From a bacterium (lineage in GTDB: Bacteria; Patescibacteria; Dojkabacteria; JAKAPS01; JAJZLI01): a stretch of DNA of 64,000 bases. Below are positions 1 through 64,000 of the stretch, in pieces (position 1 is the first letter of the stretch; every line of letters starts with the position of its first letter). The notes under the pieces are model-generated. The model did no database searches. It was not told the origin of the DNA and worked only from the letters and a program-made list of their open reading frames with translations. A program made the position numbers and the translations under genes. The stretch covers positions 1 to 64,000 of the forward strand of contig JAJZKG010000003.1 in NCBI GenBank assembly GCA_021809565.1, in the 5' to 3' direction.

Positions 1-169
1 CTTAGAAAAGGGGATAATGTACTTTTATCTCATTTATAACAATTTGAGGTTTTTGAGTAGTTGCAGAAGAGTCAAGGTATATAAAATCTTTTTCTTGGGA
101 TCTAGATCCATTGGATCCAGATCCTCTAAATTTTGCATTTTTAAATATTGGAAAATCTTTTTTATTCAT
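1..169 (-). pseudogene. sufS: N-terminus of SufS-type cysteine desulfurase, interrupted
   Basis: The start codon overlaps the sufC stop as TAATG. The first 55 residues contain DFPIFKN followed by FIYLDSSATTQKPQIVINEI, the N-terminal signature of SufS cysteine desulfurases, which supply sulfur to the SufBCD scaffold using PLP. An in-frame TAA at positions 4-2 ends this frame just where the family continues with its conserved NxHRG segment. Another frame at the same place reads YSPFLS, so a frameshift is possible, but the window ends here. Residues 16-23 (GSGSNGSR) are encoded by two copies of the dispersed GGATC palindrome. Identity as SufS is fairly sure; whether the gene is truly broken is not. 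Confidence 0.6.
98..124. repeat. Two GGATC palindrome units inside sufS
   Basis: Two 12-bp units (98-109 and 113-124), GGATCTAGATCC and GGATCCAGATCC, are separated by ATT, giving a 15-bp period. They encode the glycine/serine-rich stretch near the SufS N-terminus. The same 27 bases occur in the other cysteine desulfurase gene at 32798-32824. Confidence 0.75.
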
Positions 170-930
170 TAAGTTTTTTTAGATTCTAGATTTTTATAAC
201 CTTTCTTATCAATCATATAAGCAAGACTCACATCTCCTTCTTGTACTATTTTACCATCAACCATAATGCTAACTTTTGAAATATTAAGTTTTTCAATAAT
301 TCTTTTTGTATGAGTTATAATCAAAAAAGAAGTTCCTTTTTGATTTAGTTTTTTTATTCCATTACTAATTAACATTAACCCATCAACATCAAGTCCAGAA
401 TCAATTTCATCTAAAATTGCTAATTTGGGTTTTAGAACTGCCATTTGTAATAATTCCAACCTTTTTTTCTCACCTCCTGAAAATCCTTCATTCAAATTAC
501 GAGCAATAAAAGCATCATTTATCCCAAATTCTTTTGATAATTTTCTCAGATCTCTAGCAAATTCGAATATTGGTACATCAATTTTATGTATAGCTTTATA
601 TGAAGCATGCAAAAATGTTCCTACATTAACTCCGGGTACTTCCACCGGATGTTGGAATGAAAGAAATAATCCCATTAATGCTTTTTTAGTTACAGACAGA
701 GTAGTTATATCTTTGTTTAAAAATTCTATCTTTCCAGAATTTATAGAATATGTAGGGTCTCCCATAATAACTTGTGCAAGTGTAGATTTTCCTGATCCAT
801 TGGGTCCCATTATAGCTTGTATAGAACCTGTTTCCATCTTAAAATCTATACCTTTTAAAATCTCTTTGTCACCAGAGCCATGATCCTTTAATCCTGCATT
901 TAAATTTTTTATATTCAATGAATTGTTCAT
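169..930 (-). CDS. sufC: SufC, Fe-S cluster assembly ATPase
   Basis: SufC is the ABC-type ATPase of the SufBCD scaffold complex, in the cytoplasm. At 253 residues it has the usual length. Walker A GPNGSGKST is at residues 42-50, the Q-loop (SFQHP) near 92, the signature FSGGEKKR near 150, Walker B with the SufC-type LDEIDSGLD near 173, and a switch histidine in ITHT. The start codon overlaps the stop of the upstream Rrf2-type gene (ATGA), and its own stop overlaps the sufS start, so it is translated within the leftward suf operon. All motifs are intact. Confidence 0.95.
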   Translation of the reverse strand: MNNSLNIKNLNAGLKDHGSGDKEILKGIDFKMETGSIQAIMGPNGSGKSTLAQVIMGDPTYSINSGKIEFLNKDITTLSVTKKALMGLFLSFQHPVEVPGVNVGTFLHASYKAIHKIDVPIFEFARDLRKLSKEFGINDAFIARNLNEGFSGGEKKRLELLQMAVLKPKLAILDEIDSGLDVDGLMLISNGIKKLNQKGTSFLIITHTKRIIEKLNISKVSIMVDGKIVQEGDVSLAYMIDKKGYKNLESKKT

Positions 931-1320
931 AATATATCTATTAATTTTATCTCTTCAAATTTTGTAATTATCTCTCTATTTATTTTATTTATGATTTTAG
1001 CACTATTACATATTGTAGAATACTTACAACTACCTAAAAAACAATCAGTAAGAGAAAGATTCTTCTCTAGAGATATAAATATATCCCTCATTGATATATC
1101 TTGTGGATTTTTATTCAATAAATATCCGCCATTAATCCCTTCTTTTGAAGATATTAATCCCCCTTTCTTAAGGTAAGATACTATTTTCCTTGAAAAGGCT
1201 AATGGAATCCCCGTAGATTTAGATATTTCCTTTAACTTTATCCTTTTTTTATTCTTAGTATTATTAAAAACAACTGATAAGATTAAAAGTGCATAATCTT
1301 CTTTTTTTTGTTAGTCTCAT
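927..1320 (-). pseudogene. Rrf2/IscR-type Fe-S regulator with a frameshift
   Basis: The C-terminal 63 residues are open in one frame and contain three cysteines spaced C-x4-C-x5-C (DCFLGSCKYSTIC), the cluster-binding region of Rrf2/IscR regulators. Upstream the reading continues to an ATG at 1320 if one base is removed from a run of eight A at 1302-1309. The joined protein starts MRLTKKEDYALLILSVV and carries a winged-helix with KEISKSTGIPLAFSRKIV, typical of the family. It probably senses Fe-S status and controls the suf operon. The frameshift may be a real mutation or a homopolymer sequencing error. The stop overlaps the sufC start. Confidence 0.7.
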
Positions 1321-1384
1321 AAACTTACACCCTAAAAGTATCAGTTTAGAGTATATCAGATTTTATGCTATCTAATCAATAAAA

Positions 1385-1396
1385 GGATCTAGATCC
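1385..1396. repeat. GGATC palindrome, intergenic copy
   Basis: A perfect 12-bp palindrome, GGATCTAGATCC, lies between the Rrf2-type gene and mazF. It belongs to the dispersed repeat family described in the findings. Confidence 0.7.
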
Positions 1397-1433
1397 AAAA
1401 GTGATTTTAAATTTAGAACTATAAAATAAAAAT

Positions 1434-1763
1434 TCAGACAAACAATTTCCTTAGTGCTCCTTTTACTTTCTCAATTTTTCTGGATTTTAAATGTCCAATT
1501 TTAGTTATAACAATTAAAGGTTCCACAGTAAAAATTTTGTCTGGTCGAATAAAACTATCAACTTTGAGCCTACCATCAGAAAAATCATCACTACTCAAAT
1601 GAATAGCTTGTCTACTGATTTCAGCTTTTGAAGTAATCTGACAAAGAATTAGATTATTAAATTCTGCCTGTCCCACTACCAGTGATGGTCTTCTTTTGAA
1701 TTTTGTAAAATCAGCATAAGGAAAATTGATAAGCACTACATCTCCTACTGTAAATATGCCCAT
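1434..1763 (-). CDS. mazF: MazF/PemK-type toxin
   Basis: A 109-residue protein with the PemK/MazF endoribonuclease signature: GDVVLINFPYADF at residues 7-19, then KRRPSLVV, and a late DSFIRPDKIFTV. Family members cleave mRNA at short sites and are neutralised by an antitoxin from the same operon. It overlaps the upstream antitoxin gene by 19 bases. The pair sits inside the suf operon, between the Rieske gene and the Rrf2-type gene, which suggests insertion. No truncation is seen. The identification is firm at family level; the cleavage site is unknown. Confidence 0.85.
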   Translation of the reverse strand: MGIFTVGDVVLINFPYADFTKFKRRPSLVVGQAEFNNLILCQITSKAEISRQAIHLSSDDFSDGRLKVDSFIRPDKIFTVEPLIVITKIGHLKSRKIEKVKGALRKLFV

Positions 1764-1981
1764 GCAGTATCCTCCTCATCAGTATTCCAATCACTTAAAC
1801 TACTTAAACTCAGCATATATTCTTCATTTAATACCACTCGCTTCCTAGATGGTGGTGTTATTTTAATTTCACCGCGCTTAGCTGTAAGCTCAACCTTATC
1901 CTTAAACCCACTTTCTTCAAGTAAAAGTTTAGGTATACGAATACCCTTAGAGTTTCCAACAGTAACAATCTTAGTCAACAT
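1745..1981 (-). CDS. mazE: MazE-type antitoxin (AbrB fold)
   Basis: A 78-residue protein with an N-terminal SpoVT/AbrB swapped-hairpin DNA-binding domain (VTVGNSKGIRIPKLLL, residues 7-22). The acidic C-terminus (SDWNTDEEDTAW) is the part that should occupy the toxin. It is encoded just before and overlapping mazF. The promoter and a palindrome lie directly upstream (1986-2019), consistent with autorepression by the complex. Confidence 0.85.
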   Translation of the reverse strand: MLTKIVTVGNSKGIRIPKLLLEESGFKDKVELTAKRGEIKITPPSRKRVVLNEEYMLSLSSLSDWNTDEEDTAWAYLQ

Positions 1982-1985
1982 AGTA

Positions 1986-2019
1986 ATTACATTGTAATCA
2001 CTATTTAAATTTTTGTCAA
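1986..2019 (-). promoter_or_regulatory. mazEF promoter with operator palindrome
   Basis: On the minus strand a perfect TTGACA (2019-2014) and TACAAT (1996-1991) are separated by 17 bases. The 13-base palindrome ATTACATTGTAAT (1986-1998) covers the -10 element, as expected for autorepression. Confidence 0.65.
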
Positions 2020-2073
2020 CTTTACGTGTTAGTCAATACAAGATTCCCAATATAAAAGTGTTATCCACGATAA

Positions 2074-2197
2074 CTAATGTTTTTCCCTATCATCTAATAT
2101 AAATTTTGTTAGAGGGGTATCAGTTTTTTTTGGTAGTTCTTGATAGTTGACTCCATTTTTTCTCTGCGGTATTCATAGTTACATATTTTTTTATAAC
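2074..2197 (-). pseudogene. Coding-like remnant after the orphan AbrB gene
   Basis: No intact gene lies here. Beyond the AbrB stop, a shifted frame reads LILLGYKKICNYEYRREK. After another one-base shift at an A6 run it continues NGVNYQELPKKTDTPLTKF and then ILDDREKH to a stop at 2074. The residue content looks like real protein. It may be a longer AbrB C-terminus or the remains of a lost toxin. I do not recognise a family. Confidence 0.3.
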
Positions 2198-2371
2198 CTA
2201 ACAGGATGAGTTTGGCAGCTTTTCAAGTTTAAAACCTGATTTAGTAGTCTCTATTTTAACAAGAACATTCCCTTCTATGGGAATCCCTAAGGCCTCTCTA
2301 ATTCTTTTAGGTATAGTCATCTGACCCCTTTCCCTGATAGTTGTGATCTCTTGTAAGTAAACTGTATTCAT
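2198..2371 (-). CDS. Orphan AbrB-family antitoxin
   Basis: A SpoVT/AbrB DNA-binding domain almost fills this small protein (TTIRERGQMTIPKRIREALG). The ATG at 2371 is preferred over a GTG at 2380. No toxin gene follows intact; the downstream 124 bases contain a frameshifted coding-like remnant. It lies between the Rieske gene and mazE within the suf gene cluster. It is probably an antitoxin or small transcription factor left from a toxin-antitoxin pair. Confidence 0.7.
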   Translation of the reverse strand: MNTVYLQEITTIRERGQMTIPKRIREALGIPIEGNVLVKIETTKSGFKLEKLPNSSC

Positions 2372-2407
2372 ACCAATCACATAGTATGGTTAGTATGAAT
2401 TTGTCAA
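2367..2407 (-). promoter_or_regulatory. Operator-like inverted repeat and -35 for the AbrB gene
   Basis: The inverted repeat TTCATAC (2367-2373) and GTATGAA (2393-2399) surrounds a second short palindrome, CATAGTATG (2379-2387). A TTGACA -35 on the minus strand is at 2407-2402. The start codon lies within the repeat, which suggests autorepression. Confidence 0.5.
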
Positions 2408-2462
2408 TAGTATTGAAATTTTTTTAATACTATTTAATCAAGGAATCAACAAATGAGTCTTA

Positions 2463-2783
2463 TTATGCATTATATATAGCATATAACTTATCATCCTGAA
2501 CCAAAGTCTTTAAAACTTTAATTGGTTTTGTTGCTGGGAGTGATTGTACTGAGCCTGAACTTAGATCAAACTGAGCCCCATGATGTATGCAAATAATGCT
2601 TTCTGAATCTTCTTGAACAATGCCATCCTGAAGTGGATATTTCTCATGTGAACACAGATTTTCAAACATGAAAACTCTATTTTCCATCCTATATACAACA
2701 AACTCTCCTCCAATAAGCTTATTTTTATAAACTACTGATTTATGCAACGGAAAATCATTTATATCTCCCAGTAATATCTCCAT
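2463..2783 (-). CDS. Rieske-type [2Fe-2S] ferredoxin in the suf operon
   Basis: A 106-residue soluble protein with the two Rieske ligand motifs, C-x-H (NLCSHEKYPL, about residues 43-52) and C-x2-H (IICIHHGAQFDL, about 64-75). It lacks a membrane anchor. This is the small ferredoxin subtype seen near dioxygenases and in some suf operons, where it may deliver electrons during cluster assembly; that role is inferred from position. It begins 3 bases after sufD, so it is translated in the same operon. Confidence 0.85.
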   Translation of the reverse strand: MEILLGDINDFPLHKSVVYKNKLIGGEFVVYRMENRVFMFENLCSHEKYPLQDGIVQEDSESIICIHHGAQFDLSSGSVQSLPATKPIKVLKTLVQDDKLYAIYNA

Positions 2784-2786
2784 ATT

Positions 2787-3440
2787 TTATAATATAGTTA
2801 AAAACCTTTTATCTATATCTAACATAATTTTATCATACACATTATTATTTCTAATTAGAGATAACGGACTCTTTAAAAATCCACTGGCAATCAAATTTTC
2901 TGCTATATTTCTGTCTAACCCTCGGGATTCAAGATAGAATATCTCATTATCATTAATCTCTGCCATGGCTGAGTTATGTGACGCTTTTACATTATCTGGA
3001 AGTATTTCTAAAGCAGGAACAACTTTTGATATAACATTATCAGATAAAAGTAATGTCTTCTCATCAAAATAATCAAATGAATGTTGTGCCTCTCTTTCTA
3101 TTCTGATTAACCCTGTGATATAAGATTTTGAATTATCATACATAACACGTCTTATTATAGTCTTAGCATTAGTATCGTGTGATTTATGTATAGATTCAAT
3201 TTCAAGATCTAGTTTATGAATAGTTCCATTATCAGAATACCCAATTTCAAGTATATAGATATAACAATAGGAATCAATCCCCTGCAATATGAAATCAAGT
3301 TTTATGTTATATTCTCCTGTACTATCTACCAATAATATATAATTTAAAGTCTCTCCCCTTTTTATTATATATTTATTTATATAATTTTTTCTTGAGTTTT
3401 CAGATAATTTTAAATATATAGTCTTCATATCGTCCATCAT
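2787..3440 (-). CDS. sufD: SufD-like scaffold subunit (short)
   Basis: SufD pairs with SufB in the SufBC2D Fe-S scaffold. At 217 residues this copy is about half the usual length. It keeps the C-terminal SufB/SufD core, including a conserved segment ending FYLESRGLDRNIAENLIASGFL that matches the SufB C-terminus of this operon. Its start overlaps the sufB stop, with ATG inside GGATGATGG. The N-terminal half of typical SufD is missing, as in other reduced suf operons. Identification rests on the C-terminal motif and operon position. Confidence 0.8.
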   Translation of the reverse strand: MMDDMKTIYLKLSENSRKNYINKYIIKRGETLNYILLVDSTGEYNIKLDFILQGIDSYCYIYILEIGYSDNGTIHKLDLEIESIHKSHDTNAKTIIRRVMYDNSKSYITGLIRIEREAQHSFDYFDEKTLLLSDNVISKVVPALEILPDNVKASHNSAMAEINDNEIFYLESRGLDRNIAENLIASGFLKSPLSLIRNNNVYDKIMLDIDKRFLTIL

Positions 3441-4873
3441 CCCACAGAATTTTCCATCTCAAGTTTAATAAGCCTATTCAGTTCAACAGCATATTCCATT
3501 GGAAGTTCACGAGCTATAGGTTCTAGAAAACCACTCACAATAAGACTTGTTGCTTCATTATAATCAAGACCTCGTGACTCTAGATAAAATAATTGATCCT
3601 CACCTATTTTGGATACACTAGCCTCATGCTGTATTAAAGGTTTTTTAGCATTATCCACATCTATAGTAGGATAAGTATCAGTTCTTGAGTGAGAGTCCAT
3701 TAAAAGTGCGTCACACACAACATCAGCTCTCATTTTTTCTATATTATTCTCTGCCTTAAGAAGCCCTCTATATGTTGTTCTTCCCCCATCTCTCGATATA
3801 GACTTAGATATAACTCTAGATGTTGTATTTGAAGCTGCGTGTATAATTTTTGATCCAGCATCTATATGCTGATTTGACGATGCAGATGCTATTGATAAAA
3901 CTTCACCATGTGCTCCATCTTCCATTAGGTACACTGATGGGTACTTCATTGTAACCTTTGATCCAAAGTTACCGTCGACCCAAAACATTTTTGCATTTTT
4001 ATACGCCATTGCTCTTTTAGTGACTAAATTGTAAACATTTTTAGACCAATTTTGAATCGTTGTATATCTAACATTGGAGTTTTCCTTACATACAATTTCA
4101 ACTACAGCAGAGTGAAGAGAATTCTTGTCATAAATTGGGGCGGAACAACCCTCTAAATAATGTATACTAGAGCCTTTTTCTGCTACAATCAAAGTTCTCT
4201 CAAACTGTCCCATAGCTCTAGCATTAATTCTAAAATATGCTTGAAGAGGAGTTTCCACCTTTACTCCTTTTGGTACATATACAAAAGAGCCTCCAGACCA
4301 TACTGCTGAATTTAGTGCTGCAAATTTATTATCATAAGGAGGAATAATAGTTCCAAAATACTTCTTTACAATATCTGGATATTGTTGTACAGCTGAATCC
4401 ATATCCGTAAATATAACACCTTTATCTTCTAGTTCTTTTAAAATACTATGATATACTACTTCACTTTCAAATTGAGCTCCCACACCCGCAAGAAATCTTC
4501 TTTCTGCTTCAGGAACTCCAAGTTTATCAAAAGTTTCCTTTATCTCTGGAGAGACATCAGACCAATCTTTTGCAGAATTTTCTTGAGCACGGAGAAAATA
4601 ATAAAAATCTTCAAAATCTATATCTGATAAATCAGCTCCCCATAAGGGCATTGGTTTTGATAGAAATACATCATACGATTTTAACCTAAAATCACGCATC
4701 CATTGGGGTTCATTCTTCATATATGATATTTCTGCCACTATATCCTTATTCAAGCCTTTTTTAGCTTTGAATGTATATTTTGACTTTGTCCTAAAACCAA
4801 ACTTATATTCGTCTTTCAAAGACTCTTGGATTTTTATATTTGTTTTATTATTATTTTGTAATACTTCTTTCAT
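3437..4873 (-). CDS. sufB: SufB, Fe-S cluster scaffold
   Basis: SufB is the main scaffold of the SUF pathway and is 478 residues here, full length. It has the N-terminal SufB pattern (EPQWMRDFRLKSYDVF) and the core beta-helix with GCSAPIYDKNSLHSAVVEI. A later segment holds the conserved RDGGRTTYRG and DTYPTIDVDN, and the C-terminal LFYLESRGLDYNEA. It is the first gene of the leftward suf operon. A TATTATAAA stretch lies only a few bases before the ATG with no Shine-Dalgarno, suggesting a leaderless transcript. Confidence 0.95.
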   Translation of the reverse strand: MKEVLQNNNKTNIKIQESLKDEYKFGFRTKSKYTFKAKKGLNKDIVAEISYMKNEPQWMRDFRLKSYDVFLSKPMPLWGADLSDIDFEDFYYFLRAQENSAKDWSDVSPEIKETFDKLGVPEAERRFLAGVGAQFESEVVYHSILKELEDKGVIFTDMDSAVQQYPDIVKKYFGTIIPPYDNKFAALNSAVWSGGSFVYVPKGVKVETPLQAYFRINARAMGQFERTLIVAEKGSSIHYLEGCSAPIYDKNSLHSAVVEIVCKENSNVRYTTIQNWSKNVYNLVTKRAMAYKNAKMFWVDGNFGSKVTMKYPSVYLMEDGAHGEVLSIASASSNQHIDAGSKIIHAASNTTSRVISKSISRDGGRTTYRGLLKAENNIEKMRADVVCDALLMDSHSRTDTYPTIDVDNAKKPLIQHEASVSKIGEDQLFYLESRGLDYNEATSLIVSGFLEPIARELPMEYAVELNRLIKLEMENSVG

Positions 4874-5014
4874 AATTTATAATATATCTCTTATTATAAC
4901 ATTTTCATTAATATATATGCCAAGAGCTATATTTGATATCAAAACTAAACTCAGGATAAATACAATTATATAGTAAAACACTCCTAATATGATGTCTACT
5001 CTCTCGAAATACAC

Positions 5015-5442
5015 TCACACTTGATAATCTTTCAATGCTATCACCTGTATACCTTTAACCTTACCTTGATGTTTAAAATTTTCTGTTATAAGTGTAACGT
5101 TATATTCTTTTGCAATAGCTAAAAAAGAAGCGTCATAATAAGTAATTCCAAATTTATAAGCAATAGCAAAAGTTTCACGAGACAATTTATATGATTCAGA
5201 TATAAACTCCAAAGGTAAGGAATAAAAAACATCTAATGAAACAATAGCTTCTTTATCTGTTAACCTCTTCCCAGATAGAAGTACATTTCCAACCTCATAT
5301 TTAGCTAATTCTGGAACTAGAATATTTACATTACCTCTAGTTCCAGACCTCATTATACTGTCAGCCTTGTCAATATTTTTTCATTCACCTTATTTAGATA
5401 TTTAACTATGACCAAAGTGTCTATTACTAGGTTTATACTCAT
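5015..5442 (-). pseudogene. vapC: VapC-type PIN-domain toxin, frameshifted
   Basis: The gene starts at an ATG overlapping the AbrB antitoxin stop (TGATG). Its first 29 codons read SINLVIDTLVIVKYLNKVNE, with the first catalytic aspartate of the PIN nuclease fold, and then stop at 5355-5353. The rest (LVPELAKYEVGN, later YYDASFLAIA and LITENF) is in another frame from an ATG at 5353. Adding one A to the A6 run at 5376-5381 joins both parts into a normal VapC of about 142 residues. This could be a loss-of-function mutation, slippage-dependent expression or a sequencing error. Confidence 0.75.
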
Positions 5443-5699
5443 CAATGTGATTTTCTACCCTCTATTATAAAATCTACAGCACTTTTATTACCACTTCCAA
5501 TTATATTACGAGATTTATTAATTTTTTTAAAAATCTCCTTTTCATTTATATTAGGTTTATGAGGTCGTATTACAATTTCATCATTATTGATAACTGAAAT
5601 TGATACAACTGATAATGGTGAAGCCCAACCTACACTCTTCCTTATAGAACCAGGAATGGTTAACTGTCCTCGTTGTCTGATAATACTAACTTTACTCAT
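5442..5699 (-). CDS. vapB: AbrB-family antitoxin (VapB-like)
   Basis: An 85-residue protein whose N-terminus (SIIRQRGQLTIPGSIRKSVG) is the SpoVT/AbrB DNA-binding domain. The C-terminal half should bind the partner PIN toxin, whose gene overlaps its stop codon. The short inverted repeat ATCAG-N5-CTGAT lies just upstream (5711-5725). Confidence 0.8.
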   Translation of the reverse strand: MSKVSIIRQRGQLTIPGSIRKSVGWASPLSVVSISVINNDEIVIRPHKPNINEKEIFKKINKSRNIIGSGNKSAVDFIIEGRKSH

Positions 5700-5710
5700 A
5701 TATTCAGATT

Positions 5711-5725
5711 ATCAGAAATCCTGAT
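5711..5725 (-). promoter_or_regulatory. Inverted repeat upstream of vapB
   Basis: ATCAG-AAATC-CTGAT starts 12 bases before the antitoxin ATG. It is a plausible binding site for the antitoxin; the spacing to a promoter is not clear. Confidence 0.35.
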
Positions 5726-5803
5726 TAATGTTAATATAAAGTCTTGTACATATTAGAATAATCCTAAAAATTGAAAAGCAAAATATAAGCTATGTATAGA
5801 TTG

Positions 5804-7015
5804 CTATGTTAATTTGATATCATCTGGTATAAAAGACAATCTTGTATTTATGAAGTTGAAAGATGTTCTAAACACTTCTTCTTCATGAATATTACTATTT
5901 ATCATGTAGTGTGTATTACGCCCTGATTCACGTTTGATTATTATTCTTTTTTCTGTAGCAGATTGTAGATAGTTTACAAAAGTTTGTCTTGCCATTTTAC
6001 CCTTAACTGCATTAAAAAGATTCTTAAATTGTAACTCTTTTCTTTTTATGAGAGGTCTTAATATAATTCTTGTTTGATCATCTATATCTTTATTTTTTAA
6101 AAATTCGATCCTCTTAGTTTCTATACTTGTTTTTATAACTGAAATGATTGATAACGTTAAAGCTTCTTCAAAGAATGAGACAAAATGGTTTAGATTTTTT
6201 CTTTCTAGTGAATATAGGAGATATTTATAGTATCTTTGTTTCTCTTTATGATAATAATATGATGTACTATATAAATTTTTACTGTTTACTCCAAGACTAC
6301 GTAAGAATATATGCTCAAGCATCCTTGACACCCTCTTATTTCCGTTATTGAATGGATGTAGAGCATATAGTGCTGTATGAAATATTCCAACAGCAGTAAT
6401 GGTTTGGTTGTGTTTAACAAACAAGAGTAATTCCTCTATAGCATTGTTAATTTCATGATAATCTGAGGGTATGTATGTCCCCACCCTAATATTATTACTA
6501 TCTCTAAAAATTCCGGATTTGTAAATATCAATATCCGGTAAATAATCTTTAAAAATGTCTAGTCCTTGTGTTAATTGTACATGCAGATCCCTTATATATG
6601 ATATATCAATATCTTTAATATGAACTGGATTCTCATTGTATTTCCTAAATGTTTTTGCGATGTTAAAAAATTCTAATTTTTCATAGTCCTTTCTTGTGAG
6701 TTTTTGTTTTGCCTTTATTTTATTACTAATAAATACATAATCTTTATTCTGGAGAATGAATTTATATACATCTTCTGCTTCTTTTAGTGTTAGTAATGAA
6801 TTTTCTGCTTTGGAGATAGCAAAGGATGCCAACAGTTCATTTTTACTAATAAGATTATTTTCAATGTCTGGATTCAGAAATAATTGTTCATACTTAGAGA
6901 GATCACTATCCAATTTTAAAATCTCATGATCTTTGAATGGCAACAGACTAGTAGTCAAAATGAACTGACTCAAAAAAGGGTTTTTAAAAAGATTTTGTGC
7001 TATTAGTTTATCCAT
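5804..7015 (-). CDS. Fic-domain protein with C-terminal winged helix
   Basis: A 403-residue protein with the Fic active-site motif HPFNNGNKR at residues 220-228; these enzymes usually transfer AMP from ATP to a protein hydroxyl. An N-terminal helix with FAISKAENSLLT (65-76) sits where the inhibitory helix normally lies, but the usual [S/T]xxxE[G/N] pattern is imperfect. The C-terminal 80 residues (with RQTFVNYLQSATEKRIIIKR) look like a winged helix, as in the Fic/DUF4172 family. No antitoxin gene of known type is adjacent; a 32-codon ORF lies upstream. Target unknown. Confidence 0.85.
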   Translation of the reverse strand: MDKLIAQNLFKNPFLSQFILTTSLLPFKDHEILKLDSDLSKYEQLFLNPDIENNLISKNELLASFAISKAENSLLTLKEAEDVYKFILQNKDYVFISNKIKAKQKLTRKDYEKLEFFNIAKTFRKYNENPVHIKDIDISYIRDLHVQLTQGLDIFKDYLPDIDIYKSGIFRDSNNIRVGTYIPSDYHEINNAIEELLLFVKHNQTITAVGIFHTALYALHPFNNGNKRVSRMLEHIFLRSLGVNSKNLYSTSYYYHKEKQRYYKYLLYSLERKNLNHFVSFFEEALTLSIISVIKTSIETKRIEFLKNKDIDDQTRIILRPLIKRKELQFKNLFNAVKGKMARQTFVNYLQSATEKRIIIKRESGRNTHYMINSNIHEEEVFRTSFNFINTRLSFIPDDIKLT

Positions 7016-7017
7016 AT

Positions 7018-7066
7018 CAGTCTAATTTCAGTCTAGTTATTAGTCTAGTTATTAGTCTAGTTAGAT
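7018..7066. repeat. Tandem 12-bp repeats before the fic gene
   Basis: Four adjacent copies of a unit close to AGTCTAGTTATT begin 3 bases upstream of the Fic start codon. The first and last copies are less perfect. Being promoter-proximal, they may be operator sites for autoregulation by the winged helix of the Fic protein. Confidence 0.6.
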
Positions 7067-7094
7067 TAACATAACTTTTTCAATAAGTCAAATA

Positions 7095-7193
7095 TTAACT
7101 ATTATCAATGTGGCTTTCATCTCTTTTAATAAACCTAGCAAATTTTTTCTCAAATGATTGCATGAAACTCATAAATTTTCTTAAAAATCTCAT
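7095..7193 (-). CDS. Possible 32-residue peptide upstream of fic
   Basis: An ATG-initiated frame encodes a short basic, amphipathic peptide (starts MRFLRKFMSFMQSF, ends DESHIDNS). A weak GAGTAAGG precedes the start. It is read in the same direction as fic and lies between the ferredoxin and fic genes. It is too short to assign a family and may be chance. Confidence 0.25.
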   Translation of the reverse strand: MRFLRKFMSFMQSFEKKFARFIKRDESHIDNS

Positions 7194-7233
7194 CCTTACT
7201 CACATCAAGCTAACTTGATTATAATCTTTATGT

Positions 7234-7485
7234 TTAAGGCCAAATCTGATTTTCATCTTCATCTTTTAATATTATTGCAGATGTTGGACAACTCTTTGCT
7301 GCTTCCAAAATTGTTTCATAATCTGAAACATTATCATTTAATATATATGCTTTATTGTCTTTATCCAGAGCAAATGTTTTAGGATCTATACCAACACAAG
7401 ATGCCGCACCAATACAAATATCAGGGTCTATCTCAATATATATTTTTCTACCCTCAGTAGTTTTATAAATATTATCCTTTAACAT
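7234..7485 (-). CDS. Small ferredoxin lacking the second cluster cysteine
   Basis: An 83-residue single-cluster ferredoxin. The ligand motif reads CIGAASC near residue 23, so the second cysteine of the usual C-x2-C-x2-C is alanine; the last ligand is in SCPTSAI near residue 66. Proteins of this pattern usually bind a [3Fe-4S] cluster or a 4Fe cluster with a non-cysteine ligand. It overlaps the Nfu gene by one base and so is co-translated with it, linking it to Fe-S biogenesis or redox. Confidence 0.8.
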   Translation of the reverse strand: MLKDNIYKTTEGRKIYIEIDPDICIGAASCVGIDPKTFALDKDNKAYILNDNVSDYETILEAAKSCPTSAIILKDEDENQIWP

Positions 7486-7709
7486 TACGAGTCTATCTCT
7501 ACAACCTCTTTAATTTCAGGAAATTCTTCTTTTATTATTGTCTCAATGCCTCCTTTCAACGTCATAGCAGAAAGAGCACATCCAGAACAAGCACCTATCA
7601 TCTTAACTGTGACTATTTTGTTTTTAACTCCAACAAGTTCTACATCCCCCCCATGTTGATATATAAAGGGCCTTATTTCATTTAGAACATTTTCTATTTT
7701 GTTTTTCAT
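7485..7709 (-). CDS. Nfu-type Fe-S carrier
   Basis: A 74-residue protein consisting only of the NifU C-terminal (Nfu) domain. The CSGC motif (GACSGCALSAMTL, about residues 39-51) would bind a cluster across a dimer and pass it to client proteins. On the minus strand TATAAT at 7721-7716 lies 6 bases before the ATG, with no Shine-Dalgarno. It is followed immediately by the ferredoxin gene. Confidence 0.9.
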   Translation of the reverse strand: MKNKIENVLNEIRPFIYQHGGDVELVGVKNKIVTVKMIGACSGCALSAMTLKGGIETIIKEEFPEIKEVVEIDS

Positions 7710-7727
7710 GGATTAATTATACCATAA

Positions 7728-8321
7728 CTAGTTACAAACCACAGTTTGTGGTATTGGATTGGTTTGAATAGTAAGTTTTGTTGATGACTGTGTAGGGTAT
7801 GATTCTTGCACAATAGGAGCGTCACCTCCTACTAGGTAGCTAGCTCCACCTCCTTCCTTACAGAATCCAATTATATATCCTGTAGGATAAGCTGTTGTTG
7901 ATTGATTGGGACTAATATTAGAGAAATAAAAGAATTGTGTCTGAGAGGCTGTAGTAGATGTACTATCAACCAAATTTCCTGTCAAAACAGTATTTTCTGC
8001 AATCCATGAAGTAACCCCTCCAGATGTATAACCGAAACAAATCCTATTATTTACCCCACCAATACAAGATGGTGTTGTAGTAGCAAAAGATATCGTACTT
8101 GGGTAAAATTTATGATTACTAAAATATGCGGTTAAATCCTTATTTATTGCAGACATAGCCTGATATCTAACCTCATTTCGGGCAGTCATCTGTGCAGACC
8201 CAAGTCCTATGATAGCAATAGCAATAAGAATACCTATAATAGCCATCACTATAAGTAGCTCAACTATAGTAAATCCTTTAGATCTAGATAGTTTATTAAA
8301 AGATTCATAACTTACTCTCAT
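7728..8321 (-). CDS. Type IV pilin-like protein
   Basis: A 197-residue secreted protein with a class III signal: KGFTIVELLIVMAIIGIL (from residue 15), cleavable by a prepilin peptidase after glycine, with glutamate at mature position 5. The hydrophobic helix is followed by a Ser/Thr-rich head with several cysteines. It should form a type IV pilus or pseudopilus fibre; such pili are common in patescibacteria and serve attachment or DNA uptake. No assembly ATPase or prepilin peptidase gene is in the window. Confidence 0.85.
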   Translation of the reverse strand: MRVSYESFNKLSRSKGFTIVELLIVMAIIGILIAIAIIGLGSAQMTARNEVRYQAMSAINKDLTAYFSNHKFYPSTISFATTTPSCIGGVNNRICFGYTSGGVTSWIAENTVLTGNLVDSTSTTASQTQFFYFSNISPNQSTTAYPTGYIIGFCKEGGGASYLVGGDAPIVQESYPTQSSTKLTIQTNPIPQTVVCN

Positions 8322-8450
8322 ATAAAAATAATACCCTAAATAGATTTTTTTTTAAATGCATGTAGTATATAGATACAATGAATAGTAATCCAACACTATA
8401 GAATTATTTTCTAATATTACATATAATACTCATGGTTTATATTAATTTTT

Positions 8451-9581
8451 ATGAAAATATTTAACAGTGGATCCATATCGCCTAATTCAAGCATAAGCAC
8501 CTTAGGTCTTGCTTATGATGATATATTAATCCTACCTAAAAGATCTGAAATTTTATCAAGAAATGATACAAACCTCGAAACTAATCTAACAAAAAACATA
8601 AAGATAAAAACTCCAATCATTAGCGCTAATATGTCATCTGTAACTGAATCTGATATGGCAATAGAAATGGCTTTATATGGGGGTGTAGGCTTTATACATA
8701 GATTTATGACTATAGAAAAATGTGTTAATGAGATAAAAAAAGTAAAAAATTATAAATATGATATAGAAAAATATAAATCAGCATCCAGAGATAAAAATGG
8801 AAAACTGCTAGTTGGAACATCTATAGGAGTTAGAGATAACTATATCAAAAATGCTGAGATGGAGTTGAAAGCTGGAGCAGATATAATAGTCATAGATATA
8901 GCACATGGTCACTCTATAAAAGCAATAAATGCCGTTAAAGATTTAAAATCTGAGTTTAAAGATAATATAGTCCTTATTATAGGTAATATAGCTACATATG
9001 ATGCAGCAGAGGAATTTATACAGCTTGGAGTTGATGCATTAAAAGTAGGTATAGGTCCTGGATCAGCATGCTCAACCAGAATAGTTACTGGTGTTGGTAT
9101 ACCTCAGATTACAGCAATAGATGAAGTTTATAGAGCATCTAAAACTACTGATATACCAATAATAGCCGATGGGGGAATAAGAAACTCTGGAGATATATCA
9201 AAAGCACTGGCTTGTGGAGCATCAACTGTTATGTTGGGAAATTTACTTGCAAGAACAATATCTTCCTCTGGAAATACAATAGAAATAGATGGAGAACTTT
9301 TTAAAGAGTACAAAGGAGAAGCCTCTAGAACAGAAATGAACAAACAGTTTAAATTAGAGAAAAGAACAAATACGAAAAGTCTAGTTCCTGAAGGAGTAGA
9401 AGGTAGAATTCCAATCGATGGTACAGTTGAAGATACTTTAAATCGCTTAACTGGAGGTATAAGATCTAGTATGAGTTATACTAATTCTAGAACACTGCAA
9501 GAATTTAGGGATAATGCAGAGTTTATACAAATAACTGCTGCTGGGTTCAAAGAAAGTACTCCTCATGACATAATACTATGA
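8451..9581 (+). CDS. guaB: IMP dehydrogenase without CBS domains
   Basis: The protein matches IMPDH in its TIM barrel: an N-terminal AYDDILILP, catalytic loop GIGPGSACSTR with Cys207, DGGIRNSGD, and a C-terminal EGRIPIDGT with SSMSYTNSRT. It converts IMP to XMP with NAD in GMP synthesis. It has 376 residues instead of about 490, because the two regulatory CBS domains are absent; the barrel passes from the MTIEKC helix straight to SASRDKNGKLLVG. GMP reductase is the alternative, but the GxEGRxP and ITAAG C-terminus favours IMPDH. A TATATT box lies 7 bases before the ATG. Confidence 0.85.
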   Translation: MKIFNSGSISPNSSISTLGLAYDDILILPKRSEILSRNDTNLETNLTKNIKIKTPIISANMSSVTESDMAIEMALYGGVGFIHRFMTIEKCVNEIKKVKNYKYDIEKYKSASRDKNGKLLVGTSIGVRDNYIKNAEMELKAGADIIVIDIAHGHSIKAINAVKDLKSEFKDNIVLIIGNIATYDAAEEFIQLGVDALKVGIGPGSACSTRIVTGVGIPQITAIDEVYRASKTTDIPIIADGGIRNSGDISKALACGASTVMLGNLLARTISSSGNTIEIDGELFKEYKGEASRTEMNKQFKLEKRTNTKSLVPEGVEGRIPIDGTVEDTLNRLTGGIRSSMSYTNSRTLQEFRDNAEFIQITAAGFKESTPHDIIL

Positions 9582-9898
9582 CAACTAGTACAGAAGATCT
9601 AACAAATCAAACTTTAAATATACTCAAAAACTCAGAACTTAGTGAAGAAGATAAAACAAAACTTGCAAGAGACCTCATAGTTTCTCTAAGTGAGAACGAT
9701 GAAAATAAAGGAGTAAAAGTAATATCAGACCTTTGGGATTATGTTAAAAGCTCTTTTTTACCTACCTATGGTCTTGTTGTTGGAGTAAAGAAAATTACCA
9801 ATGATGAGGTTATCCCAGGAGTTATATGTATCCTAATCAACCTAGCATCAACACTAATTACAATTTACTATCTAGCTAAATTATTAACACTAGCTTAG
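9578..9898 (+). CDS. Small membrane protein, unknown function
   Basis: A 106-residue protein starting in the guaB stop codon (ATGA overlap), so it is co-translated with guaB. The N-terminal half is acidic and helical; one or two hydrophobic segments (about 55-75 and 80-103) could span the membrane. No family is recognised. It converges on the helicase gene. Confidence 0.6.
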   Translation: MTTSTEDLTNQTLNILKNSELSEEDKTKLARDLIVSLSENDENKGVKVISDLWDYVKSSFLPTYGLVVGVKKITNDEVIPGVICILINLASTLITIYYLAKLLTLA

Positions 9899-9921
9899 TC
9901 TGAATTTATAATATTCCACTA

Positions 9922-11820
9922 TTAGTAATCATAATCAATATGATCTGGATCTATATCAGACAAAAACCTAGATGGAGGGTTATCTTGATATCTACCATAA
10001 AGCATTCGCCTCTGAGCAAATGATAGAAACAATCTTTCTTTTGCTCTAGTCATAGCTACATAACATAATCTCCTCTCTTCTTCCATTTGTTCAAGATCTA
10101 TAAAAGACCTTTGATGAGGAAATATATTCTCCTCCATCCCTATAATAAATACATTTTTGAATTCTAGACCTTTTGCTTGATGGATACTCATCATAGTCAC
10201 AACATTAGAAGATTCTTCTATCTCCTCTTTTTGAACAAGAGATATATCAAATAATAAATCTGTAATCGTTTCATATTTTAATGCCATACCAATAAATTCA
10301 TAAATATTTTCCATTCTAGATATTCCTATATCACCTTCTGGTAAAACATATTTTTCATAATCAATTTTTTTTACAACATATTTTATGAATTCTGATGGTG
10401 TTACATTTGAATCTTCTGAATCTGAATTTGTTAGATTCAAATGTTTCCTCAAATCTTCTATAATACCAACAAAAGATAATACTGGAGGAGTCAAGGTATC
10501 TTTCATATTTAATATATATTCACCAAGAGAAATACCTTCTAATGATGCTTGTTCTTGCAATCTTGCTAAAGTTGTAGTACCAATTTTACGAGTTGGTACA
10601 TTTATAATGCGAGTTAACGCTACCGTATCATTTGGATTAACTATAAATCTAAGATACGAAACTATATCTTTTATCTCTTTTCGTTGATAAAACTTTAATC
10701 CACCAAAAATCCTATATGGAATTTGATCACGGACAAAGTATTCTTCTATAACCCTCGATTGAGCATTAGTTCGATATAACACTGCATAATCAGAGAAAGT
10801 AGTTTGAAGCATTCTTATTTTATCAACAACATACCTTGCTTCATCAATTTCATCTAATGCTTGATATAGTTTTACTGGATGACCCACTTGATTCTCTGTC
10901 CATAATTTTTTTTCATACCTTAATCTATTTTGAGCTATAACAGATTGAGAAGCTTCCAATATTCTTTTTGTTGACCTATAATTTTGTTCTAATTTAATTA
11001 TCTTTCCATTTGGAAAATCCTTTTCAAAAGATAATATATTTTGTATGTTAGTACCTCTCCAAGAATATATATTTTGGTCTGGATCACCTACAAAACAGAC
11101 ATTATCAGTAGAAATTTCCTTTATTAAATTATATTGAATATTGTTTGTATCTTGATATTCATCAACAAGTATATATTTGAGACTATTTTTAAATTTATTT
11201 TTAAAATCAATATCATTTTTTAAAAGGTACAAACTATTAAATAATATATCATCAAAATCCAATGCACTATTCTCTTTTAGTTTTTTTTGATATATAGGAT
11301 ATGTAGCTTTTACAATTTCCTCATAAAAATCACCTGCAATATATTCAGATGGTGATATATAATTTGATTTAGCTTTTGATATACCTGATAAAATAGCTCC
11401 TATGGAAAATTTTGCAGAGTCTATATTTAACTCTTTAAAAATTTCTTTCATGATTTTTTCTTGATCATCATCATCAAATATAACTAAGTTATTTGATAGA
11501 TTTATTCTTTCTCCTTCATGCCTTAAAATATTTAGAAATACTGAATGAAATGTTCCTAAATATGGAAAGTACAAATGTCCACCAAGAAGACTAGTAACTC
11601 TCTCCCTGATTTCAAATGCAGCTTTATTAGTAAATGTAACTGCAAAGATCTCTGAAGGATGGATATTTTTTTCTTTAATTAGATATGCAATTTTATAAGT
11701 CAAAGCTTTTGTTTTACCTGATCCAGCACCAGCTAGGACAAGCAGGGGAATATTGACCTCCTCTAATACTGCTTCTTTCTGCTTATCATTTAAATCATTT
11801 AACATATGGAAATTATTCAT
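9922..11820 (-). CDS. UvrD/PcrA-type DNA helicase
   Basis: A 632-residue superfamily 1A helicase that unwinds DNA 3' to 5' in repair and replication restart. Motifs in order: Walker A AGAGSGKTKALTY (about 31-43), FTNKAA, DEYQDTNNIQ (motif II), GDPDQNIYSWRG (III), QNYRST (IV), SIHQAKGLEF (V) and VAMTRAKERLFLS (VI). It is slightly shorter than PcrA (about 720) at the C-terminus. The orientation is opposite to guaB, with the genes ending tail to tail. Confidence 0.92.
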   Translation of the reverse strand: MNNFHMLNDLNDKQKEAVLEEVNIPLLVLAGAGSGKTKALTYKIAYLIKEKNIHPSEIFAVTFTNKAAFEIRERVTSLLGGHLYFPYLGTFHSVFLNILRHEGERINLSNNLVIFDDDDQEKIMKEIFKELNIDSAKFSIGAILSGISKAKSNYISPSEYIAGDFYEEIVKATYPIYQKKLKENSALDFDDILFNSLYLLKNDIDFKNKFKNSLKYILVDEYQDTNNIQYNLIKEISTDNVCFVGDPDQNIYSWRGTNIQNILSFEKDFPNGKIIKLEQNYRSTKRILEASQSVIAQNRLRYEKKLWTENQVGHPVKLYQALDEIDEARYVVDKIRMLQTTFSDYAVLYRTNAQSRVIEEYFVRDQIPYRIFGGLKFYQRKEIKDIVSYLRFIVNPNDTVALTRIINVPTRKIGTTTLARLQEQASLEGISLGEYILNMKDTLTPPVLSFVGIIEDLRKHLNLTNSDSEDSNVTPSEFIKYVVKKIDYEKYVLPEGDIGISRMENIYEFIGMALKYETITDLLFDISLVQKEEIEESSNVVTMMSIHQAKGLEFKNVFIIGMEENIFPHQRSFIDLEQMEEERRLCYVAMTRAKERLFLSFAQRRMLYGRYQDNPPSRFLSDIDPDHIDYDY

Positions 11821-11893
11821 CTATATATTGAATATTCTGTAAGTATGCTGAGACTACCCATGGTAATTTTAAAGATATTTTTATATTTCATAT

Positions 11894-12829
11894 TCAAACT
11901 ATATATAGAACAAAGAATGTAACCAAAAAATATACAATTATTGCAATAAATAATGGTCTATCCTTATACCAAATTGTTTCAGGAATACCACCCTCTTTCT
12001 TTACATATAGATTATACATATATCTTGCAATTATATAAAAAATTATTGGTATAGTAACCTTCACCCAGTGAGGATTTTTTAAATGACTAGGCAAAATTGA
12101 AGATATCAAATTAGGGGTATGAGCATTTAAATCTTCAGTATAAGAGAAAAGTATATATGACATAAAAGTTGCCGCAGCAGTCATTGCAATGAGATTATCT
12201 AAAAGTTCTTTAGGATAGGATTTTAAAACATTCCTATGTATAACCGCATTTTTAAAGGACATTATTGTAATTTCTGCTCTCCTTTTACCAAAAGAAACAA
12301 ACAATGATAGTGCTACTATAAAAATCACAAACCATGAGTTTATTGCTGACCCTATAACTACACCACCAGCCATCACACGTAATACAAAAAGTGTTGCAGT
12401 AGTTAAAGAATCTATTATTAATATTTCTTTTAAATATAATGAATATACAACAACGATAATATAGTATGCTACAAATATACCAGCTAGATATTCACTAATT
12501 AAAATAGCAAAAAATAATCCTACTGCAAAAAGTATTATAGATATAATTAATGCCTCTGATCTTGATATAAATCCAGCAGCTATAGGTCTATGTTTTTTTT
12601 GAGGATGTATTCTATCTCTTTTATAATCAACAATATCATTAATTAAATATGCTGATGATGATAATATTACAAGGATACAAAATGATAATATTACGATAAT
12701 ATCATCATGCAGATTGAACATATCTCTATTGTAAAATAGAAAGGCAAACACTAATAAATTCTTGACCCACTGACGTGGTCTTAAAGCTAGAAAAATATAT
12801 TTAATATGATTTAACAAGTTATTCATCAA
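11894..12829 (-). CDS. UbiA-family prenyltransferase, DPPR-synthase-like
   Basis: A 311-residue integral membrane protein with about eight or nine hydrophobic segments. It has the UbiA aspartate motif NDIVDYKRDRIHPQKKHRPIAAG in residues 64-86 (two parts: NDxxDxxxDR and HPxKxxRPIA). The N-terminal LRPRQWVKNLLVF and this motif are typical of the decaprenyl-phosphate 5-phosphoribosyltransferase branch (Rv3806c type), which makes the lipid-linked arabinose precursor. The second aspartate motif is less clear. The exact lipid and sugar acceptors are not visible. Confidence 0.75.
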   Translation of the reverse strand: MMNNLLNHIKYIFLALRPRQWVKNLLVFAFLFYNRDMFNLHDDIIVILSFCILVILSSSAYLINDIVDYKRDRIHPQKKHRPIAAGFISRSEALIISIILFAVGLFFAILISEYLAGIFVAYYIIVVVYSLYLKEILIIDSLTTATLFVLRVMAGGVVIGSAINSWFVIFIVALSLFVSFGKRRAEITIMSFKNAVIHRNVLKSYPKELLDNLIAMTAAATFMSYILFSYTEDLNAHTPNLISSILPSHLKNPHWVKVTIPIIFYIIARYMYNLYVKKEGGIPETIWYKDRPLFIAIIVYFLVTFFVLYIV

Positions 12830-12867
12830 TATGTATTATAATACATATATAAAAATATGAATATATT

Positions 12868-14082
12868 ATGAAAAAATATAATAGAGGATATATTAGTATT
12901 TTTTTAGTAATGATCGGTGTGACCTTAGGTGGGTTATTGTTACATTATAATCTGTTTGCTAATGTATACTATAAGAATATATTAAATACAGATATTTCAT
13001 ATATAAAATCTTCACAATACAGTGACCTCTGGAAACATTTATCCTTATATCAGAAACAAAAATTTAGTAATGAAGATAATTTTACTAATTTTATGAAAAA
13101 TAAATATCATCCTTTGAGTATATCTATCAAGAATTTGACTGTATTAAAGCATACAAACAGAGAAACTATACTATCCGTAATTTTGAATATGCAATCCCAA
13201 AATAAAAACTACATTATACCTAAATATTATAACAATAGCTTCCAAATTGTATTAAATAATGATAATCAATTTATACATATGGGACAGTTTTCCTTAAAAT
13301 CTCCAATAGTAAAAAATACAACTACTGGTAACATGATAATGGACATACCAATCGTTATGTTACACAGAGTCGCACCAACATTTCCACAAAGATCAAGTTT
13401 TAACTCTCAATATGGATATTCTCTTGATTATAATTTAACACTGTTAAGCTCTTCTTTCAATACCCAACTTCAATGGTTAAAAGAAAATAACTACAAAACT
13501 ATAACATTAACACAACTATATAATCACTATTACTATAATACAATTCTTCCTAAAAAACCCATAATCTTAACATTTGATGATGGAAGATTAAGTGCATATA
13601 CCTACGGAGTACCTCTCTTATTAAAATACCATGATACTGCAACATTTAATATAATTACAGGATTTGTAGGTTCAAGTAAAAATAATTATCAATATATGAC
13701 ATGGCCAATTATTAAAAAAATGCAAAAAGAAGGTATGCAAATTGAATCTCATACAGTAACACATCTTGCCCTTGGATCATTACCTACAAATTTAATGCAA
13801 TATCAAATACTAATATCTAAACAAAAATTGGAACAAGAACTTGGAGTTCCAATTCAATTTTTAGCATATCCTTCGGGATCCCCTTTTAGAAATAATGATG
13901 TTCCTAAAATACAAGAATTAATTACTTTAATGGAGCAAGATGGGTACATAGGTGGACTATTGGATCAGAGATATAATCAAACAAAACAAAATCTTGAAAA
14001 TTCTTACCATCTATATAGAATTAGAGACTCTGGGAATATTACACTATCTCAGTTTATATATGAAATTGAAAGTACAGCATAA
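12868..14082 (+). CDS. Membrane-anchored polysaccharide deacetylase
   Basis: A 404-residue carbohydrate esterase family 4 protein. A single N-terminal hydrophobic segment (10-30) anchors or exports it; a spacer of about 150 residues follows. The NodB domain has TFDDG near residue 235 and the metal-binding SHTVTH near 295, with a later YPSGSP. It should remove acetyl groups from peptidoglycan or another N-acetylated glycan at the cell surface. It is transcribed away from the UbiA gene. Confidence 0.85.
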   Translation: MKKYNRGYISIFLVMIGVTLGGLLLHYNLFANVYYKNILNTDISYIKSSQYSDLWKHLSLYQKQKFSNEDNFTNFMKNKYHPLSISIKNLTVLKHTNRETILSVILNMQSQNKNYIIPKYYNNSFQIVLNNDNQFIHMGQFSLKSPIVKNTTTGNMIMDIPIVMLHRVAPTFPQRSSFNSQYGYSLDYNLTLLSSSFNTQLQWLKENNYKTITLTQLYNHYYYNTILPKKPIILTFDDGRLSAYTYGVPLLLKYHDTATFNIITGFVGSSKNNYQYMTWPIIKKMQKEGMQIESHTVTHLALGSLPTNLMQYQILISKQKLEQELGVPIQFLAYPSGSPFRNNDVPKIQELITLMEQDGYIGGLLDQRYNQTKQNLENSYHLYRIRDSGNITLSQFIYEIESTA

Positions 14083-14087
14083 TATAT

Positions 14088-15911
14088 TTACGTATATAGC
14101 TTTATAAAAACATCAGAAGGAATATCCACCTTTCCAAACCTTTTTGTTCTTTTTTTACCTTTTTTCTGTTTTTCCAGTAATTTCATTCTTCTTGTAGGAT
14201 CACCTCCATACAATTTTTGGGTTACATCTTTCCTAAATGCCTTAACATCTTCTCTTGCTACAATTTTACCATTTATACTAGCTTGTATAGGGATAGAAAA
14301 CTGAGTTCTTGGAATGAGATCCTTCAATTTGGAACAATATTGTAAAGCTACTTCTTGTGCTTTATCTTTATGAATTAACATAGCTAAAGGTTCTATAAGT
14401 TCATGATTCACCATAAAATCAACTCTAACAACATCAGTATCAAAAAAGCCAATAAGTGCATAATCCATAGAAGCGTCTCCAGAAGTTAATGATTTTAAGT
14501 CATCAAAAAAATTGAAAATAAGTGATGATAAAGGAAGATTAATTGTTATTATAACCCTCTCAATATTTACACTTTCATTTTGGGAAAATGTGGAATTTAT
14601 AAAAACTCCTCTTTTTGATGATATAAATGAGACAATTTTATTAAAATATTTTTGTGATGCAACAATATCCATAGATACATATGGCTCTTTAATATTTATT
14701 ATTTTTGAGAAATCAGATATTTCGGTAGGACTAGTAATTTCTTTCTCTGTATTGTCATTATATGTAACATGATATTCTACAGAGGGGATACTCATAAAAA
14801 TAGAAACATTATATTCCATCTCTAATCTTTCTTTTATTACATCAGCATGTAGCAATCCTAAAAATCCACATTTATATCCGAAACCTAATATTTCATTAGT
14901 AACAGGTGTAATATCCAGAGAAAAATCATTCAATGCTAATTTTGAGATGGCGTCTTTAAAATTATCTATATCTGCTGCATCTACTGGATATATTGATGCA
15001 AAAACCATACTTTTAGGCTTAGAAAATTCAAATACTGGTTTATCTGTAATATTTTTTACTATTGTATCTTGTACAACCACGTCTTTGACATATTTTATTC
15101 CCGTAGTAATAAAACAAACATCCCCAGCATGTACTTCATTTTGATAATCAAGTTTACCTCTTACATATCCTAATGACAAAACCTGCATAGCTTTTTTCTT
15201 TGAGCAAAAATATATGGTATCACCTTTTTTTAATATACCATCTACAACTTTTACAAGAAGAATAACACCTTGATATTCATCAAAAAAAGAATCAAAAACA
15301 AATCCCCTGAAATTTTTTGGGTATTGATCCATTGGATCTTGATCCTTTGATGTATCACACGAAGGGGGAGGAATTTTTTCTATTATCGTATCTATAAGTT
15401 TCTCTATTCCAATACCTGTTTTACCAGAAGTGAATATTATATCTTCCCTATCAAATCCTAATATTGCCTTAATTTCAGCTAATACTTTATCTATATCTAT
15501 ACCTTTTATATCTACCTTATTTAAAACTGGAATAACTGGGATATCCAATTCTATAGCTTGGAGATAATTTCCTATCGTTTGAGCTTCAATACCTCCAGAT
15601 GCATCTATGAGAAGTATTGCACCATCTGAAGCTCTGAGTGACCTTGCTACCTCTCCTTGAAAATCAACATGTCCTGGTGTATCAATAAGGTTTAAGATAT
15701 AACCCTTATACTCCATACGGATTGTCTGTAGTTTAATTGTAATGCCTCTTTCTCTTTCAAGCTCAAGATTATCTAAAAACTGATCTTTTAAATCTCTCTT
15801 TGATATTGTATGTGTATATTCCAAAAGTTTATCTGACAATGTAGACTTACCATGATCAACATGAGCAATAATTGAGAAATTACGAATTTTAGAAGATGGA
15901 TTAAAATCCAT
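14088..15911 (-). CDS. lepA: LepA, elongation factor 4
   Basis: A 607-residue translational GTPase of full length. G motifs: AHVDHGKSTL at 17-26, RGIT near 56, DTPGHVDF at 78-85, NKVD at 131-134. The LepA C-terminus is present (GGDPTRRMKLLEKQKKGKKR). Between the G domain and domain II, residues about 186-198 carry a short extra stretch (SKDQDPMDQYP) that is encoded by the dispersed GGATC palindrome. It follows rpsT by one base and probably shares its transcript. Confidence 0.95.
   Translation of the reverse strand: MDFNPSSKIRNFSIIAHVDHGKSTLSDKLLEYTHTISKRDLKDQFLDNLELERERGITIKLQTIRMEYKGYILNLIDTPGHVDFQGEVARSLRASDGAILLIDASGGIEAQTIGNYLQAIELDIPVIPVLNKVDIKGIDIDKVLAEIKAILGFDREDIIFTSGKTGIGIEKLIDTIIEKIPPPSCDTSKDQDPMDQYPKNFRGFVFDSFFDEYQGVILLVKVVDGILKKGDTIYFCSKKKAMQVLSLGYVRGKLDYQNEVHAGDVCFITTGIKYVKDVVVQDTIVKNITDKPVFEFSKPKSMVFASIYPVDAADIDNFKDAISKLALNDFSLDITPVTNEILGFGYKCGFLGLLHADVIKERLEMEYNVSIFMSIPSVEYHVTYNDNTEKEITSPTEISDFSKIINIKEPYVSMDIVASQKYFNKIVSFISSKRGVFINSTFSQNESVNIERVIITINLPLSSLIFNFFDDLKSLTSGDASMDYALIGFFDTDVVRVDFMVNHELIEPLAMLIHKDKAQEVALQYCSKLKDLIPRTQFSIPIQASINGKIVAREDVKAFRKDVTQKLYGGDPTRRMKLLEKQKKGKKRTKRFGKVDIPSDVFIKLYT
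15326..15345. repeat. GGATC palindrome inside lepA
   Basis: One full unit, GGATCTTGATCC (15334-15345), plus a half unit at 15326-15330 separated by ATT. On the lepA strand it encodes KDQDPMDQ, a different reading frame from the copies in the cysteine desulfurase genes. Confidence 0.7.
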
Positions 15912-15912
15912 T

Positions 15913-16296
15913 TTATTTCTTTGTCTTTATAACCTTTGAATTCAGATTCTTTGGAGTTAAATTTTTTGAACCTAGATTTTTTGAAATTGAACTCTTGGAG
16001 GTCTTGTTATCCACTTTTCGTATCTTAGATTTTACAACTTTAAAATCTGCAGACATAGAACCTTTCAAGAGAATTTTAGATAATCTTGATTTTTCTCTTG
16101 CAGCCTTATTTTTATGATAGATATTTTTCTTAGCCATCTTATCAATAATAGAAAACAGCTCTGATAAAGATTTTTGGTCAGGGTTTTTGTTATAGGCCTT
16201 GGTCATTTTATCAACATTAGTTCTATAACCATTGTTGAGAAAGGTTCTTCTTTTAGTTCTTCTTATATCTTTCAAAGATGATTTTAAATTTGCCAT
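15913..16296 (-). CDS. rpsT: Ribosomal protein S20 with C-terminal extension
   Basis: The first 85 or so residues match bS20 (MANLKSSLKDIRRTKRRT, later IIDKMAKKNIYHKNKAAREKS). About 40 extra lysine- and asparagine-rich residues follow (SKNLGSKNLTPKNL), giving 127 in total against the usual 85-90. It binds 16S rRNA in the small subunit. TATACT (16311-16306 on the minus strand) lies 9 bases before ATG, so the transcript may be leaderless. lepA follows directly. Confidence 0.9.
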   Translation of the reverse strand: MANLKSSLKDIRRTKRRTFLNNGYRTNVDKMTKAYNKNPDQKSLSELFSIIDKMAKKNIYHKNKAAREKSRLSKILLKGSMSADFKVVKSKIRKVDNKTSKSSISKNLGSKNLTPKNLNSKVIKTKK

Positions 16297-16380
16297 ATGG
16301 GCTTTAGTATACTAGAAAAATTACTCTAAATCAAATCATTAAATTAAAAATAATGGTTTAAATAAATATTATATGTTTTT

Positions 16381-16454
16381 GGAGGAGGAGGAGATAGTGC
16401 TTTAAAAGTTTTATATAAGGGTTACCCCAACTTTTAAGAACACTACCCCTCCTC
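16381..16454. other. Long imperfect inverted repeat (hairpin)
   Basis: The left arm, 16384-16410, runs from GAGGAGGAGATAGTG to AAAAGTT. It pairs with the right arm, 16429-16454, which runs from AACTTTT to CCCCTCCTC. About 22 of 25 positions pair, around an 18-base loop that itself contains GGGTTACCC. It lies between the 3' end of the L,D-transpeptidase gene and the rpsT start. It could be a terminator for the former, a leader structure for the latter, or part of an insertion. No T run follows on the minus strand. Confidence 0.6.
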
Positions 16455-16525
16455 TCTCTCAACTATTTATCAGTAACTCTGAGAAGGACCGTACGAATAC
16501 GATAACTTCTACCATGCTACTGAAG

Positions 16526-16538
16526 GGATCTTAGATCC
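16526..16538. repeat. GGATC palindrome variant, intergenic
   Basis: GGATC-TTA-GATCC, with a three-base centre, downstream of the L,D-transpeptidase gene. It belongs to the dispersed repeat family. Confidence 0.55.
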
Positions 16539-16586
16539 AAAGTTCTTTTTATCCTAATAGAGGCCCTCCATAAAATATGGATCTTA

Positions 16587-17765
16587 CTACGCAGGTTGAA
16601 ACTGAGACCAGGGGATATTCCAATCTCCTTCACCGTTTTGTGCTTCATTTGCTTTGAGCGTAGTTCCTGAGATGATGACCACATCACCTGGTTGGGAAAA
16701 GTTGTAGAACCACTGAGCATGATTAGGGTTTTGTTCTACACAGCCAAAAGAAACATTGTAGTGACCGTGATCATACACATCCCAAGGTGCACTATGTATG
16801 AAGTACCCGTCTGTACTAATGGCTACATCAAGATATACGTTTTCAGCGTAGATCCCTGGATACCCAATAGTAGCAGAATTCATGAACACTACTGGATCTT
16901 TGTAAAGAACCACTAATGTTCCAGATATTGTTTGGAACCCAGATCTCCCAAGACTAACAGGAAACGTATATAAAAGTTGGGTTCCATTGTAAACTTGCAT
17001 CTGATCAGTTACAGCACTGATTTTAGTCAGATGCTGATTCACCACCGTAAACGCACTCTGAACAGATGAACCAACGAGTCTCTTGCCACCGAGTACCAAA
17101 CCGTTTAGGTTAACCTTGAGTGTGGCATTCTCGTTCATGGGCCAAAAGTTTTGTGGTCTACCATCCACCTCAGTCTGAGACCACCAATGCCACCCTATAG
17201 GATCTGCAATAGACTCTGTAGTCTGAAGCCTAGATAAAACCTCCTGTTGTAACGCTTCTGGAATGGGAGTAGAAAACTGAACTACCCATGTTGCCCCCAT
17301 ACCTACTTGCTGACCATTAGAAGGAGAAACCGTGATGTTCACAGTTCCAGCCGGCAATGGTTGCAATGCAGTTTTGAAGGTAACATTTTTACTTACAGTC
17401 CGTACTGGATATCCACCACGTGCCGCAAGTGAGAAATCGAATTGAGTATCCCACGCCATCTGTTGTACTGGTATCCACCTGTAGAACTCTGACTTATTCG
17501 ATCCTCCATACGAAGACACCAGCTTTCCTTGAACAACAGTTCCACTTTGGGTTTTCACAACCAAGGTTACAATACGTGCATCCTTTGTTGAGATCCCAAT
17601 ATTCGCATTTGGACTTACCAATCCACCTGATACTGGCACTGTTACCTGAACCTGCGGAGAGATGTGCTTGATTGCTGGTTTATGTAAACCTGTTACCAAG
17701 ACTGCTCCCATAAAGCCCAATCCAACAAGCACCAAAAATATCAGAACCTTTCGTACCATACGCAT
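16587..17765 (-). CDS. L,D-transpeptidase (YkuD), probably transferred
   Basis: A 392-residue exported enzyme that would form 3-3 crosslinks or attach proteins in peptidoglycan. An N-terminal signal/anchor (5-26) is followed by two Ig-like regions and the YkuD domain with His324, His335, Ser339 and Cys342. The motif is SFGC rather than SHGC. The domain order and the HSAPWDV...NVSFGC...AQWFY pattern resemble actinobacterial Ldt proteins. The gene is visibly richer in GC (near 45 %) than its surroundings and has a perfect AAAGGAGGT 7 bases before ATG, unlike most neighbours. Transfer from another bacterium, perhaps a host, is likely. Confidence 0.85.
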   Translation of the reverse strand: MRMVRKVLIFLVLVGLGFMGAVLVTGLHKPAIKHISPQVQVTVPVSGGLVSPNANIGISTKDARIVTLVVKTQSGTVVQGKLVSSYGGSNKSEFYRWIPVQQMAWDTQFDFSLAARGGYPVRTVSKNVTFKTALQPLPAGTVNITVSPSNGQQVGMGATWVVQFSTPIPEALQQEVLSRLQTTESIADPIGWHWWSQTEVDGRPQNFWPMNENATLKVNLNGLVLGGKRLVGSSVQSAFTVVNQHLTKISAVTDQMQVYNGTQLLYTFPVSLGRSGFQTISGTLVVLYKDPVVFMNSATIGYPGIYAENVYLDVAISTDGYFIHSAPWDVYDHGHYNVSFGCVEQNPNHAQWFYNFSQPGDVVIISGTTLKANEAQNGEGDWNIPWSQFQPA

Positions 17766-17853
17766 TGTGTAACCTCCTTTGGAGTGTTCATTGTGGAAAA
17801 AAACGTGACTTAACCTGTCTCCCTCTATGTTGAATTATTAAAGAACACCTAGT

Positions 17854-17859
17854 ATTATA
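17854..17859 (-). promoter_or_regulatory. Extended -10 for the L,D-transpeptidase
   Basis: On the minus strand TGGTATAAT (an extended -10, TGnTATAAT) lies about 90 bases upstream of the ATG, leaving a conventional leader with a strong Shine-Dalgarno. No good -35 is visible. Confidence 0.4.
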
Positions 17860-17935
17860 CCACACACAAAGGTATATTTAGATTAAAAGATATAGGAAAA
17901 TAATTGAGTAATTAATCAAGAAGAAAATTTAGTAC

Positions 17936-18340
17936 TTAATGAAATTCAGACCTGATTTTCACAAGATAAAATAATATTACAAGACCAAATACACTTGATA
18001 TAATAAAAACATTATTAAATGATTTGGATATCAATGATAAATAAATAGAATATACTACTGCAAGAAATATAGTTATACAATAAAGAACATATCCATATTT
18101 TCTCATTCTAATCAATCCTATACCACAAATTATGTCCATAACCCCATAGATAAGTGCAGCAAAACCTAATAACATTAATGATAAGGAAAACTGATGGAAA
18201 CTAGAAAAAACAAATACAATCCCAATAAATACTGGAAATGCCCCACTTAAAATATACAGCACCGCTATAACACCTACCAAAATCGGTCTTTGTATAGAAA
18301 AGCTTTTGTTCATTGAATTACCTGAGAGTTCTTGTTCCAC
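17936..18340 (-). CDS. Four-helix membrane protein, unknown function
   Basis: A protein of up to 134 residues with four hydrophobic segments and little else. The first possible start is a GTG at 18340; an ATG at 18313 (MNKSFSIQRP) is an alternative. No recognised family, although small DoxX-like or DUF proteins look similar. It follows the response regulator gene in the same direction with a 50-base gap. Confidence 0.55.
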   Translation of the reverse strand: MEQELSGNSMNKSFSIQRPILVGVIAVLYILSGAFPVFIGIVFVFSSFHQFSLSLMLLGFAALIYGVMDIICGIGLIRMRKYGYVLYCITIFLAVVYSIYLSLISKSFNNVFIISSVFGLVILFYLVKIRSEFH

Positions 18341-18390
18341 AATATATAGTAAAATAATATATCACATTTAGGTTTGGGATCCATAGTATC

Positions 18391-18795
18391 CTAACTTCCA
18401 ACTACCTTACTGCTATCGAAAAACGCTTCTACCTCATCAATGATTTGGTTTGGTAATAGGTTAGATTTTACAAAATAACCATTAGCCCCAAGATCAAAAG
18501 CATTCTTTATTATCTCATCATATCCAAGGTTAGTAAGCATAAAAATTGGCAAGTTTTTGGATTTATTTTCTGTAGATCTAATTTCTTTTAAAACATCTAT
18601 CCCTGTCTTTTTAGGAAGCATAATATCAAGCATAATAAAATCAAAATCATCAGCCAATGCTTTTGATACAGCATCTTCCCCATCATAAGCATTAACTACA
18701 ACATAACCCCTTTTAGTAAAAAATTGGTTATATATATCAGATAGAAAAAGATCATCTTCAACTATTAATACCTTTTTACTCTTTACTTCATCCAT
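18391..18795 (-). CDS. Single-domain response regulator
   Basis: A 134-residue CheY-like receiver with no output domain. The acidic pocket is IVEDD (11-15), the phosphorylated residue is Asp57 in MLDIMLP, and the switch residues are in MLTN and YFVKSN. It lies directly downstream of a histidine kinase gene and should receive its phosphate. A TATAGT box 8 bases before the ATG suggests it also has its own leaderless promoter. It is the only response regulator in a window with three histidine kinase genes. Confidence 0.9.
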   Translation of the reverse strand: MDEVKSKKVLIVEDDLFLSDIYNQFFTKRGYVVVNAYDGEDAVSKALADDFDFIMLDIMLPKKTGIDVLKEIRSTENKSKNLPIFMLTNLGYDEIIKNAFDLGANGYFVKSNLLPNQIIDEVEAFFDSSKVVGS

Positions 18796-18818
18796 AATAC
18801 AAAACTATAAAAAAATTA

Positions 18819-19796
18819 TTAGCTATGCTCCAATGCATTATCTGGTAAAGAAAAATAGAACGTTGAACCTTTCTTCTCTTTACTCTCTACCCACATTTTC
18901 CCTTTATGCATATTTATTATCCTATCTGCTATATACAACCCAAGCCCAGTACCTTTAACCTGTATCTCACTATTTTCTGCTCTAAAGAACTTTTCAAATA
19001 TCTTATTAACATTTTCTTCAGATATTCCTATTCCATTATCCTTTACACTCACAATAAAATTATTATTTCCTTTTGGATCTTGATCCTTCCTAACTTCAAC
19101 AACAATTTTACCACCATGTAATGTATAATTTATAGCATTATTTATTAAATTAGACAATACTTCTTCTATTTTTAATTTATCAGCTACTATAGGTGCATTA
19201 GTAAGTTCACTTTTTAGTATAATCTGTTGCTTCTTTTGTGACGCATATGAATAAAAATCATCAATTATTTTTTTTGTTACATCTAGCAGATCAAATTCTT
19301 TTCTATCAATAGTTAAAGAATCTTCATCCATTAAAGATACACTTAAAAGATTCTCTAGTAGACCTAAAAGATGTTCAGACTGTATCTCAATTTTTTCTAC
19401 ATACTTTTTTATATCTTGTGATACACCTTTAGATATTTCAGGGTCATTTAAAAGAAGGTAAGTATAACCCTTAATAATGGATACTGGAGATCTAATCTCA
19501 TGGGCAATAACAGACATAAACCCTATATTCTTATCCTTATTTGCTGATAAATTAGATTGAGTCTGTTCAGGTTTATTATTAGATATAAAATTCTCTATCT
19601 CTTTAAACTTCTTATCTACATTATCTTGTATCTCATATAGGGCAAAAAGTATAAAAAATATGATTACAAGGAATAGTATCCAAAAGATTAGAAAAAAAGA
19701 GAAAAATGAGGATATATAGAAATTCAAAACATAACCTAAAACAACGAAGATTAGGAAAAATCCAGCTATTTGAAATATTTTTTTCATATCATTCAT
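18819..19796 (-). CDS. Sensor histidine kinase
   Basis: A 325-residue membrane kinase. Two hydrophobic helices (10-28 and 31-53) are joined without a large external loop, followed by a coiled linker, a HisKA domain with His99 in VIAHEIRSP, and a HATPase with NNAINYT, DNGIGIS and GTGLGLYIAD. Between two HATPase strands (about 237-242) a KDQDPK insert is encoded by the GGATC palindrome at 19075-19086. The response regulator gene follows 23 bases later. Confidence 0.92.
   Translation of the reverse strand: MNDMKKIFQIAGFFLIFVVLGYVLNFYISSFFSFFLIFWILFLVIIFFILFALYEIQDNVDKKFKEIENFISNNKPEQTQSNLSANKDKNIGFMSVIAHEIRSPVSIIKGYTYLLLNDPEISKGVSQDIKKYVEKIEIQSEHLLGLLENLLSVSLMDEDSLTIDRKEFDLLDVTKKIIDDFYSYASQKKQQIILKSELTNAPIVADKLKIEEVLSNLINNAINYTLHGGKIVVEVRKDQDPKGNNNFIVSVKDNGIGISEENVNKIFEKFFRAENSEIQVKGTGLGLYIADRIINMHKGKMWVESKEKKGSTFYFSLPDNALEHS
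19075..19086. repeat. GGATC palindrome inside a histidine kinase gene
   Basis: GGATCTTGATCC encodes KDQDPK in a loop of the ATPase domain, the same reading as the copy in lepA. Confidence 0.65.
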
Positions 19797-19890
19797 CTAC
19801 ATTCAGTATACAAAAAAGGCAGTTTTTATACAATCTATAAATTGTCTTGGTGTTTCAATAGAAAATATTTTAAGTTATAATAAACTACAT

Positions 19891-20292
19891 ATGGATAAAT
19901 ATTCATTGTTTACAGACGCAGGATCAAGGGGAAACCCAGGTAAGGCATCATATGGTATATACCTATTCAAGAATGATCAGCTTCTTGATTTTGATGGGAA
20001 ATACTTAGGTATCAAAACAAATAATCAGGGAGAGTTTACGGCTTTAAAAGAAGGTATTTTAATTGCTATAAAACACAATATTAAAAATTTAGACTGTTTT
20101 TCAGATAGTGAACTTTTAATAAAACAAATCAATCATGAGTATAAAGTTAAAGATCCATATTTAAAAGGTATAATTAAAGAAATTTATGATTTATCAGAAA
20201 ATTTTGATACAATTACATATACTCATGTTAGACGTGAGTATAATAAGTTTGCCGATAAAATGGTGAACATAGTATTAGATGCAGTAGGATGA
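19891..20292 (+). CDS. RNase H-like nuclease
   Basis: A 133-residue protein of the RNase HI fold. It has the first acidic residue in FTDAGSRGNPG (residue 8), a second in NNQGEFTAL (Glu48), a third in FSDSELL (Asp69) and a last in NKFADKMV. It would degrade RNA in RNA-DNA hybrids; the short, basic-protrusion-free form resembles the RnhA-like group near archaeal enzymes. TATAAT (19876-19881) lies 9 bases before ATG. Its stop overlaps the next start (ATGA). Confidence 0.88.
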   Translation: MDKYSLFTDAGSRGNPGKASYGIYLFKNDQLLDFDGKYLGIKTNNQGEFTALKEGILIAIKHNIKNLDCFSDSELLIKQINHEYKVKDPYLKGIIKEIYDLSENFDTITYTHVRREYNKFADKMVNIVLDAVG

Positions 20293-20981
20293 ATAAAAAT
20301 AATCAATATACCGAACAATACATTGAACTTTCAACATATCTAAAAGTTATAAAAAAAAGATTTAAAATAATAATCTTGGTACTTATTATTTTTATACTAG
20401 GTGGATATATATATTCTTTATCAACTCCTACAACCTTTCAAAGTTCTATAAATATCTATACTACTGATGCACTAGATATGACCAATTATCTACAAACTAA
20501 TCATGCAGTAAATAGTGCCTACACAATATTTAAAACACTCAATCCTAAAAGATACTCTAGCTTTTCATTAAGTTATTTCAGAAGAAATGTAAGATCAGTT
20601 CAGATTGGACAAAGTATAGTATCACTGACAATAACAAATACAAATAAAAATGTAGCAATAGATTTTACAAAAGCTTATGCAGAAATGATATCATCACCTA
20701 AATTTAATAATATAATAAACAATATACTCAAAAAAGATTATAGTAGTTGTATAAAAGTAAGGAATGCTACTATAGCTACAAATTTAAAATATAACCTTAA
20801 AGAGAATGTTCCAGTATGTATTGAAACAAAACTTGTTATAAGTAAGCCATCCAACATAGTCACTGTGTCAACTATACCTTCAAAATCAAAAGATGTAATA
20901 TTATTTTTGATTGCAGGAATATTCATAGCTTTACTTCTAGCTACATTACTTGAATATATGCCTAATGATAAAAGCAATTAA
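20289..20981 (+). CDS. Wzz-like chain-length/tyrosine-kinase-modulator protein
   Basis: A 230-residue protein with a transmembrane helix near each end (about 27-45 and 203-222) and an external domain between. This is the layout of Wzz/capsule chain-length determinants. The N-terminal ELSTYLKVIKKRFKIII and the following YIYSLSTPTTFQSS match the family. It may control surface polysaccharide length. No glycan polymerase genes are adjacent, so the role is inferred from architecture. Confidence 0.6.
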   Translation: MNKNNQYTEQYIELSTYLKVIKKRFKIIILVLIIFILGGYIYSLSTPTTFQSSINIYTTDALDMTNYLQTNHAVNSAYTIFKTLNPKRYSSFSLSYFRRNVRSVQIGQSIVSLTITNTNKNVAIDFTKAYAEMISSPKFNNIINNILKKDYSSCIKVRNATIATNLKYNLKENVPVCIETKLVISKPSNIVTVSTIPSKSKDVILFLIAGIFIALLLATLLEYMPNDKSN

Positions 20982-21840
20982 CTCTGACTATATAGAGGAT
21001 GTTATATATACTGTGAAAAAACTCCATGGAGATGTAGAAATAAATATAATAGATGAGAATGTAACACCAGAAAAGGAAATAAAAGAGGAACTCTCAAATA
21101 TAGATATATTTGGATCTAGACGTTATTTTATTATAAGAAACCCAAAAACAATATTACCATTCGCCAAAAATATAGATACTGAAGATTATATATATCTCCA
21201 CACCAATAAAAAAATTAAAGACATTGATACTATTATAGGTAAAACGTTAACTATAGAAAATTTTATCAGGGAGGAATTTTTAAAATATGGAGTTTTGATA
21301 GATACAAATGTAATAAAATTTATTGTATCTAATATACAAGACAATAGATTATCATTAAAAAATGAAATAAAGAAATGTGTTTTTTATATATATCCAGAAA
21401 AAAATATTAATGATGTGTCTCAAATTAAAGATATATTAGTACCTGATACTGAGATTTTGATCTGGAATATATTAAATTATATAGTTGATAATTCAAAAAA
21501 AGATATAATAAAGGAGTACAAAAAACTAAAAGATCAAAATACAGATAGTATATATATATTAACAATGGTACTAAGACAAATTAAGATAATACTTCTTGTA
21601 TTATCAATGAAAGACAATTCATCTATAAAAATTATGGAGGAACTCAAAAAAATTAAAATAAATACTAGTGTATATGGAATTGACAGAATCAAAAAAAGCT
21701 TAGACTCAAGAAATATAGAAAAATATTCCAAAGAAAAATTAACATTAATATATCATAAAATGATAACCTTATATTCTTCTTCAAATGGTGGGAAAATAGA
21801 TATTGATACGGGATTACTTTTACTACTTCTTTTTATATAA
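20965..21840 (+). CDS. holA: Probable DNA polymerase III delta subunit
   Basis: About 291 residues. The pattern fits the clamp-loader delta subunit: an N-terminal fold with IDIFGSRRYFIIRNP, a middle EEFLKYGVLIDTNVIKFIVSNI, and a C-terminal collar with ILNYIVDNSKKDIIKEYKKL followed by ILTMVLRQIKIILLV. There is no Walker A, as expected for delta. The ATG at 20965 is preferred over a TTG at 20950; either overlaps the previous gene. The assignment is by overall pattern, so moderately sure. Confidence 0.6.
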   Translation: MIKAINSDYIEDVIYTVKKLHGDVEINIIDENVTPEKEIKEELSNIDIFGSRRYFIIRNPKTILPFAKNIDTEDYIYLHTNKKIKDIDTIIGKTLTIENFIREEFLKYGVLIDTNVIKFIVSNIQDNRLSLKNEIKKCVFYIYPEKNINDVSQIKDILVPDTEILIWNILNYIVDNSKKDIIKEYKKLKDQNTDSIYILTMVLRQIKIILLVLSMKDNSSIKIMEELKKIKINTSVYGIDRIKKSLDSRNIEKYSKEKLTLIYHKMITLYSSSNGGKIDIDTGLLLLLLFI

Positions 21841-21844
21841 ATCA

Positions 21845-22963
21845 CTAATTCCTAGTTCTTTTTACTATCCTTCTTTTAAATCCATTAACTATAAGTAGGT
21901 CATTATAATATCCATATATAAGTCCCATAAGTAGAATTCCCATACCTAATGCAAAAAGTATATATGTAGGGTAATCTGTACCAGTATTAGGTAACGATGT
22001 TGCAGTAGGATTTACAGTCAATACTACAGTGCATGGATTTTGTAGGGAATTTCCCACGCTATCCGTTACTCCAGATAACGACACAGTATACTGTACAGGA
22101 GAGCTTCCTGATACAGAAGACGGTACTGCCCAAGTAGCAGAACTCCCTGAAGAAGATGGGGTTAAAGTTCCCCCTTGAGGAGAAATTTGCCATTGAGCAT
22201 TAGAGTAATCTATAGTTGCAGAAGAATCTGAATCTTTTATACCTGATTGTATCTCTACAGGTGTAGTACTACCAGCGAGGATCGTTGTAGTAGTAGATCC
22301 ATTTTGAGTTACTGTAAAGTTATTACAAGTAAGTGCAGGAGTCGCAGTTGAAGCTGTAGAACCAGAGCACTGTGATGCATCCAAATTGTTACTTGTTACT
22401 GGTGCCGATTTTGTACCACTAGAATTTTGTATCCATGCAGTAGAGGAATAAGTATCTTTATTATTATTGCCTGACCATGTAAAAGTCCCTGATAGAGAAC
22501 TCGTAGATTCTGGATTAAAAGTATACACTCCTTGCTTTGAAGTTGTTACATCAGAAATATACCCATCAACAGTATATGTAGAGGATGTTCCAGATGGAGC
22601 AACCCAAGTTGTTGTTAATCCTGAAGAATTGGGTGTACAAGAAAGCTTTAATGATGAAAGAGTTTGTATAATAGTAGAAGAAGATGTTGATGATGATGTT
22701 GATGATGATGTTGAAGTTGAAACAGAAGTAGGAGGGGTTTGTGCATGAGCATTAGTGGTATTACTACTGCCTATATGTGTTTTATTAAAATTTATAGCTA
22801 TTAATACTGTCAACCCAGCCAATATCAAAAGACCAGTTACAATTAGTATTCTAAAGGTATTTTTTCTCTTTCGCGCAAGTTTAGCAGACATTGAGTCTAG
22901 CTCCTCTATATCTTGATATACTACACTATTTTTTTTATCAGTCAAATTAGGTTTTTCTTCCAT
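21845..22963 (-). CDS. Surface protein with LPNTG-like C-terminal signal
   Basis: A 372-residue protein with an N-terminal transmembrane segment (38-58) and a long Ser/Thr-rich region. A Cys-containing beta-rich part is followed by LPNTG at 324-328, a hydrophobic helix (334-353) and a basic tail (KRRIVKRTRN). This is the order of a sortase signal, although the 18-residue tail after the helix is longer than usual and the N-terminus looks like an anchor rather than a cleavable signal. No sortase is in the window. It probably faces outward; function unknown. Confidence 0.65.
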   Translation of the reverse strand: MEEKPNLTDKKNSVVYQDIEELDSMSAKLARKRKNTFRILIVTGLLILAGLTVLIAINFNKTHIGSSNTTNAHAQTPPTSVSTSTSSSTSSSTSSSTIIQTLSSLKLSCTPNSSGLTTTWVAPSGTSSTYTVDGYISDVTTSKQGVYTFNPESTSSLSGTFTWSGNNNKDTYSSTAWIQNSSGTKSAPVTSNNLDASQCSGSTASTATPALTCNNFTVTQNGSTTTTILAGSTTPVEIQSGIKDSDSSATIDYSNAQWQISPQGGTLTPSSSGSSATWAVPSSVSGSSPVQYTVSLSGVTDSVGNSLQNPCTVVLTVNPTATSLPNTGTDYPTYILFALGMGILLMGLIYGYYNDLLIVNGFKRRIVKRTRN

Positions 22964-23039
22964 AGCATTACTTTTACTATATTTAAATATAGATTTTTAA
23001 ATATGTTTTGTCAACCAATATTGTTAAATTTTAAAATAT

Positions 23040-24980
23040 TTATATACCTTCCTCTTGCCATATCTCCAAATTATTTCCGATAAGTTTTAGAAAATTGACA
23101 TTATATAAGGATATATATTTTAAGTTATATAGAATTTTCACAGCTGGATAGAATGGGTCACAACCTCCAAGATCACGGTAATCATATATCCCATTATATC
23201 CTATTAAGCTTCCATTTATAACTAATTGTTTATAATTTCTTTGTGTAGTTCCTCCAGCTCCTCCATAAGCACCATTTGTCCCACCAACACATACAGGTTG
23301 TACTGGAGGTTCACATCCTGGTGCAGAACCACCTGAAGTACAAAGAAGTCCACTCCAATTAACAGTTGTACTACCAGAACAATTAGCATATTTAGTAGAT
23401 TTTACTGTAAAAGTTACTGGAGTACTAGGCGAAGAGCTCGGATCATTTTCTGAAACATTAGTAGGAGATCCACTATATACTACAGAACTTGTGGATACAG
23501 AACCAGCATTAGATGATATATCTAATGTATCACCATTAGGAGCAAGTACTCCATTGAGTTTTTCTGTGATACCCAAAGTAGTAGCACCACCTACTGTAGG
23601 GTTTGACGGGCTAGCAGATACGGATATTGAACATGTACTACTACCACTTCCCCAAGAAACAGTTACCTTGCCAGAACAATTAGAGTATTTTCCTGATGCA
23701 ACCGTGAATATAACAGTATTGGGAGATGATCCCGGATCATATTCTGTTGGATTAGAAACACCAAGGCTATTTGTTGTTGGATTAGTCTTAGTAGGAGTAC
23801 CACTATTAGAAGTTATCTTTAGAGTATCTCCACTTACATTAGAGCCATTATATGTCTCATGAATAGTAAAAATTGTATAACTGCCAGATGCAGGATTTGT
23901 TGGTTTTGCAGATACCGTTATAGAACAACCTCCACTTCCCCACTTTACAGTAACTGTATTAGAACAATTAGAATATTTCCCCGATGCTACCGTAAATATA
24001 ACAGTATTGGGGGGCGACCCCGGATCATATTCCGTTGGATTAGAAATACCAGAGCTATTTGTTGTAGGATTGGTTTTTGTTGGAGTACCACTATTAGAAG
24101 TTATCTTTAAAGTATCACCACTTACTGGAGAACCATTATTTGTCTCATTGATGGTAAGTATAGTGTAACTACCTTTTGCAACACTGGATGGATTTGCAGA
24201 TACTGTTATTGAACAACCAGATGTTGGTGGAGATCCAGATGTATATATCTTAACAGTATAATTATACGTAGTTCCATTGGAAAAATTAAGACCACTCATA
24301 CTAGTCTCTTGAACTCCATTAATTGTAACATAGCTATAACTACTTGGTGGTGTTATACTTAGTGTAAAAGGTGAGAAACCACAATCAAGAGAACCATTAG
24401 GTGACAAGGAATAAACTCCATTAGAATTAGTCTTTCCTGAAGATTCATAATATGCACTATTAGCACTTCCAGTAGGAGACGTATATTGAGATGGATATTG
24501 TAAATATTTACCCTGATTTATAGCATAATACCCATTAACAAAATCCCAACACCGAGATGGACACTGATTTCCAGTAAACCAATAATTATATGAAGGTCCC
24601 CATTGATATTCATATGACACATGCCCTAAGCTATTCATTACCCCTGTTCTTCCACCATAAGGAGAACCTTTTATACTAACACCTACACCACTATATACAC
24701 TTTGAGTACCATTGGAAGATACATCATATACCTTAACATTTAATCCAACACTACCAGAACTAACACTTTTTGTACTGGAACAACCAGAACCATTTGAATT
24801 AGGGCATTCATAATAAAAATAAGTACTTCCAGTGGTGCTACTTCCACCACTGGTACCACCGCCACCTACAATTAGAGCATGTGTAGGTTTAGCTGATACA
24901 GAGGATAATACTAAAAACACTGCAAAAAACAGTACTGTAACACCTAAAAATCTCCTACTTATAACAAAAATACTTTGCAT
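23040..24980 (-). CDS. Large secreted protein with three Ig-like repeats
   Basis: A 646-residue protein with a signal/anchor (about 10-30) and a Gly/Ser/Tyr/Cys-rich N-terminal domain. It has three tandem repeats of 94-98 residues starting at Cys256, Cys352 and Cys450 (CSITVSA...GDTLKITSN...GKYSNCS). The C-terminal 90 residues (YKQLVINGSLIGYN and DLGGCDPFYPAVK) form a separate domain. Paired cysteines in each repeat suggest disulfides. It may be an adhesin or S-layer-like protein. The next gene upstream ends 2 bases away, so they form an operon. Confidence 0.7.
   Translation of the reverse strand: MQSIFVISRRFLGVTVLFFAVFLVLSSVSAKPTHALIVGGGGTSGGSSTTGSTYFYYECPNSNGSGCSSTKSVSSGSVGLNVKVYDVSSNGTQSVYSGVGVSIKGSPYGGRTGVMNSLGHVSYEYQWGPSYNYWFTGNQCPSRCWDFVNGYYAINQGKYLQYPSQYTSPTGSANSAYYESSGKTNSNGVYSLSPNGSLDCGFSPFTLSITPPSSYSYVTINGVQETSMSGLNFSNGTTYNYTVKIYTSGSPPTSGCSITVSANPSSVAKGSYTILTINETNNGSPVSGDTLKITSNSGTPTKTNPTTNSSGISNPTEYDPGSPPNTVIFTVASGKYSNCSNTVTVKWGSGGCSITVSAKPTNPASGSYTIFTIHETYNGSNVSGDTLKITSNSGTPTKTNPTTNSLGVSNPTEYDPGSSPNTVIFTVASGKYSNCSGKVTVSWGSGSSTCSISVSASPSNPTVGGATTLGITEKLNGVLAPNGDTLDISSNAGSVSTSSVVYSGSPTNVSENDPSSSPSTPVTFTVKSTKYANCSGSTTVNWSGLLCTSGGSAPGCEPPVQPVCVGGTNGAYGGAGGTTQRNYKQLVINGSLIGYNGIYDYRDLGGCDPFYPAVKILYNLKYISLYNVNFLKLIGNNLEIWQEEGI
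23352..24215 (-). repeat. Tandem coding repeats of about 290 bp
   Basis: Three units: 24215-23928, 23927-23634 and 23633 to about 23352. Units 1 and 2 are nearly identical at DNA level and the third is diverged, which suggests a recent duplication. They encode the Ig-like repeats of the surface protein. Confidence 0.75.
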
Positions 24981-24982
24981 AA

Positions 24983-25903
24983 TTAATATACTACTATATT
25001 ATCTTTAGATCTTAAAGAATTTATCATATCATTATAATTACTATATACCCCCTGAGTTTTATTTGGAATATTAAAATAATAAATACCTATGAACTTATTC
25101 CCGATATTCTTTATATAACTATTATCATAATTATAAATAGCGGATACACCATGAGATTTTTGATTTATTATATTATTAAACATAGAAAAATTAGGATACG
25201 TAGTTAGTTTAGACTGGTAATTATTAAAATTTAAATTACTATAATTAGTTATAAATCCTAAATATTGGTTACTAGAGAGAAAGTTTTTTATATTCTGGAC
25301 ATAATTTGGATTTTTTAGAATATTGCTATGCCACATATTTATCAAAGCTTTTGCATAATTTTTTCTACTACCATATGGAATAGGTCCAGAAGATCCTATT
25401 GTATACCATGAATATATAGACCCTATAACTGTACCTGACACGTTTTTTTCAAGTAATTTTTCGATATTCTTTTTTACAAGATTCTGATATGTGTAATTAT
25501 ATAATTGTGAAGACAAAGTAATCTTGTTCGTAGATTGTACACCTGGTAATCCATTACTAATGTAAACCTCTGATTTTGTAGGTAAATCCCCATGTGACTT
25601 TAAATACTGTGATTCTACTTCATAATTTATAAAATTATTTAACTGCCCTTGATAATTAGTCTTACAACTACTTACATATGAACCATATCTATTACAATTA
25701 TATGATATAAGTTCAGATCTAGTTAATATTCTTCCATTAAGTGTTGCCACAGTAGGATTAGATCCAAGAAGATTCCCAATAGAACTAATTTGAGGAATAA
25801 TAAGAACCAACAATATAATAATCAAAAGTACCACTGAAGCCAGAAAAAAATATGCTTTTCTACGATCACTAAAAAAAACATTAAGATTTTGCCTATCTAT
25901 CAT
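24983..25903 (-). CDS. Membrane-anchored SurA/PrsA-like protein
   Basis: About 306 residues with one N-terminal transmembrane helix (about 17-40) and an external, Asn/Tyr/Ser-rich domain. ATLNGRILTRSEL followed by LNNFINYEVESQYLKSHG resembles the N-terminal helical domain of SurA/PrsA chaperones; I see no rotamase domain. The ATG at 25903 is preferred over GTG 25909. A TATAGT is only 4-10 bases upstream. It precedes the large Ig-repeat gene by 2 bases and may help fold or export it; that is inference. Confidence 0.55.
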   Translation of the reverse strand: MIDRQNLNVFFSDRRKAYFFLASVVLLIIILLVLIIPQISSIGNLLGSNPTVATLNGRILTRSELISYNCNRYGSYVSSCKTNYQGQLNNFINYEVESQYLKSHGDLPTKSEVYISNGLPGVQSTNKITLSSQLYNYTYQNLVKKNIEKLLEKNVSGTVIGSIYSWYTIGSSGPIPYGSRKNYAKALINMWHSNILKNPNYVQNIKNFLSSNQYLGFITNYSNLNFNNYQSKLTTYPNFSMFNNIINQKSHGVSAIYNYDNSYIKNIGNKFIGIYYFNIPNKTQGVYSNYNDMINSLRSKDNIVVY

Positions 25904-26048
25904 ACACACTATATTAGTATGTCTTCATTTTTTTTTCAACATTCATATTGATATATAATAAACAAATAATTTTGTTTATAACAAAAATATAAAGACTATT
26001 GATTAACAGTACAAACTAAATGATAAGATAGTCATACCAACGAAGATA

Positions 26049-26714
26049 TTAAGATACAGGGGTATTCGTGATTGTAAAATCAAAACTCTTTCCGTTACTC
26101 TTATTTTCAAATTCTACTATGACACCAGTTAATGGATACTCAGGTGGTTCTGCAGAAGCTGGTGGCAATATATCTAACTCAACTCTAGCACCTCCAGGCA
26201 CTCCACTTGCTCCAATTTGATAACCAGATATTAGTACTGGGACACAATTATCTTCCATCTTTTTTATAACTACATTTTGGTTTATTTTCATACCTCCAAG
26301 TTCAAAAAAATTATTGAATTCATTACCAAGATTACCTTTTGGCGGAGTAAAAATTAGTGTATGATCATTAGGATTTTGTCCAGAATCATTCGCTAGTGGA
26401 CTTACCATTACCTCTCCAGGACCTGGTGAAAAAGTTAGATTAAATGGTACTTGCTTGAATGATATACTCTCAACACCAATTGTGCTTGGTGGTGTACATG
26501 TTGGTGTTGGTGTATTTTTAGGTATACTGGTTGTTGTAGGTGTTGGTGTTGGTACACTTTCATTATTAGCTGCACACCCAGCAATTCCTACCGTTGCTGC
26601 CAGTACCATAGTTCCCATTGCTGAATGCTTCTTAAGCCAATTCCATTTAGAAACAACAGGTCTTATTTCATTTATATCTTCCTCTGATTGACTAAATCCA
26701 GGATCTCTCTCCAT
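26049..26714 (-). CDS. Putative lipoprotein with Pro/Thr-rich linker
   Basis: A 221-residue protein. A 30-residue cytoplasmic N-terminus precedes a hydrophobic segment ending in a lipobox-like GIAGC (Cys47). A low-complexity linker (TPTPTTTSIPKNTPTPTC) and a beta-rich domain follow. The long N-terminus before the lipobox is unusual; a later start at an internal ATG (MGTMVLAATV) would give a standard lipoprotein signal. The function is unknown. TATATT lies 5 bases before the first ATG. Confidence 0.5.
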   Translation of the reverse strand: MERDPGFSQSEEDINEIRPVVSKWNWLKKHSAMGTMVLAATVGIAGCAANNESVPTPTPTTTSIPKNTPTPTCTPPSTIGVESISFKQVPFNLTFSPGPGEVMVSPLANDSGQNPNDHTLIFTPPKGNLGNEFNNFFELGGMKINQNVVIKKMEDNCVPVLISGYQIGASGVPGGARVELDILPPASAEPPEYPLTGVIVEFENKSNGKSFDFTITNTPVS

Positions 26715-26815
26715 AACTTAATATACAAAATAATACTAGTTAAGAATATTGTCTCACAACTTATAGTTTTTATCAATGGATTATTGTGCGGGGGTCAGAA
26801 TATATTTATCCCTTT

Positions 26816-27874
26816 TCAAAGGTATTTTTGAATATTATTAATCTGCCCTTGAGATGTTATTGCGTAATGTAAATGACCATTCTTACCTGATAAAAAATAC
26901 CAATATGGATTTGGTGTAGATTTAAATGTAGATTTTATAGAAACTAACCCAGGAGAACAGATTGGTGTTGGAGGAAGACCAGCATTCAATCTTGTATTAT
27001 AAGGAGAATTTATTAAAAGGTCTTGAGCTGTTATATTTGACCTCCACCATTTCTGCTCACTATTATCAAAACCCAACATATATTGTACAGTAGCATCAGA
27101 ACCCAGTGGAATTCCAGCATTATGTCTTCGTATAAATATATTTGCAACTAGCGGTTTATCTTGATTATATAAAGTTTCTCTTCGTACAATTGAAGCAATT
27201 ATTATATTTTGATAAAAATTGAGGGTATCTGTTTTTGTAATCTGAGATTTTATGTATGGAATATATACATTGTTTTCAAAACTATTTAATTCTTTATTTA
27301 TAATATATTTTGCATTAGCATTCTTTGGAACTTCATATGTTCCAGGATACAAAAACCCTTCTAACGAATTACCTGGGATTTGATTCAAGAATGTATAACT
27401 AAATGAATGTGCATCATTGTGTGCAATGTATCTAAAATTTGTTATAGAAAAACTATATGAAGGATTATTTACTGATAATTCATTCCTTATCATATTGGCA
27501 ACTTCTGCTATCCTTAACCCAGATGGTAGAGTAATTGTAGTGTAAAAAGGACCTTTGTTGAAACTATCAAGTAAAGTTTTTAAATTCTCCCCATTATATA
27601 TTCTATATAATCCTTTTTGGAATACAAAAAATGGATTGGATGTATCTATATATATTTTTGCTGCAAGAACTGATTTTATTACATGATTGGATTTTAGAGC
27701 ATTTAAAATACTATTTTGAGCTTCACTGGGTTTGACTAAAAATTTTATATAACCATGGTTTTTACTTACATTACTTTTAAAGTTAATATCAGATGTATAG
27801 GTAGTATATAAAAAAAGTATTATACCTAAAAATATAGCCACTATTATTCCAATTATAGTTAATTTTCTATTCAT
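26816..27874 (-). CDS. mltG: MltG, endolytic murein transglycosylase
   Basis: A 352-residue protein with one N-terminal membrane helix (7-26). The YceG/MltG domain shows SLEGFLYPGTYEV, catalytic Glu233 in ASIVRRET, GIPLGSDATVQYML, and LPPTPICSPG near the C-terminus. It cuts nascent glycan strands and so ends peptidoglycan chains. It follows ruvX by 3 bases in the conserved order alaS-ruvX-mltG known from Firmicutes. Length and motifs are complete. Confidence 0.9.
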   Translation of the reverse strand: MNRKLTIIGIIVAIFLGIILFLYTTYTSDINFKSNVSKNHGYIKFLVKPSEAQNSILNALKSNHVIKSVLAAKIYIDTSNPFFVFQKGLYRIYNGENLKTLLDSFNKGPFYTTITLPSGLRIAEVANMIRNELSVNNPSYSFSITNFRYIAHNDAHSFSYTFLNQIPGNSLEGFLYPGTYEVPKNANAKYIINKELNSFENNVYIPYIKSQITKTDTLNFYQNIIIASIVRRETLYNQDKPLVANIFIRRHNAGIPLGSDATVQYMLGFDNSEQKWWRSNITAQDLLINSPYNTRLNAGLPPTPICSPGLVSIKSTFKSTPNPYWYFLSGKNGHLHYAITSQGQINNIQKYL

Positions 27875-27877
27875 AAA

Positions 27878-28279
27878 TTATGAATTTGAGTCTAAATAGT
27901 CTTGAAGTATTAATTGTGCTGCTATATCATCCACCTTTTCTTTTTTCCCTCTACCAGTTTTTTTTAAAATTAAGCTTGCATCATAAGTTGTTAGTGTTTC
28001 ATTCCAGTATACAATTTCTATATTTTCTATATTCTTTATATCTAAAGTTTTTGTAAAATCTCTTACGTTAAATGCAGATACTCCCTCTTCCCCATTTTCA
28101 TCAAGAGGTAATCCAAAAACTATTTTACCTATTTTATACGATGTTACAATATCATTAAAATTATCTATAAAAGATTTATCATTTTTAAGTATTTTGTACC
28201 TAGATGCAATGATACCATGCTCATCAGATATTGCTATTCCTATTCTCTTTTCTCCATAATCTACACCTAAAGTTCTCAT
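27878..28279 (-). CDS. ruvX: RuvX/YqgF family nuclease
   Basis: 133 residues from ATG 28279 (MRTLGVDYGEKRIGIAISD), which avoids a long overlap with alaS and matches the family's usual start. It has an RNase H-like fold with the acidic GVDYGEKR, FGLPLDENGEEG, WNETLTTYDA and a C-terminal KVDDIAAQLILQDYL. It is a putative Holliday-junction resolvase or 16S rRNA 5' end nuclease. It starts 4 bases after alaS. Confidence 0.9.
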   Translation of the reverse strand: MRTLGVDYGEKRIGIAISDEHGIIASRYKILKNDKSFIDNFNDIVTSYKIGKIVFGLPLDENGEEGVSAFNVRDFTKTLDIKNIENIEIVYWNETLTTYDASLILKKTGRGKKEKVDDIAAQLILQDYLDSNS

Positions 28280-28283
28280 ATTA

Positions 28284-30398
28284 TTATATTTTAGATAATT
28301 CTGCTCTGATTCTACGTATACCTTTTCCAGCACTTTCTTGTTTTGTAATTTTAAATTTACCAAAATCCTTTGTGTTACCTGTATGTGTTCCCCCACATAA
28401 CTCCATTGAAAAATCTCCTATTTCAATAACTCTTACTTTAGTACTGTATTTACCTTTAAATATGAGTTCTACTCCAAGTTTTTCTGCCTCTTCCAAAGTC
28501 ATTTCTTTAACTTCAACATCTATGTTTTTATCAATCTCTTTATTTATTAGAACCTCTACTTTTTTAATCTCATCGTCAGTTAATTGTCTATCAAAGTTAA
28601 AATCAAACCTTATCCTCTGATCATCAATATATGCACCTTTTTGAGAGATATCATTACCTAATATAACCTTTAATGCTTTATTTAAAAGATGTGCAGTTGA
28701 ATGATTATATGATGTTTTAAGGCGTGATTCTTGATCAACGAAACAATCAACTATGTCTCCTTCACTAATAGAAGCTTTTCCCCCAAGGGTATGCATACCC
28801 ATATATTCTCCAATATGTAGATATACACCTTTTTTAGTTTTCCTCACATTTTTAACTTTAATCTTGAAATCTTTACCTACTACCTCTCCCATATCACCCT
28901 TTTGACCTCCACCTTCCGAGAAAAATGGTGTTTTATCTAATACAAACTGTATTTCACTCCCTAGATCAAGTACATATAAAACTTTAGAACCTTTAAGATT
29001 TAAGTCTTTGTATCCTACAAACTCAGTATTTTGTATATTTTGAAGCTCTATTTCCATATTTTTCCCTAAAGTAAATGTTGAACCAGTTCTTGACTTATCT
29101 TGTTGTATTTTATACAAGTTGTCAAACCCTGCCTCGTCAAAACTTATATTTTTTAAATTTAGAATATCTTTTATTATTTCAATATTAAGACCATATGTAT
29201 CATGAAGTTTGAACACATCTTCTCCTTTTAGATGTTTATCAGCACCTAGTTGCTCAACCATAGAATCAAGCCTCTTCATACCTTTCTCTAAAACAGTTTT
29301 GAACTTCAATTCTTCTTCATCTATTTCTTTTATTATTTTATCCCTATTCTCTAAAAGTTCTGGATAAAAATCAGAATATTTTAAAATTACAGATTCTGCG
29401 ATATTGGATAAAAATGGGAATTCTCCACCAATTTGCATAGCTTGTACCATAGATCTTCGAAGTAACCTACGCAAGACATAACCTCTATATTCATTTGAAG
29501 GAGCAAGCCCATCAGCTATTAAAAATGTAATTCCTCTGATGTGATCAGCTATTATATTCACAGATCTTTCACTCTTTATGTCAGTATTGTTATACATTGG
29601 AACTTTACTTTTTATTTTATCTACAATAGGAGTAAATAAGTCTGTTTTAAATACAGAATCAACATTCTGCAATACAGCAGTAAGTCTTTCGAGTCCTGCC
29701 CCTGTATCTACATTAGTGTATGGAAGCTTAGAGAATTTAGAGCTCTCATCTTTATAATATTCCATAAAAACACCAGCATTCCAAATTTCTACAAATCTAT
29801 TACAAGAACATCCAGGTTTACATGTTGTCTTTCCACATCCTATCTCTTCCCCATTATCATAGTATATCTCTGTAGAAGGTCCACAAGGACCTGTGAGTCC
29901 AGGTGGCCCCCAGAAATTATCCTTGAATGGTAATGCAACAATTCTTGATCTTGATATTCCAACTTCCATCCAAAAATTTTCAGATTCAGTGTCTCTTGGA
30001 ATAATACTATCCCCTTGGATTCCCTCAAAAATACTCACCCATAATCTATTTTTATCAATCATAAAATGATTTACTAAAAGATCATATGCAAGAGTGATAG
30101 CTTCTTTTTTATAATAATCACCGAATGACCAAGAACCAAGCATCTCAAAAAAAGTTAGGTGTGTTCCATCACTACCTATATTGTCAATATCTACAGTTCT
30201 AAAACTTTTTTGTACTGAACATACTTTAGAATTTTCAATCTCTTTTTCACGCATTAAATAAGGCATCATCTGTACCATACCAGCTGTTGTAAAAAGAATA
30301 CTTTCATCCTCAGGAATTAAACCTGATGATTTGTATAACTTATGGTTATGATCAGTAAAAAATTTTATGAATTTTTCTCGTACTACTTTGCCTTCCAT
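28284..30398 (-). CDS. alaS: Alanyl-tRNA synthetase lacking the C-Ala domain
   Basis: A class II synthetase charging tRNA-Ala. It has the catalytic core (FFEMLGSWSFGDYYKKEAI, later FVEIWNAGVFMEY and GAGLERL) and the editing domain with HSTAHLL and the zinc-binding CGGTHTG. At 704 residues it ends just after the editing domain, so the C-terminal oligomerisation/DHHA1 part of the usual 870-residue enzyme is absent. An extra Cys-rich segment (GCGKTTCKPGCSC, about 182-194) may be a metal site. Its neighbours ruvX and mltG are conserved. Confidence 0.93.
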   Translation of the reverse strand: MEGKVVREKFIKFFTDHNHKLYKSSGLIPEDESILFTTAGMVQMMPYLMREKEIENSKVCSVQKSFRTVDIDNIGSDGTHLTFFEMLGSWSFGDYYKKEAITLAYDLLVNHFMIDKNRLWVSIFEGIQGDSIIPRDTESENFWMEVGISRSRIVALPFKDNFWGPPGLTGPCGPSTEIYYDNGEEIGCGKTTCKPGCSCNRFVEIWNAGVFMEYYKDESSKFSKLPYTNVDTGAGLERLTAVLQNVDSVFKTDLFTPIVDKIKSKVPMYNNTDIKSERSVNIIADHIRGITFLIADGLAPSNEYRGYVLRRLLRRSMVQAMQIGGEFPFLSNIAESVILKYSDFYPELLENRDKIIKEIDEEELKFKTVLEKGMKRLDSMVEQLGADKHLKGEDVFKLHDTYGLNIEIIKDILNLKNISFDEAGFDNLYKIQQDKSRTGSTFTLGKNMEIELQNIQNTEFVGYKDLNLKGSKVLYVLDLGSEIQFVLDKTPFFSEGGGQKGDMGEVVGKDFKIKVKNVRKTKKGVYLHIGEYMGMHTLGGKASISEGDIVDCFVDQESRLKTSYNHSTAHLLNKALKVILGNDISQKGAYIDDQRIRFDFNFDRQLTDDEIKKVEVLINKEIDKNIDVEVKEMTLEEAEKLGVELIFKGKYSTKVRVIEIGDFSMELCGGTHTGNTKDFGKFKITKQESAGKGIRRIRAELSKI

Positions 30399-30423
30399 AT
30401 TTATTTCCCTATTGCTAAAAATT

Positions 30424-30496
30424 AGACGACGATGGGATTCGAACCCACGTACGCGGTTTTGCAGACCGCTTCCTGGACCAACTCGGATACGTCGCC
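30424..30496 (-). tRNA. tRNA-Cys (GCA)
   Basis: On the minus strand the gene starts GGCGACG and its acceptor partner CGTCGTC is at 30431-30425. The anticodon loop reads CTGCAAA with anticodon GCA. The T-arm contains GGTTCGAATCC. The discriminator is U, as in other tRNA-Cys. CCA is not encoded. It lies directly upstream of alaS. Confidence 0.95.
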
Positions 30497-30556
30497 AATA
30501 TATTGGAATTATACCAAATTTAAAAGATTCAGGGTAATATTACCAAGGTAATCCTA

Positions 30557-31867
30557 TTATGATAATTTATTAGCTAACATACCAAAGAACATAAATGGGT
30601 ATTTCTCTCCTTGGTAAGCTTTATACATAAGCAGTATGCTCAATAATACCCATACTATAAATAAGACCACATTTGCAATAAGAAATGCTAATGACAATGA
30701 TCCACGAGATAATGACGTGAAAACTAAGAATATAACTATAAATACAAGGTTAAACCCTATACTTTGAACAGCATGAAATTTCAAAAATTTATCATTCCTT
30801 AGATATGAGTATATAAGTATAAGTATATTTAATCCGATTACATAAGATACAACGCCAAATATATCTTCACTTCTATCTGGAGGGGTATCAGCGTTTTGGG
30901 TTTGACCTTGAACCTGGGCTCCTTGAACTTGGGTTCCTTGAGTTTGATCGTTTGTTGGTGCAGCATTTGCCTGGGAAGTTGCATATGGATTTATAAATGT
31001 ACCTTCAGACGTTTGACTAAAACCCCCTTGTTGAGGATTTTGATTTGGAATTGGGGGTAAATTAGTATCATTACTTGGATTAACAAAGTCAGGATTCTGA
31101 TATGTATTCCCGCTTATTGTAGCTGATTGAGAAGGTGTTTCTGAATTTACTGTAGTATATGATGAATTTGTACTTTGACTTCCATCAGGACTTGGTGATG
31201 TCACATTAGTATATGGATCTGGTACTTCTTGAGGCTCTATCGGCTTATTTAAATTTTTAAAATTATCCATAGATAAAGCAGAATTCAAAACATCATTTAT
31301 CTCCGCCTTATTCTTATCAACATCATCACTACCTACACTGGATAAAGTATCTTTATTTGTGGGAATGTTAACTGATGTAGCAGTACCTTGAGAATAATCA
31401 AGACCTCCTAAGGTGCTTGAGTCCTGACTACTTGAACCTGCAGACTCTTTGTTTTGCACAGAATCAGTAGGAATATTAATATTTGGAATACCAGTGGATA
31501 CACTACTTGCTTGAGTATTACCTGAATTACTTTCTAATGGTGGTAATGTACTAGTATTATCTAGAGGTTTTGATTGTAAAGGATTATCCGTAGATGTTAC
31601 CTGAGATATATTAGGTTCAGGATGGGTAGTATTTTTATTACCTAAAACAAAATCATATGGATCATTGATTTTTATTGGTTCACTATCTGTAGGAGGTACT
31701 GGAGTTTGAGTATTAACTGCACCCTGCTTAGAAGAATCATCATTATTAACATTTTGTGTAGCATTACTATCTTGCACACCTTGAGTTCCATTAACGGCTT
31801 GACTGTCTGTAGTTGTTGGAGGTATTTGAAAATCTTGATTAGGTTTTATAACATTATCATCATCCAT
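30557..31867 (-). CDS. DUF4870-type membrane protein with a long disordered head
   Basis: 436 residues. The first 325 are low-complexity, rich in Gln, Asn, Ser, Thr and Pro, and probably unfolded. The last 110 form three or four membrane helices with FGVVSYVIGLNILILIY and KFHAVQSIGFNLVF, the DUF4870/Tic20-like pattern. The role is unknown. TATAAT (31878-31873, minus strand) lies 5 bases before the ATG. Confidence 0.7.
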   Translation of the reverse strand: MDDDNVIKPNQDFQIPPTTTDSQAVNGTQGVQDSNATQNVNNDDSSKQGAVNTQTPVPPTDSEPIKINDPYDFVLGNKNTTHPEPNISQVTSTDNPLQSKPLDNTSTLPPLESNSGNTQASSVSTGIPNINIPTDSVQNKESAGSSSQDSSTLGGLDYSQGTATSVNIPTNKDTLSSVGSDDVDKNKAEINDVLNSALSMDNFKNLNKPIEPQEVPDPYTNVTSPSPDGSQSTNSSYTTVNSETPSQSATISGNTYQNPDFVNPSNDTNLPPIPNQNPQQGGFSQTSEGTFINPYATSQANAAPTNDQTQGTQVQGAQVQGQTQNADTPPDRSEDIFGVVSYVIGLNILILIYSYLRNDKFLKFHAVQSIGFNLVFIVIFLVFTSLSRGSLSLAFLIANVVLFIVWVLLSILLMYKAYQGEKYPFMFFGMLANKLS

Positions 31868-31927
31868 GGTGTATTATAATAATATAATTATGATTAATTA
31901 TAGCATTTCATATTAAAAAAGAACAAA

Positions 31928-33106
31928 GTGAATAAAAACTATATATACTTTGACAATTCAGCTACAACAAAAATCGATCAGAGAGTGATTAATGAAATGA
32001 TTCCTTATATAGAAACCTTGTATGGAAATCCATCAAGTTTACATATAGAAGGCCAGAAAGCCAGAAGAGTTATTGATAAAGCGAGAGAAATAATTGCTTC
32101 ATATATAGGGTCAGATATACAAGAGGTTATTTTTACATCTGGAGGAACCGAAAGTAATAATACCGTAATAAATGGTGTAGCTCATGCATTAAAGAAGAAG
32201 GGGAATCATATAATAACAACCTCTATAGAACATGATTCAATACTAAAACCCCTAGAGAACTTGGAAGGATTTGACATAACATATTTAAAACCATCAATTA
32301 CAGGACATATATCCCTAGAGGATCTAAAATCAAAAATCAGAGATGATACTATCCTTATATCAATAGCATATGCTAATTCAGAAATAGGATCAATTCAAGA
32401 TATTCAAAAAATAGCAGAAATAGCTCATGAAAAAGGAGTACTGATACATACAGATGCAATGCAAGCAGCAAAATATAGGGATATAAATGTAAAAAATATT
32501 GGCGTTGATCTTATGACTTTTGGTGCACATAAAATAAATGGACCTAAAGGAATTGGAGCTTTATTCATAAAAAGAGGAACTATGATAAAACCTCTATTGT
32601 ACGGAGGATCTCAGGAATATAGGTTTAGAGGAGGGACTGAAAATACACCATTAATTGCAGGATTTGCTAAAGCAGTAGAAATCCTACGCAATGAAAAAGA
32701 TGATAGATCAAAATATGTAAAATCATTGAGAGATTTATTTGAGTCTAGTCTGCAGAATTATTTAAAAGATATAAAAATAAATGGATCAAAATCCATTGGA
32801 TCTGGATCCAATGGATCTAGATCCAATGGTGAAGGAGACAGATTAGAAAGCATATCTAATATATATTTTAAAAATGTATCTACTGAAACTATGATCATAA
32901 ATTTAGACATGAAAGGTATAGCTGCATCAGCAGGTTCGGCATGCTCTTCTTTATCTATTGAACCTTCACATGTTTTAACATCTATAGGGTTAAGTATTGA
33001 GGAAGCTAAACATTCTGTAAGGTTTAGTTTTGGTCATGAAAATACAGAATCTGAAATAGAGAGTAGTATAAAGATAATAAGAGACATATATGGAAGTCAA
33101 TTATAA
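31928..33106 (+). CDS. Cysteine desulfurase, NifS/IscS type
   Basis: Starts at GTG 31928. It has 392 residues, with YFDNSATTK at 7-15, HDSI, PLP-binding Lys202 in GAHKINGPKG, and the sulfur-carrying Cys339 in GSACSS. It releases sulfur from cysteine for Fe-S clusters or tRNA thiolation. Residues 286-300 are three tandem pentapeptides (GSKSI, GSGSN, GSRSN) made by the GGATC palindrome, in the loop before the active cysteine. No tRNA thiolase gene is adjacent. The next gene starts 17 bases before its end. Confidence 0.92.
   Translation: MNKNYIYFDNSATTKIDQRVINEMIPYIETLYGNPSSLHIEGQKARRVIDKAREIIASYIGSDIQEVIFTSGGTESNNTVINGVAHALKKKGNHIITTSIEHDSILKPLENLEGFDITYLKPSITGHISLEDLKSKIRDDTILISIAYANSEIGSIQDIQKIAEIAHEKGVLIHTDAMQAAKYRDINVKNIGVDLMTFGAHKINGPKGIGALFIKRGTMIKPLLYGGSQEYRFRGGTENTPLIAGFAKAVEILRNEKDDRSKYVKSLRDLFESSLQNYLKDIKINGSKSIGSGSNGSRSNGEGDRLESISNIYFKNVSTETMIINLDMKGIAASAGSACSSLSIEPSHVLTSIGLSIEEAKHSVRFSFGHENTESEIESSIKIIRDIYGSQL
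32783..32824. repeat. Three tandem GGATC palindrome units in a desulfurase gene
   Basis: Units at 32783-32794, 32798-32809 and 32813-32824 with 15-bp period: GGATCAAAATCC, GGATCTGGATCC, GGATCTAGATCC, joined by ATT or AAT. The period keeps the reading frame. Confidence 0.85.
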
Positions 33107-34352
33107 CGAAGAAAAAGATATAAGAATATCAAAGCGTATTGAAGCTATTGCCTATATTTTTATAGTTCTCTACCTTATTTTCTATAACTACTTTAATATT
33201 CATCAAAACAATAAAGAACTGTTTATATTAAATAATATTTTAGCGGTTATTTTTATTATAATTATACTTTCTATTAATCATATAGCTAAAATAAAACTGC
33301 TATCCAAAAAAATTTTTACAGAAGTTATATTATTAACTTTGTGGATTTTTATAGAAATATTATTTTTTACTACAAAAAATAGTCCAATATTTTTTATACT
33401 ACCAATTTTAATAATAACAACGGTTATGTCATATGATAATATTAAAAATGTCATTATATATATCTCTCTACTTACTCTTGGACTTATATCTTTATTTTTT
33501 ATTCCTTATTACAACAGTTCTAATGAAATCAGTCTTACTATAATAAAATTTTGGATCATATTTTTCATTACAACAGCAAGTTTTTCATATTTATATGTAT
33601 ATAGACAGATGACAGAAAAATATCAAGAAGAAAAAGAACTTGCAAAACACAATGAAGCTTTAACTAAAGAGAAAAATTCTTTTGTAAGAATTCTTTCCAC
33701 AGAATTAAAAGATCCTATTAAAAATACCGAAATGCAATTACAGGAAATTCTAGATAAGAATAAATACGTATTTAATCCTAATATGAAAGATATTTTAGAA
33801 AAAACACTGACAAATGCGAAAACATTAGATAATCTATCTCAGAATATATTAACCATGGATAATTCAAATATAGATAGTATAACATTTGCCCTCCAGAAAA
33901 TAGATCTCGGAAGTATGTTATCAGAAGTATTAAATACACTTGATTTGAAGGCGAAAGAGAGGAATATATCTATTGTATCTTCAGATATAAAAAATATATA
34001 TGTGAATGCTGACTATAATAGACTGGGAGAAATTTTACGTAATGTTGTAGATAATGCAATCAAATACACAGATGAAGGAGGTAATGTCTCTATTTTTGTA
34101 TCTAAAGAAGATGGCAATATATATATAAAAGTTCAAGATACAGGCATAGGGATACCAGCAGATGATATTGATAAACTTTTTACAAAATTCTATAGAGCAT
34201 CAAATGTAGAAAAAAATACAAAACAAGGGACTGGACTAGGTCTATATCTTGTAAAACAATATATAGAGAAAATGAATGGTGAAATAAAGATAGAAAGCGT
34301 TCTTGGTAAGGGGACAACAATTACATTAATTATACCTCAATATGGAGACTGA
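33090..34352 (+). CDS. Histidine-kinase-like protein lacking the phosphoacceptor His
   Basis: 420 residues: about six membrane helices (15-165), a coiled linker, a HisKA-like helix and an intact HATPase (RNVVDNAIKYTDEGG, DTGIGIPADD, GTGLGLYLVK). In the H-box the expected SHELR is STELKDPI, with Thr204 in place of histidine, so it cannot autophosphorylate at the normal site. It may act as a regulatory partner of the intact kinase encoded next, which overlaps it by 11 bases. It overlaps the cysteine desulfurase by 17 bases. Confidence 0.85.
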   Translation: MEVNYNEEKDIRISKRIEAIAYIFIVLYLIFYNYFNIHQNNKELFILNNILAVIFIIIILSINHIAKIKLLSKKIFTEVILLTLWIFIEILFFTTKNSPIFFILPILIITTVMSYDNIKNVIIYISLLTLGLISLFFIPYYNSSNEISLTIIKFWIIFFITTASFSYLYVYRQMTEKYQEEKELAKHNEALTKEKNSFVRILSTELKDPIKNTEMQLQEILDKNKYVFNPNMKDILEKTLTNAKTLDNLSQNILTMDNSNIDSITFALQKIDLGSMLSEVLNTLDLKAKERNISIVSSDIKNIYVNADYNRLGEILRNVVDNAIKYTDEGGNVSIFVSKEDGNIYIKVQDTGIGIPADDIDKLFTKFYRASNVEKNTKQGTGLGLYLVKQYIEKMNGEIKIESVLGKGTTITLIIPQYGD

Positions 34353-35592
34353 TATACAAAAATCTATAGAATTAGAGAAAAATCAAAAATTATCAATAAT
34401 GATAAGAAACACTATTGCTGTGTTTGCTATTATTATGGGCATACTTCTATTTAATCTTTCTTTCTTTAACATAACTCATTTACAATCAATATTTATAATA
34501 TCAGCATCTGGTGGATCTATATTTATTGTTCTTATATTAAATTATCTTGTGAGATCACCAAGTGCAAATAAAAATAGACTAGAACTCTTTCTATTTTTTA
34601 TAATTGTATCACCTCTTGTAATATTATTTGGAGGGCCAAAAAGCCCATTTGTAATTGTCTACATGATCATATTATTTCAAGCCATAATAATTGATGAAGA
34701 TAATTTCAATTTTGTGATTGCCAACATACTCCCTATATTTATAAACATAATATACATAATAATCACAAAGGATATTGGTTTAGAAATAATAGTATTTATT
34801 ATAATGGAAATTCTAATAAATATATTTCTGTCAATAGAATCTAAAGACCTACTTTATATTACTCATACTATTTTAAATAAATATAAAGATGAGAAAAAAA
34901 CTACGGAGATGATGGAAAATGTTAATAAGGAGAAGGATGAATTTATATCTACCGCATCCCATGAATTACGTTCACCAATATCAGCTGTCAGGGGTTATTT
35001 ACAATTACTTACAATTGATGAAGATTATCAAAAACTTCCAAGGGATACTTATGATGATTTAAAAAGACTTACTGCATCAGCAGAAGATCTAAATAAGGTG
35101 GTAGACAATTTATTAAATACTTCCAGAATAGATTTAAACAGAATATATATAAATAAAGTTGATACAAATCTAAATTTACAGATATTTAAATCTTTTGCAA
35201 AAATTGTACAGAAAGCAGAGTTGAAAAAGATGAAATTAATATTCAAGCCTTATACGGAAAATACTATTGTTAATACAGATTCAGAAAAATTATCTGATGT
35301 TATAGTAAATATCATTGATAATTCAATAGAAAATTCCCCAGAAGGAGCAGAAATCATTATAACTACAGAAAAGAAAGATAACACTAATCTTATAATCATA
35401 AGGGATTTTGGATATGGTATACCACAAGATATACTTCCACATATTTTTGAAAAATTTTATATAACATCAAATAAGAACAAAAGAACAGGACTTGGTTTAT
35501 ACCTTTCTTATAATTTTATGAGAATGATAGGTGGTAGTTTAAAAATAGAAAGCATTGAGAATACAGGAACAACAGCTATTATTGAAATTTAA
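34342..35592 (+). CDS. Membrane histidine kinase
   Basis: 416 residues with about six membrane helices in the first 165, a HisKA domain with His207 in TASHELRSPI, and a HATPase with NIIDNSIENSPEG, RDFGYGIP and RTGLGLYLS. The layout matches the preceding kinase-like gene, so the two probably arose by duplication. No response regulator is adjacent; the nearest is at 18391-18795. Confidence 0.88.
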   Translation: METDIQKSIELEKNQKLSIMIRNTIAVFAIIMGILLFNLSFFNITHLQSIFIISASGGSIFIVLILNYLVRSPSANKNRLELFLFFIIVSPLVILFGGPKSPFVIVYMIILFQAIIIDEDNFNFVIANILPIFINIIYIIITKDIGLEIIVFIIMEILINIFLSIESKDLLYITHTILNKYKDEKKTTEMMENVNKEKDEFISTASHELRSPISAVRGYLQLLTIDEDYQKLPRDTYDDLKRLTASAEDLNKVVDNLLNTSRIDLNRIYINKVDTNLNLQIFKSFAKIVQKAELKKMKLIFKPYTENTIVNTDSEKLSDVIVNIIDNSIENSPEGAEIIITTEKKDNTNLIIIRDFGYGIPQDILPHIFEKFYITSNKNKRTGLGLYLSYNFMRMIGGSLKIESIENTGTTAIIEI

Positions 35593-35626
35593 AGCATTTA
35601 TGACTATAATAAACATTGTTTTATAT

Positions 35627-35698
35627 TCCTCGGTAGCTCAACGGTAGAGCGGCTCGCTGTTAACGAGAAGGTTCTAGGTTCGAATCCTAGCCGGGGAG
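35627..35698 (+). tRNA. tRNA-Asn (GTT)
   Basis: Acceptor TCCTCGG (35627-35633) pairs with CCGGGGA (35691-35697), and the discriminator is G. The anticodon loop CTGTTAA gives anticodon GTT. The T-arm is CTAGG-TTCGAAT-CCTAG. CCA is not encoded. A series of accessory genes begins immediately downstream. Confidence 0.95.
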
Positions 35699-35827
35699 CT
35701 GTTCTTGGATACCTTCCCTATTAACATTGAGAATATCTTGGTATATAGGGCTTATATCACGGTTCAAATAATTAAATCCACCGAATTTACAACTCAAATA
35801 TCAGATATATTTAGTGCATATAAGCTA

Positions 35828-35859
35828 TTGACAAACCACTTCATGTAATGTACTATAAT
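35828..35859 (+). promoter_or_regulatory. brnTA promoter
   Basis: TTGACA at 35828-35833 is followed by TACTAT (35851-35856, 17-base spacer) and TATAAT (35854-35859, 20-base spacer). ATG of brnT is 6 bases further on, so the mRNA has almost no leader. Confidence 0.5.
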
Positions 35860-35865
35860 ATACAT

Positions 35866-36177
35866 ATGGATGTTAATATAGATTTATCTGACATAATTGG
35901 GTTTGAGTGGGATAAAGGTAATCAAGATAAAAATAAGCTTAAACATAATGTAGCACAAAATGAATCAGAAGAAGTATTTTTTAATAAACCTATATTTTTA
36001 GAAAATATTAAACATTCAACTAAAGATGAGGTGAGATACTATGCTTTAGGAAGAACCTTGGAAAATAGATATCTTCTGATTTCTTTTACAAAAAGACAAA
36101 ATAAAATTAGAGTAATATCTGCAAGAGATCAAGATAAAAAAGAAAAAGAATTATATAACAAATTATTAAATATATGA
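35866..36177 (+). CDS. brnT: BrnT-family toxin
   Basis: About 103 residues from ATG 35866; an upstream ATG at 35848 lies inside the promoter. The BrnT pattern is visible: GFEWDKGNQDKNKLKHNV, then SEEVFFNKPIFL, RYYALGRT and ISARDQDKKEKELY. Family members are RelE-fold ribonucleases that block translation. brnA overlaps by 4 bases. Confidence 0.85.
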   Translation: MDVNIDLSDIIGFEWDKGNQDKNKLKHNVAQNESEEVFFNKPIFLENIKHSTKDEVRYYALGRTLENRYLLISFTKRQNKIRVISARDQDKKEKELYNKLLNI

Positions 36178-36452
36178 ATAAAATAAAACAAATACCAAAA
36201 TTTAAAAATGAAGATGAAGAAATAAATTTTTGGGATAATCATTCTTTGGTGGATTATATAGACTCTTTTAAAAAAGTAAATTTAGAGTTACCTAATCTAA
36301 AGCCTTCCACAAAAAATATTAGTTTGCGTATGACTGAATCTATGTATTTACAATTAAAACAACTAGCTAATAAAAAGGATGTCCCCTATCAATCATTAGT
36401 AAAAATATTCTTAGATGAAAGAATCAAAGAAGAATACTCTGATTTAAAATAA
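36174..36452 (+). CDS. brnA: BrnA-family antitoxin
   Basis: 92 residues. The N-terminal half has EINFWDNHSLVDYIDSF, the toxin-contacting segment. The C-terminal half (ISLRMTESMYLQLKQLANKK) is a ribbon-helix-helix DNA-binding domain. It is translated with brnT through an overlap and should neutralise it and autorepress the operon. Confidence 0.85.
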   Translation: MNKIKQIPKFKNEDEEINFWDNHSLVDYIDSFKKVNLELPNLKPSTKNISLRMTESMYLQLKQLANKKDVPYQSLVKIFLDERIKEEYSDLK

Positions 36453-36522
36453 GATTTTATTATAATCTCATATATCATCCCTTCTGAATACTGCTATTAA
36501 TCTAAACCAAAAAACCAAAGAT

Positions 36523-36549
36523 GGTTCGAACTGTTGATACGTCAGGGAG
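36523..36549 (+). repeat. tRNA-3'-end-like direct repeat, copy 1
   Basis: GGTTCGAACT, ten bases, then CAGGGAG. It shares GGTTCGAA with the tRNA-Asn T-arm and GGGAG with its acceptor end. It lies between the 3' ends of the brnTA and relBE pairs. Confidence 0.45.
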
Positions 36550-36559
36550 AATTTTATGT

Positions 36560-36823
36560 TCATCTATACACCTCACCATGAGTACCTATATCAACAAGGG
36601 TAATTCTATCTTTATAAATATAAATTATTCTTAAATCTTCTTCTACTGAAAAACTCCAATAACTACCATACTTACCTTTTAATTTATGAACTTTTAATGA
36701 TGAATTATTGATATTAGTCTTAAATAATTCAATCTTTAATAATATCCTTTTATATCTATTTATATCTTTCTTCTTATATTTATTAAGTTTTCGAAGACAA
36801 GATTTTTGAATCTTAATTTGCAT
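36560..36823 (-). CDS. relE: RelE/YoeB-type toxin
   Basis: 87 residues of the RelE/ParE superfamily: CLRKLNKYKKKDINRYKRIL near the start, then HKLKGKYGSYWSFSVEEDLR and IIYIYKDRITLVDIGTHGEVY. Such proteins cut mRNA at the ribosome. It overlaps the antitoxin gene by 11 bases and is transcribed leftward, opposite to brnTA. Confidence 0.85.
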   Translation of the reverse strand: MQIKIQKSCLRKLNKYKKKDINRYKRILLKIELFKTNINNSSLKVHKLKGKYGSYWSFSVEEDLRIIYIYKDRITLVDIGTHGEVYR

Positions 36824-37091
36824 CTATTGAGTCTACTAATTTATCTAATTCATCAATAGTGCTAAAAGATTCTAGTTCTCCCTTTTCACTAAGCAATATA
36901 GCTTCTTCTACTAATTTATCAACCCTTTTAGATGCAACATATTCAGGATATGTACTTTCTTTTATATCTGTATATAGAAGGTTTTTAACATAAGTAGTTA
37001 AACTAAAACCCATTGCCTGAGCTTTCTCAGTTAATAAGCCTTTTGTAACTTTAGGTATTGTTACTTTTATTTGACTAGAATCTGTATCCAT
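36813..37091 (-). CDS. relB: RelB/DinJ-like antitoxin
   Basis: 92 residues. The N-terminal part (QIKVTIPKVTKGLLTEKAQAMGFSL, in two short blocks) is a ribbon-helix-helix DNA-binding domain. The acidic C-terminus (SFSTIDELDKLVDSID) would bind the toxin. It has a strong promoter and a palindrome upstream. Confidence 0.8.
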   Translation of the reverse strand: MDTDSSQIKVTIPKVTKGLLTEKAQAMGFSLTTYVKNLLYTDIKESTYPEYVASKRVDKLVEEAILLSEKGELESFSTIDELDKLVDSIDAN

Positions 37092-37116
37092 ATTTTTATA
37101 TTAATTAAGTACTAAA

Positions 37117-37145
37117 ATTGTACTAAAATTGGTGACATATGTCAA
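37117..37145 (-). promoter_or_regulatory. relBE promoter and operator
   Basis: On the minus strand TTGACA (37145-37140), a 17-base spacer and TACAAT (37122-37117). The perfect palindrome TGACATATGTCA (37133-37144) covers the -35. The direct repeat TACTAAAATTG (two copies, 37110-37131) spans the -10. Confidence 0.7.
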
Positions 37146-37181
37146 CTTATTTTATAATCTTTTATCAATAATACTAATTTT

Positions 37182-37210
37182 GGTTATAACTCTGTCTAAT
37201 ACAGGGAGCT
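37182..37210 (+). repeat. tRNA-3'-end-like direct repeat, copy 2
   Basis: GGTTATAACT, ten bases, CAGGGAGCT. It matches copy 3 (37537-37565) over most of 29 positions and lies between relB and the DUF1653 gene. Confidence 0.5.
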
Positions 37211-37245
37211 TTGTATATTTGGATTTTATTGTATTTATAAACTTC

Positions 37246-37485
37246 TCATTTTTCAGGAAACTGAGATCCAATATATTGAAATCTTGGAATAATTTTCTCT
37301 CTTACTTTAACATTTTCAAAAAACATATTAATAGGCCTTACCCACATTGCAGTATTTTCAGGTTTATAAAGAGGCACATATATAATTACGTCTTCTAATG
37401 TCTCACTATGTTTAGCTACTCCAATAATTAAATAGTAATTACCTTTATAATGCTTATATATACCTAATGGGATCTCTCTATCCAT
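37246..37485 (-). CDS. DUF1653-family protein
   Basis: A 79-residue protein matching the small DUF1653 family: IPLGIYKHYKGNYYLIIGVAKHSETLE, split here as IPLGIYKHYKGNYYL and IIGVAKHSETLE, then YVPLYKPENTAMWVRPINMF. The biochemical role of the family is unknown. It is flanked by two copies of the tRNA-like direct repeat, which marks it as a possible mobile unit. Confidence 0.75.
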   Translation of the reverse strand: MDREIPLGIYKHYKGNYYLIIGVAKHSETLEDVIIYVPLYKPENTAMWVRPINMFFENVKVREKIIPRFQYIGSQFPEK

Positions 37486-37536
37486 AGTTTTATTATATCA
37501 AATAATCATAATATTACACATACTATCTCTGATTTT

Positions 37537-37565
37537 AGTTCTAACTTTGTCCAATACGGGGAGCT
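37537..37565 (+). repeat. tRNA-3'-end-like direct repeat, copy 3
   Basis: AGTTCTAACT, ten bases, CGGGGAGCT. Of the three copies it is closest to tRNA-Asn, sharing GTTCTA and CGGGGAGCTG with it. Confidence 0.5.
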
Positions 37566-37880
37566 GTCTTAAACACTAACCTTCTGCATCATAACAAAGG
37601 TACAAAAATTCAATGATCTTACGTTAATATCCCTATACAAACATTACTTTCCAGTATTATAATTCTCTGTACTAGCATTTTTTAATTCAGAGTATAGTGT
37701 CTTTATCCATTAAAATTAACAAATGCAATCATATTCTTGTCCGAAAACTCTAATGCTTCCTCATAATTTCTAATCATACTATTGATAACTGATCATTAAA
37801 AATATATAAAAAAACTCTGGGATATTTTACTATTACAATATGGCTCTACAACAATAATAATAAACTGTCACATATTTTAA
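37566..37880. other. Gene-poor stretch
   Basis: No supported gene. A 24-codon minus-strand frame (37777-37703) reads RNYEEALEFSDKNMIAFVNF and could be a decayed gene fragment; I do not recognise it. AT-rich elsewhere, with no clear RNA or terminator. Confidence 0.4.
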
Positions 37881-37908
37881 TTGACATTAGTATAGAAAAG
37901 ACTATACT
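37881..37908 (+). promoter_or_regulatory. Promoter with inverted repeat for the YggT gene
   Basis: TTGACA (37881-37886), 16-base spacer, TATACT (37903-37908). The perfect inverted repeat AGTATAG-N6-CTATACT (37889-37908) fills the spacer and -10, an operator-like arrangement. The ATG is at 37941. Confidence 0.6.
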
Positions 37909-37940
37909 GTATTTAATATATTTATACAATTTATACAATT

Positions 37941-38342
37941 ATGGACAATAACACTGAAAAGACAGAAAACTCTACAACAGAAACTAAAAATCCCGCTTAT
38001 ACTGAGAATAATTATAAAACAAAAAAAGTTATTTTTAGAGCACATCAAATAGTTTGGTATATTTTAGGAATAATTGAGATATTGTTAGCATTCAGATTCA
38101 TATTAAAACTCGCTGGTGCAAATCCTGGGAGTGGTTTTGTAAGCTTTATATACTCTACCAGTAATATTTTTTCTCAACCATTCTCTAGTATATTTCATGT
38201 AACAGTAACATATAACTCAGTATTTGAGTGGTCAACGCTGGTTGCTATGTTTGTATACTTAGTCATTGCATATGGAATTGTTAAGTTTATCCAGTTAGTA
38301 AATCCTGCAACTCCAGACAAAGTAAAAGAGACTATAGACTAA
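37941..38342 (+). CDS. YggT-family membrane protein
   Basis: 133 residues: a polar N-terminal tail of about 35, then two or three membrane helices with IIEILLAFRFILKLAGANP and SQPFSSIF, the YggT pattern. The family is linked to cell division and osmotic functions but is poorly defined. A second member is at 58115-58423. Its promoter is well formed and appears regulated. Confidence 0.75.
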   Translation: MDNNTEKTENSTTETKNPAYTENNYKTKKVIFRAHQIVWYILGIIEILLAFRFILKLAGANPGSGFVSFIYSTSNIFSQPFSSIFHVTVTYNSVFEWSTLVAMFVYLVIAYGIVKFIQLVNPATPDKVKETID

Positions 38343-38367
38343 ACCCATATTTAAAAATTATCACTTT

Positions 38368-38412
38368 ATAAAAAATTGGGAGCAAATCATCACATTGATA
38401 ATCTGCCCCCTA
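38368..38412. terminator. Bidirectional hairpin terminator
   Basis: GGGAGCA (38378-38384) pairs with TGCCCCC (38404-38410) with one mismatch; the inner part adds ATCA/TGAT. Read on the minus strand it is followed by AATTTTTTAT, so it should terminate the DUF2892 gene. On the plus strand it would serve the YggT gene. Confidence 0.6.
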
Positions 38413-38433
38413 AAAAACTCTTATAGACTAATA

Positions 38434-38652
38434 CTAACTTTTGTTATCTGATCCTTTAAAATGACCTCCAAAAAGTGGTGCTAATACACAAACATTAAAT
38501 ATACCAGCAAGAAGAAGAATTAAACCTATAATTGCGACAACTATACCTTTTTTACCATGAACTGCTAACATACCTAATAGTATTAATATTAAACCTACAA
38601 TAATTCTAAGCCATCTGCCTGTTGGAGTGGACATAAATTTTGCAAATTTCAT
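38434..38652 (-). CDS. Small two-helix membrane protein (DUF2892/YgaP-like)
   Basis: 72 residues from ATG 38652, which follows a good Shine-Dalgarno (AGGAGGTG); an upstream in-frame GTG lies within that site and is rejected. It has the DUF2892 features: TPTGRWLRIIVGLILI, two hydrophobic helices with a short turn, then FNVCVLAPLFGG. Function unknown. It is one of the few genes here with a clear Shine-Dalgarno. Confidence 0.7.
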   Translation of the reverse strand: MKFAKFMSTPTGRWLRIIVGLILILLGMLAVHGKKGIVVAIIGLILLLAGIFNVCVLAPLFGGHFKGSDNKS

Positions 38653-38855
38653 ATAAATCACCTCCTTAAAGTTCAGTTATATGATACCATAAATAAATAT
38701 GTAAAAAAATTTTAAATAATTATTTATGGTAAAAATTTGGATCCTTCACTATATAATACACATATGTTTATATTACTAAATAACATTTTTCTAATAAATA
38801 CTTTATATGAAAATTTATAGTAAAATAATAGAGATAATTTACAAAAATTTATTTT

Positions 38856-39407
38856 ATGCAAAGATGTTCATGGGTTAGCAATAACATTGAATATATAAAA
38901 TACCATGATATAGAATGGGGTATTCCAGAACATAAGGATATAAAATTATTTGAAATGTTAGTTTTAGAATCTATGCAAGCTGGGCTCTCTTGGTTAACAA
39001 TCCTTCTAAAAAGAGAGAACTATAGAGAATCTTTCGATAATTTTAATTATGAAAAGATAGCTCTTTATGATAGTAATAAAATATCTGAATTACTTAATAA
39101 TAAAGGTATTATTAGAAATAAATTAAAAATTAATTCTATAGTTAACAACGCTAAAGCTTTTATTAATATACAATCAGAATATGGTAGTTTTGATGAATAT
39201 ATATGGAAATTTACAAATTATAAAATTACTAACGACAAAAATAAAGAAGTAATGGCAGAAAAAATTAGTAAAGAGTTAAAAAAAAGGGGGTTTAAATTCA
39301 TAGGACCTAAAATTTGTTATTCATTTATAGAATCGATAGGCATATTTAACAACCATAATAAAAATTGTTTTAGATATAAACAAATAGAGAAATTAAATAA
39401 TGTATAA
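38856..39407 (+). CDS. tag: DNA-3-methyladenine glycosylase I (Tag)
   Basis: 183 residues, the usual size. It has the Tag N-terminus (RCSWV with Cys4, then YHDIEWG with His17), LFEMLVLESMQAGLSWLTIL, and the C-terminal zinc ligands in NNHNKNCF. It excises 3-methyladenine from DNA. The next gene, an alkyltransferase-like protein, overlaps by 8 bases, making a small alkylation-repair operon. Confidence 0.92.
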   Translation: MQRCSWVSNNIEYIKYHDIEWGIPEHKDIKLFEMLVLESMQAGLSWLTILLKRENYRESFDNFNYEKIALYDSNKISELLNNKGIIRNKLKINSIVNNAKAFINIQSEYGSFDEYIWKFTNYKITNDKNKEVMAEKISKELKKRGFKFIGPKICYSFIESIGIFNNHNKNCFRYKQIEKLNNV

Positions 39408-39720
39408 TAATATGATTGATAACGTGTACAAATCAAAAGTGCTAAATTCAGAAAAACTTACTGAATTTGAAAAAGCTGTATTAATTGAAATCATGAAAAT
39501 TAAAAAAGGATCTGTAATTACTTATAAAGAATTAGCCATTAGAATTGGTAAACCAAAAGCTTTTAGAGCTGTAGGAAATGCACTTAGAAAAAATCCATAT
39601 GCCCCTATGATACCTTGTCATAGAGTAATAAAAAGTAGTGGTAAAATAGGAGGATATGGCGGATCTATAAAATCTATAAAGAAAACCAATTTACTTAAAA
39701 AAGAAGGTTTTATAATCTAG
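39400..39720 (+). CDS. ogt: O6-alkylguanine-DNA alkyltransferase (short form)
   Basis: 106 residues covering only the C-terminal active-site domain: SVITYKELAIRIGKPKAFRAVG for the helix-turn-helix and the PCHRV motif with the acceptor cysteine (IPCHRVIKSSGKIGGYGG). It would remove O6-alkyl groups from guanine in a suicide reaction. The short form lacks the N-terminal Ada/Ogt domain. It is co-translated with tag and overlaps the convergent phosphatase gene by 11 bases. Confidence 0.88.
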   Translation: MYNNMIDNVYKSKVLNSEKLTEFEKAVLIEIMKIKKGSVITYKELAIRIGKPKAFRAVGNALRKNPYAPMIPCHRVIKSSGKIGGYGGSIKSIKKTNLLKKEGFII

Positions 39721-40327
39721 CTATATCAACAAAATCTTTCCCTAAATAAACCAACTTTAAAGAATTATTTTCTTTCAATAGTAATGTAGCTGAGACATTA
39801 TCTACCTTTGAAGTATATATTTCTTCTCTATTTGATCCTCGTATAAAACCAGCTAAACACTTTATAGCCATAGAATGAGAAAATATAAAGACTCTATCAG
39901 TATTATTTAGACCAGATATAAAGTCAAACATCCTTTCCCCTACTTCATGCATTGATTCCCCTGAAGGTGCCTTAAAATGCTTATCTTTTAGTTTCATATC
40001 ATTTAGCACAGATTCTACATAAACCTCTTTCCTAGACCTACCAGACCATTCACCTTGGTCCATTTCTTGTAGTCTAGGATCTCCAACCAAATCAAGATTA
40101 GATAATCCCATATGATCTAGTGTAATACGAGCAGTTTGTACAGTCCTTAAAGCTGGTGATACATAAACTATATCTGGAATGATATTCCTACATTTTAAAT
40201 ACTCTCCTAACATTAAAGCTTGTATTGCGCCATCATCTGAAAGAGGTACTTCATTCATCCTTCCAGTAATTAACCCAGAGCGTATATTCATTTCTGATTC
40301 CCCGTGACGAAATAGATATAATTCCAT
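39710..40327 (-). CDS. Histidine phosphatase (phosphoglycerate-mutase-like)
   Basis: 205 residues. The phosphohistidine motif FRHGESEMN (residues 6-14) and the later SHSMAIKCL (second catalytic His) define the family. SPALRTVQTA and RLQEMDQGEWSGR fit the cobalamin phosphatase/PhoE-like branch rather than glycolytic mutase. The substrate cannot be told. It is in a leftward group with msrA and msrB. Confidence 0.8.
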   Translation of the reverse strand: MELYLFRHGESEMNIRSGLITGRMNEVPLSDDGAIQALMLGEYLKCRNIIPDIVYVSPALRTVQTARITLDHMGLSNLDLVGDPRLQEMDQGEWSGRSRKEVYVESVLNDMKLKDKHFKAPSGESMHEVGERMFDFISGLNNTDRVFIFSHSMAIKCLAGFIRGSNREEIYTSKVDNVSATLLLKENNSLKLVYLGKDFVDIARL

Positions 40328-40334
40328 ATGTATT

Positions 40335-40880
40335 TTAATTTATATATTCATCTTTAATTATGGCAGAATATTCATTCAGTAGTTTCTGAACTTTTGGACT
40401 AATTATAGCACTACAATAAAAATTGTTCTTGTTATTGTCATAATAATTCTTATGATACTCTTCAGCATTAAAGAAATTTATATATGGCTCGACAGTAGTA
40501 GTTATATTATTCTCATATAAACCTGATTTTTTAATTTCACCCATAACTTTATTTGCAATATTTTTTTGTTCATCATTAAAATAAAATATTACAGATCTAT
40601 ACTGGGTTCCTACATCATCACCTTGTCTATCAATTTCTGTAGGGTTATGAGTATGAAAAAATATTTCAATAAGCACTTTAAGTGGAATAGTATTTTTATT
40701 AAATTCTATCTCTATAACCTCCACATGATTTGTATTACCAGCGCAGACTTCTTCATATGATGGATTTTCTACTGTACCTCCAGCATATCCAGGAGTTACA
40801 GATAATACACCTTTGAGTCTTTTAAATATTGCCTCTGTACACCAAAAACACCCTCCACCAAAAATTATTTTTTCATTCAT
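40335..40880 (-). CDS. msrA: Peptide methionine sulfoxide reductase A
   Basis: 181 residues. The catalytic GGGCFWCTEAIFKRL is at 8-22 and GYAGGTVENPSYEEVCAG follows; the GTQYRSVIF and AEEYHKNYY segments are also present. It reduces methionine-S-sulfoxide. It lies 12 bases after msrB, and the two enzymes cover both sulfoxide isomers. Confidence 0.95.
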   Translation of the reverse strand: MNEKIIFGGGCFWCTEAIFKRLKGVLSVTPGYAGGTVENPSYEEVCAGNTNHVEVIEIEFNKNTIPLKVLIEIFFHTHNPTEIDRQGDDVGTQYRSVIFYFNDEQKNIANKVMGEIKKSGLYENNITTTVEPYINFFNAEEYHKNYYDNNKNNFYCSAIISPKVQKLLNEYSAIIKDEYIN

Positions 40881-40892
40881 AAGACATAAATA

Positions 40893-41255
40893 CTAACTTT
40901 TAGAAACAAATTTAAGTGAAACTGAATTTACACAATGTCTTGTATTGGTTTTTGTAAAACCTTCACCTAAGAATATATGCCCTAAATGTGCACCACAAGC
41001 TTTACATATAATTTCCGTTCTATACAAATCTTTATCGAGAACCTTTTTAACACTATCTTCAATTTCTTGATCAAAACTAGGCCATCCACACCCTGCTTCA
41101 AATTTGTTCTTAGATAGATATAAAGGTGCGTCACATTGTTTACAAAGATATTCTCCCTCCTCAAAAAAATTATCATATTCTCCAACAAATGGAGCTTCTG
41201 TATTCTTATCCAATATAACAGACATTTCTTCTTTTGTAAGCTGATTTAATTTCAT
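40893..41255 (-). CDS. msrB: Peptide methionine sulfoxide reductase B
   Basis: About 120 residues from ATG 41255; an ATG three codons earlier lies inside the -10 box. It has zinc cysteines CKQC and CKAC, GCGWPSFD, and the catalytic RHCVNS near the C-terminus. It reduces methionine-R-sulfoxide. TATAAT (41268-41263, minus strand) lies 7 bases before ATG, so the msrBA transcript is probably leaderless. Confidence 0.95.
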   Translation of the reverse strand: MKLNQLTKEEMSVILDKNTEAPFVGEYDNFFEEGEYLCKQCDAPLYLSKNKFEAGCGWPSFDQEIEDSVKKVLDKDLYRTEIICKACGAHLGHIFLGEGFTKTNTRHCVNSVSLKFVSKS

Positions 41256-41357
41256 ATATATCATTATACATGATAATACATTTAGACTGAATTAAAGTTG
41301 GTTTGCATTTTATTAATTTTATGATAATATTTGTGATTGTTAGATAACCTAATTATT

Positions 41358-44336
41358 ATGATAGAAAAATTGGTTTCATATTCATTAAAAAATAGAACTT
41401 TAATATTTGTGATATTAATTTTTTTAGTATTATTTGGCATATATTCATATGTAGTAGCTGATAGGGAAGTGTTCCCTAATGTAGATTTATCAACTTTAAT
41501 AATACAATCTAATTATCCTAGCGCAAATGCAAAAGAAGTGTATACAAATATAACTGAGCCCATTTATAATGCAATAAAATCTACCTCAGGCATAAAAGAT
41601 ATACAGGAAAATGCTAATAATGGTTATACTACAATAATTGTTACCTCCCATTATGGAGTGAATCTTAGTCAATTAGAACAAAGTATTAACCAAGATATTC
41701 AGTCAGTTAAATTACCTCAACAAGCAAGTACACCAAGTGTATCACAGTTTAATTTTTCTGATATTCCTATACTAGAATTATCATTTTCTGGAAAAAATAG
41801 GGATAATTTTGTAAAAAATACCATAGTTCCATACATAAATACAGTTTCCGGAGTAAGCAGCGTTTCTTATTATGGGAATCAAACTCAAGAGTTTAAAATA
41901 AATTTAAACTACAACAAATTAATTGAGTATAATATTTCAGCATCGACAGTAGAGAATATTATCAAATCATATAATATAAATTCTCCTATTGGATCAGTTA
42001 TTTCTAAGAATATAACAGAGCCTGTGACAGTATATTCTAATGTGGCTAATATTCATGCTCTTAATAATGCAATAATATCTCATTATAACGGGCAAATCAT
42101 TAAACTTAAAGATATTGCCACATTAAATATTGTAAGCGTTTATAATAATCAAATAGTTGAAACAAATGGACAAAAGTCTGACTTAGTGGATGTGTTAGGA
42201 CAGCAAAACATAAATACTACCCAAGTAATCAGTACAATTCTAAATAAAATAAAACAAATTAATCCTAAAGGTATAAAATACCAAATACTAAGTAATGATA
42301 CATCCACAATTAATTCTACTATTAATGGAATATCTAAAGAAACACTACTAGGAATTATACTTGCCATATTTGTGATATTTATATTTCTAAAAAGTGGAAA
42401 TATTACTCTCATAGCATCATTATCCATTCCAATATCAATATTCTTCACATTAACTCTAATGAATGTACAAAATATAACATTTAATATAATGTCACTCTCT
42501 GGATTATCTGTAGCACTTGGAAGAATTTTTGATGATAGTATTGTTGTTATTGAAACTATATTCAGACATATATCAGAAGATGTAATAAAAGATGAAAAAT
42601 TACTTATAAATTCTGTAAAAGAAGTTGGTGGAGCTATAACTTCATCCACTCTAACTACAATAGGAGTGTTTTTGCCAATAGCATTTGTAGGAGGAATTAC
42701 ATCATCATTTTTTGTTCCATTTGCATTCACAGCATCATCTGCACTTCTAGCATCACTTTTTACTGCAATAATAGTCATCCCTATATTTAGTGCCATATTT
42801 TTATTGCGTAAAAATGTTAAATTGAAGAAAAAAGAGTTTTTTCTAATAAAATATTATGAGAGATTAATAAATCTATCACTAGATCATAAAATACTTACAA
42901 TACTAATAACATTAATTTTAATAGTATCCTCTCTGCTTTTAATACCATTTATAAAAACTGGGTTTATCCCATCTCCTACACAACCAAGTGCAATTGTTTC
43001 AGGTTCTATTAAGGCTGGATCCTCAAAAACAGAGACATATAATATGGCATTGAAACTAGTAAATTATATAAAGACAGTAAATAATGTATCCATATATAGT
43101 GTTTCAATAGGATTATTAGGCAATAGAGGAGTTACATTAAATACTGCACCACAGAATAATAAATTCCAAATATTTGTGAATTTTAAAAACAATCATAATA
43201 TTAATAATGAAATATCTAATATAGAAAATTTTGCAAATAAAATTCATGGACTGAAAAGTCAGGTAAATCTATTGTCTGCAGTTGGGAATTTAAACTCTGT
43301 AGCACTCTCCATAAACTCAAACAATCAAAATAATTTATATAAAGCTAATAATTATCTCCTTAATAAATTAAAAGGTATAGGAGGAATAAGCAATATATCT
43401 TCAAACTTATCTCAGAATACGTATCAAAAGCAAATAGCATTAAATAATAATTTAATGTCTCAAAACTTTCTATCTTCTATACAAGTCCTATCTCAAATAT
43501 CCCCATATTTTACTCCAGTAGAAATTCAGAACTACAATATAAACGGATCTTTATATAATACATATATATACGTAAACAATCTTCCTAACATATCAAATAT
43601 ATACATCAATAATTCTATTGGAGATAAAATACCTTTATCTAAAATTGCTATAGTAGAAAATAAAAAATATAGTTCAAATATTACATATGAAAATGGAAGT
43701 AGAGCTTCCGTTATTAATGCATTAATAACTGCAAAAAATACACAGAAAGTGAACTCTAATATAACAAAGTATATTAATAAAGCACAAAGTAAATATAATG
43801 TTACTATAAAAAATCAAGGATCTTCATCTGAACAAGCATCTTCATTTAATTCTCTTTTTGAAGCAATGGGAATATCAGTGTTCATAGTCCTTGTTATAAT
43901 GATAGCAACTTTTTCATCTATTATAGAACCTATTGCAATTCTTTTTTCCCTACCTGTAACCATAATAGGAGTTCTAGTTGCACTATTCATAACAGATTCA
44001 ACACTAGACCTACCATCATTAATAGGTATGCTGATGCTTATTGGTATTGTTGTAACAAATGCAATAGTTCTACTAACTAAGATTAAACAGAATATTATAA
44101 AAGGAGATAGTATTAGACAAGCTATAATTGAAGGAGGAAAAGTAAGACTAAGACCAATACTAATGACTGCTATAACAACTATATTTGCCCTTCTTCCATT
44201 AGCACTGTTCTCTTCAACATCTACTCTAATAGGTAAATCGCTAGCCATAACAGTTATAGGTGGTCTCTTTACATCTACCTTTTTAACTCTATTCATAGTC
44301 CCAGTTATTTATTCAATATTAAAAAGATCTAAATAA
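41358..44336 (+). CDS. RND-superfamily transporter (AcrB/HAE1-like)
   Basis: About 992 residues from ATG 41358 (a TTG at 41337 is possible). It has the RND plan: an N-terminal membrane helix, a large external loop, six helices, a second external loop and five more helices. DREVFPNVDL, GRIFDDSIVVIETIF (the helix-4 proton-relay aspartates) and the final LRPILMTAITTIFALLPLAL are typical. No membrane-fusion or outer-membrane partner is nearby. It probably exports a hydrophobic compound or lipid. Confidence 0.88.
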   Translation: MIEKLVSYSLKNRTLIFVILIFLVLFGIYSYVVADREVFPNVDLSTLIIQSNYPSANAKEVYTNITEPIYNAIKSTSGIKDIQENANNGYTTIIVTSHYGVNLSQLEQSINQDIQSVKLPQQASTPSVSQFNFSDIPILELSFSGKNRDNFVKNTIVPYINTVSGVSSVSYYGNQTQEFKINLNYNKLIEYNISASTVENIIKSYNINSPIGSVISKNITEPVTVYSNVANIHALNNAIISHYNGQIIKLKDIATLNIVSVYNNQIVETNGQKSDLVDVLGQQNINTTQVISTILNKIKQINPKGIKYQILSNDTSTINSTINGISKETLLGIILAIFVIFIFLKSGNITLIASLSIPISIFFTLTLMNVQNITFNIMSLSGLSVALGRIFDDSIVVIETIFRHISEDVIKDEKLLINSVKEVGGAITSSTLTTIGVFLPIAFVGGITSSFFVPFAFTASSALLASLFTAIIVIPIFSAIFLLRKNVKLKKKEFFLIKYYERLINLSLDHKILTILITLILIVSSLLLIPFIKTGFIPSPTQPSAIVSGSIKAGSSKTETYNMALKLVNYIKTVNNVSIYSVSIGLLGNRGVTLNTAPQNNKFQIFVNFKNNHNINNEISNIENFANKIHGLKSQVNLLSAVGNLNSVALSINSNNQNNLYKANNYLLNKLKGIGGISNISSNLSQNTYQKQIALNNNLMSQNFLSSIQVLSQISPYFTPVEIQNYNINGSLYNTYIYVNNLPNISNIYINNSIGDKIPLSKIAIVENKKYSSNITYENGSRASVINALITAKNTQKVNSNITKYINKAQSKYNVTIKNQGSSSEQASSFNSLFEAMGISVFIVLVIMIATFSSIIEPIAILFSLPVTIIGVLVALFITDSTLDLPSLIGMLMLIGIVVTNAIVLLTKIKQNIIKGDSIRQAIIEGGKVRLRPILMTAITTIFALLPLALFSSTSTLIGKSLAITVIGGLFTSTFLTLFIVPVIYSILKRSK

Positions 44337-44382
44337 GTATTTTAGCTATTACAAATAGTACATACTATTGATTTTAAGTTAA

Positions 44383-45678
<1,296 letters not shown>

Positions 45679-45688
45679 TGTTTTCAAG

Positions 45689-46159
45689 ATGGAGAATTTA
45701 GATTTTTATAAAGATGTTGCTCCCCATTCGGATCTTGACCCTACACAGCAAACTTTACACCAATTATATGAAGTTATTGATAGTATAACTATATCAGGAA
45801 TAACCTTTGATGGTGTACATAGTTATTTACTAGAAGGAGTTAAAGGCAGATTGATCTTAATAGAGAGGAACGTAATACAGATATCTCAAAGAACATATGA
45901 TAATGATAATGTACCGCTAGTATCTATACTAGTTATACGAGATAACATAGTAAACTGTGAATATCAATTGAAAAAAAATGATGGAGTATTATCTATCGAA
46001 CGATATTCTACGTTATATCCATTAAAAAGTAATGATCCTGCAATACCTGATCCTCTAAAATTAGAACGTTTTTTAGGTATTACCAGAACAACAGAACTAG
46101 AAATACAAACACTTATAGGAGTTTTCAGTAGAGCCAAAACATTTGAACATTATCAATAA
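45689..46159 (+). CDS. Hypothetical protein
   Basis: 156 residues, soluble, acidic, without recognised motifs. It has a beta-rich middle (GRLILIERNVIQISQRTY) and a helical C-terminus. TATAAT (45674-45679) overlaps the purA stop and lies 9 bases before ATG, so it has its own leaderless promoter. Its end overlaps the convergent gene by 7 bases. Confidence 0.55.
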   Translation: MENLDFYKDVAPHSDLDPTQQTLHQLYEVIDSITISGITFDGVHSYLLEGVKGRLILIERNVIQISQRTYDNDNVPLVSILVIRDNIVNCEYQLKKNDGVLSIERYSTLYPLKSNDPAIPDPLKLERFLGITRTTELEIQTLIGVFSRAKTFEHYQ

Positions 46160-46467
46160 GAGTAACTACTTGAAGATGATGATGATGATGGTGAAGGTGT
46201 AGGTGTAGATGACGAAGGTGTAGATGATGGAGTTGTAGAATAAGAACTTCCACTACTCTTAGTATTTACTGAACCACTACCAGAAGAATATCCAGTTGTA
46301 GGAGCCTTACCAGTTGCTGGAGCAACCGACCCAGTCCAAACTTGAGATCCGCTAACATGCAAATTTGGGTATACTAGATACCATGCAAACCAACCAATGA
46401 CTCCCCCTATAATCAATGAAATTACAACTAAAAATATTTTTGATGATACAATTTTAGTAACTTCCAT
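46153..46467 (-). CDS. Small membrane-anchored Ser-rich protein
   Basis: 104 residues: one N-terminal membrane helix (9-32), then an external tail that becomes almost purely Ser, Thr, Gly and Pro (STPSSSTPTPSPSSSSSS near the end). It resembles the low-complexity surface tails elsewhere in this window. Function unknown. Confidence 0.5.
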   Translation of the reverse strand: MEVTKIVSSKIFLVVISLIIGGVIGWFAWYLVYPNLHVSGSQVWTGSVAPATGKAPTTGYSSGSGSVNTKSSGSSYSTTPSSTPSSSTPTPSPSSSSSSSSYSY

Positions 46468-46625
46468 GTATTTATACTAACATTATATATACTTAATTAC
46501 AATAAACATTAATTATTAAAATTTCATTAATGTTTTCTAAATATACATATAAGCATAATTATGGTACAATGAAGAATATTGACTAATAGTAGATATTGAA
46601 GGTCAGACATTAGATTAAGATCATT

Positions 46626-46637
46626 GGATCAAAATCC
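46626..46637. repeat. GGATC palindrome variant, intergenic
   Basis: GGATCAAAATCC, preceded by GATCATT (a half unit), upstream of the helicase gene. Confidence 0.55.
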
Positions 46638-46695
46638 TTGAAATCCTACCCCAAAAATTCTATTCTTTTTCATAGATAATTTATAGTTTAAAATT

Positions 46696-48105
46696 ATGCA
46701 AACAAGGTTGTATATAGCTAATTTGCCTTTTTCTTTTAATAGAGATGACATGACTCGCCTATTTTCTAAATATGGGAAGATCGTAGATGTTTATGTACCT
46801 GAGAAAAAAGGATTTGGCTTTTTAGAAATGTCTAATTCTAATGAAGCTTTAAATGTAATTAATAATGTTGATAAAAGAATGATTGAAGGTAGAAAACTAT
46901 CAGTAGTATTTGCACAAAAAAGGGCTGAAAGAACTTATACTAATAACAATAATAAAAATTATGATACTAAACCATCCTTTAGAAAAAATAAGATAGATTC
47001 AAAAAAAATAGATATTTCATTATTCGTTAAAGAATCATCTTTGAATAATGCATCTGAATATGTATCTCAAAATAAATTTACTGATTTTAAAATCAGTAAT
47101 GAAATAAAAAGTATAATAGAGAAAAGAGGTTTTATATCCCCTACTGTTATACAAGATAAGACAATTCCAGAAATAATAAGAGGTCGTGATGTAATTGGAA
47201 TTGCTGATACAGGAACAGGTAAAACTGCTGCATTTCTGATACCACTTATAGATAAAATAATAAAAGATAATGCACAAAAGGTATTAATTATAGCCCCTAC
47301 AAGAGAATTAGCATCACAAATAAGAGATGAGCTTTTTCAATTCTCTAAAGGGTTACCTATAAGATCAGCCCTACTCATTGGAGGGAGTTCTATGTACCAA
47401 CAAATAAACAATCTAAAAAACAATCCTAATTTTATTATTGGAACTCCAGGTAGAATTAAAGATTTAACCTCTAAGCACTATGTACCACTAAAGGATATAA
47501 ATAATGTTGTTTTAGATGAAGTTGACAGAATGCTTGATATGGGGTTTATAGAAGATATTCAAAATATATTTTCATTCCTTCCTTTATCAAGACAATCATT
47601 ATTTTTTTCTGCAACAGTACCACCTAAAGTTAAAACTTTAGCAGTAAAGCTTTTGAAAGACCCTATTATAGTTACTGTAGAGCCTAAAGATTCCTACAAT
47701 AATATAACACAGAATATCGTAAAATATAGAGATACTTCTGAAAAAATAGAATTACTACACAACCTATTAATAAAAGATGAATATAAGAAGGTCCTTATAT
47801 TCAACAGGACGAAGAGAGATGTTGATAATCTCGCAAAAGAATTATTGAAGAGAGGTTTCAAAGTAGAGTCGATACATGGAGATAAAATGCAGTCAAGAAG
47901 ACAAAGAGCTATAGATAATTTTAAGAATAATGTAAATAATATCCTTGTAGCTACTGATGTTGCAGCAAGAGGTTTAGATATAAGTGATATATCACATGTG
48001 ATAAATTATGAGATACCATCAACTTATGAAGATTACCTCCATAGAATAGGCAGAACTGGAAGAGCAAATAAACAAGGTTCTTCTATAACATTTGTTAAAA
48101 TATAA
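46696..48105 (+). CDS. DEAD-box RNA helicase with N-terminal RRM
   Basis: 469 residues. Residues 1-75 form an RNA recognition motif (RNP2 LYIANL at 5-10, RNP1 KGFGFLEM at 38-45). A basic Asn/Lys linker follows, then a full helicase: Q-motif with PTVIQDKTIP, Walker A ADTGTGKT, DEVD in place of DEAD, SAT, ARGLDIS and HRIGRTGR. Bacterial DbpA carries its RNA-binding domain at the C-terminus, so an N-terminal RRM fusion is unusual. Likely roles are ribosome assembly or RNA turnover. TATAGT lies 8 bases before ATG. Confidence 0.9.
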   Translation: MQTRLYIANLPFSFNRDDMTRLFSKYGKIVDVYVPEKKGFGFLEMSNSNEALNVINNVDKRMIEGRKLSVVFAQKRAERTYTNNNNKNYDTKPSFRKNKIDSKKIDISLFVKESSLNNASEYVSQNKFTDFKISNEIKSIIEKRGFISPTVIQDKTIPEIIRGRDVIGIADTGTGKTAAFLIPLIDKIIKDNAQKVLIIAPTRELASQIRDELFQFSKGLPIRSALLIGGSSMYQQINNLKNNPNFIIGTPGRIKDLTSKHYVPLKDINNVVLDEVDRMLDMGFIEDIQNIFSFLPLSRQSLFFSATVPPKVKTLAVKLLKDPIIVTVEPKDSYNNITQNIVKYRDTSEKIELLHNLLIKDEYKKVLIFNRTKRDVDNLAKELLKRGFKVESIHGDKMQSRRQRAIDNFKNNVNNILVATDVAARGLDISDISHVINYEIPSTYEDYLHRIGRTGRANKQGSSITFVKI

Positions 48106-48134
48106 ATATTAGTAATAATATTGTATAATCAGGT

Positions 48135-48476
48135 ATGGAGACAAATTCTCACATACCAGCACAAGAAACATTAGGAAATGTAACTCTAGAAATGCTGGGA
48201 TGTATACGAGAGCATATGGAATCCAGAGTGTCTCAACAAAATCTTAATTTACATATATTTGTTAAACATACAACAGGCGTCATTAGCGTATTCAAGATTA
48301 CAAGAGAAACAAAAATAGAAGCTGATAGAAAAACACTTCTACTCCACCAAGGAAGATTAAAAGTAGTAATTCCATATGAAGAAATGGATGAAGTCTCTGT
48401 ATCTCCTAACAATGACATAGATAATCAAACTGGGCTACCTGCGAAAGACACTACAATATTTCACTATAAAAAATAA
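48135..48476 (+). CDS. Hypothetical protein
   Basis: 113 residues, soluble; no recognised family. A run of beta strands (LHIFVKHTTGVISVFKI, then GRLKVVIPYEEMDEVSVS) suggests a small beta fold. TATAAT at 48124-48129 ends 5 bases before ATG, so it is expressed separately from the helicase gene 30 bases upstream. Confidence 0.55.
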   Translation: METNSHIPAQETLGNVTLEMLGCIREHMESRVSQQNLNLHIFVKHTTGVISVFKITRETKIEADRKTLLLHQGRLKVVIPYEEMDEVSVSPNNDIDNQTGLPAKDTTIFHYKK

Positions 48477-48483
48477 TCACTTT

Positions 48484-48493
48484 ATCTAGATCC
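48484..48493. repeat. Partial GGATC palindrome
   Basis: ATCTAGATCC, lacking the first two bases of the unit, just after the hypothetical gene. A degenerate member of the family. Confidence 0.4.
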
Positions 48494-48591
48494 AAAAAAA
48501 ATTGATAAGTCAGATGATTAATTTTATTATTATAATATTAAATATTTATGAAAAATAAAATCTTATATATTAGAATACAAAATACTACAAT

Positions 48592-49224
48592 ATGAAAATA
48601 TTTAAGGTTGAGAATATAAATTCAAAATTTAAAAATAAAGAATTAGAAGAAATTGTCGATACTATAAAGAGAGATGGAATAATAATATATCCCACAGATA
48701 CTGCTTATGCTATAGGTGTTAATGCAGAATCTGATATAGCAACAGAAAAACTTTTAATATATAAAGGTCAAAGAAAAAATAAAGCTTTATCTATTTGTGT
48801 AGCTAATATTACAATGATAAAGAAATATGCAAAAATTAATACTGTTGCTAATAATTTAATCAAAAAATATTTACCTGGACAAATTAGTATTGTTTTAGAA
48901 CAAAATAGTCATAATCCTCTATCTAAGAATATTTCAAAAGATAAAAGTGTATCAATAAGAATACCTGATAATGCTATATCGAAAACTATATCATCAAAAC
49001 TAGGATTAGCTATCACGGCTTCTTCTGCAAACATTTCAGATTACCCTACTCCATTTTCTATTAATCAATTATTAAAAGATACCCCTCAAAAAAAAATTAA
49101 TATGATAGATATAATAATAGATGCAGGAGAAATAAAATCTAATGGAGTCTCTACAATAGTAGATTGTCAGAATAGAATGCCTAATATACTACGCCAAGGA
49201 ATTATAGAAATAAGTGAATTTTAA
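48592..49224 (+). CDS. tsaC: Threonylcarbamoyl-AMP synthase (TsaC/YrdC)
   Basis: 210 residues with the Sua5/YrdC fold: IIYPTDTAYAIGVNA, a KGQRKNKALSI loop (the K-x-R...K motif), KYLPGQISIVL, and SVSIRIPDN with ITASSANIS near the end. It makes the carbamoyl adenylate for tRNA t6A37 modification. The Sua5 C-terminal domain is absent, as in TsaC. The partner genes tsaB/D/E are not in the window. Confidence 0.92.
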   Translation: MKIFKVENINSKFKNKELEEIVDTIKRDGIIIYPTDTAYAIGVNAESDIATEKLLIYKGQRKNKALSICVANITMIKKYAKINTVANNLIKKYLPGQISIVLEQNSHNPLSKNISKDKSVSIRIPDNAISKTISSKLGLAITASSANISDYPTPFSINQLLKDTPQKKINMIDIIIDAGEIKSNGVSTIVDCQNRMPNILRQGIIEISEF

Positions 49225-49919
49225 ACCAATAATACTCCTATTAAAAAAAGTAACCACCCTACAAGCATACTAGGCCAAAACAATGATGCAACAAATAATC
49301 TTGCAACTGTACTTGCTGAAGCTAATGCTAGTGATGATAAACCTATTATCAAAATCCCAAAAAATCTTTGATTATATAGTTTGTTTACAATAGCCTTATA
49401 AACATAATATAGAGAAACTCCTATAAGTTCGATACTTCCTATTGTGTTCAGAATCACCAGAGGAATTAACCATAATCCTATTTTTAAAACACCACTTCCA
49501 TTTGGAGCTGCATTATTTTTATGACCTTCAAAATAGAGTATTAATTGGTGTAGACCAACTCTTGATATAGATGAGAAGAATAATAAGATCAGAAGTATAA
49601 TAGCAAGAGTAACAGTAGAATAAAGCATTGTTTTTCTGAATTTCTCTTTTTTTTGTAGATATATTGAACCTAAACCTAAAGTTGCTGGAGTCAAACCTCC
49701 TCCAAGTAAATAATAGATATAAAATGGTATTGTACTATGACTTATAAGAAAAATATAGAAAGAGAATGCTGCAATAGCACCAAATAGAAGTCCTATAGAC
49801 CAAAACAGTAATGAAGTTCTTACAGGAGAAGATTTTCTCAGTAAAAATTTCTTGAATACCACAAGAAACATAACAAGTATTATTACACTTACTACCAAAA
49901 CATTTATATACATATTCAA
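49221..49919 (-). CDS. Multi-pass membrane protein, unknown function
   Basis: 232 residues with about seven hydrophobic segments and short loops; no charged motif in a helix suggests a mechanism. It overlaps the tsaC stop by 4 bases on the opposite strand. I do not recognise a family. Confidence 0.55.
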   Translation of the reverse strand: MNMYINVLVVSVIILVMFLVVFKKFLLRKSSPVRTSLLFWSIGLLFGAIAAFSFYIFLISHSTIPFYIYYLLGGGLTPATLGLGSIYLQKKEKFRKTMLYSTVTLAIILLILLFFSSISRVGLHQLILYFEGHKNNAAPNGSGVLKIGLWLIPLVILNTIGSIELIGVSLYYVYKAIVNKLYNQRFFGILIIGLSSLALASASTVARLFVASLFWPSMLVGWLLFLIGVLLV

Positions 49920-49985
49920 AAATTTTCTTTATTTTTCTATATAAAGTTAATGTGCTAGAATATAATTACACTCATTATAGATATT

Positions 49986-50270
49986 ATGGATGAAAAAACA
50001 AGAGAAAATATAAATTTAGACAAAGAAACTAAAAAAGCTCTGAATGCACTGGTATCAGCAATAAATAATGTATATTTGGATAAGAAAAAACTTATAATAA
50101 GAAGCTTTATATCTGGAATAGCCTATGGACTAGGTGTAACACTTGGTCTAGCAATAGTATTTGTAATAATTACAGCTATACTTGAGTACATTATTAAAGT
50201 ACCTATACTGGGAACATATATTTACCCTATAGCTTCACATTTACACCAGATAAAAATTAACAAACCATAA
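49986..50270 (+). CDS. DUF5665-type small membrane protein
   Basis: 94 residues: a charged N-terminal helix (LVSAINNVYLDKKKLIIRSF) and one hairpin of membrane helices (GIAYGLGVTLGLAIVFVII). This matches the short DUF5665 family, common in patescibacteria and Clostridia. TATAAT is at 49961-49966. The next gene, a glycerate kinase, starts immediately after its stop. Confidence 0.6.
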   Translation: MDEKTRENINLDKETKKALNALVSAINNVYLDKKKLIIRSFISGIAYGLGVTLGLAIVFVIITAILEYIIKVPILGTYIYPIASHLHQIKINKP

Positions 50271-51554
50271 ATGAGCAATATTATAAAAAATAATCAAAAT
50301 TTAGCAAAAGGTCAAAATAGAAAAGATATATTATCAATAATAGAAGCTGGTCTTAGCTCAATACAACCTGGGGAAGTACTTGATAGAAATGTATCCTTAA
50401 AAGATAATATTCTATCTATTAAAAATAAAAAATATGACATTTCACAATATAAGAGAATATATATTCTCGGTATAGGTAAGGGTTCTTCAGATATTGCAGA
50501 AATTCTGAACAATAGATTGAATGGGTTGGTTACATCTGGAGATGTGATTGATCTTACTTTCAAAAAAATAAAAAATATAAAAGTGACAAAAGGAGAACAT
50601 CCTCTACCTACACAAACAAATTTAAATTTCACTAAAGAAGTAATAGAAAAATATAGTAAATTAAAAGATACTGATCTTGTAATTACAATAATATGTGGAG
50701 GTGGATCAGCATTATTTGAATATCCTAATAAAATATCTAGCGATTTACTAATAGACATAAGTAAAGTAATGCTAACGTCTGGAGTACCAATAGAACAGAT
50801 GAATACAGTAAGAAAACATCTATCAAAAGTAAAAGGAGGACAGTTAGCAGAGTTAATATATCCGGCAAAAATAATAAGTTTAATATTTTCTGACATACCA
50901 GGGAATGACCTATCTTTTATTGCATCAGGACCGACAGTAAAAGATAATACAACTATTTCTGATGCAAGTTCAATAATAAATAAATTTCATATCCAATCAA
51001 AGCTTAATATTGATTTGTCCTTTTTTGAAGAGACGCCAAAAGATAAAAAATATTTTGAAAATGTATCAAATATCCTAATGCTAAGTAACAAAACAGCACT
51101 AGATGCAATGGAAAGAGAAGCCATACATTTAGGATATAAGTGTAATATTTTATCAGATAGGATACAAATGGAAGCAAGAGAATTGGCAGAATATTTAATA
51201 AAAAAAACAGATAATAATATGGTTCTACTCGGAGGAGGAGAAAGTGTAGTTACAGTACACGGTAATGGCAAGGGTGGGAGAAACCAGGAAGCATCACTTG
51301 CATCATACAAATATGTAGATAGTAATACTATATTTATATCAATAGGTACAGATGGTTGGGACAATTCAGATTTTGCAGGAGGCATAATGGACGATATAAC
51401 AATAAAGAAAGCAAATAAGTTAGGACTTATTTTTGATGATTATATTAATAATGATGATAGTTATAATTTTTTCAAAAAGACTGGAGATGCAATTATAACA
51501 GGCAAACTTCCTTCCAATGTATCTGATCTTATGATAGTATTAAAAAGAAGATGA
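50271..51554 (+). CDS. Glycerate 2-kinase, MOFRL family
   Basis: 427 residues of the GckA/TtuD type: GIGKGSSDIA, GGGSALFEYP, SGVPIEQMNTVRKHLSKVKGG, SDIPGNDLSFIASGPT, then the MOFRL domain with LLGGGESVVTV, GKGGRNQEASLA and GTDGWDNSDFAGG. It phosphorylates D-glycerate, most likely to 2-phosphoglycerate, which enters lower glycolysis. Its stop overlaps the transketolase start (ATGA). Together with the other operon genes it suggests a route from glycerate or hydroxypyruvate. Confidence 0.88.
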   Translation: MSNIIKNNQNLAKGQNRKDILSIIEAGLSSIQPGEVLDRNVSLKDNILSIKNKKYDISQYKRIYILGIGKGSSDIAEILNNRLNGLVTSGDVIDLTFKKIKNIKVTKGEHPLPTQTNLNFTKEVIEKYSKLKDTDLVITIICGGGSALFEYPNKISSDLLIDISKVMLTSGVPIEQMNTVRKHLSKVKGGQLAELIYPAKIISLIFSDIPGNDLSFIASGPTVKDNTTISDASSIINKFHIQSKLNIDLSFFEETPKDKKYFENVSNILMLSNKTALDAMEREAIHLGYKCNILSDRIQMEARELAEYLIKKTDNNMVLLGGGESVVTVHGNGKGGRNQEASLASYKYVDSNTIFISIGTDGWDNSDFAGGIMDDITIKKANKLGLIFDDYINNDDSYNFFKKTGDAIITGKLPSNVSDLMIVLKRR

Positions 51555-52414
51555 TAGAACAAATAGATAGCGACCAAATAAGAATCCTTAATGAGAAAGC
51601 AAATAAAATAAGAGAACTTATTATAGAGATGTTACTTACAGCAAAATCAGGACATTCTGCAGGATCTCTAGGTATGGCAGATATATTTGCAGCATTTTAC
51701 TTCTATATACTAAACCAGGATCCAAAGAATCCTGATATGAAAAATAGAGATAGACTAATACTCTCTAATGGTCATATATGTCCAGTTAGGTACGCTGCAA
51801 TGGCACTAAGAGGTTACTTTGATATATCGGAACTACAAACCCTAAGAAAAATCGATTCTAGGCTACAGGGGCACCCACATAGAACATCTCTCCCTGGAGT
51901 GGAAACATCATCTGGTCCTTTAGGTGAAGGCTTATCCCAGGCAATAGGAATAGCATTAGCAGCTAGAATAGATAATGAAAAATATCAAGTTTACACAGTT
52001 GCATCTGATGGCGAACATCAAGAAGGTAATATTTGGGAAGCAGCTATGTTTGCAGGAAAAATGAAATTAAATAATCTTACATTAGTTATAGACAGAAATA
52101 ATATACAAATTGATGGATTTACTGAAGACATAATGCCACTTGAACCAATGATTGATAAGTACAAATCATTCAATTGGCATGTCATTGAAGTTGATGGGCA
52201 TAATATAGAAGCTTTCATAAATGCTATTAATGAGGCTAAATCTATATTTGAAAAACCTACTGTTATAATTGCTCATACCATACCCGGGAAAGGGGTAGAT
52301 TTTATGGAAAAAGATTATCTATGGCATGGATCACCTCCAAATAAAGAACAAGCAAAGGAAGCTCTAAAGGAACTTCGTACTTTGGGAAATAAAATTACTA
52401 GTGAACATCAATAA
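51551..52414 (+). CDS. Transketolase, N-terminal subunit
   Basis: 287 residues: the thiamine-diphosphate-binding half. GHSAGSLGMADI, LSNGHICPVRYA, GLPG-like SLPGVETSSGPLGEGLSQAIG, SDGEHQEGNIWEA and the NIQIDG metal site are visible. It transfers two-carbon units between sugar phosphates. The enzyme is split, as in archaea and many reduced bacteria; the second half follows with a TAATG overlap. Confidence 0.92.
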   Translation: MIEQIDSDQIRILNEKANKIRELIIEMLLTAKSGHSAGSLGMADIFAAFYFYILNQDPKNPDMKNRDRLILSNGHICPVRYAAMALRGYFDISELQTLRKIDSRLQGHPHRTSLPGVETSSGPLGEGLSQAIGIALAARIDNEKYQVYTVASDGEHQEGNIWEAAMFAGKMKLNNLTLVIDRNNIQIDGFTEDIMPLEPMIDKYKSFNWHVIEVDGHNIEAFINAINEAKSIFEKPTVIIAHTIPGKGVDFMEKDYLWHGSPPNKEQAKEALKELRTLGNKITSEHQ

Positions 52415-53406
52415 TGTTAAATAAAGATTTATATCTAAATGAGAATATTTTTGATAATCCAACTCTTGAGGCGACTAGAGATGGGTATGGGAAGGCATTA
52501 ATGAAACTTGGAGAAGAAAATCCAGATATAGTCGTACTGACTGCAGATTTGGCAGAATCAACTAGGGTGGATGAATTTGCAAAAAAATTTCCAGATAGAT
52601 TTTTTGATTGTGGAGTAGCAGAACAAAATATGGCAGCAATTGCTGCAGGATTGGGCGTAACAGGAAAAACTGCATATATATCGTCCTATGCTGTATTTTC
52701 TCCTGGAAAAAATTGGGAAACTTTAAGAACAACTGTTGTATACAATCATTCTAATGTTAAAATAGCTGGACATCATGCAGGTATAATGACAGGACCAGAC
52801 GGTCCTACACATCAAGCAACAGAAGATATTGCTATAACAAGATGCTGGCCTAAAATGAAAGTAATTGTTCCTGCAGACTCTATAGAAGCATATAAAGCAA
52901 CTTATGATAGTGCTAAATCTGTAGATCCCTACTATATAAGATTCACAAGAGATAAAACTCCTGTTATAACAACATCAAAAACTCCATATTATGAAAGTAA
53001 AATTCAGACATTTTGGGTATCCAATAACCCACAAGTAACAATAGCTGCTACTGGATATATGCTTTATTATGCTTTAATTGCAGCTTCAAATTTGAATAAA
53101 GATGGTATTGAAACAGAAGTTTTAAATGTATCTTCAATAAAACCATTAGACCAAGATACTATACTCAAATCAGTATCAAAAACTAATGCAATAATAACGA
53201 TTGAAGATCATCAAGTCGATGGAGGTATGGGAAGTGCAATATCAGAAATGTTATCAAAAATAAAACCTACTCTCCAAGAATTTGTGGGATTACAAAATAC
53301 ATTTGCAGAATCTGGTGATACAAAAGATCTAATTGAAAAATATGGACTATCCTCAAAAAGTATACAAGAAAAAATACTAAATTTAATAAAAAGAAAGAAT
53401 GGATAA
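52414..53406 (+). CDS. Transketolase, C-terminal subunit
   Basis: 330 residues with the pyrimidine-binding and C-terminal domains: TADLAESTRVDEF, FDCGVAEQNMAAIAAGLG with the catalytic glutamate, HHAGIMTGPDGPTHQATEDI, and a late TIEDHQVDGGMGSAI. It forms the active enzyme with the preceding product. It overlaps the FAD-dehydrogenase gene by 8 bases, so all four genes are translated together. Confidence 0.92.
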   Translation: MLNKDLYLNENIFDNPTLEATRDGYGKALMKLGEENPDIVVLTADLAESTRVDEFAKKFPDRFFDCGVAEQNMAAIAAGLGVTGKTAYISSYAVFSPGKNWETLRTTVVYNHSNVKIAGHHAGIMTGPDGPTHQATEDIAITRCWPKMKVIVPADSIEAYKATYDSAKSVDPYYIRFTRDKTPVITTSKTPYYESKIQTFWVSNNPQVTIAATGYMLYYALIAASNLNKDGIETEVLNVSSIKPLDQDTILKSVSKTNAIITIEDHQVDGGMGSAISEMLSKIKPTLQEFVGLQNTFAESGDTKDLIEKYGLSSKSIQEKILNLIKRKNG

Positions 53407-55042
53407 CTTAAAAAATGAACTTACAAAAATAGTAAAAGGCAAGGTTACAGATGATATATCCGTACTTGAATCTTACAGTAGAGATGCAAGTATATTTAAA
53501 ATGACGCCTAAAATAGTAGTGTTTCCTGAAGATGTCCATGATATAGAAGAATTAGTTAAATATGTTGAGAGTAAAAATAAAGATGGGGTTGATTTATCTA
53601 TAACTGTCAGATCTGCAGGTACTGATATGGGAGGAGGTCCATTAACTGAATCTATACTAATAGTGATGCCAGAACATTTTAATAAGATACTAGGCATAGA
53701 TAATCACATAGCTACAATTCAGCCTGGGGTATATTACAGGGACTTTGAAAAAGAGACGCTAAAACGAAATATGGTCTTTCCATCTTATCCTGCTTCGAAA
53801 GAATTATGCTCTCTGGGAGGTATAATTTCTAATAACTCTGGAGGAGAAGAGTCATTATCTTTTGGAAAAACAGAAAATTTTGTTGAAGAATTAACCATGA
53901 CATTATCTGACGGAAATACATACAAATTTGGAAACTTAACTAAAGAGGAATTAAAATCTAAAATGGAGTTACAGAATTTTGAAGGTGATATATATAGAAA
54001 AATGTATAAGCTTTTATCCGAAAATCGTGAATTAATAAAGAGTAAAAAACCTGTAGTATCAAAAAATTCTAGTGGTTATACAATTTGGAATATTCTAAAA
54101 GACGATAGTTCTTTTGATCTTTCCCAAATATTTATAGGAGCGCAAGGAACTCTAGGTATAACATCAGAAATAAAATTAAGACTTGTGGATACAAAAAAAT
54201 ATAATGGTATGCTTTTATTATTTTTAAAAGATTTTAATAATATTCCAGAAATAGTAAATACTGTTTTAAAATATAATCCTACAAGTTTTGAATCATTTGA
54301 TAACTATACTTTTAAATTAGCATTAAAATTCTTTTTTGCATTTTCTAAAATACTAGGTTCTAATATAGTAAAATTATCCTTTTCATTCCTACCAGAATTC
54401 TTATTGGTTTTAAGAAAAGGAATGCCAAAATTGATACTTCTTGTTGAATTTCAGTCAGATGACATGGAAGAAATTAAAAATAATATAGCTAAATTAAATA
54501 AAGAAGTATCTTTATACAACAACTTATTTACAAAGGTTTCTGGAAGTCCGGAAGAAACAAAGAAGTATTGGGCTATAAGAAGAGAAAGCTTTAATCTATT
54601 AAGACAAAGAATTAAAAATCTTAAAGCAGCACCATTTATAGATGACATAATAGTAAGACCAGAAACATTAGAAGAATTTTTACCTCAACTATACAAAATT
54701 TTAGATGATTCAAAGTTATTATATACAGTTGCTGGTCATATAGGTGATGGTAACTTTCATATTCTTCCTTTAATGAATCTACAAGATGAAAAAGAAAGAG
54801 CAAAAATATACCCTATTGCTGACCAAGTCTATAATCTTGTGTTAAAATATAATGGTTCCATAACAGCAGAACATAATGATGGACTTATAAGAAGTCCATA
54901 TATAGAAGAAGAATTTGGAAATAAAATATATGGTATATTCCAGGAAATAAAGAATATTTTTGATCCTCACCATATATTTAACCCACATAAAAAAACTGAT
55001 GTAACAATTAAATTTGCATCTGAGTTTATAGCAAGAAACTAA
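53399..55042 (+). CDS. FAD-linked dehydrogenase (GlcD/D-lactate type)
   Basis: 547 residues. The PCMH-type FAD-binding domain shows VRSAGTDMGGGPLT, TIQPGVYYRDFE, SLGGIISNNSGGEESLSFG and GAQGTLGITSEIKLRL. The C-terminal oxidase domain has AGHIGDGNFHILPLM and ITAEHNDGLIRSPY. The family oxidises D-2-hydroxyacids such as D-lactate or glycolate; D-glycerate is possible given the operon. No Fe-S domain or membrane segment is seen, so the electron acceptor is unknown. Confidence 0.85.
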   Translation: MDNLKNELTKIVKGKVTDDISVLESYSRDASIFKMTPKIVVFPEDVHDIEELVKYVESKNKDGVDLSITVRSAGTDMGGGPLTESILIVMPEHFNKILGIDNHIATIQPGVYYRDFEKETLKRNMVFPSYPASKELCSLGGIISNNSGGEESLSFGKTENFVEELTMTLSDGNTYKFGNLTKEELKSKMELQNFEGDIYRKMYKLLSENRELIKSKKPVVSKNSSGYTIWNILKDDSSFDLSQIFIGAQGTLGITSEIKLRLVDTKKYNGMLLLFLKDFNNIPEIVNTVLKYNPTSFESFDNYTFKLALKFFFAFSKILGSNIVKLSFSFLPEFLLVLRKGMPKLILLVEFQSDDMEEIKNNIAKLNKEVSLYNNLFTKVSGSPEETKKYWAIRRESFNLLRQRIKNLKAAPFIDDIIVRPETLEEFLPQLYKILDDSKLLYTVAGHIGDGNFHILPLMNLQDEKERAKIYPIADQVYNLVLKYNGSITAEHNDGLIRSPYIEEEFGNKIYGIFQEIKNIFDPHHIFNPHKKTDVTIKFASEFIARN

Positions 55043-55051
55043 AAACCTAGG

Positions 55052-56692
55052 TTAAAATCTTTTAAATAAAGAAAGTTTAGATATTAGATTATTTCTAATT
55101 AACTGGTTTTCAGTCATAACCTTGACCCATATATATGAATATGGTTTTAATTCAATTATATTTCCAGCAACTTCAGCTCTTTCTACTATTAATACAGAGA
55201 AGTGGAATATACCTAAATTATTTGTATCTATAAGCTGTTTCTTTTTTGAAAGATTATTTATAAATATGAGATTTTTATGATGGAAAACTCTTAGATATGC
55301 AAATATGTTATTATTCCCTGTATTTATAATATGAATATCTGAATGAGCAAATATATCTTTATACCTTTTTCTTATTATAAGCATATTCCTTAATTTATTA
55401 TATGTAGATTGAGAATTCCATATATATTTATTAGCCTTAGCCCAGTCTATTTTAGTTCTAACAAGTAACCTTCTGTCATATGGCACATCATCTTTAGGTA
55501 CTACAGAAAAATTTTCTTTCTCATCAAGTTCATCTCCACTATACAATACTGGAGTACCTACTAACGTGAGTAAAATAGAATTAGCTAATGCTATTTTCTC
55601 TTTATTATCTCCCAACAAAGTATATAATCTCTCTGCAATACCAGTATTAAATCTGTATATTTTATCTTTATCATATTTTGAGTAAAATAAAGATGCTGTA
55701 TCTTGATCCACAGTAGATAAATTAAGCTCATCATGATTACGTAAAAATATTGCCCACTGCGTTTGATGAGGTATTTTTGGAAATGATTTAATTGTATCTA
55801 TAATGTATTTACTATCTTCTTCTAACAATGATAAAAATATTTGAGGCATTAGAGGAAAATTAAAGGCCATTTGAAACTCATTTCTTCCATTCCCAAAATA
55901 TTTAACAAGTTCATTCATAGGTTCACCAGCTTCAGCAAGAAATACTATATTTCTATCCCTATAATGTTTATTAGCAAATTTTCTAATTTTCCTCAAAACC
56001 ATATGTGTTTCTTTTAAATTTTCACAAGTTGTTCCTTCTCTCTTAACTAGATATGGAACTGCATCTACTCTAAAACCATCAACTCCTAGATCTAACCAAA
56101 AGCTAATAATTTTAAAAAACTCTTGTAAGACTTCCTCATTTCTCCAATTTAGATCTGGTTGAGTTTTATAAAACCTATGAAAATAATACTCTTTTCTTAT
56201 AGGACTATATGTCCAATTAGTTTTTTCATAATCAGAAAATATAACTGAAGCATCCTTATATTTATCACCCATCATATCCCAAAGATAATAATCTTTATAT
56301 TTAGAAAAATCTTTAGATGAAGGATCTTGTGAAGCTATAAACCAAGGGTGTTGTGATGAAGTATGATTTAAAACTAAATCCATAATAATACGTATGTCAT
56401 TATCATGGGCTACTTTTATTAATTCTTGAAAATCATCTAAAGATCCTACTTCCTTTCTTATAGAGGTATAATCCGATACATCATATCCCCCATCCATCAG
56501 AGGTGACTTATAAATAGGTAATAACCATAGGCAGCCTATCCCTAATTCTTTGATATATATAAAATTATTTATAAGACCTCTTATATCGCCAATACCATCA
56601 TTATTGCTATCCTTAAATAGGTCTATGTATATCTCATAAAACACGCTTCCCTTATACCAGTATCTATTTCTAAATTGTGATCTAGTTAACAT
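55052..56692 (-). CDS. GH13 glycosidase, trehalose-synthase-like
   Basis: 546 residues of the alpha-amylase family, cytoplasmic. Conserved regions: DLVLNHTSSQHPWF, GFRVDAVPY with nucleophile Asp210, FLAEAGEP with acid/base Glu254, and FLRNHDEL with Asp321. The last and the GDIRGLINNFIYI start resemble trehalose synthase (maltose alpha-glucosyltransferase). An oligo-1,6-glucosidase is the alternative. It converges with the FAD dehydrogenase. Confidence 0.85.
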   Translation of the reverse strand: MLTRSQFRNRYWYKGSVFYEIYIDLFKDSNNDGIGDIRGLINNFIYIKELGIGCLWLLPIYKSPLMDGGYDVSDYTSIRKEVGSLDDFQELIKVAHDNDIRIIMDLVLNHTSSQHPWFIASQDPSSKDFSKYKDYYLWDMMGDKYKDASVIFSDYEKTNWTYSPIRKEYYFHRFYKTQPDLNWRNEEVLQEFFKIISFWLDLGVDGFRVDAVPYLVKREGTTCENLKETHMVLRKIRKFANKHYRDRNIVFLAEAGEPMNELVKYFGNGRNEFQMAFNFPLMPQIFLSLLEEDSKYIIDTIKSFPKIPHQTQWAIFLRNHDELNLSTVDQDTASLFYSKYDKDKIYRFNTGIAERLYTLLGDNKEKIALANSILLTLVGTPVLYSGDELDEKENFSVVPKDDVPYDRRLLVRTKIDWAKANKYIWNSQSTYNKLRNMLIIRKRYKDIFAHSDIHIINTGNNNIFAYLRVFHHKNLIFINNLSKKKQLIDTNNLGIFHFSVLIVERAEVAGNIIELKPYSYIWVKVMTENQLIRNNLISKLSLFKRF

Positions 56693-56713
56693 AATTTAAA
56701 ATTGTTTGAATAA

Positions 56714-57199
56714 TCATCTAAATTCTGTTTTTTCAAGATCTTTTTCAATATCTTCATAAATATCTTTTTTAGAAGCTCCCCATGTCCATATAAAATTAAT
56801 TATAAAGTTAAAAATAAAGCTAACGCCTATACTAGCATTATTAGCAATAAGAATAGCAAAAAATTTACTAAAATATAAGGAGGCAAAAGAAAATACTTCA
56901 GGAAATAAAAATACTCTTGCAATTACAAACCCTAACAAAATAGATATATGATATTTTAATATTCTTATAATAAATTGAGAATTTTTATTATCTTTAAATG
57001 TCCAATTATCATTTATAAAAAAATTGTTCAAATTTCCTACTTCTGCGGAAATTAATGTGGCTATATTAGCAGGAACAAAAAAAACTAGCGTTAATAATAA
57101 TATAACACTATTATCGATAATGATTCCTATAATACCTACAATAAAATATTTATATAACTTATCTAGGATTTGTCTGATTGTTTTTTTATTGACTTTCAA
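56714..57199 (-). CDS. GtrA-family membrane protein
   Basis: 161 residues with four membrane helices and the GtrA pattern (YFIVGIIGIIIDNSVI, then GNLNNFFINDNWTF). The family is thought to move polyprenyl-linked sugars across the membrane or to aid glycosyltransferases. It precedes the GH13 gene in the same direction by 21 bases. Confidence 0.85.
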   Translation of the reverse strand: MKVNKKTIRQILDKLYKYFIVGIIGIIIDNSVILLLTLVFFVPANIATLISAEVGNLNNFFINDNWTFKDNKNSQFIIRILKYHISILLGFVIARVFLFPEVFSFASLYFSKFFAILIANNASIGVSFIFNFIINFIWTWGASKKDIYEDIEKDLEKTEFR

Positions 57200-57311
57200 A
57201 GGTTTTTATCATTAAATATCACACAAATTAATTTTTAATACAGAAATTCATACTCTCATTATTATATTCTTGCATATATATTTTATCAATCCATTTTTTA
57301 CCAGTTTAATG

Positions 57312-58082
57312 CTATTTTCTTTCTGAAGGAAAAACCTTAAATATGTTATTCTTATATTTTATAGGAACAGGGATTGAATCAAACAAAGCATGGTACGCAA
57401 AATATTTGAAACCTTCTCTTCTATTAGAGAAATTAAATCCATATAAAACAGTATGATTTTTAATTTCACTTATTAAATCATTATTATATGTTGTGTATGC
57501 ACTGCCTAAAACTCTTCTTAAATGGGAATCTGACCCTCCTATAATAGGAATATGATATTCCTGAGCTATATCTATAGCTTTTTTATTAGCCAAAGATAAC
57601 TCTGCTTGTTTTCGAAGAAATCTACCACTTGAATATAAAAGGGTCATATAATTTAAAGACCCATTAACCTCAATAGCAAAAGGTATATTGCTACTAAGCA
57701 TAGACTCTATTAATACTCTACCATTCAAATGCCTACCTTTTTGGAATGGGTTAAATGGGTGGGCTATAACAGGGAAACCTCCTTGATTCAATATTTCTTT
57801 TGCAGTATCTTGTGGAGACATTTTTCTCCTTATATTTTTTTTAATATCTAGTCCAATCATATGACAATGTTTTGTAGATATCTCAGATCCAATACCTACC
57901 TCTATTTTATAATTTTTTTTAAGTTTATATGACAAAGCAATTTTTGCGCCTTCTGTGTTATTATGATCAGTTATATATACTTTATCAATGTCAGTATTAG
58001 ATTCTACATAATCAATTATCTGTTCAGGAGAACGTGCACCATCAGATACATTAGAATGTATATGCAAATCTGCTTTTTTCAT
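57312..58082 (-). CDS. PHP-domain metal-dependent hydrolase
   Basis: 256 residues. DLHIHSNVSDGARSPEQII at 5-23, ITDHNNTEGA, a mid HPFNPF and late GGSDSHLRR give the metal ligands of the PHP fold. Such proteins are phosphoesterases (for nucleoside 3',5'-bisphosphates or similar) or part of repair polymerases; here there is no polymerase domain. The substrate is not visible. Confidence 0.85.
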   Translation of the reverse strand: MKKADLHIHSNVSDGARSPEQIIDYVESNTDIDKVYITDHNNTEGAKIALSYKLKKNYKIEVGIGSEISTKHCHMIGLDIKKNIRRKMSPQDTAKEILNQGGFPVIAHPFNPFQKGRHLNGRVLIESMLSSNIPFAIEVNGSLNYMTLLYSSGRFLRKQAELSLANKKAIDIAQEYHIPIIGGSDSHLRRVLGSAYTTYNNDLISEIKNHTVLYGFNFSNRREGFKYFAYHALFDSIPVPIKYKNNIFKVFPSERK

Positions 58083-58114
58083 TTTTTTGATGGTATTTAT
58101 TATTATATTAAAGT

Positions 58115-58423
58115 TTAAACAGTAGGGTTTCTTCTATCTCTTTGTCTTTGTACAAAAGATGTTAATATTTCAACCAAAACTAGACCTGCAATGGTATAAA
58201 ATATTAGTGCTGTTACAGAGTTTGATGCCAAAACAAACCTTCCAAATACTATTGTAGGAAATAATCCAGAAAAAGGTGCCACCAAAGGATATGATGTTCC
58301 ATAAATAAACTTAGCTATTGGATTATTGGCATTGGCCCCAAAAAGAAGAAATAAAATTCTAAAAACTAAAAAGAATTCAATTATAGAGAATATCCCATAT
58401 ACTAACCTATCTGATACATTCAT
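58115..58423 (-). CDS. YggT-family membrane protein, second copy
   Basis: 102 residues: two or three helices with SIIEFFLVFRILFLLFGANA and VAPFSGLFP, like the product at 37941-38342 but without its polar N-terminal tail. A TATAAA-like box a few bases before ATG suggests a leaderless start. Confidence 0.75.
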   Translation of the reverse strand: MNVSDRLVYGIFSIIEFFLVFRILFLLFGANANNPIAKFIYGTSYPLVAPFSGLFPTIVFGRFVLASNSVTALIFYTIAGLVLVEILTSFVQRQRDRRNPTV

Positions 58424-58460
58424 AATATTTATATACTACATTATAAAAATTAATTTAGAA

Positions 58461-59669
58461 TTAAATAGATTGTACTATATTAGCAAACTTTTTACCACTT
58501 TCCTTTATTATTCTATTACCATCATTATCCATATAAGAAAGTCCAAATTTAGCCTCAAATCCGTACTTCCATTCAGAATTATCTATAAGACTCCAGTAAA
58601 AATAACCTTTAACAGGAATACCTTCTATGATAGCTTTTTTTATATATGAAAGATGATCTTCTATATATTGTACACGATTCAAATCAGATGTATCAGATAT
58701 CCCATTCTCTAGAATAAAGATATCTTTGTTATATCTTTTATATGCTTGTTTTATTATGTTATATATACCCTGTGGATATATATCCCAGCCTAATACATCT
58801 TGTTTTTTAAGTTTCCCATTAGGAACACTTTTAAATAGGAAATTATGAATAGATATCTTGAATTTATCCTCTTCATGAAAATAATAATTCAACCCTATAA
58901 AATCCATATATTTTATAGTTCTATCTAAATAAGAATAATTAGTAAAATATCTTTTTAGCATTATATAAAAATTACTTATTGAATCTAAGGATAAGTAGTC
59001 TACATTATTTTTGGCAACAGAAACTCTTGATCTTCCCCAATTAAATTTTTTATATATATCTTTTATTCTTATATATGCTCTAATATGAGCTATCTGCAGA
59101 TTATGTTCTACACTTAAATACTTGATTATATTTCTTTTCCCTGGTGGATACTCCCCAGAAAGATATCCCATTAAAGCGTAAACAAAAGGTTCATTAATCG
59201 TAATCCAAAAAGTGACTTCACTACCAAGGTTTTCAACTATGAAATCAGTATATCTTTCAAATATCTTGATAATCCTCTTATTCTCAAATCCTCCAATCTT
59301 TGATACCCATATTGGTAGAGATTCATGAAATAGCGTTACAAAAGGTTCTATATTATTATTTTTAAGAGATTTTATAAGATCTTTATAATAATTCAACGCT
59401 TCAAGATTCCACTTTCCTTCTTCAGGTTCAATTCTAGACCACTCAATGGAAAATCTATAGGAGTTAACTTTCAATTGTTTTAAAACTTCAATATCTTCTT
59501 TATATTTTTCATATGACCTACATGCTTCTCCTGTCTCTCTATACCCCTTATACTTTTCCCATAAATACCAATCACTATTAAAATTACCCCCCTCAATCTG
59601 ATAAGAGGAAGTTGAAACTCCCCATTTAAAATCTACAGGTAAAGAGAAATCAGCATTCTTATTATTCAT
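58461..59669 (-). CDS. GH1 beta-glucosidase-type glycosidase
   Basis: 402 residues, slightly shorter than the usual 440-470. FKWGVSTSSYQIEGG at 14-28, acid/base Glu160 in ITINEPF and nucleophile Glu321 in ILENGISD are intact. FHESLP replaces the common HWDLP. It has no signal peptide, so it should act on imported beta-glucosides, or on endogenous glycolipids. It follows a small membrane-protein gene by 3 bases. Confidence 0.9.
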   Translation of the reverse strand: MNNKNADFSLPVDFKWGVSTSSYQIEGGNFNSDWYLWEKYKGYRETGEACRSYEKYKEDIEVLKQLKVNSYRFSIEWSRIEPEEGKWNLEALNYYKDLIKSLKNNNIEPFVTLFHESLPIWVSKIGGFENKRIIKIFERYTDFIVENLGSEVTFWITINEPFVYALMGYLSGEYPPGKRNIIKYLSVEHNLQIAHIRAYIRIKDIYKKFNWGRSRVSVAKNNVDYLSLDSISNFYIMLKRYFTNYSYLDRTIKYMDFIGLNYYFHEEDKFKISIHNFLFKSVPNGKLKKQDVLGWDIYPQGIYNIIKQAYKRYNKDIFILENGISDTSDLNRVQYIEDHLSYIKKAIIEGIPVKGYFYWSLIDNSEWKYGFEAKFGLSYMDNDGNRIIKESGKKFANIVQSI

Positions 59670-59672
59670 AAA

Positions 59673-59909
59673 CTACTCTATCTTATTTACAGCCTTTTTA
59701 AATATATACAAAATCAAAACAGAAAAAACTATTGAAAGTAATATACTAAATATTGTATTAGATAAGAATGCATCACCTGCAAGACCGCCGATCATTGCAC
59801 CTATAATACCAGTAATTATATCTATGAATAGTCCTCCTTTGGTTTTATATTTTTTTGCAAACCAAAGTCCTACCAAAATACCAATTAAAACATATATTAA
59901 TATATTCAT
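59673..59909 (-). CDS. Transglycosylase-associated (GlsB/YeaQ-like) membrane protein
   Basis: 78 residues, nearly all membrane helix: LIGILVGLWFAKKYKTKGG followed by DIITGIIGAMIGGLAGD, the GlsB/YeaQ/YmgE pattern. Its function is obscure. TATAAT (59921-59916, minus strand) lies 6 bases before ATG. Confidence 0.8.
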   Translation of the reverse strand: MNILIYVLIGILVGLWFAKKYKTKGGLFIDIITGIIGAMIGGLAGDAFLSNTIFSILLSIVFSVLILYIFKKAVNKIE

Positions 59910-59957
59910 AGTTTAATTATACACAAGCTAGTCATCACTTTCTATACAGCAGTTTAA

Positions 59958-61802
59958 CTATTCTTTATTAAATTTACTTCTATCAGATTTTCTAAGATAT
60001 TTTTTTCTTAATCTTAGGTGGGTTGGAGTAATTTCTAAATATTCATCATCTGCTATAAAATCTATTCCAAGTTCAATAGTAAGTTCTATATTTTTCATTA
60101 ATACTATAGTCTCTTCTCCTATATCTGAATGTAATCCTGTTAAATGCTTAGCCCTAGATACATTAACTTCCATATCTTGATCATATTTATTTATACCAAC
60201 TATCATTCCCTCATAAACTTGTTCTTCAGGCCCTACAAATAAAGTTCCCCTTTCTTGAGCCTTATTAAGACCATATGATGTTGTATTTCCAGCTTCTGAT
60301 GCAATCAATACTCCCTTTCTATCCTTATACATAGTTCCACCAGGTGATAAAACAAATTCAGAAAAAGAACTATTAAAAATAACAGTACCTTTTGTATCAT
60401 TAACAAGCTCTCCTCTTAGACCAAATAGATTTCTTGTTAGTACTTTATAATGAAAATGTACTATATCTGAATTATCAGTATGCATATTTACAAGTTCTCC
60501 TTTTCTTTTTGAAAGGGCAGTAGTTATAGTCCCTATAGAATCTTTACCAACTTCTAAAAATAAGTCCTCTTGTCCTTCATACTTCTTTCCATCAATTATT
60601 TTTGTAATAGCTTCTGGTTTTGAAATTTGGAATTCATATCCTTCTCTTCTTAGCGTTTCTATCAATATTGATAAATGTAATTCTCCTCTTCCTGATACAA
60701 AAAATTGATCCCCTTCAACTTCAAGTTTCATTGCTACATTCTTCTGTAACTCCCTTTCTAATCTTGCGAGTAATTGTCTTGATGTAACAAATTTCCCTTC
60801 TCTTCCTGCCAGTGGAGAACTATTTGCTTCAAACTTTATTCTAACAGATGGTTCTTGTATATCTAGATCAGGAAGCCTCTCATTCTCTCCTGGTGCCGTT
60901 ATTGTATCCCCTATTTTTGCATCTGTAGCTCCAATTATAGTTACTATATCTCCTGCCTGCATTTTCTGAATCTCTTCCTTTTTTATACCATTAGAAACTA
61001 TTAATTTTAAAACTTTGAATTTATTGGTAGAATTAGAAGAAAGTATATCTAATGAATCTCCCCTTTTGATTTCTCCTTGTAAAATTTTTCCCACAACTCC
61101 AGATCCAGTATACTCATCATAATCAATTGATGACACTTGCATAAGAAATGGTAAATTTAAATCTCCTGAAGGAGGGGGAATATCCTTTATTATACTTGCA
61201 AAAAGAAGTGATACATCAGAACCAGAAGAACCTGATTTATATTCAATCCTAGTATTTAAATCAGGAAGTTTGTCAAAAATAACTCCCTCTCTTGCAATAG
61301 CATAAAATATAGGAAACTCTAGTTGGTCATCAGATGTTGCAAGATCTAAGAATAGGTCATCTATCTCCGATAATGTTTTATCTATATCTGCAAATTTTTT
61401 ATCTATTTTATTAATTACTACTATTATTTTTTTGCCTAATTCTAATGCCTTTTGCAATACATATCTTGTTTGTGGCATAGGACCTTCTTGAGCATCGACA
61501 ATCAATAAACATCCATCAGCCATATTTAAAGTCCTTTCAACTTCTCCAGAAAAATCAGCGTGTCCAGGTGTATCTATAATATTTATTTTATAGTCTTTAT
61601 ATTTAATAAATATATTTTTGGCAGTTATAGTAATACCTCTTTCTCTTTCAAGATCCATATTATCCATAATTAAAGACTGAGTCATTAAGGCTTCATTATC
61701 TCTAAACATATTAGATTGTTTCATAAAGCTATCTACCAAAGTGGTTTTACCATGATCAACATGGGCTATAACAGCTATATTTCTGATTTTAGAATTTTCC
61801 AT
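59958..61802 (-). CDS. typA: TypA/BipA translational GTPase
   Basis: 614 residues of full length. G motifs AHVDHGKTTL (13-22), RGITI, DTPGHADF (79-86) and NKIDK. The TypA-specific C-terminus is present (SRAKHLTGLHSDIGEETIVL). It assists 50S assembly and stress growth. TATAAT (61817-61812, minus strand) is 9 bases before ATG. Confidence 0.95.
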   Translation of the reverse strand: MENSKIRNIAVIAHVDHGKTTLVDSFMKQSNMFRDNEALMTQSLIMDNMDLERERGITITAKNIFIKYKDYKINIIDTPGHADFSGEVERTLNMADGCLLIVDAQEGPMPQTRYVLQKALELGKKIIVVINKIDKKFADIDKTLSEIDDLFLDLATSDDQLEFPIFYAIAREGVIFDKLPDLNTRIEYKSGSSGSDVSLLFASIIKDIPPPSGDLNLPFLMQVSSIDYDEYTGSGVVGKILQGEIKRGDSLDILSSNSTNKFKVLKLIVSNGIKKEEIQKMQAGDIVTIIGATDAKIGDTITAPGENERLPDLDIQEPSVRIKFEANSSPLAGREGKFVTSRQLLARLERELQKNVAMKLEVEGDQFFVSGRGELHLSILIETLRREGYEFQISKPEAITKIIDGKKYEGQEDLFLEVGKDSIGTITTALSKRKGELVNMHTDNSDIVHFHYKVLTRNLFGLRGELVNDTKGTVIFNSSFSEFVLSPGGTMYKDRKGVLIASEAGNTTSYGLNKAQERGTLFVGPEEQVYEGMIVGINKYDQDMEVNVSRAKHLTGLHSDIGEETIVLMKNIELTIELGIDFIADDEYLEITPTHLRLRKKYLRKSDRSKFNKE

Positions 61803-61825
61803 ACGTTCTGTATTATACAGGGATT

Positions 61826-63148
61826 TTAATGAAGAATATAGAAGTTTCCGTTTCCTGTGGTTACATAAAATTTACCTGAATAAAAACTAAGTCCTGATGC
61901 TATTTCTGGACCTCCCAATGTTCTTTTTGCATCAAAAGAACCTTTATTTTTATCTATAACATAAATATTTCCATTACCAGTAATAGCATAAACATCTTCT
62001 TTTATAATAGTTAAAGGTGCATTAATCATACCATTAATTTTATATGACCAATCTACCTTTTCTGTGTTTATATTTACTGCAAATACACTCCTCGCTGTAT
62101 TGGAACCAGTATATATAGTGTTACCTGATAGTGTTGGAACAGAGCCTTCCATTGGATCCGTTGGTTCATTTATAATTCCATAACCCTCATTCACTGACCA
62201 CACTATATTACCATTCTGAGCATCAATTTTATATAGATATTCATATCCAGAGTTAGTACTATAATTTGTTAACATTGTACCATTAGTATATAAATACCCT
62301 TTATAGTAAACAGGTGTAGTGTCATCTAATCCACCTGTAATAGAAACTCCACCTTTAAGATTTTTGAAAGATGTTGCCCATTTAATACTCTTAGTATTTA
62401 TATTAACATCAAAAAATTTATATGGTTTAGATCCACCAAAAAATACATTATTCCCAACAAGTATAGGTGAAGACATAGAAACTATAGATCCAACATTTAG
62501 TGTCCATAATGCTTTACCTGTTAATGCTGATAGTGCATAAAATGTTCTATTACCATTTACAAAATACAAAGTTCCGTTACTATATATAGGGGTAGGCATA
62601 TTTTCTCCAAGTGTTTTATACTTCCACATTACTGCACCAGTTGAAATATTTATTCCATACACAAAATTATTTCCTAAACCTCTATAAGAATGATTAGGTC
62701 CATATTTAATACTATTCCCTGACCCGACAAAAACCATATTTATTTGTGGCACTACAACAGGATTAGTCATTATCCAATTTGAAAAATGATCATGCCATAT
62801 TACATTTCCAGTAACTCTAGATAAAGCAAGCAATCCACCAGATAGGTTAGACTTATTCATTGTACCAACATATATAGCATCTCCAGCAACTATAGGGGTT
62901 GTGTCAAAATTTTCTCCATTTATATTTTTAGCAAGTGCTACTTTTGATATTAATATGTTATTAACTCCACCTACAACATTATTATTTTTTTGATTTTGAG
63001 AATACTGTGAATAACTTTTATAAAAAAATGTAGTCTGGGGTTTTGTAACTTTTGTAGAGTTGGCATTATGTAAGTCAATACCTATAACCGCTAAAACAAA
63101 TAAGACTACAACAAGAATATAATAATTTCTATTTTTTAACATAATCAT
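61826..63148 (-). CDS. Membrane-anchored PQQ-like beta-propeller
   Basis: 440 residues. An N-terminal helix (8-26) anchors it, and about seven blade repeats follow with the pattern GxxYAxxxxTGxxxW (for example NISTGAVMWKYKT and ALTGKALWTLNVG). PQQ binding itself is not indicated; BamB-like scaffolding is more typical of such proteins. It is the last secreted protein in the leftward group. Confidence 0.8.
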   Translation of the reverse strand: MIMLKNRNYYILVVVLFVLAVIGIDLHNANSTKVTKPQTTFFYKSYSQYSQNQKNNNVVGGVNNILISKVALAKNINGENFDTTPIVAGDAIYVGTMNKSNLSGGLLALSRVTGNVIWHDHFSNWIMTNPVVVPQINMVFVGSGNSIKYGPNHSYRGLGNNFVYGINISTGAVMWKYKTLGENMPTPIYSNGTLYFVNGNRTFYALSALTGKALWTLNVGSIVSMSSPILVGNNVFFGGSKPYKFFDVNINTKSIKWATSFKNLKGGVSITGGLDDTTPVYYKGYLYTNGTMLTNYSTNSGYEYLYKIDAQNGNIVWSVNEGYGIINEPTDPMEGSVPTLSGNTIYTGSNTARSVFAVNINTEKVDWSYKINGMINAPLTIIKEDVYAITGNGNIYVIDKNKGSFDAKRTLGGPEIASGLSFYSGKFYVTTGNGNFYILH

Positions 63149-63209
63149 ACCTACTCAATTAGCTATATATACACTCAAGGGCCATAAAATGTTTCATTAA
63201 ATCATATAA

Positions 63210-63560
63210 TTATTTTTTAGATTTTCTGGAAACACTTTTTTTTGTAGATTTTAAAGTTTGTTTTATGTTTTTTACAGGGGTCTTACTAACTGCTTGTCTA
63301 CTTGAGGGTTTAGCATTCTTACTTGCTTTTATACCGACTCTAGATTCTTCTTTATTACTTAATTTTAAGTTAGAGTTATGTCTTTTAAAAGAAGGTTTCT
63401 CAAAAAAAGAACAATACAAAAATATTATACCTACAATAATTAACACTACCAAAACTGGTAGATACACAATTGAATATCCTATTGCCAAAAACAATACACC
63501 AAGTGCAAAACTCAATAATCTTAAATAGTAATTCTTTTCAGATCTTTTAAAAAAATTCAT
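63210..63560 (-). CDS. Small membrane protein with basic tail
   Basis: 116 residues: two adjacent membrane helices (about 12-50), then a cytoplasmic tail rich in Lys, Ser and Arg (KTPVKNIKQTLKSTKKS near the end). The tail could bind nucleic acid or ribosomes, by composition only. No known family. Confidence 0.5.
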   Translation of the reverse strand: MNFFKRSEKNYYLRLLSFALGVLFLAIGYSIVYLPVLVVLIIVGIIFLYCSFFEKPSFKRHNSNLKLSNKEESRVGIKASKNAKPSSRQAVSKTPVKNIKQTLKSTKKSVSRKSKK

Positions 63561-63658
63561 ATATCTTGGATGTTATCACATATTATGAAAAAATGGAACA
63601 TTGATATATTTTTAAAAATTATAAGTTTTTCATATATAAATTTTGTTATAATAAAAAT

Positions 63659-64000
63659 ATGTATGAATATTCAAAAGAAATAACAATTAAAAGTACTGAT
63701 AACATAGATAATCTTTATAATGAAGGCTTTGTATTTGTACGCAAGGGAAAAGGTGTCATGCAACAAATAAGAAGCCTAAGACTAGACTTAAAAGATTTTA
63801 AGCTAACAAGTGAAAATAGAAGGATTTTAAAAAAAACTGAGAATATATCTATAGAAAAGGAAAAGTTACCTTATAATAAATATAATTATAATATACATAG
63901 AATGGGATTTATCTACTATAAAGCTAGATTTGGGGATAAAATAATGACTGCTAACAAAATTAAAGAAATGTTTACTAACATGTCTAAATCCAACATGAAT
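63659..64000 (+). CDS. Partial gene, possible ATE/GNAT-like transferase
   Basis: 114 residues are visible and the frame runs off the window. GFVFVRKGKGVMQQIRSLR and FKLTSENRRILKK resemble the arginyl-tRNA-protein transferase/GNAT-like family, where an SxxNRR stretch is common; this is tentative. An extended -10 TGTTATAAT (TATAAT at 63647-63652) ends 6 bases before ATG, indicating a leaderless mRNA. Confidence 0.5.
   Translation, partial: MYEYSKEITIKSTDNIDNLYNEGFVFVRKGKGVMQQIRSLRLDLKDFKLTSENRRILKKTENISIEKEKLPYNKYNYNIHRMGFIYYKARFGDKIMTANKIKEMFTNMSKSNMN

Follow-up and report, generated by a model that had tools for sequence, protein, structure and literature searches.

How has a single 12-bp palindrome, GGATC-NN-GATCC (a 5-2-5 arrangement), come to lie within and between unrelated genes of an uncultured ultra-small bacterium (Patescibacteria)? 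In the window, i.e., the whole stretch of 64,000 nt analysed here, the exact form GGATCNNGATCC occurs seven times (starts 98, 113, 1385, 15334, 19075, 32798, and 32813) against about 0.05 expected (0.047 from half-site counts), and 60 second-order Markov simulations of the window gave no copy; the claim of an earlier sequence-only reading that the palindrome is dispersed is thus borne out. With up to two mismatches allowed there are 31 matches against 11.4 expected (the maximum of 100 shuffles being 19), hence about a third of these loose matches are due to chance. The sites and their host genes are listed below, with differences from G196, the closest genome compared, which is syntenic with the window and the sole genome close enough for comparison at the DNA level.

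98..124, minus strand: two units, GGATCTAGATCC-ATT-GGATCCAGATCC, within the N-terminal portion of a SufS-like desulfurase, encoding GSGSNGSRS
1385..1396: one unit on its own, GGATCTAGATCC, lying in no called ORF, AAA on either side
14088..15911, minus strand: array-bearing lepA (elongation factor 4; Pfam LepA_C, GTP_EFTU; used in a 12-protein alignment)
15319..15345, minus strand: two units in lepA, the first degenerate, encoding KDQDPMDQYP; +30 bp, TTT on both sides
15938..15994, minus strand: degenerate array of 15-bp period in the C-terminal stretch of a gene that corresponds to ribosomal protein S20 in G196; four units, counted by eye from the alignment with G196
16526..16538: GGATC-TTA-GATCC, a variant unit not within any called ORF; +16 bp, flanks AAG and AAA
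18819..19796, minus strand: histidine kinase gene with one unit (Pfam HisKA, HATPase_c)
19075..19086, minus strand: single unit in the histidine kinase, encoding KDQDP; +15 bp
31928..33106, plus strand: array-bearing IscS-type cysteine desulfurase gene (Pfam Aminotran_5), the name being that carried by solved relatives
32783..32824, plus strand: three units with spacers ATT and AAT, GSKSIGSGSNGSRSN; +45 bp, AAT on both sides
45730..45741, plus strand: one-mismatch unit GGATCTTGACCC in a protein of 156 residues that matches no Pfam family; +15 bp
46626..46637: GGATCAAAATCC, a degenerate unit lying in no called ORF
48482..48493: partial match with two mismatches, which may be chance

Most positions listed in the sequence-only reading are real, but the structure or status of several units had to be corrected: 98-124 and 32783-32824 hold two and three units (the first of the three with one mismatch), the site given as 15326-15345 is part of the array 15319-15345 (degenerate plus exact unit), the centre at 16526-16538 has three bases, and at 48484-48493 there is indeed only a partial match, which begins at 48482. 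The palindrome-like site at 46626 has one mismatch and is present in G196 in mutated form, hence it is not a fresh insertion and represents either an older copy or chance. The coding site at 45730 was absent from that list, while a one-mismatch match at 55698 was rejected as an insertion, as G196 aligns there without a gap. At 1385 there is no empty allele to compare, because the G196 alignment ends at 1384. About 56 residues of the gene at 98..124, which we take to be SufS from its N-terminal motif, lie inside the window, and the corresponding position in G196 holds an array of two units that have diverged. The 27 bases said to be common to both desulfurase genes are indeed identical, but inverted (reverse-complementing 32798-32824 gives 98-124), so that one 27-mer stands at two unrelated positions in opposite orientation.

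Comparison with relatives revealed that the units are insertions. In lepA, three close relatives have two, one, and no units and nine distant ones have none; the close set of desulfurases has three, two, two, and none, and seven distant relatives have none. These absences from more distant relatives agree with what the sequence-only reading had expected of the extra residues. A single-sequence scan of genome contigs for LepA gave at least 80 loci at 42-46% identity; the close relative was found by a phylum search. A desulfurase 98% identical to that of the window has two units instead of three, and eight other desulfurases have none. In RecJ of G196, one array is common to only one relative and another is missing from all nine relatives in the alignment. 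Moreover, the empty lepA and desulfurase sites of G196 contain no similar sequence and show one TTT or AAT, where the filled sites show two. Most unit positions are not conserved between the window and G196, and gain rather than loss presumably underlies most of these differences.

Genome-wide, counted in G196 standing in for the source genome of the window, there are 52 copies in about 770 kb and none of the reversed pattern; a whole-genome count had been proposed in the sequence-only reading. Nine other genomes of the same order have 0-2 copies each, and the tandem form was found in one of 379 sampled Patescibacteria genomes; among the genomes sampled, the unit is restricted to one lineage. 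The genome G385 has two copies outside any shared context, yet with the same flanks (TTT on both sides). Viral spread was considered and rejected: scanning viral contigs with the tandem pattern returned a single stretch (L111), from a contig very rich in G+C, and its GGATCCGGATCC pair looks like chance. A plasmid search with window positions 14000-19900 gave no near match. A literature search confined largely to open-access papers returned no description of the unit or of such elements in Patescibacteria, and among the matches listed, papers printing such 12-mers as letters were, judged by title, unrelated.

The anatomy of the arrays is regular. Tandem units are separated by 3 bp (period 15) within genes and mostly by 2 bp (period 14) between genes: every one of the 27 coding arrays has a period of 15 and each of the other six a period of 14, and with mismatches allowed eight spacings of 14 and four of 15, that in sufS among these four, lie outside ORFs. 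A three-base centre occurs once in G196 and once in the window. As direct repeats, the 3-bp edges of arrays match at 76 of 138 bases (51.2 expected; none of 5000 permutations reached 76), a signal to which repeated spacers in arrays contribute, and those of single units at 23 of 39 (16.4 expected, p 0.01). A perfect 3-bp repeat is found in only 8 of 46 arrays (3.4 expected, p 0.012), and four-base edges also exceed chance (68/184 against 54, p 0.006); read from alignments, the flanks agree at no more than two of their three bases at 45730, at 16523, in the histidine kinase, and at C2:125117 of G196. These edge repeats may well be target duplications of 2-3 bp. Adjacent units share their centre in 26 of 61 cases (10.5 expected) and adjacent spacers are alike in 9 of 28 (2.3 expected); since neighbouring units are so often alike, much of the array growth is local duplication.

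At a probability of roughly 0.6, we favour the explanation that the units are a non-autonomous micro-palindrome, restricted to one lineage, whose spread is by insertion, with a target duplication of 2-3 bp at each event and local duplication thereafter. The earlier suggestion of a tiny proliferating palindrome, comparable to Rickettsia palindromic elements (RPE) but far smaller, is supported by presence and absence among relatives, confinement to one lineage, use of two frames with the DNA rather than the peptide conserved, and the 2-3 bp edge repeats, which suggest a mobile unit. The 12-bp unit would enter A/T-rich positions, leaving the target duplication, and once in place would be duplicated head to tail, with cutting and joining presumably performed by an enzyme acting in trans. 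A 12+3 event would add 15 bp and keep the reading frame, so that the unit could persist within coding sequence, in most cases read as polar residues (GSxS or DxDP). A 12+2 event would add 14 bp and be retained only between genes. Against this explanation, searches of G196 for an enzyme detected none of seven families (Y1_Tnp, RVT_1, rve, DDE_Tnp_1, DDE_3, IS110-type transposase, and Cas1); the small number of perfect 3-bp repeats, the above-chance four-base edges, the mixed spacings outside ORFs, and the extent of local duplication tell against it too. More tentatively, at somewhat short of even odds, a self-spreading unit with a 12-bp core may be mobilised in trans by an unrecognised activity making a 2-3 bp staggered cut; with 12+3 divisible by three, it would pass through essential genes of the reduced genome as an insertion of five residues, and it may drift into sister families that keep the 5-2-5 form.

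Could selection on the protein or on a binding site explain the same pattern? That flexible GSGS or DPDP linkers were selected at the protein level is scarcely credible: arrays within ORFs are indeed read in the two polar frames (27 in one, 9 in the other), the IxI frame being unused, but the same DNA also occurs in intergenic positions and is read as GSxS in the desulfurases and as KDQDP in lepA and the histidine kinase, as had been noted before. Moreover, among 55 GSxS peptides, 36 have the exact palindrome as their coding DNA, against about 2% expected from codon usage (TCC makes up 7% of serine codons). Linker selection is already contradicted by these data; DNA is conserved over peptide, and both frames together with the intergenic copies uphold the view that the unit acts as DNA. 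It is also quite improbable that selection has accumulated the unit genome-wide as a word for protein binding or DNA uptake, one whose dyad symmetry is 5-2-5. Single intergenic copies, and the two with identical TTT flanks in G385, would suit such a word, and minor palindrome families without GATC keep the 5-2-5 form and its dyad symmetry too; yet most positions turn over between the window and G196, the copies are in-frame insertions and tandem arrays within enzymes, and 52 copies in about 770 kb are sparse by the yardstick of uptake words. The binding site raised as an alternative in the sequence-only reading may apply to single intergenic copies, but leaves the in-frame insertions in housekeeping genes unexplained.

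Palindrome-bearing minisatellites that are not mobile, growing and shrinking by replication slippage and hairpin-templated repair and occasionally copied between loci by microhomology or gene conversion, are a rather unlikely source. The excess of like neighbouring centres and spacers agrees with them, arrays of two and three units fold well as single strands (27-mer, -6.8 kcal/mol, z -2.5; 42-mer, -12.4, z -4.4), and palindrome-keeping paired changes (176 of 245 cells, 163.8 expected, p 0.0066) could reflect hairpin-templated correction. A single unit, on the other hand, folds weakly (-0.6 kcal/mol), the empty lepA and desulfurase sites offer no starting sequence although the same 12-mer appears there, and five order relatives of similar G+C (55-100 kb each, 371 kb in all) show no general excess of 5-2-5 palindromes (139 against 141 expected). 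We consider it very improbable that the units are footprints of a transposon with GGATC ends whose full copies and transposase were lost, each unit then consisting of two 5-bp ends joined by 2 bp and bordered by target duplications. Such an end-to-end remnant would fit the dyad symmetry, the variable centre of 2 bp, and the direct repeats of 2-3 bp, but the constant 5+2+5 form and periods of 14 and 15 are unlike imprecise excision, and centres of 0 or 1 never occur. Nor did searches of G196 for five transposase families (Y1_Tnp (PF01797), rve, DDE_Tnp_1, DDE_3, and IS110-type) give a match, and when about half of that genome was compared with itself, the repeats that emerged were diverged, the longest-matching pair cited being about 356 bp at 88% and the remaining pairs shorter, with no evident multi-copy IS. 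Cas1 was absent from all six genomes searched, giving no sign of CRISPR-type integration. A link with a methylase was rejected as well: D12-class (PF02086) matches in six of six genomes are short (34-102 of 253 positions), apart from one long match in G266, and nothing ties them to the unit. Given that the sole such signal in G196 is short and weak (34 of 253 positions), and that the minor families lack GATC, the presence of two GATC sites in each unit seems incidental.

How does the proposed micro-palindrome compare with known systems? RPE are palindromic DNA lying in frame in unrelated housekeeping genes and also in intergenic regions (PMC2229807, PMC10969869), as is the unit here (lepA, desulfurase, RecJ, and others); Wolbachia palindromic elements are named in a title cited in this literature. 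RPE, however, measure 105-150 bp and encode a conserved peptide, whereas here a 12-bp unit (14-15 bp net and per period) encodes two peptides according to frame, the DNA is conserved, and tandem arrays are formed. Yeast mitochondrial GC clusters (GC42) are likewise short palindromes; direct repeats of 2-3 bases (AG or ACT) flank them, they turn over rapidly, their units merge, and their mechanism is unsettled (PMC4478555). The present unit shares with them polymorphism between close relatives and edge repeats (statistical, not in every copy), but GC42 are G+C-rich hairpins of 42 nt in mitochondrial DNA, and yeast mitochondria have reverse transcriptases, none of which was detected in G196. Bacterial MITEs are non-autonomous inverted-repeat elements with A/T-rich targets and direct repeats in young copies (PMC10969869); the unit appears to resemble MITEs and REPs in these features, its own 3-bp direct-repeat signal being above chance but perfect in only 8 of 46 arrays and partly mixed with repeated spacers. 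MITEs, however, are built of a core with longer repeats at its ends (one example has copies of 39-400 bp), while the unit has no core, and REPs are 20-40 bp long (PMC3733652), with no match to the Y1 transposase in G196. PARCEL repeats of Mollicutes are, as here, tandem coding repeats of palindromic DNA (PMC2996958), yet their 75-nt unit encodes 25 residues of amphipathic character and builds up repeat proteins, rather than a five-residue insertion in enzymes.

If the insertion reading is true, the unit would be shorter than the palindromic elements compared here, at the sizes given in those sources (REP 20-40 bp, GC42 42 nt, RPE 105-150 bp), and would have spread although the genome is small and searches (in G196) detected none of seven common families of transposases, reverse transcriptases, and integrases. 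It also provides a collection, made by nature, of core enzymes (LepA, the IscS-type desulfurase, RecJ, UvrC, TsaD, ValS, and S20) into which 5, 10, or 15 residues have been inserted, and shows one route to loop insertions and terminal extensions of proteins. Finally, it offers a tractable case for how very short palindromes spread, the same question being posed by mitochondrial GC clusters.

The exact palindrome GGATCNNGATCC occurs seven times in the 64-kb window, where half-site counts predict 0.047 copies and 60 Markov simulations of the window yielded none; the coordinates proposed by the sequence-only reading stand, with corrections. Named relatives of the window LepA, at 55% identity, place the window in a Patescibacterium, and a search of 379 genomes of the phylum revealed one, G196, whose LepA is 94% identical. 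The window is collinear with contig C2 of G196, except for one 715-bp block matching its contig C1. Identity is 83-87% for roughly three quarters of the alignment and 73-82% elsewhere in it. The suspected genome-wide excess was borne out in this relative, which holds 52 exact units and no copy of the reversed pattern, while the other nine genomes of its order contain none (seven genomes), two (G385) or one (G386). The tandem form was found in one of the 379 genomes drawn from the phylum. With at most one mismatch, 91 copies were counted in 396 kb of G196, sampled mostly where exact copies were already listed, versus 6 when 371 kb from five relatives in the order were scanned. G385, which belongs to another genus, carries two copies of the identical GGATCTAGATCC (about 456-467 of stretch L116 and about 458-469 of L117), both with TTT on each side; by eye, one adjoins a ribosome-binding-site-like word.

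Judged by DNA alignment with G196, the units are insertions, at the following sites:

lepA, 15319: window 30 bp longer than G196
outside called ORFs, 16523: window 16 bp longer than G196
histidine kinase gene, 19075: window 15 bp longer than G196
IscS-type desulfurase gene, 32783: window 45 bp longer than G196
45730: window 15 bp longer than G196
IMP-dehydrogenase-like gene, C2 position 125117: G196 30 bp longer than the window (two alignment gaps)

At the desulfurase site the empty allele has a single AAT and the filled allele AAT on both sides; in lepA an empty TTTTTT corresponds to TTT on both sides, and at the other four sites two of the three flanking bases match, as read from the alignments. 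Ten of the 54 alignment gaps of at least six bases measure 15, 30 or 45 bp, the palindrome being absent from some of these, and a few more inserted stretches are palindromes of different sequence. G196 also has 40 extra bp near C2 position 124512, corresponding to about 8396 in the window; they include two degenerate units and a duplicated neighbouring stretch. Separately, window 23637-24212 comprises two head-to-tail 288-bp copies sharing 80% identity, and a further related sequence lies at about 23355.

The insertions are of differing age: the arrays in sufS (98; diverged form at the matching place in G196) and the S20 gene (exact unit in G196, degenerate array in the window) are common to both genomes. 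Protein comparisons are consistent with the DNA, and the extra residues are not conserved in distant relatives: LepA has 10 in the window and 5 in relative protein P0005 but lacks them in P0006 and in nine relatives further removed, and the desulfurase has three units in the window, two in P0125 and P0126 (98% identical), and none in P0127 or, by protein alignment, seven more distant relatives. One array of G196 RecJ recurs only in P0245, and another in none of nine aligned relatives. The G196 genes carrying arrays include:

UvrC, RsmH, TsaD, ValS and S20 (above curated cut-offs)
MurC-, PBP2-, GrpE- and IMP-dehydrogenase-like proteins (below curated cut-offs)
RecJ
TraG-like and PrgI-like proteins (stretch L106, 7673-9325 and 17001-18905)

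The last pair suggests a type IV secretion-like gene set in G196. Ribosomal protein S20 of G196 (stretch L103, 7421-7774) has 118 residues with a family match over 1-74, its units lying within the C-terminal extension; the matching gene of the window carries the degenerate array at 15938-15994.

When an array was required to hold at least one exact unit, the window and fetched G196 stretches gave 46 arrays (13 single-unit) with 107 units, 58 of them exact, spaced by 15 bp in 50 of 61 cases and by 14 bp in 11. All but one of the 27 period-15 arrays lie within called ORFs, the remaining one being sufS, truncated by the window start, whereas five of the six period-14 arrays lie outside and the sixth sits at the extreme 5' end of an ORF, probably upstream of the true start. 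Part of this association (Fisher's test, 6 against 26, p=1.1e-6) is built in, since steps of 14 bp break the reading frame; what is informative is that arrays in noncoding DNA, free to take either period, take 14. With up to two mismatches, spacings outside ORFs of at least 90 residues were 14 bp in eight cases and 15 bp in four (one being sufS). Inside called ORFs, 27 arrays are read as GSxS, nine as DxDP (including the 5'-end case) and none in the third frame.

The claim that the unit is conserved as DNA rather than as peptide holds: in ORFs of at least 90 residues, the exact palindrome encodes 36 of 55 GSxS peptides (34/51 in G196 stretches, 2/4 in the window), where codon usage predicts about 2%, and 10 of 14 DxDP peptides. 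Moreover, changed units retain pairing above shuffled halves (176/245 vs. 163.8, p 0.0066). G196 palindromes with at least two G/C per arm and a centre of 2 number 260 against 172 expected, 51 being GGATC; the excess is smaller for a centre of 3 (215), and partly reflects the GATCC-NNN-GGATC spacing between units (23). Other enriched arms are GGGTC, GAACC, GGTAC and GCATC, and some of these sister families occur in 15-bp tandem; five order relatives showed no excess of such palindromes (139 vs. 141 expected). Tandems with a 15-bp period of other 5-2-5 palindromes include GGTACNNGTACC, GAACCNNGGTTC and CCATCNNGATGG (G196 stretches L098 about 11657, L097 about 15599 and L096 about 948).

When the three bases to the left and right of each array are compared as direct repeats, 76 of 138 positions agree (51.2 expected; equalled in none of 5000 permutations), and an offset of 3 or 6 bases on one side abolishes the signal (p 0.06 to 0.58). 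Perfect 3-bp repeats flank 8 of 46 arrays (3.4 expected), four-base flanks are likewise above chance (p 0.006), and inverted repeats at the flanks gave no signal. Single-unit arrays score 23/39 (16.4 expected, p 0.01), and the two-base flanks of the six 14-bp arrays 10/12 (p 0.05). Of the 92 edges, 93% have A or T as the first outside base, against a 70% background. A target duplication of 2-3 bp would leave such a trace, although repeated spacers add to the array signal.

We favour a mechanism in which the 12-bp unit would insert with a 2-3 bp target duplication and then be duplicated locally, selection retaining the 12+3 events in genes. The local step is proposed because adjacent units share the same centre in 26 of 61 cases (10.5 expected). 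The main rival, hairpin-templated repair with slippage, fits the good folding of two- and three-unit arrays, but neither a lone unit nor an array of six units folds better than shuffles. Besides insertion of single units followed by local duplication, a 27-mer common to sufS and the IscS-type desulfurase gene, in opposite orientation, suggests that two-unit modules are mobile as well; among all arrays, 24-mers are shared only by this pair and by one pair within a single gene. Seven families of mobilising enzyme were searched for in G196, and none was detected. The mechanism may be new; the unit behaves like Rickettsia palindromic elements, from which it differs in size and in having no conserved peptide, and like yeast mitochondrial GC clusters, at about one third of their length.
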